Source: Caproicibacterium lactatifermentans
GTDB taxonomy: Bacteria > Bacillota > Clostridia > Oscillospirales > Acutalibacteraceae
Reading direction: 5' to 3'
DNA length: 64,000 bases
Assembly: GCF_013315815.1 (NCBI RefSeq)
Contig: NZ_CP046051.1
Coordinates: 682,001-746,000 of the forward strand
The stretch's first letter is position 1, and each line of letters begins with the position of its first letter. Of this stretch, positions 1-64,000 are shown piece after piece. The position numbers and the translations under genes were made by a program. The notes under the pieces were generated by a model. That model searched no databases, was not told the DNA's origin, and worked only from the letters and a program-made list of their open reading frames with translations.

Positions 1-340
1 TGCCGTTGCCGCCAAGGACTACCAGACAGTCCAGCCCCATCTTATTATAGTTATCTTTCATGTTTTTTACTTTGTCAGTGCCGCCTGCCATGGAACGCAT
101 TTGTTTGAAAGGCTGACGACTTGTACCCAAAATGGTACCGCCAAGGTTAATGATACCGGAAAAATCATGAGGTACCATTCTGTGGTAGTTGCCCTCAATT
201 AAACCGCGGTAGCCGTCCTCAATTCCGTAAATAGTAATATCACTGCCGAATGTGCACAGCAGTGCCTTTCCCAGCCCGCGAATGGCTGCGTTTAGTCCCT
301 GACAGTCCCCGCCGCTGGTTAAAACTCCTACTTTTAACAT
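1..340 (-). CDS. pfkA: 6-phosphofructokinase, N-terminal part
   Basis: This is the first ~113 codons of a phosphofructokinase; the rest lies beyond the window edge. It phosphorylates fructose 6-phosphate in glycolysis, in the cytoplasm. The N-terminus shows the PFK signature GVLTSGGDCQGLNAAIR and then GIEDGYRGLIEG and ILGTSR. The last visible residues read VVLGGNG. Typical ATP-dependent PFKs have GGDG at the phosphate-binding turn, so the Asn hints at a divergent or PPi-using clade (inference; later residues are needed). It is downstream of ppk1 on the same strand with a 50-nt gap, so co-transcription is possible. Confidence 0.9.
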   Translation of the reverse strand, partial: MLKVGVLTSGGDCQGLNAAIRGLGKALLCTFGSDITIYGIEDGYRGLIEGNYHRMVPHDFSGIINLGGTILGTSRQPFKQMRSMAGGTDKVKNMKDNYNKMGLDCLVVLGGNG

Positions 341-390
341 TCCAAACACCTTTCTTTTCTGAAAACTGTGAAATACAGAGATGCGCCTTC

Positions 391-2529
391 TCAGCCATCT
401 GTTTTCGCAGGGCTTAAAAGCGGGTGGAAGGGCTTGCTGCGGTCCTGCTCGGCAAGCCGATGCACAGCCTGCCGTGCCAGCTGACTGAATGCAATTTGGC
501 AGTTGCAGGCAGTCTTGCCGCGCCGGTCAATGTGCTCATATTCCTTATTGCTCTTCATTCGGCGGGCGTTGATGTTGTCGTGCAGCATCAGGTCCAGAAT
601 ATCGAAGCTGCGCTGTTTGAGATCCGGGTCCTCGATGGGGAAGACCAGTTCCACGCGGCGGTCAAGGTTACGGGGCATCCAGTCGGCACTGCCCATATAA
701 ATTTTCGGGTCACCCGCATTTTCAAAGCGGAAAATGCGGCTGTGCTCCAGCAGTTGCCCAACAATGCTGATGACCTGAATGTTGTCACTGACGCCGGGAA
801 TGCCGGGAATCAGGCAGCAAATGCCCCGCACAATTAACTGTACGGGCACACCGGCCTGGCTTGCCTTGTACAGCAGGGAGATAATTGCAGGGTCCACCAA
901 AGAATTCACTTTCGCGGTAATGCCGCTGGGCAGGCCCTGGCGGGCGTTTTCGGTTTCACAGCGAATGCGGTACTCGAAGAAACTGCGCAGGCCGTGGGGA
1001 GCCACCAGAAACTTGTTGTACTCCGGCGGGCGGCTGTAGCCTGTCAGCACATTAAACAGGCTGCTGGCGTCAATGCCGAAAGGTTCTTTGCAGGTGAACA
1101 AGCCAATATCTGTATAAATTTTGGCGGTGCTGTCATTGTAGTTGCCGGTGCCCATGTGCAGGTAGCGGTGAATGCCGTCTTCCTCACGGCGGACGACCAG
1201 CGCGATTTTACAGTGCGTTTTCAGTCCTGCCAAGCCGTAAATGACATGGCAGCCGGCCTTTTCCAGCTTTTTTGCCCAGTTGATGTTGTTTTCCTCGTCA
1301 AAGCGGGCTTTCAGTTCCACCAGAACGGTTACCTGTTTGCCGTTTTCGGCGGCCTTGATGAGTGCCGCAATAATAGGGGAATGGCCGCTGACACGGTACA
1401 GCGTCTGCTTAATGGCCAGTACGTTTTCATCTTCGGCGGCCGCACGGATAAAGTTTACCACAATATCAAAGCTTTCATATGGGTGATGGACCATGCGGTC
1501 CTTGTCCCGAATGGCTTCAAAAATATCGGTATAGCCCCAGAAATCCGTCGGCGGATAGACCGGCACAATGGGTTTGAAGCACAGGTTTTCACAGCCGGGC
1601 AGGTTTGCAAATTTAGAGAAAAACGTGAGGTCCAGCGGGCCGGGCAGTTCGTAGATGCTGTGTTTGTCCACGTCCAACATTTCCAGCAGAAAATCCCGAA
1701 TGGCGGGGTCACACTTCTGCAGCAGTTCCAACCGGACGGGTGCACCGCGTTTGCGCTTCTTAATGGATTTCTGTACTTCCATCAGCAGGTCGTCAGATTC
1801 CTCATCAATGTCGAGGTCGCTGTCACGTGTAATGCGGAACGGACAGCACGCCCGAATGTCCCGTGCCTCAAACAGGTGCTCCATGCCATGCATGATGGCA
1901 TTTTCCAGCAGGACAAAGCAGCGTCCCTCTTTGCCGGGCAGCTCCAGATAGCGGGGAAGAATGGACGGCACCTGCACAACGGCAAAGCAGTCCTCTTCGC
2001 CTTCTTTTCCCGCCAGTCGCACCGCAATGTTCAGGCTTTTGTTGGAGAGAAACGGGAATGGGCGACTGCGGTCCACTGCCAGCGGCGTAAGCACCGGAAA
2101 CAGAATTTTATGAAAATACTCTGAAATGTACTCCAGCTGGTCTGAGTCCATTTCTTCGGGGGAAAGGAAGCGAATGCCCTCTTTCTTAAGGGCCGGCAGA
2201 ATAGAGCGGTGCAGGCAGGAATACTGCTTGTCAGTGAAGGTGTGTATTTTTTCGGAAAGCGTACGGTACAGTTCCTTCGGCGTCAGGCCACTGGGGTCCG
2301 GATTGTGATATTTGCTGTTGATTTGGTCCAGGACACCGGCCACACGCACCATGAAGAATTCATCCAGGTTGCTGGCGGTAATGGACAGAAAACGTACGCG
2401 TTCCATTATGGGGTTTTCCTTTTCAAAGCATTCTTCCAGAACACGCGCGTTAAAGTCCATCCAGCTTAACTCCCGGTTGTAGTAGGGCATTGGCTGGGAT
2501 TCTGTTTTTACGGCGGATTTGTCGTTCAT
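391..2529 (-). CDS. ppk1: Polyphosphate kinase 1
   Basis: The 712-residue protein has full PPK1 length and makes inorganic polyphosphate reversibly from ATP. The N-terminal domain begins near YYNRELSWMDFNARVLEE. The catalytic phospholipase-D-like half contains KQTLYRVSG, VELKARFDEENNINWAKKLE and THCKIALVVRRE. The His at about residue 439 matches the family's phosphorylated histidine. GTGNYND and TDIGLF follow it. The ATG is preceded by a GGAGG. It lies 33 nt downstream of a Ppx/GppA homologue on the same strand, pairing polyphosphate synthesis with a polyphosphate or (p)ppGpp phosphatase. Long reading frames on the opposite strand here are codon-bias shadows. Confidence 0.96.
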   Translation of the reverse strand: MNDKSAVKTESQPMPYYNRELSWMDFNARVLEECFEKENPIMERVRFLSITASNLDEFFMVRVAGVLDQINSKYHNPDPSGLTPKELYRTLSEKIHTFTDKQYSCLHRSILPALKKEGIRFLSPEEMDSDQLEYISEYFHKILFPVLTPLAVDRSRPFPFLSNKSLNIAVRLAGKEGEEDCFAVVQVPSILPRYLELPGKEGRCFVLLENAIMHGMEHLFEARDIRACCPFRITRDSDLDIDEESDDLLMEVQKSIKKRKRGAPVRLELLQKCDPAIRDFLLEMLDVDKHSIYELPGPLDLTFFSKFANLPGCENLCFKPIVPVYPPTDFWGYTDIFEAIRDKDRMVHHPYESFDIVVNFIRAAAEDENVLAIKQTLYRVSGHSPIIAALIKAAENGKQVTVLVELKARFDEENNINWAKKLEKAGCHVIYGLAGLKTHCKIALVVRREEDGIHRYLHMGTGNYNDSTAKIYTDIGLFTCKEPFGIDASSLFNVLTGYSRPPEYNKFLVAPHGLRSFFEYRIRCETENARQGLPSGITAKVNSLVDPAIISLLYKASQAGVPVQLIVRGICCLIPGIPGVSDNIQVISIVGQLLEHSRIFRFENAGDPKIYMGSADWMPRNLDRRVELVFPIEDPDLKQRSFDILDLMLHDNINARRMKSNKEYEHIDRRGKTACNCQIAFSQLARQAVHRLAEQDRSKPFHPLLSPAKTDG

Positions 2530-2562
2530 TTTTGGTTCCTCCGTTTGTTTGCTTTTATAAGG

Positions 2563-4110
2563 TTAAATAAGGGTTTGCTTAATTTTCAGTACTGGAGAAA
2601 GGCCGAACACTTCTTTAAAGAAAACGGAGCACTGCTCGAAAGCCCAGTTTTCCAGGTAGATGTTCTGGTTGGTTTCGGCGGTCACGATCATTTGGTCATC
2701 CATCAACCGCACTTTAATAGAATGTATTTTTTGCTTATGGGAAGTATCCAGCGCGTTGGCAAGGCGGAAAATCGCTACCAGTTTGGCAATGACTGTGCGT
2801 TCGGATTCCGGCATGGAAATGTACTCCACTTTACGAAAATCAGGTACAGAATATTCGTTGTAGCAGGCCACATATGCTGTCCGCAAAAGACCGCGGCTGG
2901 TGATGCCGTAGATATCAGTTTGGCGAATAATGTCAAAGCTTGCCTCCAAATGGTCCTTGACCGAAACATAGTGGCCGCACTCATGCAGAATAGCGGCAAG
3001 CTCCAGTTCCAGCCGCTGTTCTTTTCCCAGACCGTGCAGGGGCTTCAGGCGGTCAAACATCGTGCAGGCAATTTGACGGACGGCGTCCGCATGGGCACGG
3101 CTGCAGCGGTATTTGTCCGCAATGCGGCTGGCACAGGAGATAGCGTTGGTACGCACATAGGCGGTGTATTCGGTCCGGCTTTTTGCCTGCAGCAGCTGCC
3201 GCATCAATGCGTCCCACAGACTGACCTTCGGGGAAAACACCTGCTGTGCCGTGGCACCGCGAATGAGCTGCATATAGATTGCCAGCGCAGAATATAAAAT
3301 TTCGGCGGAGTTCTCTGTTACGCCGAACTCCTGTGCGATTCTGTCCGGGCGAAGGGTGCGTACATGTGCGTACAGTGCCTTTATTTTTTGAACGGGAATG
3401 ATGAAAATGCCTTTCTTTTCTTCTACACCGCAGAGTTTGGCAATCAGCTTCATGTCATTGCCGGTCAGAATAATATTGTGCAGGTCAAACTGCGCCATGT
3501 TTTGGTAGACAAAGATAGACCTCAGATATTCTTCCACCACCGTACTGAAATCTTCCGCCTGTTCCTGTACGCTGCCCAGCATATCGTGCAGTTTCAGTGC
3601 ACCTATAGGCAGGTTCTGGGAGTAGACCATGGCGCTGCCGTCATACACAGCGGTGCCGATGGTGCCGGAGCCGATAAAGGCAAACAGGGAACAGCCCGGC
3701 TGCATGACGCCGGCGTTCTGCAGTGCCGTGAGAATCTCCGAATAAATCAGCGTCTTTTCCTCGTCTGCTTCCAGAACGTCTACGTGCAGATTATTCTGTA
3801 CTTTCAGCTGGTCCAGCACAAAGCCGCGGTTTTCCGCTTCTCGCAGTGCCGTGGTGGCCACTGCCCGGTACTGCGTAATGCCATATTCTTTCATCAGGGA
3901 GGTAAAACCTGCCAGTGCATGACTCATTTCCCGGAAACATTCAAAGCTGATTTTTCCTTTGGTGAAAACCTCGTGGCCCAATGCCAGCGGGTAGGCAAGC
4001 CGGTCCAGTTCGCAGATTTTCCCTTTGCACAGCTGGGCGATACGCAGCCGCAGCTCACTGGAACCAATATCAATCACCGCCGCTGCTTTCGGATATTTGC
4101 GTTTGTTCAT
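2563..4110 (-). CDS. ppx: Ppx/GppA-family phosphatase with C-terminal HD-like domain
   Basis: A 515-residue protein of the exopolyphosphatase / guanosine pentaphosphatase family. The N-terminal actin-like fold is marked by VIDIGSSELRLRIAQL, TTALREAENR and LEADEEKTL, whose acidic residues match the catalytic region. The second phosphate loop, usually DIGGGS, reads FIGSGTIGTA. The C-terminal third resembles an HD hydrolase domain, but its motif is ILHECGHYVS, where His-Asp would be expected. Family members degrade polyphosphate or pppGpp; which of these applies cannot be read from sequence, and the altered loop leaves activity uncertain. It is first in the ppx-ppk1 pair. Confidence 0.88.
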   Translation of the reverse strand: MNKRKYPKAAAVIDIGSSELRLRIAQLCKGKICELDRLAYPLALGHEVFTKGKISFECFREMSHALAGFTSLMKEYGITQYRAVATTALREAENRGFVLDQLKVQNNLHVDVLEADEEKTLIYSEILTALQNAGVMQPGCSLFAFIGSGTIGTAVYDGSAMVYSQNLPIGALKLHDMLGSVQEQAEDFSTVVEEYLRSIFVYQNMAQFDLHNIILTGNDMKLIAKLCGVEEKKGIFIIPVQKIKALYAHVRTLRPDRIAQEFGVTENSAEILYSALAIYMQLIRGATAQQVFSPKVSLWDALMRQLLQAKSRTEYTAYVRTNAISCASRIADKYRCSRAHADAVRQIACTMFDRLKPLHGLGKEQRLELELAAILHECGHYVSVKDHLEASFDIIRQTDIYGITSRGLLRTAYVACYNEYSVPDFRKVEYISMPESERTVIAKLVAIFRLANALDTSHKQKIHSIKVRLMDDQMIVTAETNQNIYLENWAFEQCSVFFKEVFGLSPVLKIKQTLI

Positions 4111-4377
4111 TTCTGTATCGCCTGCCCTTAAACAATGTTTTGCGTGTCTGCTATCTATATTATATAATAATCCGTATGGGGATTCAGAAAAATCATGTAA
4201 AAGATTGTAAACCCTGCTGTGTACCGGTGCTTTTTCTGGTTTTCCTCTATAGCTAGATTATACCAATTCTTTTGCGGCGGGGCAAGAAGAATCTTCGGCT
4301 TTTTAACCCCTTTTTGCCAGCATAAAGGGCGCACTTTCATATCTATGTAGTATCTATGCAGAAGGAGGAACAGTGAA

Positions 4378-5202
4378 ATGAAACTGGCACTGATACAGAT
4401 GATAGTCCAGCAGGATAAACAGAAGAACTTAAACCATGCGGCGGCCATGGTAGAGCAGGCGGCCCAAAGCGGCGCACAGATGGCTGTGCTGCCAGAGATG
4501 TTTGTCTGTCCATACGAAAACAAGTCGTTTGTCCGAGCAGCGGAGAAAAAAGGTGACCTCATCTGGCAGACACTATCCCGCATGGCATCCCAAAACCACC
4601 TGTGGCTGGTGGGCGGCAGTTTTCCGGGAGAAGCAGACGGTTGCCTGTACAACAGCTGCTTTATTTTTCAGCCGGACGGCAGGCAGGCCGCGTGCCACCG
4701 AAAGCTGCACCTGTTTGATATTGCTGTGGAGGGTGGGCAATCTTTTCGGGAGTCCGATACCTTTTCTCCCGGCAGCGAGATAACCGTGTTTGATACCGCG
4801 TATGGAAAAATCGGTGTGTGTATCTGCTTTGACTTTCGTTTTCCGGAACTGGCGGGCCTCATGCAGCGGCAGGGTGCCCGTCTGCTGATTGTTCCCGCTG
4901 CCTTCAATATGACGACCGGCCCGGCGCATTGGGAGCTGCTGTTTCGTCAGCGTGCCGTGGACAATCAGCTGTTTACGGCCGGTGCGGCACCTGCACGGGA
5001 CGAAATGGCTCCGTACGTTTCTTACGGCAATTCCATTCTCTGTTCACCGTGGGGCGATGTGCTGGCCCGTGCCGGCAGCGGGGAGGAAATGCTGTTGTAC
5101 GAGATTGACTTTGCTGGGGAAGAGACGGTCCGCCGCCAGCTGCCGCTGCTTTCAGCCCGAAGGGAAGACCTGTATACCCTGCGGCAGACCGGCCAACAAT
5201 AA
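4378..5202 (+). CDS. Carbon-nitrogen hydrolase (nitrilase superfamily, Nit2/omega-amidase-like)
   Basis: The 274-residue protein has the nitrilase-superfamily Glu-Lys-Cys plan: [15 protein letters not shown] supplies the Glu, HRKLHLFDI the Lys, and [14 protein letters not shown] the nucleophilic Cys. YDIRFPEL-like text after the Cys is typical of omega-amidase / YafV enzymes, which hydrolyse 2-oxoglutaramate or related amides. The substrate is inferred. A GAAGGAGG site precedes the ATG. The gene is monocistronic and ends at a strong hairpin, immediately before the left edge of the mobile region. Confidence 0.9.
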
Positions 5203-5221
5203 AACATATGCAAATACAACA

Positions 5222-5253
5222 AAAAAGCCGCAGGTCAAAAACCTGCGGCTTTT
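5222..5253. terminator. Bidirectional hairpin terminator
   Basis: AAAAAGCCGCAGGT and ACCTGCGGCTTTT form a GC-rich stem with A and T tails on both sides. It can end the nitrilase gene on the plus strand. On the minus strand it sits 1 nt beyond the tRNA-Ser 3'-end fragment, where a tRNA terminator would be expected. Confidence 0.85.
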
Positions 5254-5254
5254 C

Positions 5255-5267
5255 GTGGCGGAGAGGA
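5255..5267. repeat. Candidate attachment site: 13-bp copy of tRNA-Ser 3' end
   Basis: GTGGCGGAGAGGA is identical, and in the same orientation, to bases 20820-20832, which are the 3' end of the intact tRNA-Ser(GGA) gene on the minus strand. A terminator-like hairpin lies directly beyond it, and conjugative-element debris begins directly inside it. This is the layout left when an element integrates at a tRNA 3' end. The match is short, and the tRNA-Ser(TGA) gene at 56.7 kb carries the same 12-nt end, so the parent tRNA is not certain. Confidence 0.55.
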
Positions 5268-5411
5268 CTATGGCGGCCGGCGGATCTGCAGCAGCGGGAA
5301 GGACGTATTCTGCGGCAGGGAAATGAGAACAAAAAGGTGAAAATATTCCGCTATGTTACAAAAGATACTTTTGATGCCTACAGTTGGTCAATAATTGAAA
5401 ACAAGCAAAAA
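5268..5411 (+). pseudogene. Fragment of SNF2/DEAD-type helicase from a conjugative element
   Basis: The reading frame encodes [19 protein letters not shown] followed by [25 protein letters not shown]. This matches helicase motif VI (QREGR..RQGN) and the downstream segment of the very large methylase/helicase proteins common in clostridial integrative elements. Everything upstream of motif VI is absent, since the fragment starts at the attachment-like repeat. It is interrupted on its 3' side by the group II intron 5' end, exactly after the Lys codon of ENKQK. Confidence 0.75.
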
Positions 5412-6259
5412 GTGCGCCCAGACGCGGTGCAGTGAGAAGTTAAGGTCAAACCACGCAAGACAGCGCGTGAAGCAACCTGCCTAACCGAAAGGCGAAAGCC
5501 GACACGGGAACATAGCACGGCAGGAAAGCGGTAAGTCACCCAAAGGCAATCGGGTGCGACTGAACCGCAATGCTAAGCGGATATAAGGATAAAACTGTGT
5601 TTGTTGAAGGCAAGTTTCGAGTTTCAGTTTTGTTTTTGACGGAGGAAAGTGCCTGAAACCTCTGACACGAGTACAATCGTATAAATTTTTGGTACGATTG
5701 GTTGTCAATAACTCGTGTAACACGCGGGAGAACCCGTAGTAAAGAAACGAAAGCCTATCCGATAACCCGCAATACCAACTCACTGTGCTAACTGGGGATT
5801 GCCTAAGTCGGAACGACTGAAAAGTCTATGCGTAATGCCGCAAGGCGAAAAATCTCAAGACGAAAGTTTAGAGAGATGACGTTGAATATCCGATATGGCA
5901 ACGGAGCCGCCATAGTAGTCCGAGGTTGGGAAAGCCAGCCACATGGCGAGGGGCGGCAGTTACGGCGAGCCAAAATTGAAAGAAATTAGGGAGGAAAACC
6001 TCAAATGGCAGAAATGCTACCAACAATGGAGATTTTGGAGAATATCAGAAAGAATTCAAGCAAAAACAAGGACGAAGTGTTTACGCGGCTATACCGCTAT
6101 ATGCTTCGCAAAGACCTGTACTATGCTGCGTACAAGAATCTGTACGCGAACAATGGAGCGTCAACCCAAGGCGTAGATAGTGATACGGCGGATGGTTTCG
6201 GCGAGGAGAAGATCCAAAATATTATCCAATCCCTTGCCAATGAAACCTATCAGCCTAAT
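5412..6259 (+). mobile_element. Truncated group II intron (5' ribozyme part and start of maturase)
   Basis: The segment begins with GTGCGCCCAGACGCGGTGCA, a classic group II intron 5' end (GUGYG). About 590 nt of structured, non-coding sequence with intron-like GNRA and purine-rich blocks follow, then the maturase start at 6005. The maturase breaks off at about codon 85. No later reverse-transcriptase motifs and no domain V/VI or 3' splice end are present, so the intron cannot splice or move. Its 5' end interrupts the helicase fragment, marking the original target gene. The 3' boundary given is the point where similarity to maturases seems to stop. Confidence 0.82.
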
Positions 6260-6868
6260 GCAGGTTCGGACACACATATACGGAAATTTTTGAAACAGTT
6301 TGGTGTGTCGGATCATGTGATTACTAGGTGCATAAAAGAAAATCGGTTGTATGAGGATAAAGTACATCATGCAATTTTTATTCAGCATGATTTGAATGGA
6401 AATACCGTTGCAGCAAAAAAATATTCTACACTTTCCGGCTATACTGGCTGGTTGAAGAACAGTGATGAAAGTGCGGGATGGATGGTTAAAAATGATGCTC
6501 ATACCTTGTTCGTTACGAACACACCGGTTACAGCTATGCGTGCAATGAGCCAGTATGAAAAAATGGCGAAAAATGCAGATTTCCTTGCAGTAGGAAAACC
6601 CGGTGAAAACGAACCTGCAGACAGTATCAGCAGGCAGGAGTCAAAAATTGTGAATGTCATTATGGGGAGTCCTGAGATTCAAGAAGTTGAAATTGAATCA
6701 TCAATGCCAAATTCACAGGGATTAGTTGATTCGATAAGAAAGTCATTTCCGGAAAAAGACTGTCATGTGATAACATTAAAACCTGTACAAAAATCAGCTG
6801 AAAAGGAAAATATACAGCCCGGCAATAACCTTCTCATACAAGCTGATTCATTAAGTCCGTCGCTTTGA
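6005..6868 (+). pseudogene. Chimeric ORF: maturase N-terminus fused to DUF3991/Toprim-like fragment
   Basis: Residues 1-85 (MAEMLPTMEILENIRKNSSK..., then YRYMLRKDLYYAAYKNLYA and NNGASTQGVDSDTADGFGEE) match the N-terminus of mitochondrial-like-class group II intron reverse transcriptases, up to NETYQPN. From about residue 86 the protein changes to FLKQFGVSDHVITRCIKENRLYE, HAIFIQHDLNGN and STLSGYTGWLKNSDESAGWM. That resembles the DUF3991 plus Toprim primase-like proteins of conjugative elements. The fusion stays in frame for 287 residues. It most likely reflects a deletion that removed the intron 3' half; whether the hybrid is expressed is unknown. Confidence 0.7.
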
Positions 6869-6894
6869 GGTGAAAAATGAATGTTTTTAATTGC

Positions 6895-6922
6895 CGCCCC
6901 CGTAAAAAGGGGCGTTTTTTTT
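6895..6922 (+). terminator. Rho-independent terminator
   Basis: CGCCCC and GGGGCG form a short strong stem followed by eight T residues. It lies 26 nt past the stop of the chimeric ORF. Confidence 0.8.
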
Positions 6923-6963
6923 AGAAACAGGTCTATAATTAAAATATATGAGGTGAATAAGCT

Positions 6964-7587
6964 ATGAGTGAAGAAATGGAGAATCGGCAGATTGTCATCA
7001 ATCCGGATGATCCGGAATCGGTGAAGGAACTTGCAGATTTTGTTGATGCAGTCATGCAGAAAGTCGAACAGAAACGTAAAGAACAACGTCGTGCCAACAT
7101 TGAAAAGAATATTGCATATAGGAAGCAGTTCATAAAAAAATGCCTTGAAAAATACGCAGAATGGAAGTCAATATCAACAATCAATTCGGCTGAGTTTGAA
7201 AATGACCGGCAGTGCTTATCTGTCCTAAACAAAACAGGCAGTGCAGACGACATTTCAAGAGTAATTGCAAAAATTGACTGTGATCCTGCACTTCGGAATT
7301 CTATTGTTGTGCAGCTTGAAAAACTTCTTGAAACTTACGGTGCCGAGTGTGCCTATATTGGAAAAAGTACATCAGAGAGAAAATACAATGTGCTGAAAGC
7401 GTATTACTTTACGATTCCACGGATTAAAATGCCGGACATCATTAAATTGTATCAGACAGAGTTTGGCAGGATCAGCAGCAAAACCAGTACAGTTATGGTT
7501 GACAGGCACACAATTTACCGCGACCTGCGAAATGCAATAAACGATTTTTCGGATTTGTTTTGGGGAGTGTATAATCTTTTTTGTTAA
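6964..7587 (+). CDS. Hypothetical mobile-element protein with C-terminal HTH-like segment
   Basis: A 207-residue, highly charged protein that I do not assign to a named family. Residues 30-60 are Lys/Arg/Glu rich and probably helical. The C-terminus has VDRHTIYRDLRNAINDFSDLFWG, which resembles the last helices of sigma-70 region 4 or ArpU-like phage regulators, so a DNA-binding role is possible. A TATAAT lies near 6930 and a GAGGTG ribosome site precedes the ATG. It is the only apparently intact non-IS gene in the left part of the island. Confidence 0.65.
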   Translation: MSEEMENRQIVINPDDPESVKELADFVDAVMQKVEQKRKEQRRANIEKNIAYRKQFIKKCLEKYAEWKSISTINSAEFENDRQCLSVLNKTGSADDISRVIAKIDCDPALRNSIVVQLEKLLETYGAECAYIGKSTSERKYNVLKAYYFTIPRIKMPDIIKLYQTEFGRISSKTSTVMVDRHTIYRDLRNAINDFSDLFWGVYNLFC

Positions 7588-7596
7588 ATGCTTGTA

Positions 7597-7625
7597 TTGA
7601 CATAATAGACATATAGGAATACAAT
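7597..7625 (+). promoter_or_regulatory. Sigma-A promoter of the antitoxin gene
   Basis: TTGACA at 7597-7602 and TACAAT at 7620-7625 are separated by 17 nt, near consensus, and lie 31 nt before the antitoxin ATG. Confidence 0.7.
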
Positions 7626-7656
7626 AGTGGCAAAATAAGCATACGGGGGTGCATAT

Positions 7657-7855
7657 ATGAAATCCTTACCGTCAAGAGAACTGCGTAACAGTTACCAGAA
7701 AATAAGCGAATACTGCCACAAAACGCATAAACCTATTTGTGTTACCCTGAATGGCTGTGATGATTTAATTGCAATGGACAGCGAATCTTATGAGCACATG
7801 ATGGATTTGCTTGCCTTGGCACAGCAGCTTACATCGGCCAAAGAGGAAAGAGAAG
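7657..7855 (+). pseudogene. Phd/YefM-type antitoxin, truncated by IS insertion
   Basis: The protein MKSLPSRELRNSYQKISEYC..., then KPICVTLNGCDDLIAMDSESYEHM, is the N-terminal DNA-binding part of a Phd/YefM antitoxin. Such proteins bind their promoter and neutralise a RelE/Doc-type toxin. About 66 codons remain. The frame then runs into the left end of the IS3-family element at 7856 and would add IS-coded residues to 7971. The C-terminal toxin-binding part is lost and no toxin gene is recognisable beyond the IS. GGGGTG before the ATG is a plausible ribosome site. Confidence 0.75.
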
Positions 7856-7913
7856 TGAACTGCACCCCATTTGTTAGACAGTATGATATACTGAAAACAA
7901 ATGGGGTGTTTTT

Positions 7914-8279
7914 ATGCCAAAAGGTAAAGCAAAGAAACGATACACAGGAGAATTCAAACAGCAGGTTGTAGAAGCTATGCAAACAGAGAAACTCAGTTAC
8001 AGTGAAGCAGCACGGCAGTTTCACGTGTCTGACCATAAAAGCGTTGCTCAATGGGAACGAATTTATCTGGAAGAAGGACCAGAAGGGCTATATGTGGAAC
8101 GCCGTGGTCGAGCCAGTGCTGCAAGCGGCACTCAGAAAGAACGCAACCCAAAGCTGAACAAAAAGGTAGAAGAAGATTTGATTGCAGAAAACCAACGGTT
8201 GCGTGCAGAGGTAGATTACTTAAAAAAATTGAATGCCTTGGTTTTGGAAGAGGAACGCCGCGACAAAAGGCGCAAGTGA
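7914..8279 (+). CDS. IS3-family transposase OrfA (copy 1)
   Basis: The 121-residue OrfA has an N-terminal helix-turn-helix (YTGEFKQQVVEAMQTEKLSY, then SEAARQFHVSDHKSVAQWER) for binding the IS ends. A C-terminal leucine-zipper-like helix (KKVEEDLIAENQRLRAEVDY, then LKKLNALVLEEER) is typical of IS3-family OrfA dimerisation. An A7 run at 8222-8228 within codons AAA AAA allows a -1 shift into orfB. Confidence 0.92.
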   Translation: MPKGKAKKRYTGEFKQQVVEAMQTEKLSYSEAARQFHVSDHKSVAQWERIYLEEGPEGLYVERRGRASAASGTQKERNPKLNKKVEEDLIAENQRLRAEVDYLKKLNALVLEEERRDKRRK

Positions 8280-9118
8280 TCTGGGAACTAAGGCATAAAC
8301 ACAAGATTTCACTACTAATTGAAGTATCCGGTTTGCCGCGATCAACCTATTACTACTATGCCAAGCGTAGAATGCAACCGGATAAATACAGCGAAATCAA
8401 AGAACAGATCACTGAAATCTACCATGAAAACAAGGGGCGCTATGGTTATCGCCGTACCACAGATGTTCTGCACAGTAGAGGATACTGCATCAATCACAAA
8501 ACCGTCCAGAGGTTAATGAAGCAGCTTGGACTCGTATGCCGAGTGAGAATAAAGAAATATCGTTCTTACAAGGGTGAGGTGGGTAAAATTGCTCCAAATC
8601 TGCTGAAACGGGACTTTGAAGCAACGACACCAAATCAGAAATGGGTAACCGATGTGACCGAATTTAGCCTGTTCGGGCAGAAAGTGTATTTGTCACCGAT
8701 TCTGGATTTGTGCAGCAGGGATATTGTCAGCTACACCATTTCGGACAGGCCGGTTTTGTCGATGGTAACGGAAATGCTGGACAAAGCATTTGAGAAAATT
8801 CCCGATGGTACACAACTTATTCTCCACTCCGATCAAGGCTGGCAGTACCAACACAAGCGGTATCGAAAAGTGCTTGCCGAGAAAGGAATTCAACAAAGCA
8901 TGAGCCGCAAAGGGAACTGCCTTGATAACGCTGTAATGGAAAATTTCTTTGGCTTGCTTAAAAGTGAACTGCTGTATTTGCAGGAATTCGACTCAATCGA
9001 CCAGTTCAAGGACGAACTCGTAAACTATCTGGATTACTACAACAACCGCCGTATCAAAGCAAAACTTAAGGGCTTGCCGCCCGCTTTACATAGGCAACAA
9101 GCCCTTTCGGTTGCTTGA
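7914..9118 (+). CDS. IS3-family transposase OrfAB by programmed -1 frameshift (copy 1)
   Basis: OrfB is read in the -1 frame from about 8228 and is probably made mainly as an OrfAB fusion through slippage on A-AAA-AAA at 8222-8228. OrfB contains the HTH_21-like region (YHENKGRYGYRR) and an rve integrase core. The DDE residues are TDVTEF (first Asp), LHSDQGWQYQ (second Asp) and DNAVMENFFGLLKSE (Glu). The usual YNNRRIKAKLKGLPP end is present. All catalytic residues are intact. YGYRRTTDV has Thr where Ile is usual (copy 2 has Ile), from base 8457. Confidence 0.9.
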
Positions 9119-9153
9119 TTTAAAATATTGTCTAACTTTTTGGGGTCAATTCA

Positions 9154-9357
9154 AACTGAAAGAGCTGGCCAATTATGCCGAGTTTAAAGAAAAGAACCAT
9201 ATGGATATTTCAAAATTCAAGTATCATCAGAATATGAAAAAAAGCTGTTGGATATTTTGCAGAACGATATTTTACCGCTGCGTGACAGCAACTGATCGTG
9301 TACCTGTATGATAAGAAACTGCAAAACGTGACGATCCATGGATACATTTTAAAGTAA
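9154..9357 (+). pseudogene. Decayed coding remnant right of IS copy 1
   Basis: Reading across two apparent frameshifts gives ELANYAEFKEKNHMDISKFK, then SEYEKKLLDILQNDILPLRD, then QLIVYLYDKKLQNVTIHGYI with a stop near 9357. The composition looks like a real protein end broken by small indels. I do not recognise the family. It does not continue the antitoxin frame, so DNA next to the IS may have been lost. From 9358 to 9558 I see an imperfect hairpin (AGCCTTTCT...AGAAAGGCT, 9357-9389) and a possible short frame ending in VSTPKIRSGMVKMKV, but no gene. Confidence 0.4.
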
Positions 9358-9558
9358 GCCTTTCTCTCTATCAAATCAAGAAAGGCTCAATGGCTCAGAT
9401 CCCCATTTTGCAGGAGTTCTGATGGCTTGTCTATTTACTTTTGCGAACATCACATACTTTATCTAACAATGCCGATTGTATTATAAAATGGGCAATACCA
9501 TTGAAGTCGTATCAACGCCCAAAATAAGAAGCGGAATGGTAAAAATGAAGGTGTAATC

Positions 9559-10141
9559 TTGGTGGATAAGAATACAACCGGTAAGATTAAGCAAGAACTT
9601 ACCAAACAGGAAAAAGTTGTTTCTCTCTTCAAATTCATTGAAGAAATAAATAAGTTGAAGCAGAAGATAGTGCTCCGGGTATCTGATTATCCATGGTGGT
9701 ATTCCATTAACGATCTTCCTGATGATTCCGAGAACATTAAAGTTTATTATCGGGATTATGCAGAAGAGGACTCAGAGACTGGTCCCAATACTCTGCTGCC
9801 TGTGCATAAGCCTGAATTTCAGAGCTGTCCCGAACCTGATCTCAGGTTTGAAGAATGGCTGGATCAGGGCTGAAATGATTATTGTTACAAAGCTAAAACA
9901 AAAGAATTCGTTCTCCATTCTCGTGACCAGATACAGGCTCAAGAAGAACTCTCAGAAGCGGATCAAGAGCGCATCAATAAAGAGAATCAAACTTTTAAGG
10001 AATTTTTCACCGATGACCCAGAGCGGGTTGAGGTATATAAGGCCTGGTCTTCTAAGCGAAATGTCTGGGCGGAAAAGCAGAGACTGCTTACTAAGACGTG
10101 GGATTTCTTTTCTGAACTCTACAAAACAAGTATCGATCTGA
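9559..10141 (+). pseudogene. Truncated large helicase/ATPase gene with in-frame stop
   Basis: The frame opens at TTG 9559 and encodes FKFIEEINKLKQKIVLRVSD, YPWWYSINDLPDDSENIKVY and NTLLPVHKPEFQSCPEPDLR. A TGA at 9871-9873 stands where the same frame resumes as NDYCYKAKTKEFVLHSRDQI and VEVYKAWSSKRNVWAEKQ, so TGG to TGA is likely. From memory this resembles the N-terminus of large superfamily I helicase-like proteins of clostridial accessory regions. The frame then runs directly into the OrfA of a second IS3 remnant at about 10142, so the rest of the gene is missing. Confidence 0.55.
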
Positions 10142-11304
10142 AAATGGGGAAATACGACAAGGAATTTAAGGAAGAAGCGGTTAAACTCTCGGACGGGGTT
10201 GGAATCAAACAGGCGGCTGCGCAACTGGGAGTGGCATATTACACGTTGTCGGAATGGCGGCAGAAGCGTAAGGCATATGGTGATCATGCTTTTGTTGGCA
10301 GCGGGATTCGCCGCTGAACGAGAATGAGCGCAGGCTGATGAAAGAAAATGCTGAATTGCGCAAAGCTAATGAGATTCTCAAAGATGCACTCGGCTTTTTC
10401 GCAAAAGACCGGAAGGAGTAAAAGCGGAACGGCTTTATGAATATATCACGTTGCGCAGGACAAAATTCAGTGTTCATGCGATGTGCCGCGTACTCAAAGT
10501 AAGTGAGTCCGGGTACTACCAAAGTCTTTTTCATGTCTGCGAACCGAGACCATGGCAACTGCTTTTGGTCAAAATCAAACAGGTTTATACACGACATCCA
10601 AATAACGACAACTATGGAGTGAATCGCATTCGACTCGTGCTAAAGCAAAACGGTATCTCTGTGAGTAAAAGCACAGTACGGCGCGCTATGAAAAAAGGCG
10701 GTCTTATTAAAACTTCGCCGCGCCATTCCGGCAGCTTGACCGAATCAGACGCCGATGCGCAGAAAGCCGACAACCTGATTGTACGGAATTTTACTGCTGA
10801 TGCCCCAAATCGGAAGTGACTGACCGATATTACTCAGATTCCATGCCGAGACGGCAAGCTGTATATTGCTCAGGTTCTGGATTGCTATAATGGTGAGATT
10901 GTAGGACTCGCCATGGATGACAACATGAAAAAAGGTCTGTGTATTAAAGCATTCGAATCTGCCTGTCGATCACAGTCTGCTGTCGGTATGATCCTCCATA
11001 GCGACCGGGGAAGCCAGTTTACCAGCGCCGCATTCAGAAACGTTTTGGCCCGGCATGGTGCTATCCAAAGCATGAACGGAACCGGATGTTGCTACGACAA
11101 TGCCAGAATGGAAAGCTTTTTCGCCACGTTGAAAAAGGAAAAGCTCTACAAAATAAAGACGGAACAGTTGTCCATGGCTCAGGTCAAAGCATTGTGCTCC
11201 GGTACATCATGACATATTACAACCGTATTCGAATTTATACTGGCAATCCCGGCGGGCTTCCTCCTGCTATGTATCGTCAGGCTGCAAGAGGGGTAGCTGC
11301 TTAA
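10142..11304 (+). mobile_element. Degenerate IS3-family element remnant
   Basis: This covers orfA and orfB of a second, unrelated IS3-family element. No left terminal repeat is visible, because helicase coding sequence runs up to the OrfA start, so the left end has been lost. The right end past 11304 is undefined; TTTTGGGGTG at 11310-11320 may be terminal sequence. It cannot be autonomous. Confidence 0.75.
10144..11304 (+). pseudogene. IS3-family transposase, multiply disrupted
   Basis: OrfA begins MGKYDKEFKEEAVKLSDGVG and keeps the helix-turn-helix (AAAQLGVAYYTLSEWRQKRK). It is then frameshifted near 10311 and resumes as PLNENERRLMKENAELRKAN. OrfB has TDITQIPCRDGKLYIAQVLD, LHSDRGSQFTS and DNARMESFFATLKKEK, so all three DDE positions remain. 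A TGA at 10817-10819 replaces the conserved Trp of NRKWLTD, and a second frameshift near 11200 precedes YYNRIRIYTGNPGGLPPAMY. At least three inactivating lesions make this a pseudogene. Confidence 0.85.
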
Positions 11305-11387
11305 TCAGATATTTTGGGGTGTTCATACTCTGCACAGTTCTTGACTTTTCCAAGAGGCTTCAAATGCCTAACACACTTACAAAACAG

Positions 11388-11421
11388 AAAAGCTAGGAAA
11401 TCCGCAGATTCCCTAGCTTTT
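11388..11421. repeat. 34-bp stem-loop, left member of a diverged pair
   Basis: AAAAGCTAGG and CCTAGCTTTT are perfect 10-bp arms around a short partly paired centre. A copy with 28 of 34 identical bases lies at 20598-20631. On the minus strand this hairpin follows the CCA end of the tRNA-Thr fragment after 4 nt, so it is probably that tRNA's terminator. Confidence 0.7.
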
Positions 11422-11425
11422 CTGA

Positions 11426-11472
11426 TGGAGCTGTTAACGCGATTCGAACGCGTGACCTCATCCTTACCAAGG
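11426..11472 (-). pseudogene. 3' portion of tRNA-Thr(GGT)
   Basis: On the minus strand the 47 nt from CCTTGGTAAGGATGAGGTCA to the CCA end make up the 3' half of the anticodon arm, the variable region, a complete T arm (ACGCG-TTCGAAT-CGCGT) and the 3' acceptor strand AACAGCTCCA. The anticodon reads GGT. The 5' half, including the D arm, is missing and replaced by AT-rich sequence. Such 3' fragments mark integration at a tRNA gene. No intact tRNA-Thr is present in this window. Confidence 0.8.
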
Positions 11473-11706
11473 AAATATGAAAGCAAATCAAGAATTTATA
11501 TACTGTTAATGAACGTGAAAAACCAGCAATGCTCAAACTTTAGAAATTTTTAATTGCCATCGTTGAAGAAAATGAGCGTTTAAATCTAATTGATTGGATA
11601 ACGAATAGTCAAATGTAGACTGCATCACCAACTCACATTCATTTCAGATGAAAAAACTTATCAATTGCCATAACGTCTATTTACGTTACTGTAGGTAAAA
11701 TTATTT
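11473..11706. other. AT-rich intergenic segment, no gene seen
   Basis: Between the tRNA-Thr fragment and the next operator there are only short broken frames and no recognisable protein or RNA. It probably contains an element end, but I can see no integrase remnant. Confidence 0.4.
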
Positions 11707-11740
11707 TGTCATATGTCAATATTATTATTGACATATGACA
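11707..11740. promoter_or_regulatory. Operator: perfect 14-bp inverted repeat over the -35 box
   Basis: TGTCATATGTCAAT (11707-11720) and ATTGACATATGACA (11727-11740) are exact reverse complements separated by 6 nt. The right arm contains the -35 hexamer. A further half site, CATATGTCA, lies at 11772-11780 between promoter and gene. The arrangement predicts a dimeric repressor controlling the downstream Mrp/NifX operon. The repressor is not identified; the DUF134 protein encoded in the operon is a candidate (inference). Confidence 0.75.
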
Positions 11741-11756
11741 TTTACTATGCTAATAT
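11728..11756 (+). promoter_or_regulatory. Sigma-A promoter of the DUF5320-Mrp-NifX operon
   Basis: TTGACA at 11728-11733 and TAATAT at 11751-11756 have 17-nt spacing. The -35 is inside the inverted repeat, so an occupied operator would block RNA polymerase. Confidence 0.8.
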
Positions 11757-11806
11757 AAAATTAATAAATAACATATGTCATAAATAACGTAAGGGAGGTA
11801 AATAAT

Positions 11807-12010
11807 ATGCCGGGAATAGATAGAACAGGTCCCATAAGATTTGGCTCAAGAAGTGGTTTTGGACGCAGAATGCGCTGCTACCATAGTTTTGAACGTGGTA
11901 GGGGCTTCTATTGTACGATGGTGAAAGACACAAAACAGGAACTACTGGCGAGAAAGACCATGTTGCAAAACAGCCTTACAATCATTGAAGAACAATTATC
12001 AAAGATGTAA
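11807..12010 (+). CDS. DUF5320-like small protein
   Basis: A 67-residue protein beginning MPGIDRTGPIRFGSRSGFGR. Its Gly/Arg-rich start and C-terminal helix (LLARKTMLQNSLTIIEEQLS) match DUF5320 proteins, which end in a coiled coil and are usually encoded next to NifX-like and Mrp-like genes. The biochemical role of the family is not established. GGGAGG lies 8 nt before the ATG. It is the first gene of the operon, directly behind the operator-covered promoter. Confidence 0.75.
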   Translation: MPGIDRTGPIRFGSRSGFGRRMRCYHSFERGRGFYCTMVKDTKQELLARKTMLQNSLTIIEEQLSKM

Positions 12011-12068
12011 GGCAAGCTGGAGGTTTACAAGGATGTTTCTTCGTCCTTGGTTAGCAAGGAGGTAGACA

Positions 12069-12446
12069 ATGCCAAGACCTAAAAAGTGGCGAAAAGTTTG
12101 CTGTATGCCACGTAACACTGAGTTTGTGCCGGTTGGAATGAACTTTCAATCTGACGATACGGTAGTGATGACAGTGGATGAATATGAGACAATACGTCTC
12201 ATTGACCATGAAAACTTTACCCAAGAGGAATGTGCTGGGTATATGAAGATTGCCCGCACCACAGTACAGCAGATTTACAATCATGCCAGACAGAAGCTAT
12301 CCGTCTTACTAGTAGAGGGCAAGCCACTTGTAATTAGAGGTGGCGAATATCAACTTTGTGATGGTAACGAGCCCTATTGTAGATGTGGCGGTTGCCAACG
12401 TAGCCGTCGTGGTTGTAGACAAACGGAGGAAGGAGATAATTCATGA
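12069..12446 (+). CDS. DUF134 family DNA-binding protein
   Basis: The 125-residue protein starts MPRPKKWRKVCCMP, the DUF134 signature, with VGMNFQSDDTVVMTVDEYET and IRLIDHENFTQEECAGYMKI. The segment FTQEECAGYMKIARTTVQQI is a sigma-70 region 4-like helix-turn-helix. The C-terminus has a Cys cluster (CDGNEPYCRCGGCQRSRRGC) that could bind a metal or Fe-S centre (inference). It could be the regulator of its own operon. The stop overlaps the next gene's start by 4 nt. Confidence 0.88.
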   Translation: MPRPKKWRKVCCMPRNTEFVPVGMNFQSDDTVVMTVDEYETIRLIDHENFTQEECAGYMKIARTTVQQIYNHARQKLSVLLVEGKPLVIRGGEYQLCDGNEPYCRCGGCQRSRRGCRQTEEGDNS

Positions 12447-12805
12447 AAATAGCAATTCCTGTAGATGAAAATAAAGCGGAAACATCTGTTTGTGTTTCCT
12501 TTGGAAGAGCACCGTATTTTATGCTTTATGATACTGACAATAATCAAATGGACTATATCATTAATACTGCCACCGAGGCACAGGGCGGTGCGGGACTGAA
12601 AGCTGCTCAACTATTGGTGGACAACGGTGCCGATATTCTGCTCACTGTTCGTTGTGGACAAAATGCAGCCGATGTACTGAAGGCAGCGAATGTGAAAATT
12701 TATAAGACCGAATACTCCGGCTTAAATGAAAATCTTGCTGCATTTTGGGAGGGAAAGCTTACGCTCATGACGCAGTTTCACGCGGGCTTTCATGGAAACC
12801 AATGA
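12443..12805 (+). CDS. NifX/NifB-C-like dinitrogenase iron-molybdenum cofactor domain protein
   Basis: A 120-residue single-domain protein of the NifX/NafY/orange-protein fold (MKIAIPVDENKAETSVCVSF, GRAPYFMLYDTDN, GADILLTVRCGQNAADVLKA). Relatives bind FeMo-co or Mo-Cu clusters. No nitrogenase gene is present, so a role in metal-cluster handling with the adjacent ATPases is inferred. Start and stop overlap the neighbouring genes by 4 nt each (ATGA), implying translational coupling. Confidence 0.88.
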   Translation: MKIAIPVDENKAETSVCVSFGRAPYFMLYDTDNNQMDYIINTATEAQGGAGLKAAQLLVDNGADILLTVRCGQNAADVLKAANVKIYKTEYSGLNENLAAFWEGKLTLMTQFHAGFHGNQ

Positions 12806-13641
12806 AGGTAGCAGTTCTGAGTGGGAAAGGCGGTACGGGCAAAACCTTTGTGTCTGTGAATCTAGCAGCAGTAGCGGGTAAATCCACCTATATCGACTGC
12901 GATGTTGAGGAACCAAACGGGCGACTGTTTTTTAAGCCGGAGAATGTGACAACGCAAACCGTTAACATTCGGTTGCCCGCTTTTAGTGGTTCAAAATGTA
13001 CCGGTTGCCGGAAATGTGTGGAATTCTGTCACTTCAATGCGCTGGCCTTCGTGAAGAACAAACCCCTGTTGTTTTCTGAGGTCTGTCATTCCTGTGGCGG
13101 ATGTGCATTAATATGCCCCGCTAAAGCCATCACTGAAATGGAAAAGTCAGTGGGTATTGTGGAGTGCGGAGAATTCGGCGATATTCACGTAGTTACCGGT
13201 TGTATGAATTTGGGTGAAGCATCCGGTATTCCAATTATCAAAGCTGCACTTACCCATGTTGGGGAAATGGACGAGTTGACCGTAATTGACTGTCCTCCGG
13301 GCAGTGCTTGCTCGGTTATGGAGAGCGTACAAAATGCTGACTATTGCTTAATCGTTGCAGAGCCAACAGCTTTTGGATTGCACAATTTTAAAATGGTCTA
13401 CGAGCTTGTACAGCTGCTTCATAAACCCTGCGGAATGGTTATTAACAAGGTGGACAACGAGTTCAATAGGTTGGATGAATTTTGTGCACAAAATGGTATT
13501 CCGGTGCTGTGTCGCATTCCATACAGTAAGACGCTTGCGGAGCTTAGTGCTAAGGGAAAGATTGCCTCTTTGCACAGCGATGAAATCGCCACACAGTTTC
13601 ACACTCTTCTTGCTGATGTGAGGGAGGTGGCTAAGCTATGA
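12802..13641 (+). CDS. MinD/Mrp-type ATPase with two ferredoxin 4Fe-4S motifs (first copy)
   Basis: The 279-residue protein is a MinD-superfamily P-loop ATPase with a bacterial ferredoxin insert. MKVAVLSGKGGTGKTFVSVN contains the deviant Walker A. DCDVEEPNGRLFF follows. The two cluster motifs are CTGCRKCVEFCHFNALAF (about residues 67-84) and CHSCGGCALICPAKAI (about 95-110). VIDCPPGSACSVM is the Walker B region. Paired ATPases of this kind occur in orange-protein/NifX clusters. I chose ATG 12802, which overlaps the previous stop as ATGA; an upstream in-frame extension lacks a ribosome site. Function: probable Fe-S or metal-cluster carrier or partitioning ATPase (inference). Confidence 0.9.
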   Translation: MKVAVLSGKGGTGKTFVSVNLAAVAGKSTYIDCDVEEPNGRLFFKPENVTTQTVNIRLPAFSGSKCTGCRKCVEFCHFNALAFVKNKPLLFSEVCHSCGGCALICPAKAITEMEKSVGIVECGEFGDIHVVTGCMNLGEASGIPIIKAALTHVGEMDELTVIDCPPGSACSVMESVQNADYCLIVAEPTAFGLHNFKMVYELVQLLHKPCGMVINKVDNEFNRLDEFCAQNGIPVLCRIPYSKTLAELSAKGKIASLHSDEIATQFHTLLADVREVAKL

Positions 13642-14525
13642 AAAAACTGCTGATTCTTAGTGGAAAGGGTGGTACGGGGAAAACTACCGTTACTGCCGCT
13701 TTCATCGACTTCCTTCATGTTGCCGCGTTTGCGGATTGTGACGTAGACGCGCCAAACCTGCATCTGGTGACAGGTGTAACTGGAATTCCGGAATGTAAGG
13801 ATTACTATGGTTCTCAAAAAGCATCTATTGATCAACAAAAATGTATTGGCTGCGGAGCCTGTCGTGCCAAATGTCGCTTTGATGCTATTTCACTCAATAA
13901 CGGTAAATATAGAATAAGTGAGTATGCCTGTGAGGGCTGTGGAGTTTGCCAGTATGTTTGTCCAGAAAATGCCGTAATAATGAGCAACGACATTGCCGGA
14001 GAGCAGATGCTATATCGGGATAATCGCGTTTTTTCCACGGCAAAACTGAAAATGGGTAGGGGAAATTCTGGCAAGCTGGTGACTGAAGTCAAAATGGCAC
14101 TTTCAAAATCTGCGCATGATGTCGATCTTGCCGTCATAGACGGTTCCCCTGGTATCGGATGTCCAGTAATTGCCTCGGTCAGTGGTGTGGACCTAGTCCT
14201 CATCGTAGCGGAACCCTCTATTTCTGGTATCCACGATATGAAGCGTATTTTGAAAACAACGGCCGCACTCCGAGCAAAGACTGCAGTGTGCGTCAATAAA
14301 TATGATACTTGCCATGAAAACGCAAATGTGATTGAGCAGTATTGCATAGAAAATTCAGTGCCTTTTGTGGGGCGTATTCCATACGACGAGCGTGCATCTG
14401 TAGCCATTAATGCAGGACACAGTCTTGCGTCCGTAGATTGCCCGGCAAGAGAGGCATTGAAAAACATGTGCAGGGATGTTATGGCTTTAATGAATTTAGA
14501 AAGCTTTGATGAGAAACATACTTGA
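13638..14525 (+). CDS. MinD/Mrp-type ATPase with two ferredoxin 4Fe-4S motifs (second copy)
   Basis: A 295-residue paralogue of the preceding gene: MKKLLILSGKGGTGKTTVTA (Walker A), DCDVDAPNLHL, CIGCGACRAKCRFDAI, CEGCGVCQYVCPENAV and VIDGSPGIGCPVIASV. The twin order (two ATPases, each with two 4Fe-4S motifs) suggests they act as a heterodimer. The start overlaps the previous stop by 4 nt (ATGA). GC content is lower than that of flanking chromosomal genes, consistent with transfer. Confidence 0.9.
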   Translation: MKKLLILSGKGGTGKTTVTAAFIDFLHVAAFADCDVDAPNLHLVTGVTGIPECKDYYGSQKASIDQQKCIGCGACRAKCRFDAISLNNGKYRISEYACEGCGVCQYVCPENAVIMSNDIAGEQMLYRDNRVFSTAKLKMGRGNSGKLVTEVKMALSKSAHDVDLAVIDGSPGIGCPVIASVSGVDLVLIVAEPSISGIHDMKRILKTTAALRAKTAVCVNKYDTCHENANVIEQYCIENSVPFVGRIPYDERASVAINAGHSLASVDCPAREALKNMCRDVMALMNLESFDEKHT

Positions 14526-14679
14526 CAGACCTGACGCGTTGCCAAAACATGGTTCGTGGCAGGCTTCGGAGCGGGCACTAAGCGAATTCTCAAATGCTGG
14601 AGTATTGGGTGAAATAGGCAAGGCGATTTATGATGATTATGCCCATGGCAATTCCATTTATGACAAGGACATGTCATAA
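14509..14679 (+). CDS. Small ORF, 56 aa, unknown
   Basis: An open frame from ATG 14509 overlaps the end of the second ATPase gene by 17 nt. It encodes MRNILDRPDALPKHGSWQAS, then GEIGKAIYDDYAHGNSIYDK. No good ribosome site is visible and I recognise no family. It may instead be the C-terminal relic of a longer gene whose 5' part was replaced. Low confidence that it is translated. Confidence 0.3.
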   Translation: MRNILDRPDALPKHGSWQASERALSEFSNAGVLGEIGKAIYDDYAHGNSIYDKDMS

Positions 14680-14768
14680 GAGAAGCATAGAGGACAACAT
14701 ACTGCCATTTTATAAAAATTAAAGCCGCAATTCGCGGCACAAATAACATTAATTAAGGAGAATGTATT

Positions 14769-15140
14769 ATGAAAATCGCTGTAGCAAGTATGGGTAACAT
14801 GGTAGCAGGTCACTTTGGCCACTGCGAAAATTTCAACATCTACGAAAGCACAAACGGTTCAATCACAAAGGTACAAAGCATTCCAAATCCCGGCCACAAG
14901 CCCGGATATTTGCCGAATTTCCTTGGAGACATGAATGTAGAGGTCATTATTGCCGGTGGTATGGGCGGTGGTGCCGTTGAAATCTTTAATGAACGCAATA
15001 TTGAAGTCATTGTTGGTGCAGAGGGGGACGCAAAGGACGCTGCGGTGCGTTATCTGCGAGGCGAGTTGAAATCTACTGGTTCTATTTGCCATGAACATGA
15101 GTACGCAGACGAGTGCGGAGAGCATCAATCACAGAAATAA
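14769..15140 (+). CDS. NifX-like dinitrogenase iron-molybdenum cofactor domain protein (second copy)
   Basis: The 123-residue protein starts MKIAVASMGNMVAGHFGHCE and has NVEVIIAGGMGGGAVEIFNE and the C-terminal tail HEHEYADECGEHQSQK. The core is the NifX/orange-protein fold; HFGHCENF and the His/Cys-rich tail offer metal ligands. GGAG lies 9 nt before the ATG. It ends the cluster before a terminator. A short degraded copy of its 3' region lies at 15393-15448. Confidence 0.88.
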   Translation: MKIAVASMGNMVAGHFGHCENFNIYESTNGSITKVQSIPNPGHKPGYLPNFLGDMNVEVIIAGGMGGGAVEIFNERNIEVIVGAEGDAKDAAVRYLRGELKSTGSICHEHEYADECGEHQSQK

Positions 15141-15182
15141 ATCGACACTCAAAATTTAGGAAAATATCTCATTAAACTACTG

Positions 15183-15225
15183 AAAAGGCTTACTGTTTGT
15201 AAATTGCAAATGGTAAGCCTTTTTG
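15183..15225 (+). terminator. Terminator of the Mrp/NifX operon
   Basis: AAAAGGCTTAC and GTAAGCCTTTTT pair around a 19-nt loop, followed by a T-rich tail. Confidence 0.8.
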
Positions 15226-15392
15226 TTTTGTCATCTACATGACTCTGAAAAGTATTTCCAAGAGGTTACTTTGTTTTAAAACTTACACAATACATATAAA
15301 TATTGAAATCTGTAATATTGTAATATTTCCATTTATAATGTTGAATATCTAAAATTTCAGTAGTGATTTTATAACAGAAGCCAGTAAGGTTA

Positions 15393-15448
15393 GAAATCTT
15401 CAATGAATGCAATATTGAGATTTTCGTTACCCTGGAGAGGGAGGCTGA
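15393..15448 (+). pseudogene. Relic of a NifX-like gene 3' region
   Basis: GAAATCTTCAATGAATGCAA and the following ~35 nt align with 14979 onward in the NifX-like gene (GAAATCTTTAATGAACGCAA). Both translate as EIFNE-C/R-NIE. About 55 nt are recognisable. It suggests an ancestral tandem copy that was mostly deleted before the YibE/F gene. Confidence 0.55.
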
Positions 15449-15450
15449 TT

Positions 15451-16665
15451 TTACTTATTTATTATTTTTATGGTGGAAATGATATGTGATTTGTTTGGCT
15501 TTTCATCTGTGCTTAACTGTGTCTGCAAGTGTTCCTTTTTTTCTAGGTGATTCCCATTAGATGATTTGAATAAGTAAGCCGATATTACGGTTGTAAATGG
15601 AATCGTAAACAGCATACCGAGACTTCCAATTAAAGACTGAAGAATCTCTACGATAATTTCTTCTTTATTAAGTAGTTGAAGAATAGGATAATTGGATACG
15701 GCATAAATCAATACGGTGATTAAACTGCTGCCAATATACGCAAGAATCAATGTGTTTGTCATCGTTCCCATGATATCTTTGCCAATTGTAAGTCCAGATT
15801 GAATTATTTGAATTTTTGTCATGCCAGCTTTATTATTTTGTATTTCTTCCAGTGAAGATGCAATTGACATCGCAACATCCATTGTTGCGCCTAGGGCACC
15901 AATGGTAACCATTGCGAAAACGATGGCTTTTAAATCCAATGGACATTCCATAAATGTTTGCTTTAAACGGGAGGTCTGATCATTATAATATCCGGTTAAT
16001 TTCATAATTCTTTCCATGATGATATAAATGGTTGCTGAGAATGCAACACCACCGGAGCAACCAATGATAGAAGCTAAACTTTTTTTGTTAATACCACCTG
16101 TAAGTATGTATGAAACGATTATAATATAAATGCAAATTACAATTGGTGAACAGTAAATATTAAATCCAGCCATAATACATGGAATGAACACCAAAAAGAT
16201 GGCAAGGCAGGTTAGTGCGAGAGAAAGGATTGTCATTAATCCTTTTTTTCCTCCAAAGATAACAATCAGGCCAACAAAGGCGATTAATAGCCAAATAATT
16301 TGTTCCAATCTGTCATAATTTTCAAATGCATATTCAGTAGAACTGCCTGCAGATAGTTTGCCAAGAACTACTTTATCATTTTGATGAACCTGTGGGGGCA
16401 TTGTATCATTGTGTTTATAAGCGTACTGAGTTGCATGGACAGAAGTTCCTTTACCTTTTCCAGAGGTAATAACACACGTGAATTTTACAACATTGGTGCT
16501 GGAATCTGTTTGATTTGGTGTGATAGAATCAAGCTTTATGACTTTTGCAAAGACCTGATCCTTTATCTCTGATTCAGAGTCTGATACGGTGATGTTCAGT
16601 GCATGCGAGGTTGCAAATTTGTTACCAATACATAAAAAAAGTATGGAAAATACAGAACAATCCAC
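15451..16665 (-). CDS. YibE/F family membrane protein
   Basis: A 404-residue polytopic membrane protein. An N-terminal extracytoplasmic beta-rich region (FAKVIKLDSI, VIKFTCVITSGKGKG-like) is followed by about eight hydrophobic segments beginning IIWLLIAFVGLIVIFGGKKG. The central GALGATMDVAMSIASSLEEI is characteristic of YibE/F proteins; the family's function is unknown. Only a short, weak N-terminal hydrophobic stretch is in this frame. An overlapping frame contains a better one (VMWIVLYFPYFFYVLV), so a small frameshift near 16640 is possible. It is transcribed towards the NifX-like gene. Confidence 0.85.
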   Translation of the reverse strand: MDCSVFSILFLCIGNKFATSHALNITVSDSESEIKDQVFAKVIKLDSITPNQTDSSTNVVKFTCVITSGKGKGTSVHATQYAYKHNDTMPPQVHQNDKVVLGKLSAGSSTEYAFENYDRLEQIIWLLIAFVGLIVIFGGKKGLMTILSLALTCLAIFLVFIPCIMAGFNIYCSPIVICIYIIIVSYILTGGINKKSLASIIGCSGGVAFSATIYIIMERIMKLTGYYNDQTSRLKQTFMECPLDLKAIVFAMVTIGALGATMDVAMSIASSLEEIQNNKAGMTKIQIIQSGLTIGKDIMGTMTNTLILAYIGSSLITVLIYAVSNYPILQLLNKEEIIVEILQSLIGSLGMLFTIPFTTVISAYLFKSSNGNHLEKKEHLQTQLSTDEKPNKSHIISTIKIINK

Positions 16666-17055
16666 ATCACTTTACTTTGACTAACCTTCATTTTCGTCAC
16701 ATCCTTTTCGTGTAATCCTATGCTTGTACGAAAGGGGATATGCAGTACCAAATTTAAGTCATGATCGGGTTTGCGTATGAAAATGATAAAGCAAGGAGTA
16801 GTAACGGTGTAAATCAACGATCACTCGGTTTTGTAACACGTTGTACACGCAGACAAATGGCAGTAGGTAGCACAGACGTTTTCTTGCATATGTCATACTA
16901 TGACGAATTTGTCGACAAACTTTTAAAAATTGATTTTATGTAGATTTAAAACATCTATGCCAGAAATTTTAGGAAGGAAGAGATTTCCTTTATAAAAGCA
17001 GCTTATATTCAAATTAGCATAAACCCGAAATCTTTTAAAAAATTCCAATAAAGTC
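16666..17055. other. Intergenic region, no gene supported
   Basis: This AT-rich stretch between the divergent yibE/F-like and feo genes shows only short frames. One of 60 codons on the plus strand (16761-16943) has no ribosome site and unconvincing composition. It presumably carries the promoter of the yibE/F-like gene. Confidence 0.4.
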
Positions 17056-17148
17056 TTGACAATTTCAGTTAGCGGTGGAAAACTGTTGATGTTCAACGGT
17101 TAGTGTACGCTAATCTTTATTTTTGATATTCCAGTTAGCTAACGCTAA
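17056..17148 (+). promoter_or_regulatory. feoA regulatory region with two TTAGC-type operator boxes
   Basis: Box 1 is TTAGTGTACGCTAA (17100-17113). Box 2 is TTAGCTAACGCTAA (17135-17148), an exact TTAGC-N4-GCTAA. A TTGACA at 17056 may be a -35, but no good -10 is seen. The boxes resemble DtxR/IdeR-type iron operators in having TTAG/CTAA ends. Two more boxes of the same form lie before feoB, so the regulon is probably local. The DtxR-like gene at 20090 is the likely binder (inference). Confidence 0.7.
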
Positions 17149-17171
17149 TTTCATAGGGAGGTGTGGTAATA

Positions 17172-17384
17172 ATGATGCCATTATCCATGGCAAAGCCGGG
17201 CGAACCGGTGACAATCCGCCGGATTGGCGGCAAAGACGAGGTGCGTCAGCATTTGGCGGAGCTTGGTTTTGTGGTGGGCGGAGAAGTGATGGTGGTTAAT
17301 GAGCTTGGCGGTAATCTGATTTTACAGGTAAAGGACAGCCGCATTGCGCTGGACAAAACCATGGCAAATCGAATTCAGTTTTAG
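17172..17384 (+). CDS. feoA: Ferrous iron transport protein A, first copy
   Basis: A 70-residue SH3-like FeoA domain protein: MAKPGEPVTIRRIGGKDEVR, LAELGFVVGGEVMVVNELGG and DSRIALDKTMANRIQF. FeoA is a small cytoplasmic partner of the FeoB GTPase permease. I chose ATG 17172 because GGGAGG (17156-17161) is 10 nt upstream; a GTG at 17163 abuts that site and is less likely. It leads the feoA-feoA-feoB unit, 11 nt before the second copy. Confidence 0.9.
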   Translation: MMPLSMAKPGEPVTIRRIGGKDEVRQHLAELGFVVGGEVMVVNELGGNLILQVKDSRIALDKTMANRIQF

Positions 17385-17395
17385 GGGGTAGAGAA

Positions 17396-17617
17396 ATGAA
17401 AACACTAAAAGATGTTAAGGTAGGAGAATCCGCAACTGTGCAAAAACTGCATGGTGAGGGTGCTGTAAAACGTCGCATTATGGACATGGGGCTTACCAAG
17501 GGTACGCAGCTGACGGTTCGTAAGGTTGCGCCGCTTGGTGATCCTATGGAACTGCACGTGCGTGGCTATGAGCTTTCCGTACGGAAAGCAGACGCAGAGA
17601 TGATTGAAGTCGAGTAA
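17396..17617 (+). CDS. feoA: Ferrous iron transport protein A, second copy
   Basis: The 73-residue FeoA domain protein has VGESATVQKLHGEGAVKRRI, MDMGLTKGTQLTVRKVAPLG and ELSVRKADAEMIEVE, closer to the standard FeoA consensus than the first copy. Twin feoA genes before feoB are common in Clostridia. A GGGGG-type ribosome site lies before the ATG. An 81-nt gap with two operator boxes separates it from feoB. Confidence 0.92.
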   Translation: MKTLKDVKVGESATVQKLHGEGAVKRRIMDMGLTKGTQLTVRKVAPLGDPMELHVRGYELSVRKADAEMIEVE

Positions 17618-17642
17618 AGCATTGTAAAAACAGCGATACGAG

Positions 17643-17675
17643 TTAGCAAAAGCTAATAAAGCTAGCCTATGCTAA
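17643..17675 (+). promoter_or_regulatory. Two TTAGC-N4-GCTAA-type boxes before feoB
   Basis: TTAGCAAAAGCTAA (17643-17656) is an exact TTAGC-N4-GCTAA. CTAGCCTATGCTAA (17662-17675) differs at one base. They match the boxes upstream of the first feoA, implying a second, internally placed control point ahead of feoB. Confidence 0.7.
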
Positions 17676-17698
17676 AATATTTTTGAGGAGGAAAGTAA

Positions 17699-19863
17699 AT
17701 GGCAGTTACAATTGCGCTGGCAGGCAACCCGAACTGTGGCAAAACAACGCTTTTTAATGACCTGACAGGCTCCAATCAGTATGTCGGCAACTGGCCGGGT
17801 GTAACAGTGGAAAAGAAAGAAGGGCACCTAAAAGGGCATAAAGATGTAGTCATTCAGGATTTACCAGGTATCTATTCGCTTTCACCGTACACGTTGGAAG
17901 AAGTGGTGGCACGTTTTTACTTGGTCAATGAAAAGCCAAATGTCATTCTCAACATCATTGACGGAACCACATTGAGCGCAACCTGTACCTGACGACGCAG
18001 CTGCTGGAGCTGGGAATTCCGGTGCTGATTGCAGTCAACATGATGGATTTGGTGGAGAAAAGGGGCGACACCATTGATACAGATAAGCTTGGCGCGGAGC
18101 TTGGGTGTGAAGTAGTCGAAATCAGCGCGCTGAAAGGCCGCGGCGGAGAAGAAGCCGCTGAAAAAGCAGCTTTCCTGGCACTGAAGAAAGCGGATTTCAA
18201 CAAAAGACCGCACGTCTTTACCGGCAGCGTGGAACACGCGATTGCACATATTGAGGAATCGATACAGAGCATGGTAAATGACCAGAATCTGCGCTGGTAC
18301 GCCATCAAAGTTTTTGAACGTGACGAAAAAGTGCTGGCGGAAATGAAATTTGATGGAGAGTTGAAACAGCATCTGGAACAGCACATCAAAGACTGTGAAA
18401 CGGAAATGGACGATGACTCTGAAAGCATCATTACAAACCAAAGATATGCTTACATAAAAGGCGTTATTGAAAAGTCGGTAAAGAAAAAACCAGTCAAAGG
18501 TAACCTAACCATTTCAGATAAAATCGATAAAATCGTTACGAACCGTGTGCTTGGCATTCCGATATTCCTTGGCATCATGCTTCTTGTTTATACCATTTCG
18601 ATGGGTACCGTCGGCAAGCTAGTTACTGACTGGACAAATGATACCCTGTTTGGCACAATCATTCCTCCAGCGGTGCAGGGATGGCTTACCTCCATTGGCT
18701 GTGCTGATTGGTTGAACAGTTTAATTGTTGACGGCATTATTGGTGGTGTTGGTGCGGTGCTTGGCTTTGTTCCGCAAATGCTGATTTTATTCTTAATGCT
18801 TGCCATTCTTGAGGATATTGGATATATGTCTCGCGTTGCATTCATTATGGACCGCATTTTCCGCAAGTTTGGTTTAAGCGGAAAAAGCTTTATCCCGATG
18901 CTGATTGCTTCCGGCTGTGGTGTGCCGGGTATCATGTCCAGCCGCACCATTGAAAATGACCGTGACCGTAAAATGACCATTATGACGACTACCTTCATTC
19001 CGTGTGGCGCAAAAATGCCAATTGTGGGCCTGTTCGCTGGCGCACTGTTTGGCGGCAATCCATTCATTGCCATGTCCGCGTACTTAATTGGTGTTGCTGC
19101 AGTTGTCATTTCCGGTATTCTGCTGAAAAAGACAAAGCCCTTCGCGGGCGACCCGGCACCATTTGTTATGGAACTGCCTGCCTACCATGTACCGAGTGCC
19201 AAAAACGTTTTGCACGCCATGTGGGAGCGCGGCTGGAGTTTTATCAAGCGTGCCGGTACGGTCATTTTTGCAGCCTCCATTGTGCTTTGGTTCCTGCAGG
19301 GTTTTGGCTTCACAAACGGTCAGTTCGGCTTGGTCGAGGACAACAATACTTCTCTGCTGGCTTTAATCGGTCAGGCAATCGCATTTATTTTTGCACCGCT
19401 TGGCTTTGATTCCTGGAAAGCGACCGTTGCTACCTTCACGGGCCTGATTGCAAAGGAAGAGGTTGTGGGTACATTCGGGGTTCTGTATGGTGGCATTGAC
19501 GTCGAAAATGGCACCCAGCCCATTTGGGGTGCGTTAGCTCACGATTTCACGCAGCTTTCTGCGTACAGCTTCCTAATTTTTAACCTGCTGTGCGCGCCGT
19601 GCTTTGCAGCGATGGGTGCCATTAAACGTGAAATGAATTCCGCTAAATGGACCATGGGCGCAATCGGTTATATGTGCGGCTTTGCCTATGCCATTTCCTT
19701 GATTGTGTATCAGCTTGGGATGTTGTTCTCTGGCGCAGGGTTCTCGGTTGGTACAGTTGCAGCCATTGCTATCCTAGTATTTTTGGTTTATATGGTTGCA
19801 CGTAAAAATAAATATAATGATAACGTTTTAACAATGAGTTCTGTTGCTGCTGCCGCAAAGTAA
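17699..19863 (+). pseudogene. feoB: Ferrous iron transporter FeoB, frameshifted in the G domain
   Basis: The first frame (17699-17992) encodes the GTPase start GNPNCGKTTLFNDLTGSNQY, with DLPGIYSLSPY. It ends abnormally after NIIDGTTLSATCT. The next frame continues as VLIAVNMMDLVEKRGD and runs to 19863 through the FeoB transmembrane domain (SGCGVPGIMSSRTIENDRDR, PCGAKMPIVGLFAGALF). Restoring one A near 17968 gives the expected IIDGTNIERNLYLTTQLLEL, so a single-base deletion explains the break. FeoB is a membrane Fe(II) permease; if the lesion is real no full protein is made. A sequencing error is the main alternative, since the rest is intact. Confidence 0.88.
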
Positions 19864-19890
19864 GACAACAGAACAAAGGAGGGAGTTTGT

Positions 19891-20043
19891 ATGAATCTTC
19901 CTACACTAATCGGGATTCTAATCATCGTGGCGGTGGTTGCTGCCATTGTCGCCACAGGTGTTTGGAACAAAAAACATCATAAAGGCGGTTGTGGCTGCGG
20001 TTGTGACCACTGTCCAAACGGTGGTGCTTGTCACACAAAATAA
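19891..20043 (+). CDS. FeoB-associated Cys-rich small membrane protein
   Basis: A 50-residue peptide with one N-terminal transmembrane helix (LIGILIIVAVVAAIVATGVW) followed by KKHHKGGCGCGCDHCPNGGA and CHTK. The Cys-rich tail and position directly after feoB match the FeoB-associated Cys-rich membrane protein family, thought to act with FeoB as a FeoC-like accessory. AAAGGAGGG precedes the ATG. It ends just before a terminator. Confidence 0.9.
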   Translation: MNLPTLIGILIIVAVVAAIVATGVWNKKHHKGGCGCGCDHCPNGGACHTK

Positions 20044-20045
20044 CC

Positions 20046-20073
20046 AAAGCGGGCTTATGCCCGCTTTCTTTTT
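20046..20073 (+). terminator. Terminator after the feo genes
   Basis: AAAGCGGGC and GCCCGCTTT pair around a TTAT loop, with a T-rich tail. It separates the feo genes from the regulator, so the regulator depends on readthrough or its own promoter. Confidence 0.85.
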
Positions 20074-20089
20074 AGGAGAGAACTGATTT

Positions 20090-20428
20090 ATGGAAGAACT
20101 GACCAGTACTCATCTGCGGTATCTGCTGGCAATTTATCAGATTGCTAAGTTGGAGCGGGATGTCTGTTCCACAAGCATTTCACAGTTTTTAAATGTCAGT
20201 GGTCCCTCGGTCTCTCGAATGCTGGGGGTGCTGACACAGAAGAAACTGATTGCAAAAATGCGGTACAGCAAAATTTATCTGACAGACAAAGGCTTTCTGC
20301 TGGCGCGTGAATTGGACAAAAAAGTAACCTTGCTCAAGGAACGTATTCCACGAATGGGCATTCCAATGACAGAAGAAGAAATTGAGCAGGTGGCATTTGC
20401 ACTGGCGGAGCTTATCGCCAACAGATGA
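20090..20428 (+). CDS. DtxR/MntR-family-like winged-helix regulator, short
   Basis: The 112-residue protein begins MEELTSTHLRYLLAIYQIAK and has ISQFLNVSGPSVSRMLGVLT (recognition helix), then KMRYSKIYLTDKGFLLAREL (wing). This is the DtxR/MntR N-terminal fold. It is shorter than MntR (~140 residues). By eye, the His/Glu ligands that follow the wing in MntR (RHELLE and EGIEHH regions) are replaced by DKKVTLLKERIP and EIEQVAFALAEL. Metal response by the usual site is therefore doubtful. Its position after feo suggests control of the TTAGC boxes. AGGAGAG is a good ribosome site. Confidence 0.82.
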   Translation: MEELTSTHLRYLLAIYQIAKLERDVCSTSISQFLNVSGPSVSRMLGVLTQKKLIAKMRYSKIYLTDKGFLLARELDKKVTLLKERIPRMGIPMTEEEIEQVAFALAELIANR

Positions 20429-20502
20429 GCGCAGACCAGTGCCGTCAGGAAATCCTTAAAAATACGGGCATTATGTATGATCCATCTAATGAATCAAAAT
20501 AA
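20425..20502 (+). CDS. Tiny ORF overlapping the regulator stop, 25 aa
   Basis: ATG 20425 overlaps the regulator's stop as ATGA and encodes MSADQCRQEILKNTGIMYDP, then SNESK. Coupled translation is possible, but the peptide is unrecognised and may be only the relic of a longer gene. Confidence 0.25.
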   Translation: MSADQCRQEILKNTGIMYDPSNESK

Positions 20503-20597
20503 GTTGAAATGCATAGAGAATAGCTTTGTTTCTCTGATTCATTGACAACTTTATGACATGTAAATTAACTTTAAATGAATAACACTCTGATCAAACA

Positions 20598-20631
20598 AAA
20601 AGCTAGGGAACCCGCAAGTTTCTTAGCTTTT
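20598..20631. repeat. 34-bp stem-loop, right member of a diverged pair
   Basis: AAAAGCTAGGGAAC...GTTTCTTAGCTTTT matches the stem-loop at 11388-11421 at 28 of 34 positions, including a T-A to C-G compensatory change (positions 14 and 21). It probably acts as a terminator and may mark the other end of the inner cargo segment. The rest of 20503-20820 shows no gene. Confidence 0.55.
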
Positions 20632-20761
20632 CCTGCTTTTATTATACTATGAATAGAATAAGACGAAACAAATAGATAAAAGCCCTGCGAGTTGATGTGG
20701 TTGCTACCGTGATTCAAAAGAGTGGTCTTACTCATACTATCTCTTGCTATCTCTTATTAAT

Positions 20762-20815
20762 AAAAAAATCCAAAACCACTATTCCGTTCGGCAAAAACAA
20801 AATAGGGTTTTGGAT
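20762..20815 (-). terminator. Terminator of tRNA-Ser(GGA)
   Basis: ATCCAAAACC and GGGTTTTGGAT are complementary. Read on the minus strand, the stem is followed by seven T residues. Confidence 0.7.
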
Positions 20816-20820
20816 ATGAG

Positions 20821-20907
20821 TGGCGGAGAGGATGCGACTCGAACGCACAATGCCTTGCGGCACACCACATTTCCAATGTGGCTCCTTACCAATTAGAATA
20901 CCTCTCC
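20821..20907 (-). tRNA. tRNA-Ser(GGA)
   Basis: An 87-nt tRNA with acceptor strands GGAGAGG/CCTCTCC, a long class II variable arm (GTGCCGCAAGGCAT region), anticodon GGA in TTGGAAA, T arm GTTCGAGTC and encoded CCA. Its 3' end is duplicated at 5255-5267, so it is the likely integration target of the island on its left. Confidence 0.95.
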
Positions 20908-21112
20908 AAGTGGTAAAAATGTTGCTTTTTATCAGCGACTCAATTATTATAGCATACATTTTAAAGAATGCAAGACTTTTTCCGTGGAAAAACAGATTTT
21001 TTCTTTTTTTATGTGAAAACTTGCACCGGAGCGCCGCCTGCGGTAAACTGTTTTGTGTAGAAACTAGATTTTATATGCCTGCCTTTTTGGCCGGTACAGG
21101 AGGAAACACAAA

Positions 21113-22507
21113 TTGGAACGAGTAAAAACAGCACAACTCTATCAGAATGCGGAGGCGTTCAGCGGCAAGGCCATCACTGTCTGCGGTTGGGTGCGCTCTG
21201 TACGGGACAGCAAAACACTTGGTTTTATCGACCTGAATGACGGCAGCTGCTTTAAAGGACTGCAGGTTGTATTTGAAGCGGACAAAGTGGACAACTTTGC
21301 GGAAATAGCGAAATTCAATGTTGGCTCGGCGGTCTGTGTGACCGGCCAGCTGCTTTTAACGCCGCAGGCGCGACAGCCTTTTGAGGTGCACGCATCATCG
21401 GTTCGGCTGGAGGGTGCCTCCACACCGGAGTATCCGCTGCAGAAAAAGCGCCACAGCGTAGAGTACCTGCGTACAATTGCGCATTTGCGCCCACGTACCA
21501 ATTTGTTCTCGGCGGCATTTCGCGTGCGTTCCGCTGCCGCGTATGGCATTCACCGCTTTTTCCAGGAGCGTGGATTTGTATATGTGAACACACCGCTGAT
21601 TACAGCCAGTGACGCAGAGGGTGCGGGTGAAATGTTCCGTGTCACAACACTGGACCAGACCAACCCGCCGCGCACACCGGACGGCAAAATCGACTTCAGC
21701 AAGGACTTTTTCGGCACACCGGCTTCTCTGACCGTTTCAGGGCAGCTGGAGGCGGAGTGCATGGCCATGGCGTTTGGTCAGGTTTATACGTTCGGTCCGA
21801 CTTTCCGTGCGGAAAAATCCTACACACAGCGCCATGCCGCCGAGTTTTGGATGATTGAACCGGAAATTGCTTTTGCCGATTTGGAAGATGTCATGCAGTT
21901 GGCAGAAGCCATGATGAAGTATGTCATTCGCTATGTCATGGATACCTGCCCGCAGGACCTTGATTTCTGTAATAAATTTGTAGACAAGGGTCTGCTGGAC
22001 CGTCTGCAGAATGTACTGGACCATGACTTTGCGCATGTTTCCTACACCGATGCGGTGGAACTGCTGAAAAAGAACAACGACCACTTCGACTACAAAGTAG
22101 AGTGGGGCTGTGATCTGCAGACTGAACACGAGCGCTATCTGACCGAAAAAGTTTTTCAGCGTCCGGTCTTTGTCACGGATTATCCGGCGGGCATTAAAGC
22201 TTTTTATATGCGCGCAAATCCGGATGGCAAGACAGTGGCGGCTGTGGACCTGCTGGTGCCGGGCATTGGTGAAATCATCGGCGGCAGTCAGCGTGAAGAA
22301 CGGCTGGACGTGCTGCAGGAGAAGATGCAGGAGCTCGGTATGAACGAGAAGGAATATTGGTGGTATTTGGACCTGCGCCGGTATGGCAGTGCCTGCCACG
22401 GCGGCTTCGGCCTTGGTTTCGAGCGCCTGATCATGTACTTGACCGGCATCCAGAATATTCGGGACGTTCTGCCTTTCCCGCGTACACCCGGCAGTGCGGA
22501 ATTTTAA
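21113..22507 (+). CDS. asnS: Asparaginyl-tRNA synthetase
   Basis: The 464-residue class II synthetase charges tRNA-Asn. The N-terminal OB fold has [20 protein letters not shown]. Motif 2 is [20 protein letters not shown] and motif 3 is [33 protein letters not shown] is the usual end. The start is TTG 21113, 6 nt after AGGAGG. No T-box motif is visible upstream. Confidence 0.96.
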
Positions 22508-22520
22508 CGGAAAACTTTTT

Positions 22521-22545
22521 AAGGACCGCTTCGGCGGTCCTTTTT
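22521..22545 (+). terminator. asnS terminator
   Basis: AAGGACCGC and GCGGTCCTTTTT form a compact stem with a T tail. Confidence 0.85.
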
Positions 22546-22726
22546 GCTGCCAAGATTTGCATAAATGACAGGCAATATGACCAAAATTGCCGGTTGTACA
22601 TCCGAACTTTTCCCACCGTTGTGCAGGAATTTGGATTAAGACTTGCATTTTTATTTCGTTTTCGCTACAATAGGAAAGGTTTATGTACCTTTTGCGATAG
22701 CTTGTAATGTAGGGAGTGCATTTTGC

Positions 22727-24004
22727 GTGGAATTTGGGAAATTGTCAAAAACAGAACTGAAGACTTTGCAGGCACAGCTTGCAAAGAAGTTTGATGCCTG
22801 TAAGGCGATGGGGCTCAAACTGAACATGGCGCGCGGCAAGCCGAGCGCAGAGCAGCTGGACCTTTCGCTGGATATGCTGGACCAGATTACCTCACGGTCC
22901 AATGTGGTGCTGCCGGACGGCACCGACTGCCGAAATTACGGCCTTGCGGATGGCCTGCCGGAAATGCGCGGTATGCTGGGCAAAATGATGGGACTGCCGG
23001 CGGAGAACGTGATTGTCGGCGGGAACTCCAGCCTGAACATGATGTTCGACGCGATTTCCTGCTGCATGACGCATGGCCTGCCCGGCGGTAAGCCGTGGTG
23101 CCTAGAGGAACACCGGAAGTTCCTTTGCCCCTCTCCGGGATATGACCGTCACTTCGGCGTAACCGAATATTTCGGCTTTGAACTGATTACAGTTCCTATG
23201 CTGCCGACCGGGCCGGACATGGATGTTGTGGAAAAGTTGGTTTTCTCGGACCCTGACATCAAGGGTATTTGGTGTGTGCCGAAGTATTCCAACCCAACGG
23301 GCATTACTTATTCAGATGAAACCGTACGCCGCTTTGCCGCTTTAAAGCCGGCGGCGCCGGACTTCCGTATTTTCTGGGACAATGCCTACTGTGTGCATGA
23401 CCTGACCGATACGCCGGATCATCTGCTGAACCTATGGGACGAGTGCCAAAAGGCCGGCAATCCTGACTTGCCTGTCTTCTTTGCATCCACCAGCAAAATT
23501 ACATTCCCCGGCGCGGGCGTAGCAGCCATGGGCGCCAGTGACAACAACCTGCAGGTCTTTCGGAAACACTATAAATATCAGACGATTGGTCCAGATAAGC
23601 TGAACCAACTGCGGCATCTGCTTTTCTTAAAGAAGGTTGGCGGCATTCCGGCACAGATGTGCCGCCAGCGTGCGATTATTGCGCCGAAGTTCGAGGCAGT
23701 CGAACAGATTTTTGAGCAGGAGCTTGCGGGCAAGGGCGTTGCCGCGTGGACAAAACCGAACGGCGGCTACTTTATTAGTGTGGATGTCACGCCCGGCTGC
23801 GCAAAGCGCACGGTGGCACTGTGCAAAGAGGCGGGCGTCACCCTGACCGGTGCGGGCGCAACGTTCCCGTACCACAAGGACCCACAGGACAGCAATATTC
23901 GTGTGGCACCTACTTATCCGCCGCTGGAAGAAGTCAAACAGGCGGCAAAGCTGTTCTGCTTGTGTGCACAAATGGCGGTTTGTGAAAAGCTGCTGGAATC
24001 CTGA
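22727..24004 (+). CDS. PLP-dependent aminotransferase (class I/II fold)
   Basis: A 425-residue aminotransferase with the short N-terminal pattern LSKTELKTLQAQLAKKFDAC and LNMARGKPSAEQLDLS, typical of the aspartate-aminotransferase-like family PF12897. SNPTGITYSDETV is the substrate-binding stretch. FASTSKITFPGAGVAAMGAS carries the PLP lysine, and NIRVAPTYPP the C-terminal Arg. The substrate is not predictable. I chose GTG 22727 because AGGGAG ends 10 nt upstream; an upstream extension is hydrophobic and lacks a ribosome site. Confidence 0.88.
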   Translation: MEFGKLSKTELKTLQAQLAKKFDACKAMGLKLNMARGKPSAEQLDLSLDMLDQITSRSNVVLPDGTDCRNYGLADGLPEMRGMLGKMMGLPAENVIVGGNSSLNMMFDAISCCMTHGLPGGKPWCLEEHRKFLCPSPGYDRHFGVTEYFGFELITVPMLPTGPDMDVVEKLVFSDPDIKGIWCVPKYSNPTGITYSDETVRRFAALKPAAPDFRIFWDNAYCVHDLTDTPDHLLNLWDECQKAGNPDLPVFFASTSKITFPGAGVAAMGASDNNLQVFRKHYKYQTIGPDKLNQLRHLLFLKKVGGIPAQMCRQRAIIAPKFEAVEQIFEQELAGKGVAAWTKPNGGYFISVDVTPGCAKRTVALCKEAGVTLTGAGATFPYHKDPQDSNIRVAPTYPPLEEVKQAAKLFCLCAQMAVCEKLLES

Positions 24005-24027
24005 AATTTTTCTTTCTCCTCATTTTC

Positions 24028-24055
24028 GGGCCGCTCCGCTGGAGCGGCCCCTTTT
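24028..24055 (+). terminator. Terminator after the aminotransferase gene
   Basis: GGGCCGCTCC and GGAGCGGCCC form a strong stem, then CTTTT. Confidence 0.85.
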
Positions 24056-24174
24056 GTAGATGGGTATTTTATACTGAAAACGTTGACTTTCCCATATAAA
24101 ATTACTATAATAAATTTGCTACGTCTGTGAAACTGGCTTTTTCGCAGAAAAAAAGCAAATTGGAGGACTTGCGC

Positions 24175-25620
24175 ATGAAGCGAGCACGAAAACCCATTTT
24201 TTTCATCGTCGCAATCCTCATCTTGGCCTTTACGTTCGTTTCCATTTCGGGCGTTTATTCGTACAAAGGCGATACCAAAACGACCTACGTTAAGGGCGTT
24301 GGGGATATCAGATGGGGTATTGACATACGGGGCGGTGTAGAAGCAACTTTCGCCCCTGAGTCCAACGGAAAAGCGGTGACGAAGGACCAGATGGATTCTG
24401 CAAAATCCGTTATTGAAACACGTATGGTGCAGAACAACATTACGGACTATGAACTGTACGCCGACTACAGTCAAAACCGCATCATTACCCGATTCCCATG
24501 GCAGAGCGAAGAAAAGAACTTTGACCCGGAATCGGCACTAAAAGAACTTTCCGCTACTTCGGTTTTGACTTTCCGTGAGGGTAGTGAGTACACAAATACC
24601 GCAACCGGCAGTGACGGCAAGGCGGTTTACACAACGCCGAAAGGAACGACTGCAAAAAACATCTTCCTAAAAGGCAGTGATGTCAAGTCCGCCCGGGCGG
24701 GCGTGACACAGGACTCCACTTCCGGCCAGTCCTCCTATGTGGTGGAGCTGGAGCTTACCAGCGACGGCGCCAAAAAATTTGCGGACGCGACCAAAAAGGT
24801 CGCTAATGAAGAAAGCACTTTGTCTATCTGGATGGACGATACCATGATTTCTTCCGCTTCTGTGGACAAGGCCAAGTTCGGCGCAACCGGTATTACCGGC
24901 GGCAAGGCGGAGATTTCCGGCAACTTCACTTCGGAAAGCGCCACTAAGCTGGCAAATCAGATTAACTCCGGTGCGCTTCCCTTTAAGCTGACGGTCAACA
25001 GCTTCAGCAGCATCAGCCCAACACTGGGTACCTCTTCGCTGTATGCGATGGCACTGGCAGGCGTTATCGGTTTCCTGCTGGTGGCTCTGTTTATGATTCT
25101 GGTATTCCGTCTGCCCGGTTTTGTGGCCGTCATTTCCTTGTGCGGCCAGATGGCACTATGCTTTGCCGCGGTGTCCGGCTTCTTCCCATTTATGAAGAGC
25201 TTTACCATGACACTGCCCGGTATTGCCGGTATGATTCTTTCCATCGGCATGGGCGTGGATGCCAACATCATTACGGCAACCCGTATTAAGGAGGAGCTGT
25301 ACGCTGGCAAGTCGCTGGACGGCGCCATTACCGCCGGCGACAAAAACAGCTTCTGGGCTATTTTCGATGGCAACATTACCACCATTCTGGTCGCTGTCAT
25401 ACTTATGCTGGTGTTTGGACCGACGAATATTTTGTCTGGTTTGTTTGGCGCCAGCACCACCGGTTCCATTTACTCCTTCGGCTATACGCTGCTGATTGGC
25501 AATATCGGCAACTTCATCTTCGGCGTGTATACCAGCCGCGCAATGACACGGTCGCTTTCCGCATTCAAACCCCTGCGCAAAAAGTGGCTTTACGGAGGTG
25601 CGATGCATGAAGCAGTTTAA
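24175..25620 (+). CDS. secD: Protein translocase subunit SecD
   Basis: The 481-residue membrane protein of the SecDF complex uses proton motive force to help the SecYEG channel export proteins. One N-terminal helix (PIFFIVAILILAFTFVSISG) precedes the large external P1 domain with WGIDIRGGVEATFAPE. Five C-terminal helices follow, with GMGVDANIITATRIKEEL and FDGNITTILVAVILMLVFGP, the conserved RND signatures. I start at ATG 24175, 9 nt after GGAGG; a GTG 48 nt earlier is unlikely. The 3' end overlaps secF by 14 nt. Confidence 0.94.
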   Translation: MKRARKPIFFIVAILILAFTFVSISGVYSYKGDTKTTYVKGVGDIRWGIDIRGGVEATFAPESNGKAVTKDQMDSAKSVIETRMVQNNITDYELYADYSQNRIITRFPWQSEEKNFDPESALKELSATSVLTFREGSEYTNTATGSDGKAVYTTPKGTTAKNIFLKGSDVKSARAGVTQDSTSGQSSYVVELELTSDGAKKFADATKKVANEESTLSIWMDDTMISSASVDKAKFGATGITGGKAEISGNFTSESATKLANQINSGALPFKLTVNSFSSISPTLGTSSLYAMALAGVIGFLLVALFMILVFRLPGFVAVISLCGQMALCFAAVSGFFPFMKSFTMTLPGIAGMILSIGMGVDANIITATRIKEELYAGKSLDGAITAGDKNSFWAIFDGNITTILVAVILMLVFGPTNILSGLFGASTTGSIYSFGYTLLIGNIGNFIFGVYTSRAMTRSLSAFKPLRKKWLYGGAMHEAV

Positions 25621-26602
25621 GATTCATTTCAGTAAAAACCGCCGGATTTATTACGGCATTTCCATCGGCGTTATCCTGCTGGGTATTATCTGCAACTGCA
25701 TTTTTGGTGCCCAGCTGGACATTGAGTTCCGCGGCGGTACACAGCTGAAGTATTCCTACACGGATACTTCAGGCGCGGCGCAGCAGGCGGCGGTGGAGAA
25801 GGTTGTAAAGGATACGGTCAAGCAGGACGCTTCCGTTCTGCTGAATAAGAATGTAAAGGATTCTTCCGGTACCGGAACAACCAACAATATCACCATTGAG
25901 CTTGCCGGCACAAAGGCGATTTCCGTAGAGATGCAGCAGCAGATTGCAAAGAACCTGCAAAGCAAATTTACAAACAGTAAGTTTGCTTTGGTAGAGTCCA
26001 GTTCCATTAACCCCTCCATGGGACAAAAATTCTTTGTCAAATGTTTGGTGGCGGTTGCCATTACCATGGCGCTGTTGCTGCTGTACATTACCATTCGGTT
26101 TAAAAAGATTGGTGGTACATCAGCCGGTGTTATGGCCATCATTGCGCTGCTGCACGATGTATGTATGGTGTACTTCACCTTTATTTTCTTCCAGATGCCG
26201 ATTAACGGCAACTTTATCGCCGTTGTGCTGCTGATTCTCGGTTACTCACTGAATGATACGATTATTGTCTACGATCGTATCCGTGAAAATCGCAGCGAAA
26301 TGCCGGCTAAGACGCCGATTGGCGAACTAGTGGACCTCAGCATTAACCAAACGTTGACGCGCTCCATCTTCACGGCACTGTGCACGGTAATGGTTATCGC
26401 ATGCCTGTGCGTGGTCGCTGCCTATTATCAGCTGGCCAGCGTCACAACACTTGCACTGCCGATGATGATTGGTGTTATTTCCGGCTGTTATTCCTCCGTG
26501 TGCATTGCCGGTCCGCTGTATGTCGGCTGGAATGAGCATAAGGACAAAAAACGGAAAAAAGAGAACGCTGCCAAGGCACAGGCTGCCAAAGCAGAAGAAT
26601 AA
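25607..26602 (+). CDS. secF: Protein translocase subunit SecF
   Basis: The 331-residue partner of SecD. Its first helix (RIYYGISIGVILLGIICNCI) is followed by LDIEFRGGTQLKYSYTD, the external domain, and five helices with GYSLNDTIIVYDRIRENR and INQTLTRSIFTALCTVMVIA. The tail is Lys-rich. ATG 25607 lies inside the secD 3' end behind GGAGGTG, so translation is coupled. The IS copy 2 inserted 64 nt beyond the stop. Confidence 0.95.
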   Translation: MKQFKIHFSKNRRIYYGISIGVILLGIICNCIFGAQLDIEFRGGTQLKYSYTDTSGAAQQAAVEKVVKDTVKQDASVLLNKNVKDSSGTGTTNNITIELAGTKAISVEMQQQIAKNLQSKFTNSKFALVESSSINPSMGQKFFVKCLVAVAITMALLLLYITIRFKKIGGTSAGVMAIIALLHDVCMVYFTFIFFQMPINGNFIAVVLLILGYSLNDTIIVYDRIRENRSEMPAKTPIGELVDLSINQTLTRSIFTALCTVMVIACLCVVAAYYQLASVTTLALPMMIGVISGCYSSVCIAGPLYVGWNEHKDKKRKKENAAKAQAAKAEE

Positions 26603-26724
26603 AGAAGCACAGCAACGCATTTTTGCCGTGTATCTCAAAAATCCCGCTGAACAGAAAAGCATCTGTTGAACTGCACCCCATTTGTTAGACAGTATGATAT
26701 ACTGAAAACAAATGGGGTGTTTTT

Positions 26725-27090
26725 ATGCCAAAAGGTAAAGCAAAGAAACGATACACAGGAGAATTCAAACAGCAGGTTGTAGAAGCTATGCAAACAGAGA
26801 AACTCAGTTACAGTGAAGCAGCACGGCAGTTTCACGTGTCTGACCATAAAAGCGTTGCTCAATGGGAACGAATTTATCTGGAAGAAGGACCAGAAGGGCT
26901 ATATGTGGAACGCCGTGGTCGAGCCAGTGCTGCAAGCGGCACTCAGAAAGAACGCAACCCAAAGCTGAACAAAAAGGTAGAAGAAGATTTGATTGCAGAA
27001 AACCAACGGTTGCGTGCAGAGGTAGATTACTTAAAAAAATTGAATGCCTTGGTTTTGGAAGAGGAACGCCGCGACAAAAGGCGCAAGTGA
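26725..27090 (+). CDS. IS3-family transposase OrfA (copy 2)
   Basis: A 121-residue OrfA with a sequence identical to copy 1: N-terminal helix-turn-helix and C-terminal leucine-rich helix. The A7 slip site is at 27033-27039. Confidence 0.92.
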   Translation: MPKGKAKKRYTGEFKQQVVEAMQTEKLSYSEAARQFHVSDHKSVAQWERIYLEEGPEGLYVERRGRASAASGTQKERNPKLNKKVEEDLIAENQRLRAEVDYLKKLNALVLEEERRDKRRK

Positions 27091-27929
27091 TCTGGGAACT
27101 AAGGCATAAACACAAGATTTCACTACTAATTGAAGTATCCGGTTTGCCGCGATCAACCTATTACTACTATGCCAAGCGTAGAATGCAACCGGATAAATAC
27201 AGCGAAATCAAAGAACAGATCACTGAAATCTACCATGAAAACAAGGGGCGCTATGGTTATCGCCGTATCACAGATGTTCTGCACAGTAGAGGATACTGCA
27301 TCAATCACAAAACCGTCCAGAGGTTAATGAAGCAGCCTGGACTCGTATGCCGAGTGAGAATGAAGAAATATCGTTCTTACAAGGGTGAGGTGGGTAAAAT
27401 TGCTCCAAATCTGCTGAAACGGGACTTTGAAGCAACGACACCAAATCAGAAATGGGTAACCGATGTGACCGAATTTAGCCTGTTCGGGCAGAAAGTGTAT
27501 TTGTCACCGATTCTGGATTTGTGCAGCAGGGATATTGTCAGCTACACCATTTCGGACAGGCCGGTTTTGTCGATGGTAACGGAAATGCTGGACAAAGCAT
27601 TTGAGAAAATTCCCGATGGTACACAACTTATTCTCCACTCCGATCAAGGCTGGCAGTACCAACACAAGCGGTATCGAAAAGTGCTTGCCGAGAAAGGAAT
27701 TCAACAAAGCATGAGCCGCAAAGGGAACTGCCTTGATAACGCTGTAATGGAAAATTTCTTTGGCTTGCTTAAAAGTGAACTGCTGTATTTGCAGGAATTC
27801 GACTCAATCGACCAGTTCAAGGACGAACTCGTAAACTATCTGGATTACTACAACAACCGCCGTATCAAAGCAAAACTTAAGGGCTTGCCGCCCGCTTTAC
27901 ATAGGCAACAAGCCCTTTCGGTTGCTTGA
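26725..27929 (+). CDS. IS3-family transposase OrfAB by programmed -1 frameshift (copy 2)
   Basis: The OrfB frame joins through A-AAA-AAA at 27033-27039. The DDE residues (TDVTEF, LHSDQGWQYQ, MENFFGLLKSE) are all present. Compared with copy 1 it carries Ile in YGYRRITDV (the usual residue), Pro in MKQPGLVCR where copy 1 has Leu, and Met for Ile in RVRMKKYRS. The Leu to Pro change in a helix might weaken this copy, but it is the one with a clean target duplication. Confidence 0.9.
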
Positions 27930-28020
27930 TTTAAAATATTGTCTAACTTTTTGGGGTCAATTCACTGTTCGGCGGGATTTTTATATCTCTCTATGTAAAA
28001 TCATTTAGGGAAAAGCAGTT

Positions 28021-29079
28021 TTATTTGATAAGTTCAAACTTATAAATGGTACGGCTGCGAAATGTCTTTCCGACCGACAGCAGCGTGGAGGGGAACTCCG
28101 GATAATGCGGACTGTCCGGAAAATGCTGTGTTTCCAGACAGAAAGCGGTATGCGGAAGCATTGGCGAGCCGTCGCGGTTCAGCGAACCTTCGTTAAAGCA
28201 GTTGGCAGTAAAAAGCTGCATACCGGGCTGATCAGTAAAGACAAGCATACGGTGACCGGAAGAAGTATCGGTGGCCTCGGCGACTCTGCGGAAACCAGTG
28301 CCGTTCAGCACAAAGCAGTGGTCGTAGCCGCCGCAGGAACGCAGCTGCGGCTCCTCTCGGTTTATATCCTGCCCGATTGCTTTCCCGCCACGAAAATCCT
28401 CTGCGGTGTCCTCTATGGGCAATAACTGACCGGTAGGGAGCAGGTCCTTGTCCACTTCCAGACAAGTGTCAGCGTCTATGATAAGGTCGGTTTTCAGTAC
28501 ATCTTTTTGGCAGCTGCCGCTGAGGTTAAAGTAGCTGTGGTTTGTCAGATTCAGATAAGTAGCACGGCTGCTTTCCGCACGGTAATCAATCATAACGGCG
28601 TTGTCGGTTGTCAGACAGTAGGTGACACGGACGTTGCAGGTGCCCGGAAATCCCTGCTCACCGTCGCGACTTTCGTAAGTCAGTGTAATGGAAGGTGCGT
28701 CGTCATTCGCTTCTTTGCGGCGGCAGCGCCATACACGGGTTGAAAATCCCTGTGGACCACCGTGCAGCGTTGTGCTGCCCTCATTTTGCGCCAAACGGCT
28801 GGCTTTTCCAGCAATGGTAAAGGAGCCGTCCGCAATGCGGTTAGCATAGCGGCCCATCACAGCACCCAGGTAGTCACCGGGCTGTGTGTATTCCTCCAGT
28901 GTGCGGTGACCAAGCACCATTTCTTCCGCGTCACCGTTGCGTCCCGGCATTTGCAGGGACTGAATGCGTGCACCATAGGTGAGTACAGTCAAAGAAGCGC
29001 CGGATGTATTTTTTAGGGTATAGGCTTTTACCGGTGTATGGTCTGGCAGCACGCCGAAAGGCATATCTGTAATACTCAT
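28021..29079 (-). CDS. galM: Aldose 1-epimerase (galactose mutarotase)
   Basis: A 352-residue mutarotase interconverting alpha and beta sugar anomers. Family features include TYGARIQSLQMPGRNGDAEE, GAVMGRYANRIADGSFTI, LTNHSYFNLSGS (catalytic His region), GGYDHCFVLNG and FCLETQHFPDSPHYPEFPS with the catalytic Glu. The ATG at 29079 has AAAGGATG upstream; an in-frame ATG 27 nt earlier overlaps that site. It is 33 nt downstream of glk on the same strand, forming a sugar-entry pair. Confidence 0.93.
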   Translation of the reverse strand: MSITDMPFGVLPDHTPVKAYTLKNTSGASLTVLTYGARIQSLQMPGRNGDAEEMVLGHRTLEEYTQPGDYLGAVMGRYANRIADGSFTIAGKASRLAQNEGSTTLHGGPQGFSTRVWRCRRKEANDDAPSITLTYESRDGEQGFPGTCNVRVTYCLTTDNAVMIDYRAESSRATYLNLTNHSYFNLSGSCQKDVLKTDLIIDADTCLEVDKDLLPTGQLLPIEDTAEDFRGGKAIGQDINREEPQLRSCGGYDHCFVLNGTGFRRVAEATDTSSGHRMLVFTDQPGMQLFTANCFNEGSLNRDGSPMLPHTAFCLETQHFPDSPHYPEFPSTLLSVGKTFRSRTIYKFELIK

Positions 29080-29112
29080 TTTTAAGATTTCATCCTTTCG
29101 CTGCACTGTCTG

Positions 29113-30072
29113 TCAGGCAGTCCCAAGCAGAGCAGCACCGATAATACCGGCATCGTTACCTAGTTGTGCAATGCACAACTGGGTGTGAGGGCCGTTTGGC
29201 ACCAGGAAAGTTTCTTTGTTCACAAATGCCTGCAGGGGCTTCAGCAGGTAGTCTTTTTCGTTGCAGATACCGCCGCCGATGCAGACACGGTCCGGCTGAA
29301 AAATATTGATGCAGTTGACAAGACCGGTGCCAAGGTCACGGATAAAGCAGTCAACAGCTTTCTGGCCCAGCGGGTCGCCTGCGCGCATGGCGTCAAAGGC
29401 GGTGCGGCCGCTTACTTTGTTTAGGTCATTTCCGGCCAGCTGCCAGATAGGGGAGGAGTGGTCGGAAGAAGTCTGCATGATTTCCTGTGTCGTGCGGATA
29501 AGACCAGTGGCAGAGGCGTAGGTTTCCCAGCAGCCATGCCGCCCGCAGGTGCAGGACCGGCCATCGGCTTTGATGACTTGGTGGCCAAGTTCACCGGCTG
29601 CACCATTGCAGCCAGAGTAAATTTTTCCGTCGATCAAAATACCGCCGCCGATGCCGGTGCCCAGCGTGATGGCCAGCGCATTTGCGGCATTCTGCAGTGC
29701 GCCCGCTTTATATTCGCCGAAAGCCGCCGCATTGGCGTCGTTTTCCAGCAGGACACGGCGGCCGTTCAGCCGTTGACTGAGCTGGTTTGCCAGTGGGTAG
29801 TTGTGCAGGTTCAGATTGCCGGAGAAACCGACAATTCCGTGCATACTGTCAATGCTTCCGGGAGAGCCAACGCCAATCCACGGTACATCTTCCAGCGTCA
29901 GGTGTGCGGCCCGCAGGGCCTGCAGCGCTGTGTTGGCCAACTGCTCCGTTAGTTCTTCTTCCGGACAGGGGACACGTGTGTGGCTTTTGGCACTGGCTAC
30001 CATTTTGTAGTTTTCATCAATGATGCCGACGGCGATATTTGTACCGCCTAGGTCGATTCCCAGATAATACAT
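29113..30072 (-). CDS. glk: ROK-family glucokinase
   Basis: The 319-residue ROK kinase phosphorylates glucose or a related hexose. It has the ATP loop LGIDLGGTNIAVGIID, ENDANAAAFGEYKAGA with the catalytic Asp, ITLGTGIGGGILIDG, and the ROK zinc motif GHQVIKADGRSCTCGRHGCW. The length is standard. AGGAGG precedes the ATG. It is the first gene of the glk-galM pair. Confidence 0.92.
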   Translation of the reverse strand: MYYLGIDLGGTNIAVGIIDENYKMVASAKSHTRVPCPEEELTEQLANTALQALRAAHLTLEDVPWIGVGSPGSIDSMHGIVGFSGNLNLHNYPLANQLSQRLNGRRVLLENDANAAAFGEYKAGALQNAANALAITLGTGIGGGILIDGKIYSGCNGAAGELGHQVIKADGRSCTCGRHGCWETYASATGLIRTTQEIMQTSSDHSSPIWQLAGNDLNKVSGRTAFDAMRAGDPLGQKAVDCFIRDLGTGLVNCINIFQPDRVCIGGGICNEKDYLLKPLQAFVNKETFLVPNGPHTQLCIAQLGNDAGIIGAALLGTA

Positions 30073-30198
30073 AAAAAAGTATCCTCCTTACAGCCATGTC
30101 ATATTCTGCGGCGGGCTGTATTTACTGCCGCGTACTTTACACTAGTATAGTCCGTTGGCGAATGAAAGTAAATATCTATCAGAAAAGCAGCAGAAAAA

Positions 30199-30228
30199 TT
30201 GAATCACTGCGGCGCAGTGTGCTATAAT
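30199..30228 (+). promoter_or_regulatory. Promoter with palindromic operator in the spacer
   Basis: TTGAAT (30199-30204) and TATAAT (30223-30228) are spaced 18 nt. The spacer holds CACTGCGGCGCAGTG (30205-30219), two perfect 7-bp arms around a single G. A regulator bound there would cover the promoter core of the sugar transferase gene. Confidence 0.65.
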
Positions 30229-30296
30229 ATTTTAATGTCTTATTTTTGAGATGATATGGCCAGAGAAAGTAATACTGAACGAAATGAGGGGTTCCT

Positions 30297-30974
30297 TTGC
30301 GCTTTGAAGACCTGCCTGCATGGATGCAGAACGCGGACACAAAAACCTGTTTTGAAAAGCTGCGGCAGCACCGCGGAACGCTTGCAGCTAAGCGTTTATT
30401 TGATATTGTGGTTTCTTTTTTGATACTGGTGATTTTGTCACCGCTGCTGTTGATAACGGCCGCTGCGGTAAAATTGGACTCCAAAGGACCGGTGTTCTAT
30501 CGGCAGGAGCGTGTTGGCCGCTATGGAAAACCGTTCCGTATCTATAAGTTTCGTACCATGGTGCAGGACGCGGATAAAAAAGGATTGCAGATAACTGTTG
30601 GACAGGACCCGCGCATTACGCGCGTTGGCCGCGTTATCCGTAAATGCCGTCTGGACGAGTTTGCACAGGTGCTGAATGTGCTGGACGGCACGATGAGTTT
30701 GGTCGGTCCCCGTCCGGAAGTACCGAAGTATGTAAAGGCATATCAGCCGGCCTATCTGTCCACACTGCTGGTACGGCCGGGCGTGACGGCACCCAGCAGC
30801 ATTCACTTCCGCAATGAAGACGAGATTTTGGCGGAGTCGCCGTTGGACCCCGAAACGACTTATATTGAGAAGATTCTGCCGACCAAAATGCAGCTGAACC
30901 TGCAGTATATGGATTCCATTTCGGTAGGAAATGATATTAAAGTCATGGTTCAGACAGTGCGCGCTGTTTTTTGA
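30297..30974 (+). CDS. Bacterial sugar transferase (undecaprenyl-phosphate glycosyl-1-phosphate transferase type)
   Basis: A 225-residue WbaP/EpsL-type membrane enzyme that moves a sugar 1-phosphate onto undecaprenyl phosphate to start a surface polysaccharide. It has one helix (FDIVVSFLILVILSPLLLIT) and the signatures DSKGPVFYRQERVGRYGKPF, FRTMVQDAD, RKCRLDEFAQVLNVLDGTMS and LVGPRPEVPKYV. TTG 30297 follows GAGGGG. It stands alone; no other polysaccharide genes are adjacent, which is unusual for this class. Confidence 0.92.
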   Translation: MRFEDLPAWMQNADTKTCFEKLRQHRGTLAAKRLFDIVVSFLILVILSPLLLITAAAVKLDSKGPVFYRQERVGRYGKPFRIYKFRTMVQDADKKGLQITVGQDPRITRVGRVIRKCRLDEFAQVLNVLDGTMSLVGPRPEVPKYVKAYQPAYLSTLLVRPGVTAPSSIHFRNEDEILAESPLDPETTYIEKILPTKMQLNLQYMDSISVGNDIKVMVQTVRAVF

Positions 30975-31030
30975 GTGCATATTTTCTGCTTCCCCCGCAT
31001 AGAGTTCCTGTATAAAAGGGAGGAGTGGGC

Positions 31031-31840
31031 GTGTATTTCATCTGGAAAAAGCGAAACATTGTGATTGCCCTGCTTGCGGTTGCGGCAGCAGCTGGCCTGC
31101 TTTTTACATGGTACGGCCGGCAGGTCAGCGTGGCCGCAGCGGCAAAGACAAAAACGGTCAATCCCAACTGGGGCCTGTCCTTTCCGCAGCCGGGAAAGCA
31201 GCCCGTGGGGAATGCCTCTCCGCAGTTTTTGCGGCAGTATCAGGCTTATTTTCTTGGAAATGACAAGGATAAAACACTGTATCTGACGTTTGACGCAGGG
31301 TACGAAGCTGGTTATACGCCAAAAATTTTGGATGCCCTGAAAAAGCATCATGTGCACGCTACTTTTTTCGTTGTGGGAAACTACCTGCAAACGCGGCCGG
31401 ACCTTGTGAAGCGTATGGCGGCGGAAGGACATACGGTCGGCAATCATACGTGGCACCACTATGATATGTCGAAAATTTCTGACACGGCTGTCTTTGAAAA
31501 AGAACTGCGTTCTGTGGAGGAAAAGTATAAAGAGATTACCGGAAAGCCCATGCAGCGCGTGTATCGGCCGCCGCAGGGCCGCTACAGCGTTGCAAACCTG
31601 CAGCAGGCGCAGAAGCTCGGCTATAAAACGTTTTTCTGGAGCCTTGCCTATGTAGATTGGTACAAAGATAAACAGCCAACCAAAGAAGAAGCCTTTAAGC
31701 GAATTTTGCCGCGGACTCATCCGGGAGCGGTTGTTTTACTGCACCTCACCTCCAAAACAAATGCGGATATTTTAGATGAACTCCTTACCAAATGGGAACA
31801 GATGGGGTATCACTTTGGCATGGTTACAGACCTGCACTAA
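31031..31840 (+). CDS. pdaA: Polysaccharide deacetylase, PdaA type (delta-lactam biosynthesis)
   Basis: A 269-residue exported protein with an N-terminal anchor (IVIALLAVAAAAGLLFTW) and a NodB deacetylase domain: YLTFDAGYEAGYTPKILDAL, HATFFVVGNYL, GNHTWHHYDMS (zinc His residues) and RPPQGRYS. TFDAGYEAG in place of TFDDGY matches PdaA, which deacetylates muramic acid on the way to spore-cortex delta-lactam. It supports a spore-forming host. GTG 31031 is 7 nt from GGGAGG; GTG 31025 is too close. Confidence 0.9.
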   Translation: MYFIWKKRNIVIALLAVAAAAGLLFTWYGRQVSVAAAAKTKTVNPNWGLSFPQPGKQPVGNASPQFLRQYQAYFLGNDKDKTLYLTFDAGYEAGYTPKILDALKKHHVHATFFVVGNYLQTRPDLVKRMAAEGHTVGNHTWHHYDMSKISDTAVFEKELRSVEEKYKEITGKPMQRVYRPPQGRYSVANLQQAQKLGYKTFFWSLAYVDWYKDKQPTKEEAFKRILPRTHPGAVVLLHLTSKTNADILDELLTKWEQMGYHFGMVTDLH

Positions 31841-31909
31841 AGTATAGAAATGCTGCCATGAAAAACTTGCGTTTGCTGCTGTTCTGTGATACAATAAAAA
31901 TGTTGTTTT

Positions 31910-31996
31910 GCCGCTGTGGCGGAATTGGCAGACGCAAGGGACTTAAAATCCCTCGATGGAAACATCGTACCGGTTCAACCCCGGTCAGCGGCACCA
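31910..31996 (+). tRNA. tRNA-Leu(TAA)
   Basis: An 87-nt class II tRNA with acceptor GCCGCTG/CAGCGGC, anticodon TAA in CTTAAAA, long variable arm, T arm GGTTCAACCCC and encoded CCA. Confidence 0.96.
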
Positions 31997-32037
31997 CCCC
32001 GAAAAGCTAGTTATTTTAAGGCTTTCCGGGGATTTTT
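31997..32037 (+). terminator. tRNA-Leu terminator
   Basis: CCCCGAAAAGC and GCTTTCCGGGG pair, followed by ATTTTTT. Confidence 0.85.
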
Positions 32038-32104
32038 TATGCCGCGGACATGGTGAATTGCGGAAGATAAAAAAGGATTTATTGTTTATCTAAAGAGAAG
32101 CAAA

Positions 32105-32145
32105 TTGACAAACGGCGGGCAGTCTATTATAATGAACATTGTTCA
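32105..32145 (+). promoter_or_regulatory. TetR gene promoter and operator
   Basis: TTGACA (32105-32110) and TATAAT (32128-32133) are 17 nt apart, perfect consensus. The palindrome TGAACATTGTTCA (32133-32145) overlaps the end of the -10 and the transcription start. The same motif with one change precedes the next gene at 32765-32777. Confidence 0.8.
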
Positions 32146-32154
32146 AGTTGGGAG

Positions 32155-32727
32155 GTGCATACAATCAATATCGCTGTAACATCCAAGTCCGCCATTCTCA
32201 AAGTCTGTAGGGACATGGTTTCGGAAAAGGGGCTGTCAGCGCTGAATATGCGCTCGGTTGCACAGGCCTGTCATGTGGCGCTGGGGTCACTTTACAACTA
32301 TTTTTCCAGTAAAGATGATTTGGTTATCGCAACGATTGAGAGTGTCTGGCAGGATATTTTCCACATGGACCATAAATGCACAATGAATTTGCCGTTTCCC
32401 GAATACGTCGGCTGGATTTTTGAGAGCGTTCGGCGCGGCAGCAAAGAATACCCAAATTTTTTAACGGCACATTCGCTCAGCTTTGCAAGCACGGGGAAGA
32501 ACAAGGCGAAGGATACCATGCAGCATTATTTTTCCCACATCAAAATGGGAATGACGGAAGCATTAAATGCGGATACTGCCATTAGAAAAGACGCCTTTAC
32601 GCCTGCCTTTACCGAATCTGACTTTATTGATTTTGTGCTTACCAATGTTTTAACAATGCTTATGCAGAAAAAAGGTGACTGCGGTGTGCTGCTTGCAATC
32701 ATTCGCCGCACCATTTATGCTGACTGA
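32155..32727 (+). CDS. TetR/AcrR-family transcriptional regulator
   Basis: The 190-residue repressor-like protein has a TetR N-terminal HTH: KSAILKVCRDMVSEKGLSAL, NMRSVAQACHVALGSLYNYF. The variable C-terminal domain would bind an unknown ligand. The annotated GTG (32155) overlaps the GGGAGG ribosome site. Translation probably begins slightly later, around the INIAVTSK codons, perhaps at a rare ATC; no ATG is available there. It very likely represses itself and the following membrane-protein gene through the TGAAC-N3-GTTCA palindromes. Confidence 0.85.
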   Translation: MHTINIAVTSKSAILKVCRDMVSEKGLSALNMRSVAQACHVALGSLYNYFSSKDDLVIATIESVWQDIFHMDHKCTMNLPFPEYVGWIFESVRRGSKEYPNFLTAHSLSFASTGKNKAKDTMQHYFSHIKMGMTEALNADTAIRKDAFTPAFTESDFIDFVLTNVLTMLMQKKGDCGVLLAIIRRTIYAD

Positions 32728-32729
32728 GT

Positions 32730-32751
32730 GCCCGCCAAACGGCGGGCTTTT
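32730..32751 (+). terminator. Terminator after the TetR gene
   Basis: GCCCGCC and GGCGGGC stem with AAAC loop and TTTT tail. Confidence 0.8.
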
Positions 32752-32764
32752 ATACAAACAAATA

Positions 32765-32777
32765 TGAACATCGTTCA
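32765..32777 (+). promoter_or_regulatory. Second TetR-type operator
   Basis: TGAACATCGTTCA matches the operator before the TetR gene at 12 of 13 positions, with flanks also alike (CAAATTG against CAAGTTG). It lies 20 nt before the ATG of the membrane-protein gene. Confidence 0.75.
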
Positions 32778-32796
32778 AATTGAAAGGAATGGTACC

Positions 32797-33471
32797 ATGC
32801 AGGCTATTTTTGAAACACTTTTTGATATTGCTTATTTAACTACTGTTATTATCCTGGGAGTTCTGATGATTCGGGGAAGCGCGGGGAAAAAGCAGTTCTT
32901 GCTTTTCGGAATTATGGCGATAACGCTCGGCTGCGGCGATGCCTTCCATTTGGTGCCGCGTGCCATTGCGCTCTGCACCACCGGTCTTGCAAGTTACACG
33001 GCTGCGCTGGGCATTGGAAAGCTCATTACTTCCATCACGATGACCATTTTTTATGTTCTGCTCTATTATGTATGGCGTGCACGGTATCAGGTATCCGGCA
33101 AAGGCGGGATTACAACGGCGGTTTGGATGCTAGCGCTTTCCCGCATTCTTCTCTGCCTGATGCCGCAAAACGCATGGACAAGCGCCCGTGCGCCGCTTTC
33201 TTGGGGGATTTACCGCAACATTCCTTTTGCGCTGTTGGGGGCACTGATTGTTGTGCTGTTCTACCGCAGTGCAAAAGAACAGCGGGACCGTCCATTTCGT
33301 TTTTTATGGTTCACTGTGGTGCTGAGCTTTGCCTGCTACATTCCGGTCGTGTTGTTTGCAGATGCGGTTCCGGCTATTGGTGCCCTTATGATTCCGAAAA
33401 CCTGCGCCTACGTTTGGACAGTTCTTATTGGTTATGAGGCAATGAAAGGGAGTAAAATAGAAAAAATTTAA
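32797..33471 (+). CDS. Seven-helix membrane protein, unknown function, TetR-linked
   Basis: A 224-residue hydrophobic protein with about seven predicted helices (IAYLTTVIILGVLMIRG, FLLFGIMAITLGCGDAFHLV, MTIFYVLLYYVW, AVWMLALSRILLCLMP, FALLGALIVVLFYRSA, FLWFTVVLSFACYIPVVLFA, TCAYVWTVLIGYEAM). I do not recognise a named family. Conserved-looking polar residues GCGDAFHLVPR sit in helix 2-3. The ATG at 32797 has GAAAGGA upstream. Control by the neighbouring TetR regulator suggests an inducible detoxification or transport role (inference). Confidence 0.75.
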   Translation: MQAIFETLFDIAYLTTVIILGVLMIRGSAGKKQFLLFGIMAITLGCGDAFHLVPRAIALCTTGLASYTAALGIGKLITSITMTIFYVLLYYVWRARYQVSGKGGITTAVWMLALSRILLCLMPQNAWTSARAPLSWGIYRNIPFALLGALIVVLFYRSAKEQRDRPFRFLWFTVVLSFACYIPVVLFADAVPAIGALMIPKTCAYVWTVLIGYEAMKGSKIEKI

Positions 33472-33602
33472 ATTTCTTTGGATTATGCAGTTGCTGCTAT
33501 GGTGGGCGGCGTGTTTTACCGGCGCGATGGTACTTAGCAAAGTACACATGCACCTGTTTTTGATATCTCTGAAGAATACGGCGAAAGATTGGCACAGACA
33601 AA

Positions 33603-33643
33603 AAAGGGAGCGTAAATCCAGAACTTGGATTTACGCTCCCTTT
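33603..33643. terminator. Bidirectional terminator between convergent genes
   Basis: AAAGGGAGCGTAAATCCA and TGGATTTACGCTCCCTTT are perfect 18-bp arms. The stem serves both the membrane-protein gene (+) and the secreted-protein gene (-). Confidence 0.9.
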
Positions 33644-33664
33644 GGATTATTCAAAATAGATAAT

Positions 33665-36013
33665 TTACTGAACGGTTGTAGAGTATAGGCAGAATTTTGT
33701 TCCCACTATGTTTGCGTACAGCCCGGTACGGCCCTGCCTTGCGGCTGTAAAGCCGTAATAATAAATATCTGTTTTGCCGTCTTTACTGACGGTGGGTGCG
33801 CCGCCATTTTTTGCCCGTGTCAAGGCAACAGCGCCGTTTCCGGCAGCATAGCCGCCGACCTCGGTGCCGTGTGGAACCGTCAGCTTGGCAAAATAGGTTT
33901 GGCCGGATTCTTTCACAACGTCCGAACCGGTGTCACAGGTAAACGGACGATTGAAATCCAGCTTGACCGTGAACAACAGACTGGCGGTCCCGTTTTCTCT
34001 GACATAAATGCCGGTTTTATCGCCCGCGTGGTTTTGGCTGTAGGGAATGTACAAACTTTGCTCGGCGGTCTGCGTGTCTGCGGACCACCTTACAAAGGGT
34101 GCATTTACGCTGGCGGTTTTGCCGTTTCCCTGCACAATCTGCTGCAGAGGAAATGTACTGAAGGTGCGGAAATTTATAATCTGTCCGGGCCAAACGCTCA
34201 CGGTTCCCGTGAGGTCCGAGGAAGGGACGGCGGAAACCTTTGCCTCGGAAATGAAAAACTGCCCAAGGGAGGAGGTGCAGAAAGTAAGCTTTCCGTTTTG
34301 GATGCGGACATTCTGTATTTGCTGTGCGGTGCCGTCTTCTGCAATGCGCCAGCAGAGTGTCCGCAGCGGCGAAATGCCGGACGGAATCGGAAGGGAGAGG
34401 ACAGCCGTGTCACCATTTAGGCTTTCCTGTGCGCCGTCTTTTATCATCGAAACGTCGTAACAGACAGCACTGGAGGAAACCGCCTGTGCAGACAGAGAGG
34501 AGGGAAAAGTATCCACGGCGGAAGACACATTGGTCTGCAGGACGGAGTGGGCCGCTAAGGACTTCCAAACCATGCTTACACCGGTCTTTTTGTCCGACAT
34601 GGTGACGGTACCCTGCAGCTGATAGATTCGGCTGCTGCTTTGGCCGTCCTCCTCGTCCGCCCATGTAATTTTCCCGTCATAAAGAATGGGCTGTGAACCG
34701 CCGTGGTACATATTGGATGCGCTGCCCGGCCTGCCGATGGAAGACGCCGGTGCAAGCTGCTTTCCACTGGAGTTTATGAGCATATATTTTGTGGTATAAG
34801 ACGGACTGCCGCCGGAATTTTGTACTTCTGTATACAGAATGAGAAACAGATCGTCGTTGATTTTGACAAGCCGCGGGTCGTCAATGTCTAAACCGGATGC
34901 TTTGGGGTTGTTGTTCGTGAGCCATTGGAATGTGGACTGCGTGCCGTCCTTGGAAACTTTAATCAGGTACAGGTTCTGATTTGTTACGCCACTTTTGGAC
35001 CAGCCGATCACGCCGCAGACAGCCTGATTATGCGGAACTGAGGTGCCGACAATCAGGTCATTATTCCTGCCAAGTTCAAAACCGTTTACCTGTGTATCGG
35101 TGCGGCTGATGCTGGTATCGCCCAGAAAAGTAAAAGGTTTTGTAGAGGAGTAGTAGATGGGCTGGCTGGTGGTATTGTTCCAGCGCAGTGCTTCTGTACA
35201 GATCGCGCGGGGGGAAGCGTCACCATGGCTGACGAATTTCAGCATGCCATTTGTCTTGTCGTACTGAACAAACTGATTAAAAGAATGGCTGTTGTATGGC
35301 TGCTCGGACTGACAGGCTTTCATAGTATTGGTGTCCAGATAGAAAGTAAGGTCACTTTGCTGATGTTCCCCTTCTACAGTGAACATCTCTCCGCTCATAT
35401 ATACTACCAGTGTATGGCTGCCCGCTTTGGTCATTCGGCAGTTTCCTTCGTTGAAGGGCGTGCGGATACCTTGGAAAATATTAGCGAATGAAGCCGGAAT
35501 TTTCGCGGACGAGAGCAGCTTCCAACTGCTGTTGTATTTATCCACTTCCACCGCTGTGATGGCCTGTGATTCGGAGGAGTTGCTTTGTCCGGTTACAACA
35601 TACAAGTCACCAGTATCCTCATCATGGTAGAAACCGCCAAAAAGGGGAAGGGGCAAACTGACGAATTCCCGGCTGATTTGCTGACAGGCGGAATTGCAGG
35701 TGCGAATATCCAGCTGGGGATTTCCAGTTGCCGGGTCATGTGTATTGATGACAATGCGCAGCTGTCCTGCAGGGTCCGCATAGTAATACACCTGGTCCGA
35801 ATTTGCGTAATACCCGTAATAAGAGGAGCCGTCCAATCCGGCCGTCCGGACAAGCGGCGTAGAAGAAAGAGAGAGATTAGAGGAAACACTCTGCTCGGTT
35901 TGGGAAGTGTCTGTATCTGCGGCACTTGCGGGTACAGCGATACATAAAGACGTTATGACTGTCAGTGCAAGCACGACTGAAAAAATTCGCTGCACGGTTT
36001 GTTTTTTCGCCAT
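33665..36013 (-). CDS. Large secreted protein, unknown function
   Basis: A 782-residue protein with a Sec signal peptide (RIFSVVLALTVITSLCIAVP then ASA-A, cleavage near residue 31). Residues ~60-480 look like a repeated beta-sheet, propeller-like region (HDEDTGDLYVVTGQ, KINDDLFLILYTEVQ, LYDGKITWADEEDG). Residues ~560-780 are further beta-rich sections. No sortase motif, SLH or LysM domain is seen, so it is probably released or held non-covalently. Product family not recognised. It is monocistronic. Confidence 0.75.
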   Translation of the reverse strand: MAKKQTVQRIFSVVLALTVITSLCIAVPASAADTDTSQTEQSVSSNLSLSSTPLVRTAGLDGSSYYGYYANSDQVYYYADPAGQLRIVINTHDPATGNPQLDIRTCNSACQQISREFVSLPLPLFGGFYHDEDTGDLYVVTGQSNSSESQAITAVEVDKYNSSWKLLSSAKIPASFANIFQGIRTPFNEGNCRMTKAGSHTLVVYMSGEMFTVEGEHQQSDLTFYLDTNTMKACQSEQPYNSHSFNQFVQYDKTNGMLKFVSHGDASPRAICTEALRWNNTTSQPIYYSSTKPFTFLGDTSISRTDTQVNGFELGRNNDLIVGTSVPHNQAVCGVIGWSKSGVTNQNLYLIKVSKDGTQSTFQWLTNNNPKASGLDIDDPRLVKINDDLFLILYTEVQNSGGSPSYTTKYMLINSSGKQLAPASSIGRPGSASNMYHGGSQPILYDGKITWADEEDGQSSSRIYQLQGTVTMSDKKTGVSMVWKSLAAHSVLQTNVSSAVDTFPSSLSAQAVSSSAVCYDVSMIKDGAQESLNGDTAVLSLPIPSGISPLRTLCWRIAEDGTAQQIQNVRIQNGKLTFCTSSLGQFFISEAKVSAVPSSDLTGTVSVWPGQIINFRTFSTFPLQQIVQGNGKTASVNAPFVRWSADTQTAEQSLYIPYSQNHAGDKTGIYVRENGTASLLFTVKLDFNRPFTCDTGSDVVKESGQTYFAKLTVPHGTEVGGYAAGNGAVALTRAKNGGAPTVSKDGKTDIYYYGFTAARQGRTGLYANIVGTKFCLYSTTVQ

Positions 36014-36374
36014 TGCGTATTTCTCCTTTCGGCGGAACTCTGCCTGTAAAAATGCGGAAACATAGGGAGCCGGTGATGCCGCTGTATATGCCGATACACG
36101 GAACCGGACCGGCTGACTGGCAGGACCACATAGGACCGTTTGCAGAAAGTATGAGTTCCCGCAGAATTTCTATTCGCCCTCATTATACTGCTTTTTTGAC
36201 AAAAAAGAAACATGGATTTCATTGGAGCAGCATGGGAAAGGAGACTATCATGCTGTGCAGAGCGGGGTTGTTTGGGGGACATCCATGGGAGGTGTTCCCC
36301 GTTTTTATGTCTTTATGAAACGAGCCTTAGAGAGGGGAACAGGCGGAGGGAGCGCGTGTTTCGGTTGTGCCTAC
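36014..36374. other. Intergenic region with an orphan hairpin
   Basis: The region holds the presumed promoter of the secreted-protein gene. A hairpin at 36274-36306 (GGGGGACA...TGTTCCCC then GTTTTTAT) looks like a plus-strand terminator, but no plus-strand gene precedes it. A short frame at 36212-36436 lacks supporting features. An untranslated small RNA is possible but not shown. Confidence 0.35.
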
Positions 36375-36430
36375 AGCATAAAAGCCGGAAGATGACCATT
36401 CTCATGGAAATCTTCCGGCTTTTTTATGCT
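36375..36430. terminator. Terminator of the GH13/ABC operon (minus strand)
   Basis: AGCATAAAAGCCGGAAGAT and ATCTTCCGGCTTTTTTATGCT form a long stem with T-rich flanks on both strands. It lies 29 nt past the GH13 stop codon. Confidence 0.85.
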
Positions 36431-36458
36431 ATGTAGATTTTTGTTTGCAACAGTTCTG

Positions 36459-38006
36459 TCAAATTGAATTCATATGAAATATTGAAAAAGACTGACCTTT
36501 CATAGAAAGGTTACCGTTTTCTAATGTGCTGTGACCAAGCTGGAATATCGATTCACCAAGCAGCTTCATCGGTATTGATACCGACCGCCACGACGGATTG
36601 ACCGCTATTAAAAACTGACCGCGGCGGAACACAAATGGATATTTTCCTTTTTCTGCATAAACGACTTCAAAATTCGGCTGTGCCTGCAAATCTGGATTTT
36701 CGTGGCGTAGTTTTAGAACTTTTCGAACCGTATTCAGCAGAGAATTGGTATCCTTGTTCTGGCTTTCCACTGTCGGTGCACAATCTCTTTCATCCACCGG
36801 CAAATACAGTTTTTCTTTTTCTGCGGTGGAAAACCCAAGATTCTTTCCATTTGTCCACTGCATGGGCGTACGCGTCCCGGTACGATGATACCCGCCTTCA
36901 ACACTGTTAAGCCGAAAATACTGTATGCCGATTTCATCACCGTAGTAAATGAAAGGAACCCCCGGCATGGTCAATAGAAAAGCATAGGCAATTTTACATT
37001 CCAATTCATCAAAGCCAAGTGTCATGCGGGGGGTATCATGGTTGCAGGTCATCATACTGACGTAACCTGCTGATTCCGCCACATGATATCGCGGCAGATA
37101 ATCATCCAGAAACTCCATAATATCGCCATTGCCCTGCTTGCTGAAAAAGTTCTGTTGGCTGCCGTCGCTGCCTGTCTTGCGGAATAGTGCATGGTATCCA
37201 TTTTCCTGATGGTCCAAATAAAAGTCCATATCAAACTGGGCTTTTCCAATCGCCTTAGCAGGGTCTGACCATTCTGATACCATGGCAGCTTCCGGATACT
37301 CCCGGTTAAGCATCCCACGGATGTTTCTCCATACTTCGCAGGTTGCCTCTTTATTATCATCGTTTTTTACCAACGAATCCGCCATATCCACTCGGAAACC
37401 GTCGCAGCCCGCATCCAGCCAAAAGCGCATTACATCTTTCAGGGCTTCCCGTGTTGCAACGCAGTCAGGCTGGGTGTAATGCATTTGCCATGGTGCGGTT
37501 ATTTTATTGAACCCATAGTTGAGCGCCGGCTGGGACGAAAAGAAATTCAGCAAATAGCAGCCGTCCTTTTCGCTGACCCCGCACATACTGTTGAATCCGG
37601 CGGGGCGGTTCCACACGGAGTCAGTCCAAATATACCGGTTTGTATATTCATTTTGGCATGCTTTCTGGCTTTCCCGAAACCACTGGTGTTTATCAGAGGT
37701 GTGACCGGGCACCAAATCAAGCAGGATATGCATTCCACGTTTGTGTGCTTCGTTAAAGCAGTGCTTTAAGTCATCGTTTGTGCCGTAACGCGGGGCAACC
37801 TTTTTATAATCACTTATATCATAGCCCGCGTCCATAAAGGGGGATTCAAAGCAGGGGTTAATCCAGATTGCATTGCATCCCAAAGATTTGATATAATCGA
37901 GCTTTTCTGTTATGCCGTTTATATCTCCAATACCATCACCATTTGTGTCATAAAAACTTTGCGGATAAATTTCATAAAATACTGCGTCATTCAGCCATTT
38001 GGGCAT
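36459..38006 (-). CDS. GH13 alpha-glucosidase/amylase-family enzyme
   Basis: A 515-residue intracellular GH13 enzyme without signal peptide. It has the calcium-type loop DTNGDGIGDINGI, then GFRVDMAD (nucleophile Asp near 207), MVSEWSDP (acid/base Glu near 245) and TCNHDTPR (transition-state Asp near 324). It resembles oligo-1,6-glucosidase / alpha-glucosidase-like hydrolases or sucrose-type phosphorylases; the exact bond is not predictable. ATG 38006 follows GGAGG by 7 nt. It is last in an operon with an ABC importer, so it probably cleaves the imported oligosaccharide. Confidence 0.9.
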   Translation of the reverse strand: MPKWLNDAVFYEIYPQSFYDTNGDGIGDINGITEKLDYIKSLGCNAIWINPCFESPFMDAGYDISDYKKVAPRYGTNDDLKHCFNEAHKRGMHILLDLVPGHTSDKHQWFRESQKACQNEYTNRYIWTDSVWNRPAGFNSMCGVSEKDGCYLLNFFSSQPALNYGFNKITAPWQMHYTQPDCVATREALKDVMRFWLDAGCDGFRVDMADSLVKNDDNKEATCEVWRNIRGMLNREYPEAAMVSEWSDPAKAIGKAQFDMDFYLDHQENGYHALFRKTGSDGSQQNFFSKQGNGDIMEFLDDYLPRYHVAESAGYVSMMTCNHDTPRMTLGFDELECKIAYAFLLTMPGVPFIYYGDEIGIQYFRLNSVEGGYHRTGTRTPMQWTNGKNLGFSTAEKEKLYLPVDERDCAPTVESQNKDTNSLLNTVRKVLKLRHENPDLQAQPNFEVVYAEKGKYPFVFRRGQFLIAVNPSWRSVSIPMKLLGESIFQLGHSTLENGNLSMKGQSFSIFHMNSI

Positions 38007-38054
38007 TGAGATTCCTCCATTTGTTCTTTCAATCACTTAATTACTTCTATAAAT

Positions 38055-38948
38055 TTATTCCTTTACAGCTCCAACTACAATGCCGGTAACAAAATATTTT
38101 TGCAGGAAAGGATAAATTACAATGAGCGGAATTGTGGACACTACAATTTTTGCAGCATTCAAATTTTTATTGGTCAGTTCAGCAATATTTGTAAGGGTAC
38201 TTGAACTGGCTCCGGCTTTTAACAAGTCGGCAATATTGACATTCAAAGACTGAATATATGTCATTAGCGGGAAATTGTTTACTTTGGTGATATAAATCAA
38301 ACCACTGAAAAAGTCATTCCAGCTTCCAACAATGCTGAACAGCGCAATCGTTGCAAGCACTGGCACTGAACAGGGGAGATAGACTTTCCACAAGACCTGC
38401 ATAGGATTTGCGCCGTCCATCACCGCGGCTTCCTCCAGCGATTTCGGTACACCGGCAAAGAAGTTCATGACCAGTATTACATTGAAAATCGGAACCGCGC
38501 CTGGTAAAACCAGAGCCCAAATCGTATTCAGAAGTCCTAAATCTTTTACAAGGAGATAAGTGGGGATCATGCCGCCGTTAAACAGCATTGCAAAAATCAG
38601 AAGTTTCATATATGTACCACGTGCATGGAATTCACGCTTTGATTTAGAAAGTGGATAAGCCATCAGCACAATCAGCACCATATTTAACGCAAGCTGCAGG
38701 ACAACGCGAACGGCTGAGATGAGAAAAGAACGCCAAAACTGGGAATCAGCCAGCATTTTTTGGTAGGGGGCAAGCGTAAAGTCCACCGGAATGAATCCAA
38801 CCTGATTTCCTGTAACAGCCGCACTGCCGCTAAAGGAAATTGCCACGATATTAAGCAAAGGCAGCAAGCAGGTAAGTCCCATTAAAATAATAATTACATA
38901 AATGATTATTTTTCCTGCTTTTGCCCATCCATTGTTGCATTGTTTCAT
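38055..38948 (-). CDS. Sugar ABC transporter permease, LplC/YtcP type
   Basis: A 297-residue inner-membrane permease with six helices and the EAA loop (EEAAVMDGANPMQVLWKVYL, PCSVPVLATIALF). The N-terminus (IIIYVIIILMGLTCLLPLLN) matches the LplC/YtcP subgroup of carbohydrate importers, which lack a dedicated ATPase and share an MsmX-like one. No ATPase gene is in this operon, which fits. It follows the other permease gene by 18 nt. Confidence 0.92.
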   Translation of the reverse strand: MKQCNNGWAKAGKIIIYVIIILMGLTCLLPLLNIVAISFSGSAAVTGNQVGFIPVDFTLAPYQKMLADSQFWRSFLISAVRVVLQLALNMVLIVLMAYPLSKSKREFHARGTYMKLLIFAMLFNGGMIPTYLLVKDLGLLNTIWALVLPGAVPIFNVILVMNFFAGVPKSLEEAAVMDGANPMQVLWKVYLPCSVPVLATIALFSIVGSWNDFFSGLIYITKVNNFPLMTYIQSLNVNIADLLKAGASSSTLTNIAELTNKNLNAAKIVVSTIPLIVIYPFLQKYFVTGIVVGAVKE

Positions 38949-38966
38949 ATACCATTTTCCTCCCTT

Positions 38967-39899
38967 CTAGAAAATACGGGCATCTGTAAACTTCTTGGAA
39001 AGTCCATTGACGAAAAGCATCAAGAACATGCCTACGAAAGACTTGAAAAGGCCGACTGCTGTTGAAAAACTGTATTGATGGTTCAGCAGGCCCATCCTAT
39101 AAACGTAAGTATCGATAATGTCGCCCGTTTCATAGACCATTGGGCTGTACAAGTTATATACTTGGTCAAAACCCGCATTGAGCACATTGGCAATATTCAT
39201 TACCGAAATCAGCAGAATAATGCTCAGCATACCGGGCAATGTGACGTGCCACGTCTTTTGCCACCAGTTGGCTCCATCAATCGCAGCTGCCTCATAAAGC
39301 CCTGGGTCAATCGAGGTGATAGCTGCCAGAAAAACAATAGAGGAATAGCCGAATTCTTTCCAAACATCGGTCATAATCAGCAGTGGCTGAAACAGCGTAT
39401 TGCTGCCTAAAAAGTTCATTGAACCGATACCGATTTTATTAAGAATCTGATTTACGGATCCGTCAAGGTTGAACATATTGACCACAACTGTCGCAAGAAT
39501 AACCCATGAAAGGAAATGTGGGAGGTAAACAACGGTTTGTATGGTTTTCTTCATCCAATTTACGCGAATCTCATTGAGCAGTATAGCAAATATAATGGCA
39601 AGCAGTGTGGTAAGAAGCATTTTGCCGATAGCGATACACAGCGTATTTCGAATGATTACCCAAATATCCGGCAGTGAAAACATATACTGAAAGTGTTTTA
39701 ATCCCACAAACGGCGATCCGAAAATTCCCTTGGCTGCAGTGAAATTTTCAAACGCCATGATGATGCCTACCATAGGAATATAACTGAAAACAATCAGGAA
39801 TATCATACCTGGCAGCATCATGAAGTGAAACATCGCATTCTGCGAGCGCATTCTGCCGGAAACAGCATTCTGCACTTTGGTTTTATGAAGCAATTCCAT
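38967..39899 (-). CDS. Sugar ABC transporter permease, LplB/YteP type
   Basis: The 310-residue permease pairs with the LplC-type subunit. It has six helices and an EAA loop (YEAAAIDGANWWQKTWHVTL). The opening FHFMMLPGMIFLIVFSYIPM is typical of LplB/YteP. AGGAGG precedes the ATG. It lies between the binding protein and the second permease on the minus strand. Confidence 0.92.
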   Translation of the reverse strand: MELLHKTKVQNAVSGRMRSQNAMFHFMMLPGMIFLIVFSYIPMVGIIMAFENFTAAKGIFGSPFVGLKHFQYMFSLPDIWVIIRNTLCIAIGKMLLTTLLAIIFAILLNEIRVNWMKKTIQTVVYLPHFLSWVILATVVVNMFNLDGSVNQILNKIGIGSMNFLGSNTLFQPLLIMTDVWKEFGYSSIVFLAAITSIDPGLYEAAAIDGANWWQKTWHVTLPGMLSIILLISVMNIANVLNAGFDQVYNLYSPMVYETGDIIDTYVYRMGLLNHQYSFSTAVGLFKSFVGMFLMLFVNGLSKKFTDARIF

Positions 39900-39959
39900 C
39901 GATATCCTCCTTAATAAAATGGGACCGTGTTTTTTAATGACACAGCCCCACCACTTTTC

Positions 39960-41669
39960 TTATTTCCCAGAAGCTTGGGATTCTACTTCGCTCGTTATTT
40001 GACTGCCGCCCTGTGCCTTCCAGTCGCTAACAAACTTATCAAAGGAGTTTGGCTGAGCTGCTCCTGTTATAATCTTTATAACATTTTCGCTCTCCAGTTT
40101 ATCCAGATTTGTCCACATGGATTCCATGGAATCGGTTGTTCCTGTAAAGCCCGGCACCTGCCAGTTAAACAGGTTTTTCTCAGTAAGTTTATAGTACAGT
40201 CCTAAACCGAACATTCGAGAGGTATAATGTGACCAGTCTTCCACCGGCGCGGACTTCTTGTTTTTGTTATACTCGTTAATCTCGGTGACAATCATACGGT
40301 CTTCCGCCATATCAATATCGTTGACTTTGGAGGGATCTTTTACAGCTGCCGAAATCTGTTCGTAACTGCGAAGATTCAATTTTGCGTCCAATATTTCCAT
40401 ATTGACTGGTTTTGTGGAATTGTCCATCTGCATGGCTTTGGATATATTCGGCATGGCTTTGGCTGCATCTTTTCCATTCAGAGTATCATAGAACAAGTTC
40501 AAGATTTTCATAACAGCCTCAGGATGCTGATACCCTTTGCGTACCACTAAATACTTGTCCGACGGTGAAACGTGCATAAAATTAACTTTACCGTTTTTGT
40601 CGGCGATTGCATAGCATCTGAATTCTGCGTTCGGGTCTTTCTCTTTTACCAGGTTGAAGCACCAGTCGGGCATATGCCATGGTCCAAAAGCGATACCAGA
40701 CTGATTGTTTACCAAAAGGCCCTGGCAGTCATTCCATGTGCGCGTGCCGGTTTGTGGATCAAGGATTCCTTCCTTAAACCAACTTGCCATGGTAGTAAGG
40801 AACTCCTTTGTCTCATTGGTAAGGGAGCCATACACAATTTTCCCATCCTTATCTTTCTGCCAATGTTTCGGGAAAGCATTAAAGGAATTGGCTATGCCGG
40901 TTAGAGTGAAGGAACCGCCGTCATTGGAGCCATCAGTCGGGAATTGCTGTACGGGAATGCCAACTGGTTTCCCAGTTTTACCGGGATCCTTCGCAATGAA
41001 CTGCTTTGCTACATTTTTCAGTTCATCCGGTGTGAGGCACCCATCCCCGTCTGGATCCAACTTAATACCAAGTTTGTCGGCCCAATCTTGACGAATCCAA
41101 GCCGCATTGGAACCCGCATCGCCGCCTACGTCCGGCATTGCCATGATTTTTCCGTCAAAAGTGCATTTTTTAAAGGCACCGCCATCGTAAACATCTTTGA
41201 ACGAATTATAAATTTCTTTTATTTTATCAGAGGCATATTGGTTATAGACATCTGACAAGTCCATAATCTGGTCATTGTCTACCATTTCTTTTAGGTCATT
41301 GTGATTAACCAGCATCATGTCCGGCAAGGAACTGCTTGCTACCGCCAGTGAAACCTGACGGTCATAATCCGCACCGTTTGCCTCAAATGCATCTTTAATT
41401 ACAATATTCAACTTTTCTTTTAAAATCCGTGTGTATTCGTTATTTTCATAAGTATCGCCCTTTGGCAACCGTGCATTGGTAGCCGTTTGCCGTCCCGTGT
41501 TGACTACGATTGGTTGATCATACTTAGCCATTGGGTTTGTTACCTTAGATGCGGTAGCTGGCTTAGATGAGGCGCTTGGAGTGGAACCGCCGCAGGCGGA
41601 TAACCCAACCGCAAGTGATGCTGCCAAAGCAAAAGCTACAGAGCGTTTGACAATATGTTTTCTTTTCAT
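39960..41669 (-). CDS. Extracellular solute-binding lipoprotein for the sugar ABC importer
   Basis: A 569-residue lipoprotein with signal KRKHIVKRSVAFALAASLAV and lipobox LSAC at about residue 25. It is of the large family-1 type (AlgQ/YtcQ/LipO-like) that pairs with LplB/LplC permeases and binds oligosaccharides. DPDGDGCLTPDELKNVAKQF is an EF-hand-like calcium loop seen in this subgroup. The start is ATG 41669 behind GGGAGG. It is first in the operon and divergent from the two-component genes. Confidence 0.92.
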   Translation of the reverse strand: MKRKHIVKRSVAFALAASLAVGLSACGGSTPSASSKPATASKVTNPMAKYDQPIVVNTGRQTATNARLPKGDTYENNEYTRILKEKLNIVIKDAFEANGADYDRQVSLAVASSSLPDMMLVNHNDLKEMVDNDQIMDLSDVYNQYASDKIKEIYNSFKDVYDGGAFKKCTFDGKIMAMPDVGGDAGSNAAWIRQDWADKLGIKLDPDGDGCLTPDELKNVAKQFIAKDPGKTGKPVGIPVQQFPTDGSNDGGSFTLTGIANSFNAFPKHWQKDKDGKIVYGSLTNETKEFLTTMASWFKEGILDPQTGTRTWNDCQGLLVNNQSGIAFGPWHMPDWCFNLVKEKDPNAEFRCYAIADKNGKVNFMHVSPSDKYLVVRKGYQHPEAVMKILNLFYDTLNGKDAAKAMPNISKAMQMDNSTKPVNMEILDAKLNLRSYEQISAAVKDPSKVNDIDMAEDRMIVTEINEYNKNKKSAPVEDWSHYTSRMFGLGLYYKLTEKNLFNWQVPGFTGTTDSMESMWTNLDKLESENVIKIITGAAQPNSFDKFVSDWKAQGGSQITSEVESQASGK

Positions 41670-41780
41670 TACTGAACCTCCCATTTGTTTTTGCGTTCCC
41701 TAATATTCACAATCTCAGTGAATTTTAAACGCAAATTTAGTATAATCTATCTATACAGTTGCTGTAAATAGCAAAGAATC

Positions 41781-41803
41781 CAGATATCTGTACAAATATC
41801 CTG
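41781..41803. promoter_or_regulatory. Imperfect palindrome in the divergent sugar-operon/regulator region
   Basis: CAGATATCTGTACAAATATCCTG is symmetric about TGTACA with CAG-ATAT and ATAT-CCTG arms. It lies between the binding-protein gene and the AraC-type response regulator gene and could be the regulator's site. The assignment is by position only. Confidence 0.4.
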
Positions 41804-41874
41804 AATTTTATTGAAAGCATCAAATAAAACAATTATACTTAATTTGACCTTGAATTCTAAGTGGAGGTGCCCTT

Positions 41875-43395
41875 ATGTACCGGATTCTGATTGCGGATGA
41901 CGAAAAGGATGAGCGGGAAGCAGTAAAATTTCTTTTGAAGAAATATAAATTCGAACTGGACATTGTGGAGTCCGAAAATGGCCATGACGCCCTACAAAAA
42001 GCAAAAAAACAAGGAACTGACATCTTGCTTACGGACGTACGAATGCCTTTTTTGTTGGGAACAGAACTTGCATCTCAAACGCGGGAATTGTATCCGAATG
42101 TACAAATTATATTTTTCAGTGGCTATAATGACTTTCCCTATGTTAAAAAAGCACTTACTTTGGGGGCTGTCGATTACATACTGAAACCCATTAACCCTGA
42201 GGAACTGAGAAAAGTGTTGGAAAAAGCAATTCAAAAACTGAATGCACGAAAGCAAATCATTATGCAGAAGCAATTTGCCGCTGCTTATCTGCAGAATCAT
42301 GTTTTGTCCCGGCTGCTGTACGGGGCCAAGGCAGAAATGCTTTGCAGTGAATATAGAGATATTGACCTCGCTTTTTTAGAAAAATTCAAACAGCTGCTTC
42401 TGCTTCAATTTGATAATCCTATTTTTGGAAGTATCCCTCAGGACCATTTCGAAAAATCCATTGCAGGCGTGCTGAGAGGATGGCCGCATCACTTCCTCAA
42501 TCTGAACACTTATCAAAGTGTTTTATTCCTGCAAGATACAGAAACAGATTCATCAGTTGCTGCAATGGCACAAATTCTTCAAAAACAAATTTCTGCGGAT
42601 GCGGGTGAGCCTTGTTACATTTCCATCAGCAGCCCACTAACAGGAGCAGATTCCATTGCAGCGGCATATGCACAGGCAGAAAAAGCACTGGATGACCGAT
42701 TCTTTTTTAGAAACTGCTATGTATATCCGATTCCTGATAAAATTTCAACCAGCTTGGAATCTTATGAGGATGATGATGCCTTGCTTCGTTCCGCCGCGGA
42801 TGCCATTCGGTTCAAGGACAGCTACAGTTTGCAGAAAAGCGTTAATATGCTTTTGACAAAGTATCAGCACAAACGCAACCAGTCGCACATCAATGTGAGC
42901 TATATCCTGTCTCAGCTGGCTACTATTTTATACAGTGCACTGCCTGCTGACAAAGAAGACCTGCAGGTAGTGATTGAGCGCCTGTATTTCTGTCAGTACT
43001 TTGAGGAAAGCAAAGCTCTTATATTGGACGTCACGAAAAGAGTTGTTGCAACTCTTGCCGCTGATACCGAATCCACAGGGCATACGATTCGTATGCTTAA
43101 GCAATTTATTCAAAATCATTATGGCGAGGAATTAAGCCTTTCCCGGCTTGCAAAACAGTTTTACCTATCCCCGCATTATTTAAGTGATTTGTTTATTAGT
43201 GAAACCGGCTGTGGAATTAATAAGTACATAAAAACCATGCGCATGGAAAAAGCGAAAGAACAATTATTAAATACAAATGAAAAAATCCAGGATATCTGCA
43301 AAAGCGTCGGCTACACAAACTTTTCGTACTTCTGCAGAAGTTTTCGGGAAACTTTCGGGCAAACGCCGGAATCCTACCGGCAGTCAGCACACTAG
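41875..43395 (+). CDS. Response regulator with AraC-type DNA-binding domain, YesN-like
   Basis: The 506-residue regulator has a REC domain at 1-120 (YRILIADDEKDEREAV, LLTDVRMP with phospho-acceptor Asp54, and LKPINPEE with Lys104). A ~270-residue middle region follows, then an AraC HTH pair at about 403-505 (LSRLAKQFYLSPHYLSDLFI, IQDICKSVGYTNFSYFCRSF). YesN-type proteins control polysaccharide and oligosaccharide uptake genes. It is co-directional with and 18 nt before its kinase, and divergent from the sugar transporter. Confidence 0.93.
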   Translation: MYRILIADDEKDEREAVKFLLKKYKFELDIVESENGHDALQKAKKQGTDILLTDVRMPFLLGTELASQTRELYPNVQIIFFSGYNDFPYVKKALTLGAVDYILKPINPEELRKVLEKAIQKLNARKQIIMQKQFAAAYLQNHVLSRLLYGAKAEMLCSEYRDIDLAFLEKFKQLLLLQFDNPIFGSIPQDHFEKSIAGVLRGWPHHFLNLNTYQSVLFLQDTETDSSVAAMAQILQKQISADAGEPCYISISSPLTGADSIAAAYAQAEKALDDRFFFRNCYVYPIPDKISTSLESYEDDDALLRSAADAIRFKDSYSLQKSVNMLLTKYQHKRNQSHINVSYILSQLATILYSALPADKEDLQVVIERLYFCQYFEESKALILDVTKRVVATLAADTESTGHTIRMLKQFIQNHYGEELSLSRLAKQFYLSPHYLSDLFISETGCGINKYIKTMRMEKAKEQLLNTNEKIQDICKSVGYTNFSYFCRSFRETFGQTPESYRQSAH

Positions 43396-43413
43396 GCCAA
43401 AAGGAGAATACCT

Positions 43414-45162
43414 ATGCGGCAGTTAAAGCAAGTTCTATTAAAATGGTATCGTAATATAAATTTTCGTCAAAAAATTTATATGGTATGTATTTTAGCCGGA
43501 CTGATTCCGGTTCTTGTACTTGGTGTCTTCTGCTACCTACAAATTGATAATCTACTGGTGAACCGTGAAAAACAGGCAGAGCAGGACACCCTCAAACAGG
43601 CCGCTATTGTTTTTCAAAACAAACTCGACACATACCGAAACACAGTTTCAAATGTTGCATGGAACAACAGTATCAGACAAGCAGTAACGCGCAATTACAC
43701 CAATAATTACGAAATGTATCTTGCCTATAGAGATGAAGTTGACCCGCCTTTAGCAGCCATATCTATGCTGAATGGCGACATCAGTTCTGAAACACTGTAT
43801 ATTTCCCGCAATTTATATCCGCATGGAAACACAGTCAAAACCCTGGAAGACGCCAAAAAAGAACCTTGGTATCAGACAGCGGTGCATGCCAGAAAACCAT
43901 CTTTTTATATCTCAAGGGAAAAAGAAGACATGGCTGTGTGCTGTCCGATTTTTTCCTCATCCTTAAAATCAGAGAATTATATTGCTTTTGACCTTAACTA
44001 TAAGGGGATTTTCTCACAGTTCAACACGTTATTTGACAATAATTTCGGTGTTTTACTGTTGGACAAGCACGGCACGATTCTGTATTCTTATCAAAACTTC
44101 AGAAATCAGATACCGGAGAAACAAATTCAAGCCTTTGCAAAAGACAAAAAGCTGCCGAAAAACTACAGCATGGGAAATGTTCTGACAGAGGAAGGCTGGA
44201 CTTTATTCTTATATCGCCCTATGAGTACCATATGGAAAAACATAGCACCCATTTTGCTGATGGTTGTGTTAGTAGTTCTTGGCTGCGCGTTCCTACTGAA
44301 CCTGCTCACACGAAATTTATCCTATGTAATTGTACGTCCATTGGAAACACTGACACGCAATATGAAGCTGATTGGGAGCAAGGGACTTTTTGTGGATTTA
44401 CCGCCGGACGAACCCTGCAATGATGAAATAGGCGTACTGGCCAAGCAGTTCCGCATAATGGTCCGAAAGCTGCAGCGGCTGGTCGATGAAATTTATAAAA
44501 CCAACATTGAAAAGCAAAAATATGAAATTAAGGCCCTGCAGGCTCAAATAAATCCGCACTTCTTTTATAACAGCCTCTCACTAATCAACAGCAAAGCACT
44601 TGTTTCAGGGCAGGAAGATATCAGCGAAATGGCACAGCTGCTTTCCACTTATTATCGTACTACACTAAATCGGGGGAATTCTGAAATATCTGTAGAGGAC
44701 GAATGGAAAAACACAGTTTCTTACATTAAAATACAAATAATGATGCATAGCCGGTCATTCCAGTTTGTTGAAACTTTGGATCCTTCTGTTTTAAATTATA
44801 AAATGCCAAATCTCATTTTGCAGCCTTTAGCGGAAAATGCCATTATTCATGGGATAGACCAGCGGACGATGCCCGGCCCCGGGTTGCTGGAAATTTCTTG
44901 TAAAGTAATAAATGACCAGATAGAATTTATAGTTAAGGATAATGGATGCGGAATTGCACCGGATAAGCTCAAAAATATTTTGACTGCTAAGAGCAATGGA
45001 TATGGCATAAAAAACATACAGCGCCGTATTCAGCTCTATTTTGGAAAAAGTTTCGGCCTGACATTTGCAAGCACTGAAAATAAAGGAACAACCGTAACAC
45101 TGCGAATCCCTGCACAAGAAACATTAACGAATATTTCTGGCTTTGAACAAATTTCACCTTGA
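43414..45162 (+). CDS. Sensor histidine kinase, YesM-like
   Basis: A 582-residue membrane kinase. The first helix is at about 19-40 (MVCILAGLIPVLVLGVFCYL), followed by an extracellular sensor of ~240 residues and a second helix (IAPILLMVVLVVLGCAFLLN). HAMP, then the LytS/YesM-type His_kinase box NPHFFYNSLSLINSKA (phospho-His near 382) come next. The ATPase domain has LILQPLAENAIIHGI and VKDNGCGIA. It likely senses an extracellular sugar and phosphorylates the adjacent regulator. Confidence 0.93.
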   Translation: MRQLKQVLLKWYRNINFRQKIYMVCILAGLIPVLVLGVFCYLQIDNLLVNREKQAEQDTLKQAAIVFQNKLDTYRNTVSNVAWNNSIRQAVTRNYTNNYEMYLAYRDEVDPPLAAISMLNGDISSETLYISRNLYPHGNTVKTLEDAKKEPWYQTAVHARKPSFYISREKEDMAVCCPIFSSSLKSENYIAFDLNYKGIFSQFNTLFDNNFGVLLLDKHGTILYSYQNFRNQIPEKQIQAFAKDKKLPKNYSMGNVLTEEGWTLFLYRPMSTIWKNIAPILLMVVLVVLGCAFLLNLLTRNLSYVIVRPLETLTRNMKLIGSKGLFVDLPPDEPCNDEIGVLAKQFRIMVRKLQRLVDEIYKTNIEKQKYEIKALQAQINPHFFYNSLSLINSKALVSGQEDISEMAQLLSTYYRTTLNRGNSEISVEDEWKNTVSYIKIQIMMHSRSFQFVETLDPSVLNYKMPNLILQPLAENAIIHGIDQRTMPGPGLLEISCKVINDQIEFIVKDNGCGIAPDKLKNILTAKSNGYGIKNIQRRIQLYFGKSFGLTFASTENKGTTVTLRIPAQETLTNISGFEQISP

Positions 45163-45276
45163 GAAGAATGCTGGATTGTTAAATGAAGTTTCGCATTCAA
45201 AACGGAAGTACATGATGAATGTACGGGCGCATACCGGAATTATAGTTGGAAATAAAGCTTTTCACGACTTGGCACT

Positions 45277-45462
45277 TTGGGAGGTAGTGCCTGGGGTGGA
45301 AGCTTTTTTCTATTCTCAAAAAAGAAAATTGTCCACTGGCATGTCTATCCTACGAGAGAAGCTGCCCGCCAAGCCATATTTGAATATATTGAGGTCTTTT
45401 ACAACCGCCGTCGAGTTCAAAAACGTTTGGGCTATCTTTCCCCAGTTCAATTTTTCTGTTGA
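45277..45462 (+). pseudogene. IS3-family transposase C-terminal relic
   Basis: The frame encodes KIVHWHVYPTREAARQAIFE and YIEVFYNRRRVQKRLGYLSP, the last ~45 residues typical of IS3-group OrfB proteins. No DDE residues or terminal repeats remain. The surrounding 45163-45557 sequence has no other recognisable gene. It is different from the two elements described earlier. Confidence 0.75.
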
Positions 45463-45557
45463 CGCCCCTTGTTTCCAGGGAACGGTCTTTGCGGCTGCCT
45501 GCTGGGGGCATTTTATTTGAAAAGTAGTCAAACTGTAGTCAAACCGCATTATGGGCA

Positions 45558-45606
45558 AAAAAGCCCGCATGGTCAAACCATAAAAATGGCTTAACCATGC
45601 GGGTTT
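45558..45606 (-). terminator. tRNA-Arg terminator
   Basis: CCCGCATGGT and ACCATGCGGG arms, with A-rich sequence on the left that becomes a T run on the minus strand, directly beyond the tRNA 3' end. Confidence 0.8.
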
Positions 45607-45611
45607 CGTTT

Positions 45612-45688
45612 TGGTGCGCCTGCCCGGATTCGAACCGGGGGCCTTTGGAGTCGGAGTCCAACGCTCTATCCAGCTGAGCTACAAGCGC
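45612..45688 (-). tRNA. tRNA-Arg(CCG)
   Basis: A 77-nt tRNA with acceptor GCGCTTG/CAGGCGC, D arm GCTCAGCTGGATAGAGC, anticodon CCG in CTCCGAC, T arm GGTTCGAATCC and encoded CCA. Confidence 0.96.
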
Positions 45689-45771
45689 ATAAAAAAGTTT
45701 TCAACAGAGGAATGAAACCTCTGCCAGAACAGCTTTTTTATTATAGCACAAGTTTTAAGCAGTGACAAGTC

Positions 45772-46188
45772 TTAAATTAAGTCGATTGTGTCACAGTGCA
45801 GTACAGCGGCAATTTTTCCAAGAGCCGCTGTGCTCGGCTCCACTTCGTGGTGCTCCATTCTGTAAATATCGTATTGGGTCAGCCCCACCTGGTCCGCCAG
45901 CTGCAGGCGTGTCAGGCCGGCGGCTTTGCGCCGCTGCTCCATTTTTCGCTCCTGCTCCAGCAGGAAAGCAAGCTTGTTTGCGTTGTCCACCAGAAGCGGT
46001 GCACCGTTATGCATCTGCAGGTAGCAGGTGCTGCCGTTGGGTGCGGAAAACTGGCCTTCCTGCAGCGTGTAGCCCTTCGGCAGGGTGTAGTCACGGCCGC
46101 CATCGTCAGCGCCGCTTGGTTCGGGAGTCAGAGAGCACACCGGTTCGTTCTGTCCCTGTGTATCGTAAATATAAATTCTGGCAGTCAT
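45772..46188 (-). CDS. XRE-family transcriptional regulator
   Basis: A 138-residue protein. The N-terminal ~80 residues (ARIYIYDTQGQNEPVCSLTP, YTLQEGQFSAPNGSTCYLQM) are of unknown fold. The C-terminal ~55 residues are a Cro/CI-type helix-turn-helix (KAAGLTRLQLADQVGLTQYD, IYRMEHHEVEPSTAALGKIA). The start is ATG 46188 behind AAGGAG. It is divergent from a TrpXYZ-like ABC operon whose promoter contains a palindrome, so it is a candidate repressor of that operon. Confidence 0.85.
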   Translation of the reverse strand: MTARIYIYDTQGQNEPVCSLTPEPSGADDGGRDYTLPKGYTLQEGQFSAPNGSTCYLQMHNGAPLLVDNANKLAFLLEQERKMEQRRKAAGLTRLQLADQVGLTQYDIYRMEHHEVEPSTAALGKIAAVLHCDTIDLI

Positions 46189-46276
46189 AAGCAAGGCACT
46201 CCTTATTTTTACGGTATTTTCGGTAATTCTGTTTCTATTATATCGGTATTCCGGCAAAAAAGCAAAGTACCTATGC

Positions 46277-46305
46277 TTGACATTCTGTGGAATGTTGTGT
46301 AATAT
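46277..46305 (+). promoter_or_regulatory. Consensus promoter with internal palindrome, ABC operon
   Basis: TTGACA (46277-46282) and TAATAT (46300-46305) are exactly 17 nt apart. ACATTC-TGTG-GAATGT (46280-46295) is a perfect palindrome starting inside the -35 and filling most of the spacer. It lies 70 nt before the operon's first ATG and ~90 nt from the divergent XRE gene. Confidence 0.75.
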
Positions 46306-46374
46306 GTAAATGACTTTATGCCATTGAAACGTTAAAGCGCCTGAAAACGCGGCCAGCAGAAAACTGGAGGTATC

Positions 46375-47400
46375 ATGATGAAAAAGAGAAGAAAAGTTCT
46401 TGCGGCCATTTTGGCGGCCGCAGTGCTGACAGGCATGACAGCCTGCGGTGGAAGCAGCTCCGCATCCGGCAGCACGGCAGCATCTGGCAGCACCGCAAAA
46501 CAGTATACCATTGGTGTGGCACAGTACATGACCCATCCGGCGATGGACGCTTCCCTGAAAGGCTTTAAAGAGGGCATGGAGGCTGCTGGTTTTAAAGAGG
46601 GCAGCAACGTTATATATGATGTACAGAACGCACAGGGGGACCAGCCCAACTGCGTTACCGTGGCAAATACCCTGTCCAGCAAGAAACCGGACCTTATCCT
46701 CGCCATCGCAACACCGATTGCACAGGCTGTCGCTAAGGCTGTTACAGATACACCGGTTGTTGTCACTGCTGTTACGAACCCAGCAGAGGCCAAATTGGTG
46801 GACAGCAACGAAAAGCCCGGCGGCAATATCACCGGTACCAGCGATAAAACGCCGGTTAATGAGCAGATTAAACTGATGAAGCAGGTTGTTCCGAAGGTGC
46901 AGACCGTCGGCATTATGTACTGCTCCAGTGAAACCAACTCCAAGCTGCAGGCGGATTGGGCAGAAGCCGCCTGTAAGGCAAATGGTCTGCAGTATAAGGA
47001 ATTCACTGTTTCTGCGGCGAATGAAATCCAGCAGGTGGCACAGTCCATGGCTGGCAAGGTGCAGGCGGTGTATATTCCGACTGATAATATGCTGGCTTCC
47101 GGTATGAAAGTGGTCACCGGCGTAACAACACAGGCTAAGCTGCCGGTCTTCGTTGGAGAAAGCGGCATGGTTTCCAACGGCGGCCTGATGACGATTGGCA
47201 TTAACTATGAAGCGCTGGGCAAGCAGACCGGTGCCATGGCGGCCAAAATCCTGAAAGGCGAAAGCAAGCCGGCGGATATGCCGATTGAATACCTGAAAAA
47301 CTATGATATTTCTTATAATTCCGCTGTTGCAAAACAGCTGAATATTACTCTGCCGGACAGCGTGATGAAAACCGGCAAGGACGTAAGCAGCGCTGCATAA
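46375..47400 (+). CDS. ABC transporter substrate-binding lipoprotein, TrpX-like (PF04392 type)
   Basis: The 341-residue lipoprotein has a signal peptide (RRKVLAAILAAAVLTGM) and lipobox MTAC near residue 23, then a Ser/Ala/Gly linker. The core has YTIGVAQYMTHPAMDASLKG, PVVVTAVTNPAEAKLVD and MYCSSETNSKLQADWAEAAC. PF04392 proteins paired with a YufP-like permease and an ATPase form the tryptophan/tyrosine TrpXYZ systems or related importers; the substrate is inferred only. It is first in a three-gene operon. Confidence 0.9.
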   Translation: MMKKRRKVLAAILAAAVLTGMTACGGSSSASGSTAASGSTAKQYTIGVAQYMTHPAMDASLKGFKEGMEAAGFKEGSNVIYDVQNAQGDQPNCVTVANTLSSKKPDLILAIATPIAQAVAKAVTDTPVVVTAVTNPAEAKLVDSNEKPGGNITGTSDKTPVNEQIKLMKQVVPKVQTVGIMYCSSETNSKLQADWAEAACKANGLQYKEFTVSAANEIQQVAQSMAGKVQAVYIPTDNMLASGMKVVTGVTTQAKLPVFVGESGMVSNGGLMTIGINYEALGKQTGAMAAKILKGESKPADMPIEYLKNYDISYNSAVAKQLNITLPDSVMKTGKDVSSAA

Positions 47401-47493
47401 CTTAGAAAGTCACATAGGGGTGCCCCGCGGCTGCGGCTGCGGGGTATTTCCATTGCCATACAGGAATTTTTACAAAATGAGGAGACCAGTTTT

Positions 47494-48480
47494 ATGGATA
47501 TTGCAAATTTCTTCGGTGCACTGCACGGCGCAGTGGCGCAGGGCGTCATATGGAGCATTATGACGCTGGGCGTATACATTACCTTCCGAATTCTGGATTT
47601 TCCGGATATGACCGTTGACGGCAGCTTCGCCACAGGCGGTTCCGTGGCGGCCATGCTGGTCGGGCTGCATGGTGTCAACCCATTTGTGGCACTGCTGGCG
47701 GCGATGGGTGCCGGTATGCTGTGCGGCTTTATTACAGGCTTTTTAACAACAAAAATGAAAATACCGGGCATTCTTGCCGGTATCCTGACAATGACAGCGT
47801 TGTATTCCATCAATATCCGCGTTATGGGCGGTGCCATGGTTCCGCTGAACGGTGTAGATACGGTGGATACCATTGTGCGGCACTGGATTCCCAGCCTAAG
47901 CCCCAAAAACTGCCAGCTGCTTCTGGGCGGCATTCTGGCGGCAGCCATTATTGTGCTTCTGTACTGGTTCTTCGGTACGGAGCTGGGCAGTTCCATCCGT
48001 GCAACGGGCAACAACCCCTACATGGTGCGCTCTCTGGGTGTTAACACTGACAGTATGACGATGATTGCGCTGGTTATCAGCAACGGACTGGTGGCGCTTT
48101 CCGGCGGCCTGTTCGCACAGGTACAGGGTTCCGCTTCTGTGGATATGGGCGTTGGCACCATCGTTATCGGCTTGGCGTCCGTCATTATCGGCGAAGTGGT
48201 GCTGGGGCGCCGCGTCAGTTTTATGCTGCGGCTGATCTGTATGGTGCTGGGCTCGATTATTTACCGTGCGGTGATTGCCATTGTTCTGTTCTTTGGTCTG
48301 CGCAGCACGGACATGAAGCTGATTACCGCTATCATTGTAGCAGTGGCACTGTTTGTGCCGAAAGTGAAAAAGGACGTTACCCGCTGGAATGCTATCCGCA
48401 GGGAAAAGCAGGAACCGGTACCCGTGCCGGACGGCACAGACGGCCTGTACAAAGCGAACAAACCGGACGAAAGGGAGTGA
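47494..48480 (+). CDS. ABC transporter permease, TrpY-like
   Basis: A 328-residue membrane protein with about nine helices. FRILDFPDMTVDGSFATGGS and GFITGFLTTKMKIPGILAGI resemble branched-chain-type (LivH/YufP) permeases that go with PF04392 binding proteins. GTELGSSIRATGNNPYMVRS is a conserved cytoplasmic loop. GAGGAG precedes the ATG. It is followed by the ATPase gene after 4 nt. Confidence 0.9.
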   Translation: MDIANFFGALHGAVAQGVIWSIMTLGVYITFRILDFPDMTVDGSFATGGSVAAMLVGLHGVNPFVALLAAMGAGMLCGFITGFLTTKMKIPGILAGILTMTALYSINIRVMGGAMVPLNGVDTVDTIVRHWIPSLSPKNCQLLLGGILAAAIIVLLYWFFGTELGSSIRATGNNPYMVRSLGVNTDSMTMIALVISNGLVALSGGLFAQVQGSASVDMGVGTIVIGLASVIIGEVVLGRRVSFMLRLICMVLGSIIYRAVIAIVLFFGLRSTDMKLITAIIVAVALFVPKVKKDVTRWNAIRREKQEPVPVPDGTDGLYKANKPDERE

Positions 48481-48484
48481 GAAG

Positions 48485-49279
48485 ATGCTGCAGCTGACAA
48501 ATGTATGCAAGACATTTAACAAAGGGACTGTCAATGAAAAGCGTGCGCTTACAAATATTACCCTGCACCTGCAGCCCGGCGATTTTGTGACCATTATTGG
48601 CGGCAACGGCGCTGGAAAAAGTACGCTGCTGAACTTAATTGCAGGTGCTTTCCCATGCGACAGCGGCAGCATCGTGCTGGACAGCGTCGATGTTACCCGC
48701 CTGCCGGAGCACAAGCGTGCAAAGTATTTGGGGCGCGTGTTCCAGGACCCTATGCGCGGTACAGCCGGAGATATGAATATTGAAGAGAATTTGGCAATGG
48801 CCTACCGCCGTGGAAAATCCCGCACCCTGCGCTGGGGCATTACCAGTGAAGAACGCACTTTGTATAAAGAAAGACTGAAAGTTTTGGACCTCGGACTAGA
48901 GAATCGCCTAACCAGTAAAGTTGGACTGCTTTCCGGCGGCCAGCGGCAGGCACTGACACTGTTGATGGCAACACTGCAGAAGCCGCAGCTGCTGCTATTG
49001 GATGAACACACTGCGGCACTGGACCCGAAAACGGCGGATACGGTGTTGCAGCAGACCAAAAAAATTGTAGAAGAACAGAATTTAACAGCGATGATGGTGA
49101 CGCACAATATGCGGCAGGCCATTGAACTGGGAAACCGTATCATCATGATGGGCAGCGGACATATTCTGTTCGATATTGGCGGGGAAGAGAAAAAGCATCT
49201 GAAAGTGGATGACCTTCTTAAACGCTTTCAGACAGCAGAAGGCCATGAGCTGGACAACGACCGCATGCTGCTTTCCTGA
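48485..49279 (+). CDS. ABC transporter ATP-binding protein, TrpZ-like
   Basis: The 264-residue ATPase has Walker A IIGGNGAGKSTLLNLIAG, Q-loop FQDPMRGTAGDM, signature LSGGQRQALTL, Walker B LLLLDEHTAALDP and H-loop VTHNM. ATG 48485 follows AGGGAGTGAGA; an in-frame extension into the permease gene lacks a site. It completes the binding protein-permease-ATPase operon. Confidence 0.93.
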   Translation: MLQLTNVCKTFNKGTVNEKRALTNITLHLQPGDFVTIIGGNGAGKSTLLNLIAGAFPCDSGSIVLDSVDVTRLPEHKRAKYLGRVFQDPMRGTAGDMNIEENLAMAYRRGKSRTLRWGITSEERTLYKERLKVLDLGLENRLTSKVGLLSGGQRQALTLLMATLQKPQLLLLDEHTAALDPKTADTVLQQTKKIVEEQNLTAMMVTHNMRQAIELGNRIIMMGSGHILFDIGGEEKKHLKVDDLLKRFQTAEGHELDNDRMLLS

Positions 49280-49302
49280 TTTTTCTTTCTTGTCTTGTAT
49301 AG

Positions 49303-49347
49303 AAAAGGCCGCTGTGACGAGGGAAAAAGTCACAGCGGCCTTTTTTT
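49303..49347 (+). terminator. ABC operon terminator
   Basis: AAAAGGCCGCTGTGAC and GTCACAGCGGCCTTTTTTT arms with a 10-nt loop. Confidence 0.9.
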
Positions 49348-49624
49348 CTGCGCTGACATCACACATATCATGGGCAGAAAGAAAGTTCCTTTTGGAAATG
49401 ACTGTGCTGCAGAAGATGCAAAACGAAGCAGACAGTAAAAATGCATTTGTCACCGCCTAACCGGCCGCTGCTACGACCCGGAACTGCCACCGTCCGCACA
49501 TCGCGTCTTTTAATTCCTATAAGACAATTAAGTAAAAGGTACGAAAGGGGAAATGCTATGAGAGGGGAATTTCCACCAAAATGGCGGTGCGATGCAGACT
49601 GTTTGACCTCGGCGATGCGGCCGG

Positions 49625-49804
49625 CTGACGCGGATAACAACCAATGACAACCTCCATGCCATGTGCTTTTATCAAAAGCGCGGCTTTGACATGGTGCAGA
49701 TTTTCCGCAATGCCGTGCAGGCATCATGCCGGTTAAAGCCGTCTATTCCACTGACCGGCGACTTTGATATTCCCATTCGTCACGAAATTGAAAAGGTCCT
49801 GTAA
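49625..49804 (+). pseudogene. GNAT acetyltransferase C-terminal relic
   Basis: The frame reads LTRITTNDNLHAMCFYQKRG, FDMVQIFRNAVQASCRLKPS and IPLTGDFDIPIRHEIEKVL before TAA. This is the end of a GNAT-family N-acetyltransferase, with TTNDN..A..FYQ.RGF typical of the acetyl-CoA-binding half. The N-terminal half is missing. Bases 49348-49624 contain a ribosome-site-like GAAAGGGG and ATG (49558) whose frame does not join it, so a deletion is likely. Confidence 0.7.
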
Positions 49805-49814
49805 GAGAGGAGAA

Positions 49815-50378
49815 ATGCCATTGCGGTACAAAAAGGAAATTACTTTAAAAGACGGACAGGACTGCCTTCTGCGCAGCGCTGTTGCAGAAGATGCACAGGA
49901 GATTTTAGAGCATCAGCGTATTACTTCCGCAGAAACAGACTTTATGGCGCGTTATCCGGACGAGATATGCGATACACCGGAAAAGGAAGCATACCTTCTG
50001 CAAGCCGTGGAGGCAGACCCGCACAGCATTATGCTGTCTGCTTTTGTCAGCGGAAATCTGGCGGGCAGTGCGAGTGTTTTTACGGATAAAGTGCATTCCC
50101 GCTGTGGTCACCGCGGTGATTTCGGCATTTCCGTAAAACAGAAATACTGGAATGAGGGCATTGGCTCCGCGCTGCTGCAGGCGTGTTTGGAGGCAGCCCA
50201 GAGAGCCGGACTGGAACAGGTGGAGCTGGGTGTGGTGGATACTAACCTGCGCGCTTTTCACCTGTACCGCAGGTTTGGGTTCCAAATTTATGGGATGCTG
50301 CCCAATGCATTTCGCTATCGGGACGGCAGCTATGCCGGTGAATATGAGATGGTATGCAAATTTTCCGAACAGAAATAA
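49815..50378 (+). CDS. GNAT-family N-acetyltransferase
   Basis: A 187-residue acetyltransferase. It has DGQDCLLRSAVAEDAQEILE, FGISVKQKYWNEGIGSALLQ (pyrophosphate loop variant of motif A), ACLEAAQRAGLEQVELGVVD and NLRAFHLYRRFGFQIYGMLP. The acceptor substrate is unknown. ATG 49815 has AGAGAGGAG 3 nt upstream; an earlier in-frame TTG is inside the relic. It begins 10 nt after the relic's stop. Confidence 0.88.
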   Translation: MPLRYKKEITLKDGQDCLLRSAVAEDAQEILEHQRITSAETDFMARYPDEICDTPEKEAYLLQAVEADPHSIMLSAFVSGNLAGSASVFTDKVHSRCGHRGDFGISVKQKYWNEGIGSALLQACLEAAQRAGLEQVELGVVDTNLRAFHLYRRFGFQIYGMLPNAFRYRDGSYAGEYEMVCKFSEQK

Positions 50379-50493
50379 AATAACAAGGGAACGCTGGTGC
50401 GTTTTGTGTTCCGCAGAATGTTCGCGCCGCAGCAAAATGCAGCGGCATAAAAAGGCAAAAATCGTTTTTGACGAAGTATTCACAATTTGTTTA

Positions 50494-50522
50494 TTGAAAT
50501 TTTCCAGCGAATGGTTTACAAT
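50494..50522 (+). promoter_or_regulatory. htpG promoter
   Basis: TTGAAA (50494-50499) and TACAAT (50517-50522) with 17-nt spacing, directly before the CIRCE operator. Confidence 0.75.
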
Positions 50523-50526
50523 GGAT

Positions 50527-50553
50527 TTAGCACTTGACGAAGCAGAGTGCTAA
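50527..50553 (+). promoter_or_regulatory. CIRCE heat-shock operator upstream of htpG
   Basis: TTAGCACTT - 9 nt - GAGTGCTAA matches the HrcA-binding CIRCE consensus (TTAGCACTC-N9-GAGTGCTAA) with one mismatch. It begins 4 nt after the -10 hexamer, the usual position for repression by HrcA. Confidence 0.9.
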
Positions 50554-50579
50554 AAACAAGAATCAGAGGCGGTATTGCA

Positions 50580-52496
50580 ATGAAACAGTTTAAGGCAGAG
50601 TCAAAACGTCTTTTGGACTTGATGATTAACTCTATTTACACGCACAAGGAAATCTTCATGCGCGAACTAATCAGCAACGCAAGTGATGCGATAGATAAGA
50701 TGTATTATCGGTCCCTGCAGGAAAACGACACGGGCCTTTCCCGTGACGATTTCAAAATTCACATTGCACTGGACAAACCGGGCCGCAAAATTATTATTGA
50801 GGATAACGGCTGCGGCATGACAAAGGACGACATGGAAAAGGACCTCGGCACTATCGCCAAGTCCGGCTCCCTCGCCTTTAAGCAGGAAAACAAAGACAAA
50901 AAGAACGATAATAACATCGATATCATCGGTCAGTTCGGTGTTGGCTTTTATGCGGCCTTTATGGTGGCAAAGCAGGTTACAGTGGAAAGCAAAGCCTACG
51001 GCAGCGATGAAGCATGGTGCTGGCAGAGCAGCGGTGCGGAGGGATACACTGTGGACCCCTGTGAAAAAGCAGAGCGCGGCACAAAAATCACACTGGACCT
51101 GAAGGACAATACAGACGACGACAATTACGACACATACCTTGACCAGTACACGATTAAGAACCTCATTAAGAAATACAGCGACTATATCCGCTATCCTATT
51201 CGCATGGATATGCAGAAGAGCCGCCAAAAACCAAAGCCGGAAAATGCTCCTAAGGACTATAAGCCGGAGTATGAGGACTATACCGAAGTGGAAACACTGA
51301 ACTCCATGGTCCCCTTATGGCGGAAGAACAAAAACGAGGTAAAGCCGGAAGAGTACAACAGCTTCTATAAAAACAAGTTCGGCGACTATGAGGACCCGCT
51401 TAAGGTGATTCACAGCTACAACGAAGGTGTAGCTACTTACACAGCACTGCTGTTTATTCCGGCACGCGCCAGCTATGACTACTACACCCGTGACTATGAA
51501 AAGGGATTGCAGCTGTACAGCAACGGCGTGCTCATTATGGACAAATGTTCCGACCTGCTGCCGGACTGCTTCAGCTTTGTACGCGGCCTTGTCGACAGCC
51601 AGGACCTGAGCCTCAACATTTCCCGTGAAACGCTGCAGCATGACCACCAGCTGCATATTATTGAGGGCCGTCTGGAAAAGAAGATTAAGTCTGAACTGCT
51701 GAATATGCTGAAAAACGACCGCGAAAAGTACGAGCAGTTCTATAAAGCCTTTGGTCTGCAGCTGAAGTACGGTGTTTACAGCGACTTCGGTCAGCACAAA
51801 GAACTGCTGCAGGACTTGCTGCTGTTCTACTCCAGCAGTGAAAAGAAACTGGTTACCCTGCAGGAGTATGTGGACCGTATGAAGCCGGACCAGAAGAACA
51901 TTTACTATGCCTGCGGTGAAACGACCGCCAAAGTGGATATGCTGCCGCAGACCGAGGCGGTTAAGGACAAGGGGTACGAGATTCTGTACCTGACCAGCCC
52001 CGTGGACGAGTTTGCTCTGCGTGCTCTGATGAAGTACGACGACAAAGAGTTCAAGTCTGTTTCAGACGATGACCTTGACCTGCAGACCGAAGAGGAAAAA
52101 GCGGCCGCTAAGAAGAAAGTGGAAGAAAACAAGGATATGCTTAACTTCATGAAGGACGCCCTGAATGGTGAAGTGAAGGAAGTTATCCTTTCCACAAAGC
52201 TCAAGAGCCACCCTGTCTGCCTGTCCACAAATGGTGCCCTGTCCATGGGGATGGAAAAGGTGCTGAATCAGATGCCGAACAATGGTGGGGAAAAGGTCAA
52301 GGCACAGCGGGTGCTGGAAATCAACGCAAATCATCCGGTTTTCCAGAAGCTCACAGCGCTGTACAAGCTGGACCAGAATACGCTGAAAAAGTATACGAAG
52401 CTGCTGTATACACAGGCACTACTGATTGAGGGCGTACAGATTGAGGACCCGGTTTCTTTCAGCAATGACATCTGCGATTTGATGGTTAAAGCATAA
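50580..52496 (+). CDS. htpG: Chaperone HtpG (Hsp90)
   Basis: A 638-residue Hsp90. The N-terminal GHKL ATPase has [28 protein letters not shown] and [15 protein letters not shown]. The middle domain has [10 protein letters not shown] and [20 protein letters not shown] with the catalytic Arg. A C-terminal dimerisation domain completes it. It assists folding in the cytoplasm. ATG 50580 follows GAGGCGG. The CIRCE element just upstream predicts HrcA control. Confidence 0.96.
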
Positions 52497-52527
52497 ATCG
52501 TTCTTATAAAACAGACAGTATGATAAA

Positions 52528-52566
52528 AGAGGTCGCCGTATCACATTTTGTGGTACAGCGGCCTCT
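52528..52566. terminator. Terminator between htpG and glyQS
   Basis: AGAGGTCGCCGTA and TACAGCGGCCTCT pair around a 13-nt loop; convergent genes lie on both sides. Confidence 0.7.
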
Positions 52567-52590
52567 CTGCTTTCTTATTTATGTTGTATT

Positions 52591-53973
52591 TTAGAAATCA
52601 ATCTTTTCCTGCAGCCAGTCGGTCAGTTTGTCGATAGAAATGCGCTCCTGATTCATGGAGTCACGGTCACGGATAGTGACGCAGCCGTCATCGCCGCTAT
52701 CAAAGTCATAGGTAATGCAGTACGGCGTGCCAATTTCGTCCTGACGGCGGTAGCGCTTGCCGATGGAGCCAGTCTCGTCGTAATCCATCATGAAGTGCTT
52801 GGACAGGTCCGCATAAATCTTTTGTGCGGGTTCCTTCAGCTTCTTGGAAAGCGGCAGCACAGCAGCTTTAAAGGGGGCCAGTGCCGGGTGCAGATGCAGA
52901 ACAACACGGGTGTCCTTCTTTTCTGCGTTGACAACTTCTTCGTCGTAGGCGTCGCACAGGAAAGCAAGCGCTACACGGTCCGCACCCAGAGAAGGCTCAA
53001 TGACATAGGGGATATAGTGCTCATTTGTTTCCGCGTCAAAATAGGTCAGGTCTTTGCCACTATGGTCCTGATGACGAGTCAGGTCATAGTTTGTGCGGTC
53101 GGCAACCCCCCACAGTTCGCCCCAGCCGAATGGGAACAGATACTCAATATCGGTCGTTGCCTTGGAGTAGAAGGAGAGTTCTTCTTTCTCATGGTCGCGC
53201 AGACGCAGGTTCTCTTTGGTCAGGCCGAGAGAATGCAGCCAGTTTTCGCAGAAGTCTTTCCAGTACTTGAACCATTCGAGATCCGTGTCCGGCTTGCAGA
53301 AGAATTCACATTCCATCTGCTCAAATTCACGGGTGCGGAACGTGAAGTTGCCGGGGGTAATTTCGTTGCGGAAGCTCTTGCCAATCTGGCATACGCCGAA
53401 AGGCAGCTTTTTGCGTGTGGTGCGCTGAATGTTGGAAAAGTTCACAAAGATACCTTGCGCGGTTTCCGGACGCAGATAAACGGTGTTCTTTGCGTCCTCT
53501 GTGACGCCCTGAAAGGTTTTGAACATCAGGTTAAACTGACGAATGTCCGTGAAGTTTTCACTGCCGCAGTTGGGGCATTTGATGTGGTTTTCCTTGATGA
53601 ACTGCATCATCTTTTCGTTGCTCCAGCCATCGGCCGGCTTGCCGGTGAAGTCCTCAATCAGTTTGTCCGCACGGTGGCGTGTTTTGCAGTCTTTGCAGTC
53701 CATCAGCGGGTCGGAAAATCCGCCCACATGGCCGGTAGCCACCCAAACTTCCGGATTCATCAGAATAGCGGAGTCGAGGCCGACATTGTAAGGGCTTTCC
53801 TGTACAAATTTTTTCAGCCATGCCTTTTTCACGTTGTTTTTGAATTCCACACCCAGCGGACCGTAGTCCCAGGTGTTGGATAGGCCTCCGTAAATTTCGC
53901 TGCCCGGATAGATAAAACCGCGGTTTTTGCACAGGGACACAATTGTGTCCATTGTTTTTTCTGTTGCTTTCAT
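52591..53973 (-). CDS. glyQS: Glycyl-tRNA synthetase (single-chain, alpha2 type)
   Basis: The 460-residue class II synthetase has [20 protein letters not shown] at the N-terminus, [40 protein letters not shown] (motif 2), a Cys zinc pair (CPNCGS) and [20 protein letters not shown] (motif 3). ATG 53973 lies 11 nt after GGAGG. It is 26 nt downstream of gtrA on the same strand, and I see no T-box leader upstream of either gene. Confidence 0.96.
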
Positions 53974-53999
53974 AATGTTCTTATCCTCCAAACCGGACC

Positions 54000-54434
54000 T
54001 CAGTCCGTTTTTTTTCGAAAAGTAATTAGTTTGCTTATCAGCCAGTTACCGGCAATCTCAATAACATTGGTAATCAGTTTCCAAATTAAATTGGACTGTC
54101 CCATTTGTTTGACGAAAACGGTGATGAGGATTTCGCCGATTGCGAAAGTGAGGAGCCGCCCGCCGGTAAAGGTGCCCAATTCGTACAGAACGGCCTTCAG
54201 CTTCCTTGCTTTGCTTTCAAAGACAAACTTTTTGTTCGTAACAAAGGCAAAGAGCATGGCGATCAGCCACGCGAAAAAGTAGGCCAGTGACTTGTCCATT
54301 AGGACAATGTCCGTCAGCACAAAGTAAATGGCAAGGTTCAGTGCGGTTGTTATTAACCCAAAAACGATATACAAAATCATTTCCCGGGAAGTAAGATATT
54401 TCCAGACAACCCGGATTTTTTCTTTGGTTGCCAT
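54000..54434 (-). CDS. GtrA family membrane protein
   Basis: A 144-residue four-helix membrane protein: [40 protein letters not shown] (with KKFVFES), [16 protein letters not shown] and [20 protein letters not shown]. This is the GtrA fold, proposed to flip lipid-linked sugars. I favour ATG 54434 with AAAGGA upstream; an in-frame extension to 54566 has poor composition. It is upstream of glyQS, an unrelated function. Confidence 0.88.
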
Positions 54435-54608
54435 AAGCACAGCATTCCTTTCCCCAATACGTTGAATACAGACGTACAATATTAGTTTACCATTCCAGTG
54501 AACACCTTTCAAGAAGTTTATAAGTTTTCGCATGAAAAGTGTGTGAAGAATTTTATATCTTGACATTTGTCTGTTTTTTTTCTATAATAGATATCGTTGT
54601 TGTTATAT

Positions 54609-54684
54609 CGAGGTGTAGCGCAGTTGGTAGCGCGCATGGTTTGGGACCATGATGTCGCAGGTTCGAGTCCTGTCACCTCGACCA
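54609..54684 (+). tRNA. tRNA-Pro(TGG)
   Basis: A 76-nt tRNA with acceptor CGAGGTG/CACCTCG, anticodon TGG in TTTGGGA, T arm GGTTCGAGTCC and encoded CCA. Confidence 0.96.
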
Positions 54685-54688
54685 ACAG

Positions 54689-54720
54689 AAGCCCCGGAAT
54701 CATGCGATTCCGGGGCTTTC
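54689..54720 (+). terminator. tRNA-Pro terminator
   Basis: AAGCCCCGGAATC and GATTCCGGGGCTTTC arms with a short ATGC loop. Confidence 0.85.
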
Positions 54721-54877
54721 CTATTGTCTGATTCCAAGAAGATTCTTGCCGTTTGGGGCGGTGTGAGATAGAATAGATTTATCCGGCAGGGGAGTTGCGC
54801 TGTGCGGACTTAGCAATATTGTGAAAGCGACAAGCTGCCTTTTTGTTGGCAGCCCTACAGCAGATAGGAGAAAACAA

Positions 54878-55288
54878 ATGATTCGGGAAATTATGAAAGA
54901 CGAAGCGTTTTTGACACAAAGGGCAGAACCGGCCGCGGTAGATGATTTGGGTGTGGCAGCGGATTTACTGGAAACGTTGGAAGCCCATAAGGACATCTGT
55001 GTCGGTATGGCGGCCAACATGATTGGAGTGAATAAGCGCATTATTGCCTTCGATAATGGCGGTACATATATGGTGATGTTCAATCCGAAGATTATCAAAA
55101 AATCCGAACCATATAAAACCGAGGAAGGCTGTCTGTCCCTTACCGGCATACGCACAACTAAGCGCTGGAAGTCCATTAAGGTACAGTATCAGACTGCGGA
55201 GTTCCAGACGCGCTATAAGACCTTTACCGGATGGACGGCGCAAATCATTCAGCATGAAATCAACCACTGCGAGGGAATTTTGATATAA
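54878..55288 (+). CDS. Peptide deformylase-like protein, variant motif 1
   Basis: The 136-residue protein has the deformylase plan. Motif 1 is GMAANMIG where catalytic enzymes have GLAAPQIG, so the catalytic Gln is Met. Motif 2 is EGCLSL with the metal Cys. Motif 3 is QHEINHCEGIL with both metal His residues and the catalytic Glu. Metal ligands are therefore kept. Deformylases remove the formyl group from nascent proteins; this may be a secondary or altered-specificity paralogue. ATG 54878 has AGGAG 8 nt upstream. Confidence 0.85.
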   Translation: MIREIMKDEAFLTQRAEPAAVDDLGVAADLLETLEAHKDICVGMAANMIGVNKRIIAFDNGGTYMVMFNPKIIKKSEPYKTEEGCLSLTGIRTTKRWKSIKVQYQTAEFQTRYKTFTGWTAQIIQHEINHCEGILI

Positions 55289-55315
55289 TTTTTCACTTTG
55301 TGCTGTCAAGTGTGC

Positions 55316-55882
55316 TTATTTCCACAGATAAAGCAGAACACCAGCTGCACCGGTAGCCAGCATGATGTACACAGGGTTCGGCTTCCACTTGCGCAGAACA
55401 AACAGAGAGGCGGCAAAAAGGATGACTGCCCGCCAGTCAATATGCGAAAAAGCGCCGAGAGACAGCGTGCTGGTTCCCAGCAGTGCAAGGAACAAAATGG
55501 CCAGCCCGGAGGAAGCGATGAGCGACACGACGGCCGGCCGCAGCCCACTGAATATTCCCTGCACCAGCGTTAGACTGCGGTATTTATAGTAGTAATGGCC
55601 GACAATCAGTGCGAGCACGGCAGTGGGGAAGATACACCCAAATGTTGCAAGAATGGCCCCCAAAACGCCGGCCATACGCATACCGACGAAAGTAGAGGCG
55701 TTTAGCGCGATAGGTCCCGGCGTCATTTGCGAAATGGTGATGACGTCCGTAAATTCCTGCATCGTAAGCCAGTGGTTCTCTGTAACCACCTGCTGCTGAA
55801 TGACCGGCAAAATGCCATAGCCGCCGCCAAAGCTAAACAACCCCACCTGCAAAAAACTCCATAAGAGTTTCCAATAAATCAT
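55316..55882 (-). CDS. chrA: Chromate transporter, short form (second subunit)
   Basis: A 188-residue CHR-domain membrane protein: SFLQVGLFSFGGGYGILPVI, QMTPGPIALNASTFVGMRMA, and C-terminal helices. Short CHR proteins come as pairs that together equal the long ChrA. ATG 55882 overlaps the previous gene's stop as ATGA. Members export chromate or related oxyanions; the substrate here is not proven. Confidence 0.88.
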   Translation of the reverse strand: MIYWKLLWSFLQVGLFSFGGGYGILPVIQQQVVTENHWLTMQEFTDVITISQMTPGPIALNASTFVGMRMAGVLGAILATFGCIFPTAVLALIVGHYYYKYRSLTLVQGIFSGLRPAVVSLIASSGLAILFLALLGTSTLSLGAFSHIDWRAVILFAASLFVLRKWKPNPVYIMLATGAAGVLLYLWK

Positions 55883-56454
55883 GCCTTTGGCGCCTTCTTC
55901 CGTTTCATCTGTACCATGGCCAAAATGCCGCCGAGAGCACCGCACGCGAGAATTACCCAGATAACATTTATGTTTAAGAAATAGATGGCAATAAAAGAGG
56001 CCGCCATAATCAGAATGGAAAGTGTCTCTTTGGACCGAGCCGTTTTCACTGCACCGGAAATGACAACATCTGCAATGACTGCGGCGATGCCTGCCTGCAT
56101 TCCTTTCAAAACCGCGTTCACAATTCGGTTGGACTTAAATGCCTGATAGAACAGGGAAACAACTGACAAAATCACCAGCGGCGGCAGGGCAGTTGCCAGC
56201 AGCGCGGTCAGCGCGCCGGGAATTCCAGCCAGCCGATAACCGACCAGCGCGGAGGCATCTACCGCCATTGGCCCGGGCAGTGACTGCGAAATAGCGACGA
56301 TGTCCAGCATTTCATCTTCGTCAATCCAGTGTAGTGTATCACAGAACTTTTGCTTCATCAGCGGCACAATCACATATCCGCCGCCAAATGTAAAGGCGCT
56401 TACGGAAAAAGTGGCCGCAAACAGTTGCCTGTAAAAATGAAAGTCCCTTTTCAA
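55879..56454 (-). CDS. chrA: Chromate transporter, short form (first subunit)
   Basis: A 191-residue CHR-domain protein with FTFGGGYVIVPLMKQKFCDT and SQSLPGPMAVDASALVGYRL, the same motifs as its partner. I prefer TTG 56454 because GGGAGGA is 6-7 nt upstream; an ATG at 56481 lies before that site. The pair overlaps by 4 nt and is probably one functional antiporter unit. Confidence 0.88.
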   Translation of the reverse strand: MKRDFHFYRQLFAATFSVSAFTFGGGYVIVPLMKQKFCDTLHWIDEDEMLDIVAISQSLPGPMAVDASALVGYRLAGIPGALTALLATALPPLVILSVVSLFYQAFKSNRIVNAVLKGMQAGIAAVIADVVISGAVKTARSKETLSILIMAASFIAIYFLNINVIWVILACGALGGILAMVQMKRKKAPKA

Positions 56455-56677
56455 AACAATTCCTCCCGTTGTTTTCTTCACTCACAGTATAACACAAAAC
56501 AATTATATTGAAAACATCTAATTCATGAGTTATCTATGTGACATTTATATCAATTGAGAGTCTGCAGTGACTTTGTTGAGCTGTACAAAGAATTGACCTT
56601 TTGATGGCACCGTTTTTCTGTGGAGGAAATGGCAAAGTACTTCTTTCAGTCTTTTACGGAAAAAAACGAAAAAAGGC

Positions 56678-56707
56678 TTGACAGAAACCTATGTGATATG
56701 GTATTAT
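56678..56707 (+). promoter_or_regulatory. Promoter of the tandem tRNA-Ser genes
   Basis: TTGACA (56678-56683) and TATTAT (56702-56707), 18-nt spacing, 24 nt before the first tRNA. The rest of 56455-56677 shows no gene. Confidence 0.7.
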
Positions 56708-56730
56708 TTATTACGCACTTGTGATGTTAT

Positions 56731-56819
56731 GGAGAGGTGTCCGAGTGGTTTATGGAGCTGGTCTTGAAAACCAGTGATCCCGCAAGGGACCAAGAGTTCG
56801 AATCTCTTCCTCTCCGCCA
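56731..56819 (+). tRNA. tRNA-Ser(TGA)
   Basis: An 89-nt class II tRNA with acceptor GGAGAGG/CCTCTCC, anticodon TGA in CTTGAAA, long variable arm and encoded CCA. Its last 12 nt equal those of tRNA-Ser(GGA). Confidence 0.96.
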
Positions 56820-56867
56820 TAGAATTCTTCTGTTATAAATTGAACAGTTTTTAGTGTTTTCACCCAT

Positions 56868-56957
56868 GGAGAAATACCCAAGTGGTGAAGGGGCTCCCCT
56901 GCTAAGGGAGTAGGTCGGGAAACTGGCGCGAGGGTTCAAATCCCTCTTTCTCCGCCA
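56868..56957 (+). tRNA. tRNA-Ser(GCT)
   Basis: A 90-nt class II tRNA with acceptor GGAGAAA/TTTCTCC, anticodon GCT in CTGCTAA, long variable arm and encoded CCA. Same transcript as the preceding tRNA by spacing (48 nt). Confidence 0.95.
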
Positions 56958-56964
56958 AAGTAAA

Positions 56965-57010
56965 ACCCGCATAAGACCGGCTATTTGCCGATTTTATGCG
57001 GGCCTTTTTG
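56965..57010 (+). terminator. Terminator of the tRNA-Ser pair
   Basis: CCCGCATAA and TTATGCGGG arms, then CCTTTTTG. Confidence 0.8.
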
Positions 57011-57061
57011 TACATAAAAATAATATAAAGATGCTTTGAAAAGGAAAGGAGCTTTTGCACC

Positions 57062-58168
57062 ATGGAAAAATCAAAAGTCTATTTTACGGATATGCGCGTA
57101 ACACTGAGGGAAAATCTGCCGCAGAAGCTGCACCGGCTGCTGAAAACGGCCGGCATTGGAAATATCGACTTTGAAAAGCGGTTTGCCGCGATTAAAATTC
57201 ACTTTGGCGAGCCCGGAAATTTGGCTTTCCTGCGGCCAAACTATGCAAAAGTGGTGGCCGACACCGTGCGGGAACTGGGCGGCAAGCCTTTTTTAACTGA
57301 CTGCAATACCCTGTATGTTGGCGGCCGGAAAAATGCGCTGGACCATTTGGACTCGGCCAATGAAAACGGATTTTCCCCAATGACGACTGGCTGCCAGTTA
57401 ATCATTGCGGATGGCCTGAAGGGAACGGATGAAGAGTTGGTGCCGGTAGAGGGTGGCGAATATGTCAAAGAGGCAAAAATCGGCCGCGCGGTCATGGATG
57501 CAGACGTGGTGATTTCACTGTCACACTTCAAGGTACATGAAGCTACCGGCATTGGCGGCGCACTGAAAAATATCGGCATGGGCTGCGGTTCACGCGTGGG
57601 AAAAATGGAGATGCACAGCAGCGGCAAGCCCCATGTAGACCAAAGCCTGTGTGTCGGCTGCGGTTCCTGCCAGCGGAACTGCGCACACAGTGCCATTACC
57701 ATTGCGGACCGCAAGGCGTCCATCGACCACAGCAAATGTGTTGGCTGTGGTCGATGCATTGGTGCCTGCCCGCGGGACGCGGTTCTGCCGGCTTCAGACG
57801 AATCCAATGATATTCTAAATAAGAAAATTGTAGAATATTCATGGGCCGTGCTGCACAACCGCCCGCAGTTCCATATCAGTCTGGTTGTGGACGTTTCGCC
57901 GAACTGCGATTGTCATGCGGAAAATGACCTGCCTATCGTGCCAAATGTGGGTATGTTTGCATCATTCGACCCGGTGGCGCTGGACCTCGCCTGTGCCCGC
58001 GCGGTCAACAGTCAGCCAGTTATCCCCGGCAGCCTGCTGGACCAGAGTGACCGTTCCTGCGGCGATTACTTTACGGCGCTGCACCCCACAACCAACTGGA
58101 AAGTGATGATTCAGCATGGCGTAAAAATGGGGCTCGGCAGCAGTGACTATGAACTAATTCGTGTATAA
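57062..58168 (+). CDS. DUF362 protein with ferredoxin-type 4Fe-4S domain
   Basis: A 368-residue protein. The DUF362 domain covers about 1-180 (AAIKIHFGEPGNLAFLRPNY, SLSHFKVHEATGIGGALKNI) and continues after two 4Fe-4S motifs, CVGCGSCQRNCAHSAI (~196) and CVGCGRCIGACPRDAV (~226). It is probably a cytoplasmic redox or cluster protein; the family's function is unsettled. AAAGGAG precedes the ATG. It is monocistronic after the tRNA genes. Confidence 0.9.
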   Translation: MEKSKVYFTDMRVTLRENLPQKLHRLLKTAGIGNIDFEKRFAAIKIHFGEPGNLAFLRPNYAKVVADTVRELGGKPFLTDCNTLYVGGRKNALDHLDSANENGFSPMTTGCQLIIADGLKGTDEELVPVEGGEYVKEAKIGRAVMDADVVISLSHFKVHEATGIGGALKNIGMGCGSRVGKMEMHSSGKPHVDQSLCVGCGSCQRNCAHSAITIADRKASIDHSKCVGCGRCIGACPRDAVLPASDESNDILNKKIVEYSWAVLHNRPQFHISLVVDVSPNCDCHAENDLPIVPNVGMFASFDPVALDLACARAVNSQPVIPGSLLDQSDRSCGDYFTALHPTTNWKVMIQHGVKMGLGSSDYELIRV

Positions 58169-58182
58169 AGAATAAAGATGTA

Positions 58183-59178
58183 CTAACGATTTCGCAGTGC
58201 AGAAATGTTCCAGTTTTGCGGCGGCGTCTGGTACCACTGCGCTGGAATACGGATATTTTCCTTTGGTACGTTGTCCCAGCAAAACAGCGGTAGCAGTTCC
58301 CGCGGAGAAATTGGCTCCGGCCGGGGCAGCTGACCGCACAAAAAAGCCAGCAGTCCGATGAGCGGGCGAGCGTCCGGCAGACTTTGGCGCAGTACTTCCA
58401 AACTCAAATCGTGGTCACGTTTGGAAAGCCGCCGTCCGTCCGGCGCAAGCAGCAGTGGAATATGGCGGTAGTGCGGCGGCGGGTATCCCAGCAGTTCAAA
58501 CAGGTATATCTGCCGTGCTGTGGAAGAGAGCAGATCTTTTCCACGCACGACTTCCGTAACACCCATTCGTGCATCGTCCGCCACCACTGCCAGCTGATAG
58601 GCGAATACACCGTCTGAACGCCGCACCAGAAAATCGCCGCATTCCAGCGGCAGGCTTTCGGTGTAAGGCCCCTGACAGCCGTCCACAAAGGTAATGGTTC
58701 GGTCCGGTACCCGCAGACGGTCGGCCGGCCGGCGGATTTTGGACAGTTGCGCGGCTTCTTCGGCGGAAAGGGAACGGCAGTGTCCGTTATAAAGAACCTG
58801 TCCGTCTGAAAGATGGGGAGCACTGGCCGCGTGCAACTGTGCACGAGAACAGAAGCAGGGGTACAGCAGCCCTTTTTCCCGCAGCTTTTGCAGCGCTTTT
58901 TCATACAGCGGTGCACATTCACTCTGATAATAGGGGCCACGCGGTCCGCCTTTGCTCCCACCCTCGTCCCAGTCAATCCCCAGCCAGAGGATGTCTTCTT
59001 CCAGCAAGTCGGCGTACTGCCTGGGACAGCGCATGGCGTCTAAGTCTTCTATGCGCAGCACCATGCGCCCGCCCTGCTGCCGAACAGAAAGCCATGCCAG
59101 CAGGGCACACAGCACATTGCCAAGGTGCATTCGTCCGCTGGGGGTAGGGGCAAAACGCCCGCAGATATTTTTTGACAA
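58183..59178 (-). CDS. gluQ: Glutamyl-Q tRNA(Asp) synthetase
   Basis: A 331-residue GluRS-like enzyme lacking the anticodon-binding domain, which adds Glu to queuosine-34 of tRNA-Asp. It shows RFAPTPSGRMHLGNVLCAL (HIGH-type motif), LRIEDLDAMRC, the zinc motif starting CFCSRAQ with NGHC later, and RLSKRDHDLSLEVLRQ (KMSKS-type motif). The short length separates it from true GltX. Convergent with the DUF362 gene, 14 nt apart. Confidence 0.9.
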   Translation of the reverse strand: MSKNICGRFAPTPSGRMHLGNVLCALLAWLSVRQQGGRMVLRIEDLDAMRCPRQYADLLEEDILWLGIDWDEGGSKGGPRGPYYQSECAPLYEKALQKLREKGLLYPCFCSRAQLHAASAPHLSDGQVLYNGHCRSLSAEEAAQLSKIRRPADRLRVPDRTITFVDGCQGPYTESLPLECGDFLVRRSDGVFAYQLAVVADDARMGVTEVVRGKDLLSSTARQIYLFELLGYPPPHYRHIPLLLAPDGRRLSKRDHDLSLEVLRQSLPDARPLIGLLAFLCGQLPRPEPISPRELLPLFCWDNVPKENIRIPAQWYQTPPQNWNISALRNR

Positions 59179-59362
59179 AATCGTTCACTCCTGTATCTCT
59201 AATATTCCTGCTCATTATTATAATGCGGCTGCTTAAAAAAGCAAAGGATTCCGCTTGCAAACAGGGCGGGTGAGCGATACAATACAGTTAAATGGCAGCA
59301 AAAGAATGTGGCAGGCACATCAGTCGGCCGCTGTCTGTTCTTGAAGAGAACGGAGGAATTGT

Positions 59363-60499
59363 ATGATTTCCAGAGGATACCGAAATACGGACGCACACCC
59401 GTCACTGCTGGGTTTTGGCACTATGCGCCTACCCCGTTTGCAGTCCGACAAACCGGAGATTGACGTGCCGCGTGCACAGGAATTGATTGACTACGCCTAT
59501 GCCCACGGTGTCAATTATTATGATACGGCTTATATGTACCACGACGGCTTGTCGGAGGAATTTATCGGGCAGGCCCTGCGCAAATACCCGCGGGAAAGCT
59601 ACTTTCTGGCGGACAAAATGCCCGCATGGAGTATGACGGACCAGTCACAGGTAGACAAAATTTTTCAGACACAGCTTGTGCGCTGCGGCGTCAGCTACTT
59701 TGATTTTTACCTTTGTCATGGGTTGGACCGGCATATGCTGGAAAAGTTTCGTAAATTTCATATTCTGGACTATTTGAAGCAGAAAAAGGCGGAGGGTACT
59801 ATCCGGCAGCTGGGATTTTCTTTTCACGATACGCCGGAGGTATTGGAGCAGATTCTGGAGGCCTACGACTGGGATTTTGCCCAGATACAGCTCAACTATT
59901 TTGACTGGATAGCACAGAACGCGGAAAAGCAGTATCGTCTGTTGGCCGAGCGCGGCATTCCTGTGGTCGTTATGGAGCCGGTGCGCGGCGGTGCGCTGGC
60001 TGCGCTGTGTCCGGCGGCGGAAAAACTGCTGAAAGCGGCGGAACCGCAGGCGAGCCTGGCTTCCTGGGCAATTCGCTTTGTGGCTTCTCTGCCGGGCGTG
60101 ATGACCATGCTGAGCGGCATGAACAGTGCGGAACAGGTTCGGGATAATGTGCAGCTTTTGTCCGATTTTCACCCGCTGACCGCGGACGAGCGCCGCACAT
60201 TGGGACAGGCGGTGGATTTGTATCGGGCGTATTTGACCATTCCCTGTACGGGCTGCCGATACTGCATGGAATGTCCCTCTGGTGTGGAAATTCCGACACT
60301 GTTCCGACTGTACAACGAATATAAAGTTTCTCATCGGGAAACTGATTTTCTGACCGCTTACAAAGCGCTGACAGAAAAACAGCGTGCTTCCGCCTGCATC
60401 GGCTGTGGGAACTGTGCGCAGCATTGCCCGCAGCATATTGATATTCCGGCAAAGATGAAGGAAATCTGTGCCACCATTGAAAAAATTCTGAACGACTGA
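59363..60499 (+). CDS. Aldo/keto reductase with C-terminal 4Fe-4S motifs
   Basis: The 378-residue protein has an AKR barrel with the tetrad region DTAYMYHDGLSEEF (Asp, Tyr), LADKMP (Lys) and LCHGLD (His), and cofactor loop MEPVRGGALA. After ~290 residues come CTGCRYCMECPSGVEIP and CIGCGNCAQHCPQHIDIP, two 4Fe-4S motifs. This AKR subtype is common in anaerobes. Substrate unknown. GGAGG precedes the ATG; the next oxidoreductase gene starts 29 nt after it. Confidence 0.92.
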   Translation: MISRGYRNTDAHPSLLGFGTMRLPRLQSDKPEIDVPRAQELIDYAYAHGVNYYDTAYMYHDGLSEEFIGQALRKYPRESYFLADKMPAWSMTDQSQVDKIFQTQLVRCGVSYFDFYLCHGLDRHMLEKFRKFHILDYLKQKKAEGTIRQLGFSFHDTPEVLEQILEAYDWDFAQIQLNYFDWIAQNAEKQYRLLAERGIPVVVMEPVRGGALAALCPAAEKLLKAAEPQASLASWAIRFVASLPGVMTMLSGMNSAEQVRDNVQLLSDFHPLTADERRTLGQAVDLYRAYLTIPCTGCRYCMECPSGVEIPTLFRLYNEYKVSHRETDFLTAYKALTEKQRASACIGCGNCAQHCPQHIDIPAKMKEICATIEKILND

Positions 60500-60528
60500 C
60501 CGTATATGGAGAGAGGGGAGAAGCTCTC

Positions 60529-62019
60529 TTGCAGGGACAAAAGCGAATCGCAATTATCGGTGGCGGAATCGCGGGCCTTTCCACGGGCATTTATGCCCAG
60601 AAGCACGGATTTCGTACAACGATTTATGAGGCGCTACCACAGATTGGCGGCGTGTGTGCACCGCTGCGTACCGCCGGTGTATCGCTGGAACCGACACTGC
60701 GTTTTTTGAACGGTGTGCGGGAAGATACGCCGCTGTACCGCTGCTGGCAGGAAACCGGCGGTTTGCAGGATACTTTGCCTGTTACACCGGACAGCTTTTT
60801 CACGGCGGAAGAGGCCGGTGCCACCGTGAACTTTTGCGGGGACATCAATGAATTTCTGGAAAGCACAGCGGCATGCAGTCCGGAGGACAGGGAACAGCTG
60901 AAGCGGTTTTGTACGGCGGTCGAAAAGGCAGGGGCATTCCGCCCGGCAACGGAGTGCCCGCCGGATCTGCTTTCACCTTTGAAAGCATTGGCTGGTGCGG
61001 CCGGCACTGAAAGCGGCCGTCTGCTGCTGCGGCTGCGGACAGTTTCTCTGCAGGACTACGCGCAGCAGTTTCATCATCCGGCACTGCGCTGTGCTTTTCG
61101 GGAAGTGCTGCCGCCGGGCAGTACATTGGCACAGCTGGTCTTTTCCTATTCTCGTTTTCTCAGCGGCGATTTGGCCGTGCCGGTGGGAGGCTCCGCGGGT
61201 ATTGTACACCGTATGGCGAAACGCTATTTGGCAGAGGGCGGACAGCTGCGCTGTAAAGACCCCGTGAAAAAAATCATTGCGGCCAACGGCGCGGCACGCG
61301 GCATTGTGCTGGCAGGCGGAGAACATATGCTGACGCATTGGGTGATTGCGGCGTGTGACCCGGCCTATGCCTGCCGTGTCCTGCTGCAGGACCGGTACGG
61401 TATGGAGAAAAAGCTGCAGGACCGATACTGCATGCCGGAAAAATATACAACCTGCTCCCTGGTGCGCCTATTCTTTTCCGCGCCGGAGGAGTCCCTGCCG
61501 ATAGAACGGACGCTGTCGTTTCCAACCGATGTCATTCCGGCGGAGGGGGACGGCATCAGCCGCCTGAGGGTGACACAGTTCAGCAATGACCCGACTTTTG
61601 TATTCAACGGCCGGGCAGAACTGGCGGTTGATTTCCCCATTGCGGGACGGCAGGCATTCCGCCGTTGGGAGGCACTGGCTGGCCAGCAGGCGGCTTATCG
61701 GGAAGAAATCCGCCTGCTGGCAGACAGTACACGGCAGGCGCTGGAAAAACATTTTCCGCAAATGCAGGGGCTGGTACAGTTCCTCGGCTGCCATACACCG
61801 GCAGACTATGCCCGGCGGTTCCACAATTTTCACGGCTCCTGTACGGCATTTATTCCAACTGCACAGGCACGTCCAGCACCGCTGACCGGCCGCCTGCCGG
61901 GACTTTCTCACCTGCTGCTGACGGGCCAGTGGCTTGGACCAACAGCCGGTATGCATACAGCGCTGCTGCAGGGCAAATTTACCGTACAGCGCATTTGTCG
62001 GGACGAACATATACCATGA
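60529..62019 (+). CDS. Phytoene desaturase-like FAD-dependent oxidoreductase
   Basis: A 496-residue flavoprotein. IAIIGGGIAGLSTGIYAQKH is the Rossmann FAD motif followed by TTIYEALPQIGG. SFPTDVIPAEGDGISRLRV lies in the substrate region, and LLLTGQWLGPTAGMHTALLQ is the C-terminal FAD contact. It resembles CrtI/amine-oxidase-type NAD(P)/FAD oxidoreductases. No carotenoid genes are nearby, so the substrate is open. TTG 60529 has GAGAGGGGAG 8 nt upstream. Co-directional with the aldo/keto reductase and nitroreductase genes. Confidence 0.88.
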   Translation: MQGQKRIAIIGGGIAGLSTGIYAQKHGFRTTIYEALPQIGGVCAPLRTAGVSLEPTLRFLNGVREDTPLYRCWQETGGLQDTLPVTPDSFFTAEEAGATVNFCGDINEFLESTAACSPEDREQLKRFCTAVEKAGAFRPATECPPDLLSPLKALAGAAGTESGRLLLRLRTVSLQDYAQQFHHPALRCAFREVLPPGSTLAQLVFSYSRFLSGDLAVPVGGSAGIVHRMAKRYLAEGGQLRCKDPVKKIIAANGAARGIVLAGGEHMLTHWVIAACDPAYACRVLLQDRYGMEKKLQDRYCMPEKYTTCSLVRLFFSAPEESLPIERTLSFPTDVIPAEGDGISRLRVTQFSNDPTFVFNGRAELAVDFPIAGRQAFRRWEALAGQQAAYREEIRLLADSTRQALEKHFPQMQGLVQFLGCHTPADYARRFHNFHGSCTAFIPTAQARPAPLTGRLPGLSHLLLTGQWLGPTAGMHTALLQGKFTVQRICRDEHIP

Positions 62020-62064
62020 GAATCCATTTAAGATAATCTATCCAAATAGACAGGAGGAAGCACC

Positions 62065-62640
62065 ATGATTCGAGATTTGGTTGAAAAAAGCAGAAGCTAC
62101 CGCGGCTATGACCAGAGCCGCCGTGTTTCTCGGGACGAGCTGCTGCAGCTGGTAGACTGCGCCCGGCTGACTCCTTCCAGTGTCAACCGTCAGCCGCTGC
62201 GCTATTATCTTGCCTGTACACCAGAGCAGACGGCAAAGATTCAGCCGCTGACGCACTGGGCACGCGCACTGCAGCCCATACAGCTGCCACATCCCGGTCA
62301 CTGCCCGCCGGCATTTATTATCATTTGTCAGGATACAAATGTTGACAGTTCTCTGCAGCGGTATCAGCGGGATGTCGGAATCGTTGCGCAGACTATGCTG
62401 CTGGTGGCTGTGGAAAAGGGACTGGGCGGCTGTATGATTGGCAACTTCAGCCCCGCAGAAGTTGCCAAAGCACTGGACCTCAAACCCAATTTGGTTCCTA
62501 TGCTGGTTGTTGCCATTGGCAAGCCGGACGAAACGATTATTCTTACCGAAGTCAAGAACGATGACACCAATTATTATCGGGATGAAAACGACGTGCATTA
62601 CGTCCCGAAGCGCCGCTTAGAGGACCTCATTATCAACTGA
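62065..62640 (+). CDS. Nitroreductase family protein
   Basis: The 191-residue FMN protein has the nitroreductase pattern: IRDLVEKSRSYRGYDQSRRV, ARLTPSSVNRQPLRYYLACT, VGIVAQTMLLVAVEKGLGGC and MIGNFSPAEVAKALDLKPNL. It reduces an unknown substrate with NAD(P)H. AGGAGGAAG precedes the ATG. It is last in the run of three oxidoreductase genes and ends before a terminator. Confidence 0.9.
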   Translation: MIRDLVEKSRSYRGYDQSRRVSRDELLQLVDCARLTPSSVNRQPLRYYLACTPEQTAKIQPLTHWARALQPIQLPHPGHCPPAFIIICQDTNVDSSLQRYQRDVGIVAQTMLLVAVEKGLGGCMIGNFSPAEVAKALDLKPNLVPMLVVAIGKPDETIILTEVKNDDTNYYRDENDVHYVPKRRLEDLIIN

Positions 62641-62659
62641 CTTTACAAAGAAGACTTAA

Positions 62660-62702
62660 AAACAAACCGGACATACCGCAGAATGTATGTCCGGCTTGTT
62701 TT
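62660..62702 (+). terminator. Terminator after the nitroreductase gene
   Basis: AAACAAACCGGACATAC and GTATGTCCGGCTTGTTTT arms with an 8-nt loop. Confidence 0.9.
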
Positions 62703-62751
62703 ATGCCTTTTTCAATTCGGTCCGGCAGACCCGCAGAAAAGTCGCAAAATA

Positions 62752-62778
62752 TTAGCACTCGTAAATGATGACTGCTAA
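62752..62778 (+). promoter_or_regulatory. CIRCE heat-shock operator upstream of hsp20
   Basis: TTAGCACTC - 9 nt - GACTGCTAA matches CIRCE with one changed base in the right arm. It lies ~150 nt before the hsp20 ATG, implying a long leader. Confidence 0.85.
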
Positions 62779-62930
62779 TATTTACAATCGGTTCATAAAA
62801 TAGAGAAAAAAACTTCACAGTTTCTGCGTATTATAGAAGTTGTCAAAGGGAAAGACCCAAAAGACAAAACAAAATCACTTGTGTCGCCCGCCAGACCGGG
62901 CAGACAGAGCAAAAACTGGAGGTTTTCATC

Positions 62931-63341
62931 ATGTTTGACTTAATTCCTTTCGAGCAGCAGTTCTTCCGTCCTTTCGATGACGACTTCTTTGGCGCCCACG
63001 CAAACAGCGTCCTGCCGTGCCGCACGGATATCCGTGACGAGGGTAGCCAGTATGTTCTGGAAGCGGAACTGCCTGGTTTCCGCAAGGACGAAATCAAGGT
63101 CAACGTCAAGGATAACTGCATGACACTGACCGCACAGCACAAAGAAGAAAATGAACAGAAAAACAACGAGGGCCAGTATGTGCGCCGTGAGCGCCGTGTG
63201 ACCAGTATGGGCCGTTCGTTCGATGTTTCTGACGTACAGGCAGATAAAATTTCCGCACGCTTTGAGAACGGCGTCTTGACACTGACCATGCCGAAGAAAG
63301 AAGCGGCAAAGCCGCTGCCGACCGAAATCACCATTGAATAA
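62931..63341 (+). CDS. Hsp20/alpha-crystallin small heat-shock protein
   Basis: A 136-residue holdase chaperone with a short N-terminus (MFDLIPFEQQFFRPFDDDFF), an alpha-crystallin domain (EAELPGFRKDEIKVNVKDNC, SFDVSDVQADKISARFENGV) and LTLTMPKKE with the IxI-like tail ITIE. CTGGAGG precedes the ATG. The upstream CIRCE predicts HrcA control together with htpG. Confidence 0.94.
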   Translation: MFDLIPFEQQFFRPFDDDFFGAHANSVLPCRTDIRDEGSQYVLEAELPGFRKDEIKVNVKDNCMTLTAQHKEENEQKNNEGQYVRRERRVTSMGRSFDVSDVQADKISARFENGVLTLTMPKKEAAKPLPTEITIE

Positions 63342-63371
63342 ACCTGTTTTTCAGCCATGACAGATAGATAA

Positions 63372-63420
63372 AAGACTCCGCCGCCGAGGGTAACAACAGC
63401 CCTTAGCGGCGGTCTTTTTT
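63372..63420 (+). terminator. hsp20 terminator
   Basis: AGACTCCGCCGC pairs with GCGGCGGTCT, followed by TTTTTT. Confidence 0.8.
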
Positions 63421-63466
63421 ACCAATTCGTGTTATAATAAAATGAAACGGATAAGGAGGGACAAAT

Positions 63467-64000
63467 TTGGCAGTACAGATTTTTGCACACCGAGGTGCTT
63501 CCTTTGCGGCACCGGAGAATACTTTGCCAGCGTTTGAAAAGGCCGCTGCTCTTCACGTGGACGGCGTGGAGCTGGATGTACACTTGACCACCGATGGCCG
63601 CTTGGTGGTCATTCACGACGATACTGTGGACCGTACAACCAACGGGCAAGGCAGGGTGAACCGAATGACGCTGGAACAGCTGCGCGCACTGGACGCTTCC
63701 GCGGGGCGGCAGGGATATGGTGGTGTACGCATTCCGACACTGGCGGAAGTATACCGTCTGCTGGAGCCTACCCATTTGTTGGTGAATGTGGAGCTGAAAG
63801 AAAATCGACGCAGCCGCGACGGCTATGCGGTTATCCCAAAAGTGCTTGCACTGGAGGAATCTGCCGGTATGAGCGGACGCGTCTTCTATTCCTCTTTTAA
63901 TCCGTTTCTTCTGCGGGAGCTGAAGCGCCGTTCCCCACAGAGCAAAACAGCGTTGCTTTATAAAGTGCCGCTTGCACGCGTCTGGAAGCTGGCCGCACGG
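63467..64000 (+). CDS. Glycerophosphodiester phosphodiesterase, N-terminal part
   Basis: The first 178 codons of a GDPD; the rest is beyond the window. It cleaves glycerophosphodiesters to glycerol 3-phosphate and an alcohol. Seen: IFAHRGASFAAPENTLPAFE (catalytic His-Arg and Asn-Thr), VDGVELDVHLTTDGRLVVIH with metal Glu/Asp and the second His, and LVNVELKE. No signal peptide, so cytoplasmic. TTG 63467 is preceded by AAGGAGGG. Confidence 0.93.
   Translation, partial: MAVQIFAHRGASFAAPENTLPAFEKAAALHVDGVELDVHLTTDGRLVVIHDDTVDRTTNGQGRVNRMTLEQLRALDASAGRQGYGGVRIPTLAEVYRLLEPTHLLVNVELKENRRSRDGYAVIPKVLALEESAGMSGRVFYSSFNPFLLRELKRRSPQSKTALLYKVPLARVWKLAAR

Follow-up and report, generated by a model that had tools for sequence, protein, structure and literature searches.

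Genomic islands of the ICE/IME kind that are borne by tRNA genes are described as products of tyrosine or serine integrases, in which the repeat includes the end of the target, the tRNA stays whole and the cores span 2-60 bp (PMC5704250, PMC4701971). CIMEs (cis-mobilizable elements) and CIME/ICE tandem accretions are elements that have lost integration and transfer genes, have kept att-like ends and may be assembled from several elements (PMC5704250). The rumA-type ICEs that use a serine integrase have repeats of 2-21 bp, of which one copy lies in the gene that is targeted and the other in the gene for the integrase (PMC4701971).

The window, that is, the whole 64-kb stretch of DNA that was analysed, contains a decayed composite island of 15.6 kb and of known kind beside tRNA-Ser(GGA). 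Like the tRNA-borne ICE/IME islands, it has a repeat with the target's end and a whole tRNA; it differs in that no integrase is seen, the left repeat copy is only 13 bp and the terminators pose a puzzle. It may resemble the CIMEs and tandem accretions in gene loss, att-like ends and assembly from several elements, whereas its inner att half is of tRNA-Thr and its outer one of tRNA-Ser. The internal att site, tRNA-Thr(GGT), lacks the specificity of the outer one, tRNA-Ser(GGA), while tandem accretion calls for the same specificity. The rumA-type ICEs share the repeat copy inside a serine integrase gene with a genome of another genus (G692) and with a phage contig, but here the target is a tRNA-Ser 3' end and no integrase is left in the window. 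The features are as follows.

5227-5249, no strand: hairpin hp1, adjoining the left repeat on its outer side (sequence)
5255-5267, plus: left 13-bp repeat copy, displaced tRNA-Ser 3' end
5268-5269, plus: CT behind the left repeat; 13-mer plus CT is a 15-mer equal to the attL-like end of the G692 serine-integrase element
5271-5411, plus: SNF2-type helicase gene, C-terminal fragment (homologs in other genomes; DrmD, an SNF2-like helicase, matches weakly at 22 bits)
5412-6255, plus: truncated group II intron, 5' part, in which its reverse-transcriptase gene begins (ends approximate, by eye)
6005-6868, plus: fused ORF, intron protein start and DUF3991-like C-terminal part (22.0 bits, under the cut-off of 24.5)
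7657-7854, plus: PhdYefM antitoxin gene, interrupted by an IS (domain match; IS start position)
7855-9153, plus: insertion sequence of the IS3 family (three full-length copies elsewhere in the genome, identity about 100%)
10451-11352, plus: second IS3-type element, degenerate (left end not fixed)
11353-11424, minus: tRNA-Thr-type downstream sequence and terminator hairpin (comparison with relatives)
11425-11472, minus: 3' half of tRNA-Thr(GGT), anticodon stem to CCA (47 of 48 bases as in the intact gene at 924.9 kb)
12069-15140, plus: genes for a DUF134 protein, a NifX-like protein, two MinD/Mrp-type ATPases with ferredoxin domains and an MrpORP C-terminal-like protein (domain matches)
15451-16665, minus: YibE/F-like membrane protein gene (domain match)
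17163-20043, plus: feo operon of two feoA, feoB and a FeoB-associated protein (domain matches; 80% nucleotide identity to G002)
20090-20428, plus: iron-dependent-repressor/MntR-like regulator (NCBIfam matches under cut-off)
20475-20631, minus: tRNA-Thr-downstream-type sequence and hairpin as in G008 and G009, tRNA-Thr missing (comparison with relatives)
20768-20815, minus: hairpin hp2, terminator adjoining the intact tRNA-Ser (homology to relatives' tRNA-Ser terminators)
20820-20832, plus: right 13-bp repeat copy, tRNA-Ser 3' end
20821-20907, minus: intact tRNA-Ser(GGA)

As for a tRNA-integrated genomic island, both sides of the island carry a direct repeat of which the tRNA 3' end is part; this repeat is short. 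The preliminary description had placed its copies correctly and had rightly read the right one as the 3' end of the intact tRNA-Ser(GGA). Since the gene lies on the minus strand, the plus-strand 13-mer is the reverse complement of that end and comprises 12 tRNA bases, including CCA, and one flanking base. The window has exactly two copies of GTGGCGGAGAGGA, where 0.001 would be expected of the exact 13-mer (order-1 model; whole window, both strands); with up to two mismatches allowed, four matches are found where chance would give 1.0, and four are attained in 5 of 100 shuffles. The second serine gene, tRNA-Ser(TGA) at 56731-56819, has 12 of the 13 bases in common. A direct repeat of 13 bp is not rare per se in the window: 73 maximal exact direct repeats measure at least 13 bp, 48 of them exactly 13. 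The GTGGCGGAGAGGA pair is the sole one of the 73 to touch any of the window's six tRNA genes, and the expectation for the given 16-base junction is 1.8e-7; a chance match was on these grounds judged very unlikely.

The left junction is sharp, with helicase debris from 5270/5271, directly behind the repeat. Positions 5240-5415 align with 17 rows from 16 other genomes (394 searched, own included); 15 rows start at query base 31 or 32, two at 38 and 44, and none inside the 13-mer. The homologs begin behind the 13-mer, which rules it out as part of the helicase gene, and the element debris that had been noticed just inside the left copy is thereby identified. The helicase fragment has no Pfam match, and a phage search with 5240-5415 gave none.

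The empty site predicted from the window was found in three species of the same genus (G002, G005 and G007), in the order nitrilase, hairpin, tRNA-Ser(GGA), asnS; these are three of nine genus relatives with asnS, compared at one genome per species. A contig scan for an island-free strain of the same species yielded none (51 loci, best 64% identity, near genomes possibly omitted). The claim that the content is AT-rich and unlike both flanks holds for GC and for codon usage. GC is 42.6% in the island, 52.0% in the left flank and 48.9% in the right flank, and the lowest value among other window stretches of equal length is 45.0%. In codon usage, 11 island genes lie at a distance of 0.31-0.70 from the flank genes, against 0.16-0.30 for six flank genes that are themselves part of the reference.

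Overall, the cargo comprises copies of IS3, a group II intron that is truncated, a set of MrpORP-like iron-sulfur genes and a feo operon with a frameshift. The intron part (5412-6255) matches Lactococcus plasmids at 66-67% identity where these carry group II intron genes, and its maturase match of 20.6 bits is far under the cut-off of 300; Rfam at E 0.1 returned tRNA-Ser alone between 4 and 22 kb, with no group II intron match. A plasmid search with 6255-7650 gave no match. The feoB gene is split into two frames between 17960 and 18022, and in relatives the feo block lies at other, non-syntenic places. The iron cargo, with its broken feoB and MrpORP-like genes, is a minor set. Among the 20 island ORFs scanned (feoB counted in two parts), the only recombinases are IS transposases, with rve domains of IS3 type, which agrees with the earlier statement that the integrase has been lost. 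Integration and transfer genes were likewise absent from the ORFs scanned, and the att copy on the left measures just 13 bp. Tn1549-kind ICEs, a class marked by a relaxase, VirB4 and a coupling protein, were also considered; none of the three was present among the 20 ORFs, which offer only the helicase fragment and the sub-cut-off DUF3991 match. The island is now probably a fixed relic.

A second tRNA scar lies inside the island, which is unusual. The tRNA-Thr(GGT) half, the last of whose 48 bases lies just beyond CCA, shares its breakpoint with a tRNA-Thr island of a relative (G008), and 9 kb beyond it follows tRNA-Thr-downstream-type sequence as in G008 and G009. The G008 island (L095, 4335-11309) has the anticodon-arm breakpoint, terminator and flank types in common with the window; unlike the window, it carries a type IIG restriction-modification gene and has its tRNA-Thr. 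The 48-base half contrasts with the mere 13 bp left at tRNA-Ser. Taken together with the non-syntenic feo block, the tRNA-Thr-type att half and downstream sequence indicate that the island is an assembly, and the preliminary view that everything between the repeats is one integrated element has to be given up.

The terminators are more difficult to reconcile with integration. In textbook tRNA integration, the native terminator is expected beside the displaced copy, here the left one. The hairpin reported outside that copy is real (stem 5227-5235/5241-5249), and its T-run is longer on the nitrilase side, so that hp1 also fits a tRNA-Ser terminator. The layout of hp1 and repeat matches, as judged by eye, tRNA-Ser ends in G004, G005, G006 and G010; the likeness of hp1 to such ends is weak (z 2.3-5.0), scarcely stronger than its likeness to hp2 of the window itself or to G002 (3.0 each). 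On the right, hp2 is homologous to the tRNA-Ser terminators of G007, G009, G601, G614 and G670 (z 8.1-13.2 versus shuffles); no such homology is seen in G002, G004, G005, G006 and G010 (z 0.3-3.3). By parsimony hp2 is therefore native, which tRNA integration does not predict; either the inserted DNA must have brought hp2, or the insertion was no simple tRNA integration. A precedent for element-borne terminators is given by the G008 tRNA-Thr island, whose 95-bp identical repeat takes in the terminator.

A candidate for the founding enzyme comes from other genomes. Both G692 and phage contig IMGVR_UViG_3300038365_000209 have a serine integrase gene whose end runs through the same tRNA-Ser core and is followed by a tRNA-Ser-type terminator. 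By this sequence comparison, the tRNA-Ser 3' end is very likely an integration core in this family. The terminator lies there on the displaced side, opposite to the window's arrangement. AGTCCTCTCCGCCAC is present only in G692 and this genome (2 of 398 family genomes), and its reversed control likewise in 2 of 398; the two extra bases of the 15-mer (CT) would agree by chance once in 16. GAGTCCTCTCCGCCA turns up in 26 stretches of viral contigs. One of them, L235, which shares its contig with L220, is a recombinase end; a simple motif test picked out none of the remaining 25. The tRNA-Ser pattern sought in viral contigs as attR of a G692-type element gave 0 stretches, and the 12-mer core occurs only once in the phage record. 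The G692 serine recombinase has no match at 1e-60 in this genome (G000).

On balance, we lean towards integrase recombination at the tRNA-Ser(GGA) 3' end as the founding event, with an element that brought hp2. The ancestral order would have been nitrilase, hp1, tRNA-Ser. An integrase would have brought about recombination between the tRNA 3' end and an element bearing its own copy of that end and terminator hp2. This would have restored a whole tRNA on the right, while the native 3' end, together with hp1, ended up on the left. Later deletions may have removed the integrase and the element's left end to within two bases of the repeat, into the helicase gene, and may also have brought a toprim-type gene up against the group II intron; IS3 elements would have entered as well. 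Part of the cargo, perhaps all of 11353-20631, may formerly have been an island at tRNA-Thr(GGT) that retained its attachment-site half. Of the original interpretation, integration at the tRNA agrees with the empty site, the foreign content and the missing integrase, while the single element does not stand and the terminator beside the intact tRNA-Ser differs from what textbook integration would leave. Counting against integration are the homology of hp2, the matching of hp1 by layout and eye, the lack of any visible integrase remnant and the 13-bp left copy.

An unlikely alternative is that a relative's chromosomal DNA ending in hp2, tRNA-Ser and asnS replaced the resident DNA, by homologous recombination at the tRNA/asnS side and end-joining inside the recipient tRNA-Ser 3' end that left 13 bp. 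It would account for hp2, a chromosomal tRNA-Ser terminator in other genera that scores highest with G614, without an element-borne terminator, and the cargo does resemble pieces of relatives (feo of G002; tRNA-Thr downstream sequence of G008 and G009). However, end-joining would have had to land by chance on a sequence with which, in this family, a serine-integrase gene terminates, and asnS shows no odd affinity (86% identity to G007, 84% to G002 and G006). More improbable still is accretion between the nitrilase terminator and a native hp2 without integration at tRNA-Ser, the left 13-mer being a coincidence or by-product. The two separate hairpins of G002, one at nitrilase and the other at the tRNA, the homology of hp2 to terminators beside relatives' tRNA-Ser and the abundance of 13-bp direct repeats speak for it; against it, the match coincides precisely with the junction and with the tRNA 3' end, and the other 72 repeats touch no tRNA. 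An assembly error is highly improbable: no point in its support was found, the genome is one contig, the junctions are sharp and at biologically sensible places, and the multi-copy IS (7855-9153) is not at the island ends.

Apart from the mixing of tRNA specificities and the candidate serine integrase, the locus represents ordinary island decay. It points to a serine integrase, that of G692 and the phage contig, for which a tRNA 3' end seems to be the site used, the core being no longer than 13 bp. More tentatively, and with considerable doubt, a large serine integrase of prophage or ICE type that targets the tRNA-Ser(GGA) 3' end, its own gene running through the core, may have founded the island, and segments with tRNA-Thr halves might be re-homed, such that islands move between tRNA loci. 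The island suggests how a tRNA-linked island may be assembled from pieces of islands with other tRNA specificity.

Gene order in relatives that are free of the island argues that the 15.6-kb island (5255..20907) is an insertion between the nitrilase gene and tRNA-Ser(GGA). The flanking genes encode a carbon-nitrogen hydrolase ("nitrilase"), polyphosphate kinase, Ppx/GppA and a class II tRNA synthetase of the D, K, N group, which we take to be asnS and which is present in nine of the 10 other genomes of the genus searched. In three of the genus genomes (G002, G005 and G007), the nitrilase and asnS matches are 358-482 bases apart and the gap is occupied by tRNA-Ser(GGA) and at least one hairpin. 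This is the empty site, with nitrilase and hairpin beside the tRNA, that the preliminary description had predicted. In G004, G006, G009 and G010, tRNA-Ser(GGA) adjoins asnS and nitrilase is not adjacent; the stretches examined in G003 and G001 yielded no tRNA, the contig of the latter starting within asnS. G601, from another genus, has the order ppk, ppx, ORF, tRNA-Ser and asnS (asnS by eye). The genome carrying the island is one contig of 1.99 Mb.

The content was described as AT-rich and unlike both flanks, and the computed GC and codon use agree. GC is 42.6% between the repeat copies, 52.0% in the left flank and 48.9% in the right flank, and the lowest value in equal-length stretches elsewhere is 45.0%. 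Codon-use distance from flank genes is 0.31-0.70 for 11 island genes, of which FeoB (0.31) is the least foreign, and 0.16-0.30 for six flank genes that are also part of the reference. The cargo genes are as follows.

DUF134, NifX-like, two Mrp-type ATPases with ferredoxin domains, and an MrpORP-C-like protein
YibE/F gene
feo operon whose feoB is divided between two reading frames (17960-18022)

Relatives of the second Mrp-type ATPase at 1e-30 occur in only two of 11 genus genomes, its own included. The feo block shares 80% identity with one in G002 that has different neighbours; this genome has two further feoB-like genes, at 933.0 and 1356.0 kb. The island also harbors an IS3 copy that is recent, since it is ~100% identical to three full-length copies elsewhere in the genome. 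Another IS3 copy in the window, at 26667-27964, is ~100% identical to that of the island.

The claimed 13-bp duplication of the tRNA-Ser 3' end is present as two exact copies of GTGGCGGAGAGGA, at 5255-5267 and 20820-20832. The right copy overlaps the 3' end of tRNA-Ser(GGA) (20821-20907, minus strand), and the 13-mer read on the plus strand is the reverse complement of the end of that tRNA. Two occurrences in the window compare with 0.001 expected, and the chance expectation at a given 16-base junction is 1.8e-7; with up to two mismatches, there are four matches versus 1.0 expected. Because the window holds 73 exact direct repeats of at least 13 bp, 48 of them exactly 13 bp, the length by itself carries no meaning. 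Out of those 73, however, this pair alone overlaps one of the window's six tRNA genes.

At the left junction, part of a gene for an SNF2-type helicase begins at 5270/5271. Positions 5240-5415 match 16 genomes besides their own among 394 genomes of the order, in 17 rows that start at query base 31 or 32 in 15 cases and at 38 and 44 in two, none within the repeat. A Monoglobus plasmid also matches, over query bases 32-172. The fragment is interrupted at ~5412 by a group II intron, not reported by Rfam; the intron protein is joined to a DUF3991-like terminal part (a profile match under the cut-off). The 13-mer as helicase or intron sequence was ruled out, as helicase homology begins behind the repeat.

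Two loci have the appearance expected of a serine-integrase element inserted in the 3' end of a tRNA-Ser gene. In G692, from the same family and another genus, the gene for a serine recombinase of 545 residues (Resolvase, Recombinase and zinc-ribbon domains) extends across AG-TCCTCTCCGCCAC and on into a terminator of the tRNA-Ser type. No tRNA gene was found on this contig; the assembly is 56% complete and an N-run lies behind the terminator. A 53.5-kb phage contig (IMGVR_UViG_3300038365_000209) encodes a recombinase 97% identical to that of G692, with the same type of end and with HTH and IrrE-like genes as neighbours. The 62 bases behind its core, the proposed integration site, are those behind tRNA-Ser in G614, where no element was seen adjoining tRNA-Ser (by eye). 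At both loci (L186, 8290-9927, in G692 and L235, 11303-12913, in the phage contig), a phage-like element has a large serine integrase whose gene traverses the tRNA-Ser(GGA) 3' end. A similar kind is the rumA-type elements, described with 2-21 bp repeats in the target gene and the integrase gene (PMC4701971); the likeness is the core repeat inside the integrase gene. Relatives of the G692 recombinase at 1e-60 occur in 81 of 398 family genomes, and the island's own genome has none at this threshold. The 15-mer AGTCCTCTCCGCCAC is found in two of the 398, namely G692 and the left end of the island. Since a reversed control is also found in two of 398, and two bases beyond the 13-mer agree by chance 1 in 16, this sharing lends mild support to an integration core.

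The terminators complicate the picture. The hairpin adjoining the left repeat (hp1, 5227-5249) resembles in layout the tRNA-Ser ends of G004, G005, G006 and G010 (by eye), with a short A-run, a stem, and a T-run following on the side that faces away from the tRNA. Its sequence likeness to those ends is weak (z 2.3-5.0, 200 shuffles), with z 3.0 against G002 and also against the terminator beside the intact tRNA-Ser (hp2, 20768-20815). The latter is homologous to terminators of G007, G009, G601, G614 and G670, and to the terminators that follow the core in G692 and in the phage record, with z 8.1-13.5 overall and top scores for G614, from another genus, and the phage record; it is not homologous to those of G002, G004, G005, G006 and G010 (z 0.3-3.3). 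In simple integration at a tRNA, the native terminator stays on the displaced side. Given that expectation and the hp2 homology, either hp1 would be native and hp2 carried in by the inserted DNA, or the island would not be a simple tRNA-Ser integration. The tRNA-Thr island of G008 offers a precedent for a terminator carried by an element: its two ends share 95 identical bases, terminator included. Near tRNA-Ser in G009 (locus L026, ~5080-5200), two CRISPR-like repeats were noted by eye, with cas-like ORFs beyond.

Within the island, 11353-20631 may be read as a former tRNA-Thr island. Positions 11425-11472 are the 3' half of a tRNA-Thr(GGT), matching the intact gene at 924.9 kb in 47 of 48 bases, with terminator and downstream sequence standing to its left. 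The breakpoint in the anticodon arm is that of the G008 tRNA-Thr island, within one base. This reading is weaker for the right end: 20475-20631 matches DNA directly downstream of tRNA-Thr in G008, which is the island end there, and is followed by no tRNA-Thr in the window. It could be plain tRNA-Thr downstream DNA; 20525-20631 also matches such DNA in G009, where no island is shown. The genome's own intact tRNA-Thr has phosphofructokinase and DNA polymerase III genes as neighbours, an arrangement shared with G004. No island was seen between them, and the sequence downstream of this tRNA is unlike the tRNA-Thr-type sequence in the island. DUF134- and NifX-type genes also lie downstream of tRNA-Thr in G002 (49% and 37% amino acid identity), and NifX2-like pieces (83%) lie beyond the tRNA-Thr island of G008. 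The G008 tRNA-Thr(GGT) island (locus L095, 4335-11309) carries a type IIG restriction-modification gene as cargo, and no integrase was noticed among its listed ORFs. A short ORF at 20425-20502, between a regulator gene and the tRNA-Thr-type end, resembles a putative HD-GYP protein tail, going by its motif.

The insertion originally proposed beside tRNA-Ser(GGA) holds, as a composite with an inner tRNA-Thr segment; that everything between the repeats is an integrated element is not supported. CIMEs are described as having lost integration and transfer genes while keeping att sites, and as participants in accretion (PMC5704250). The island shares that decay in general and differs in that its inner and outer sites come from different tRNAs. 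It contains an unusual tRNA-Thr segment and one unexplained terminator; as a whole, the island is composite, decayed and tRNA-Ser-linked, and is of a known kind.
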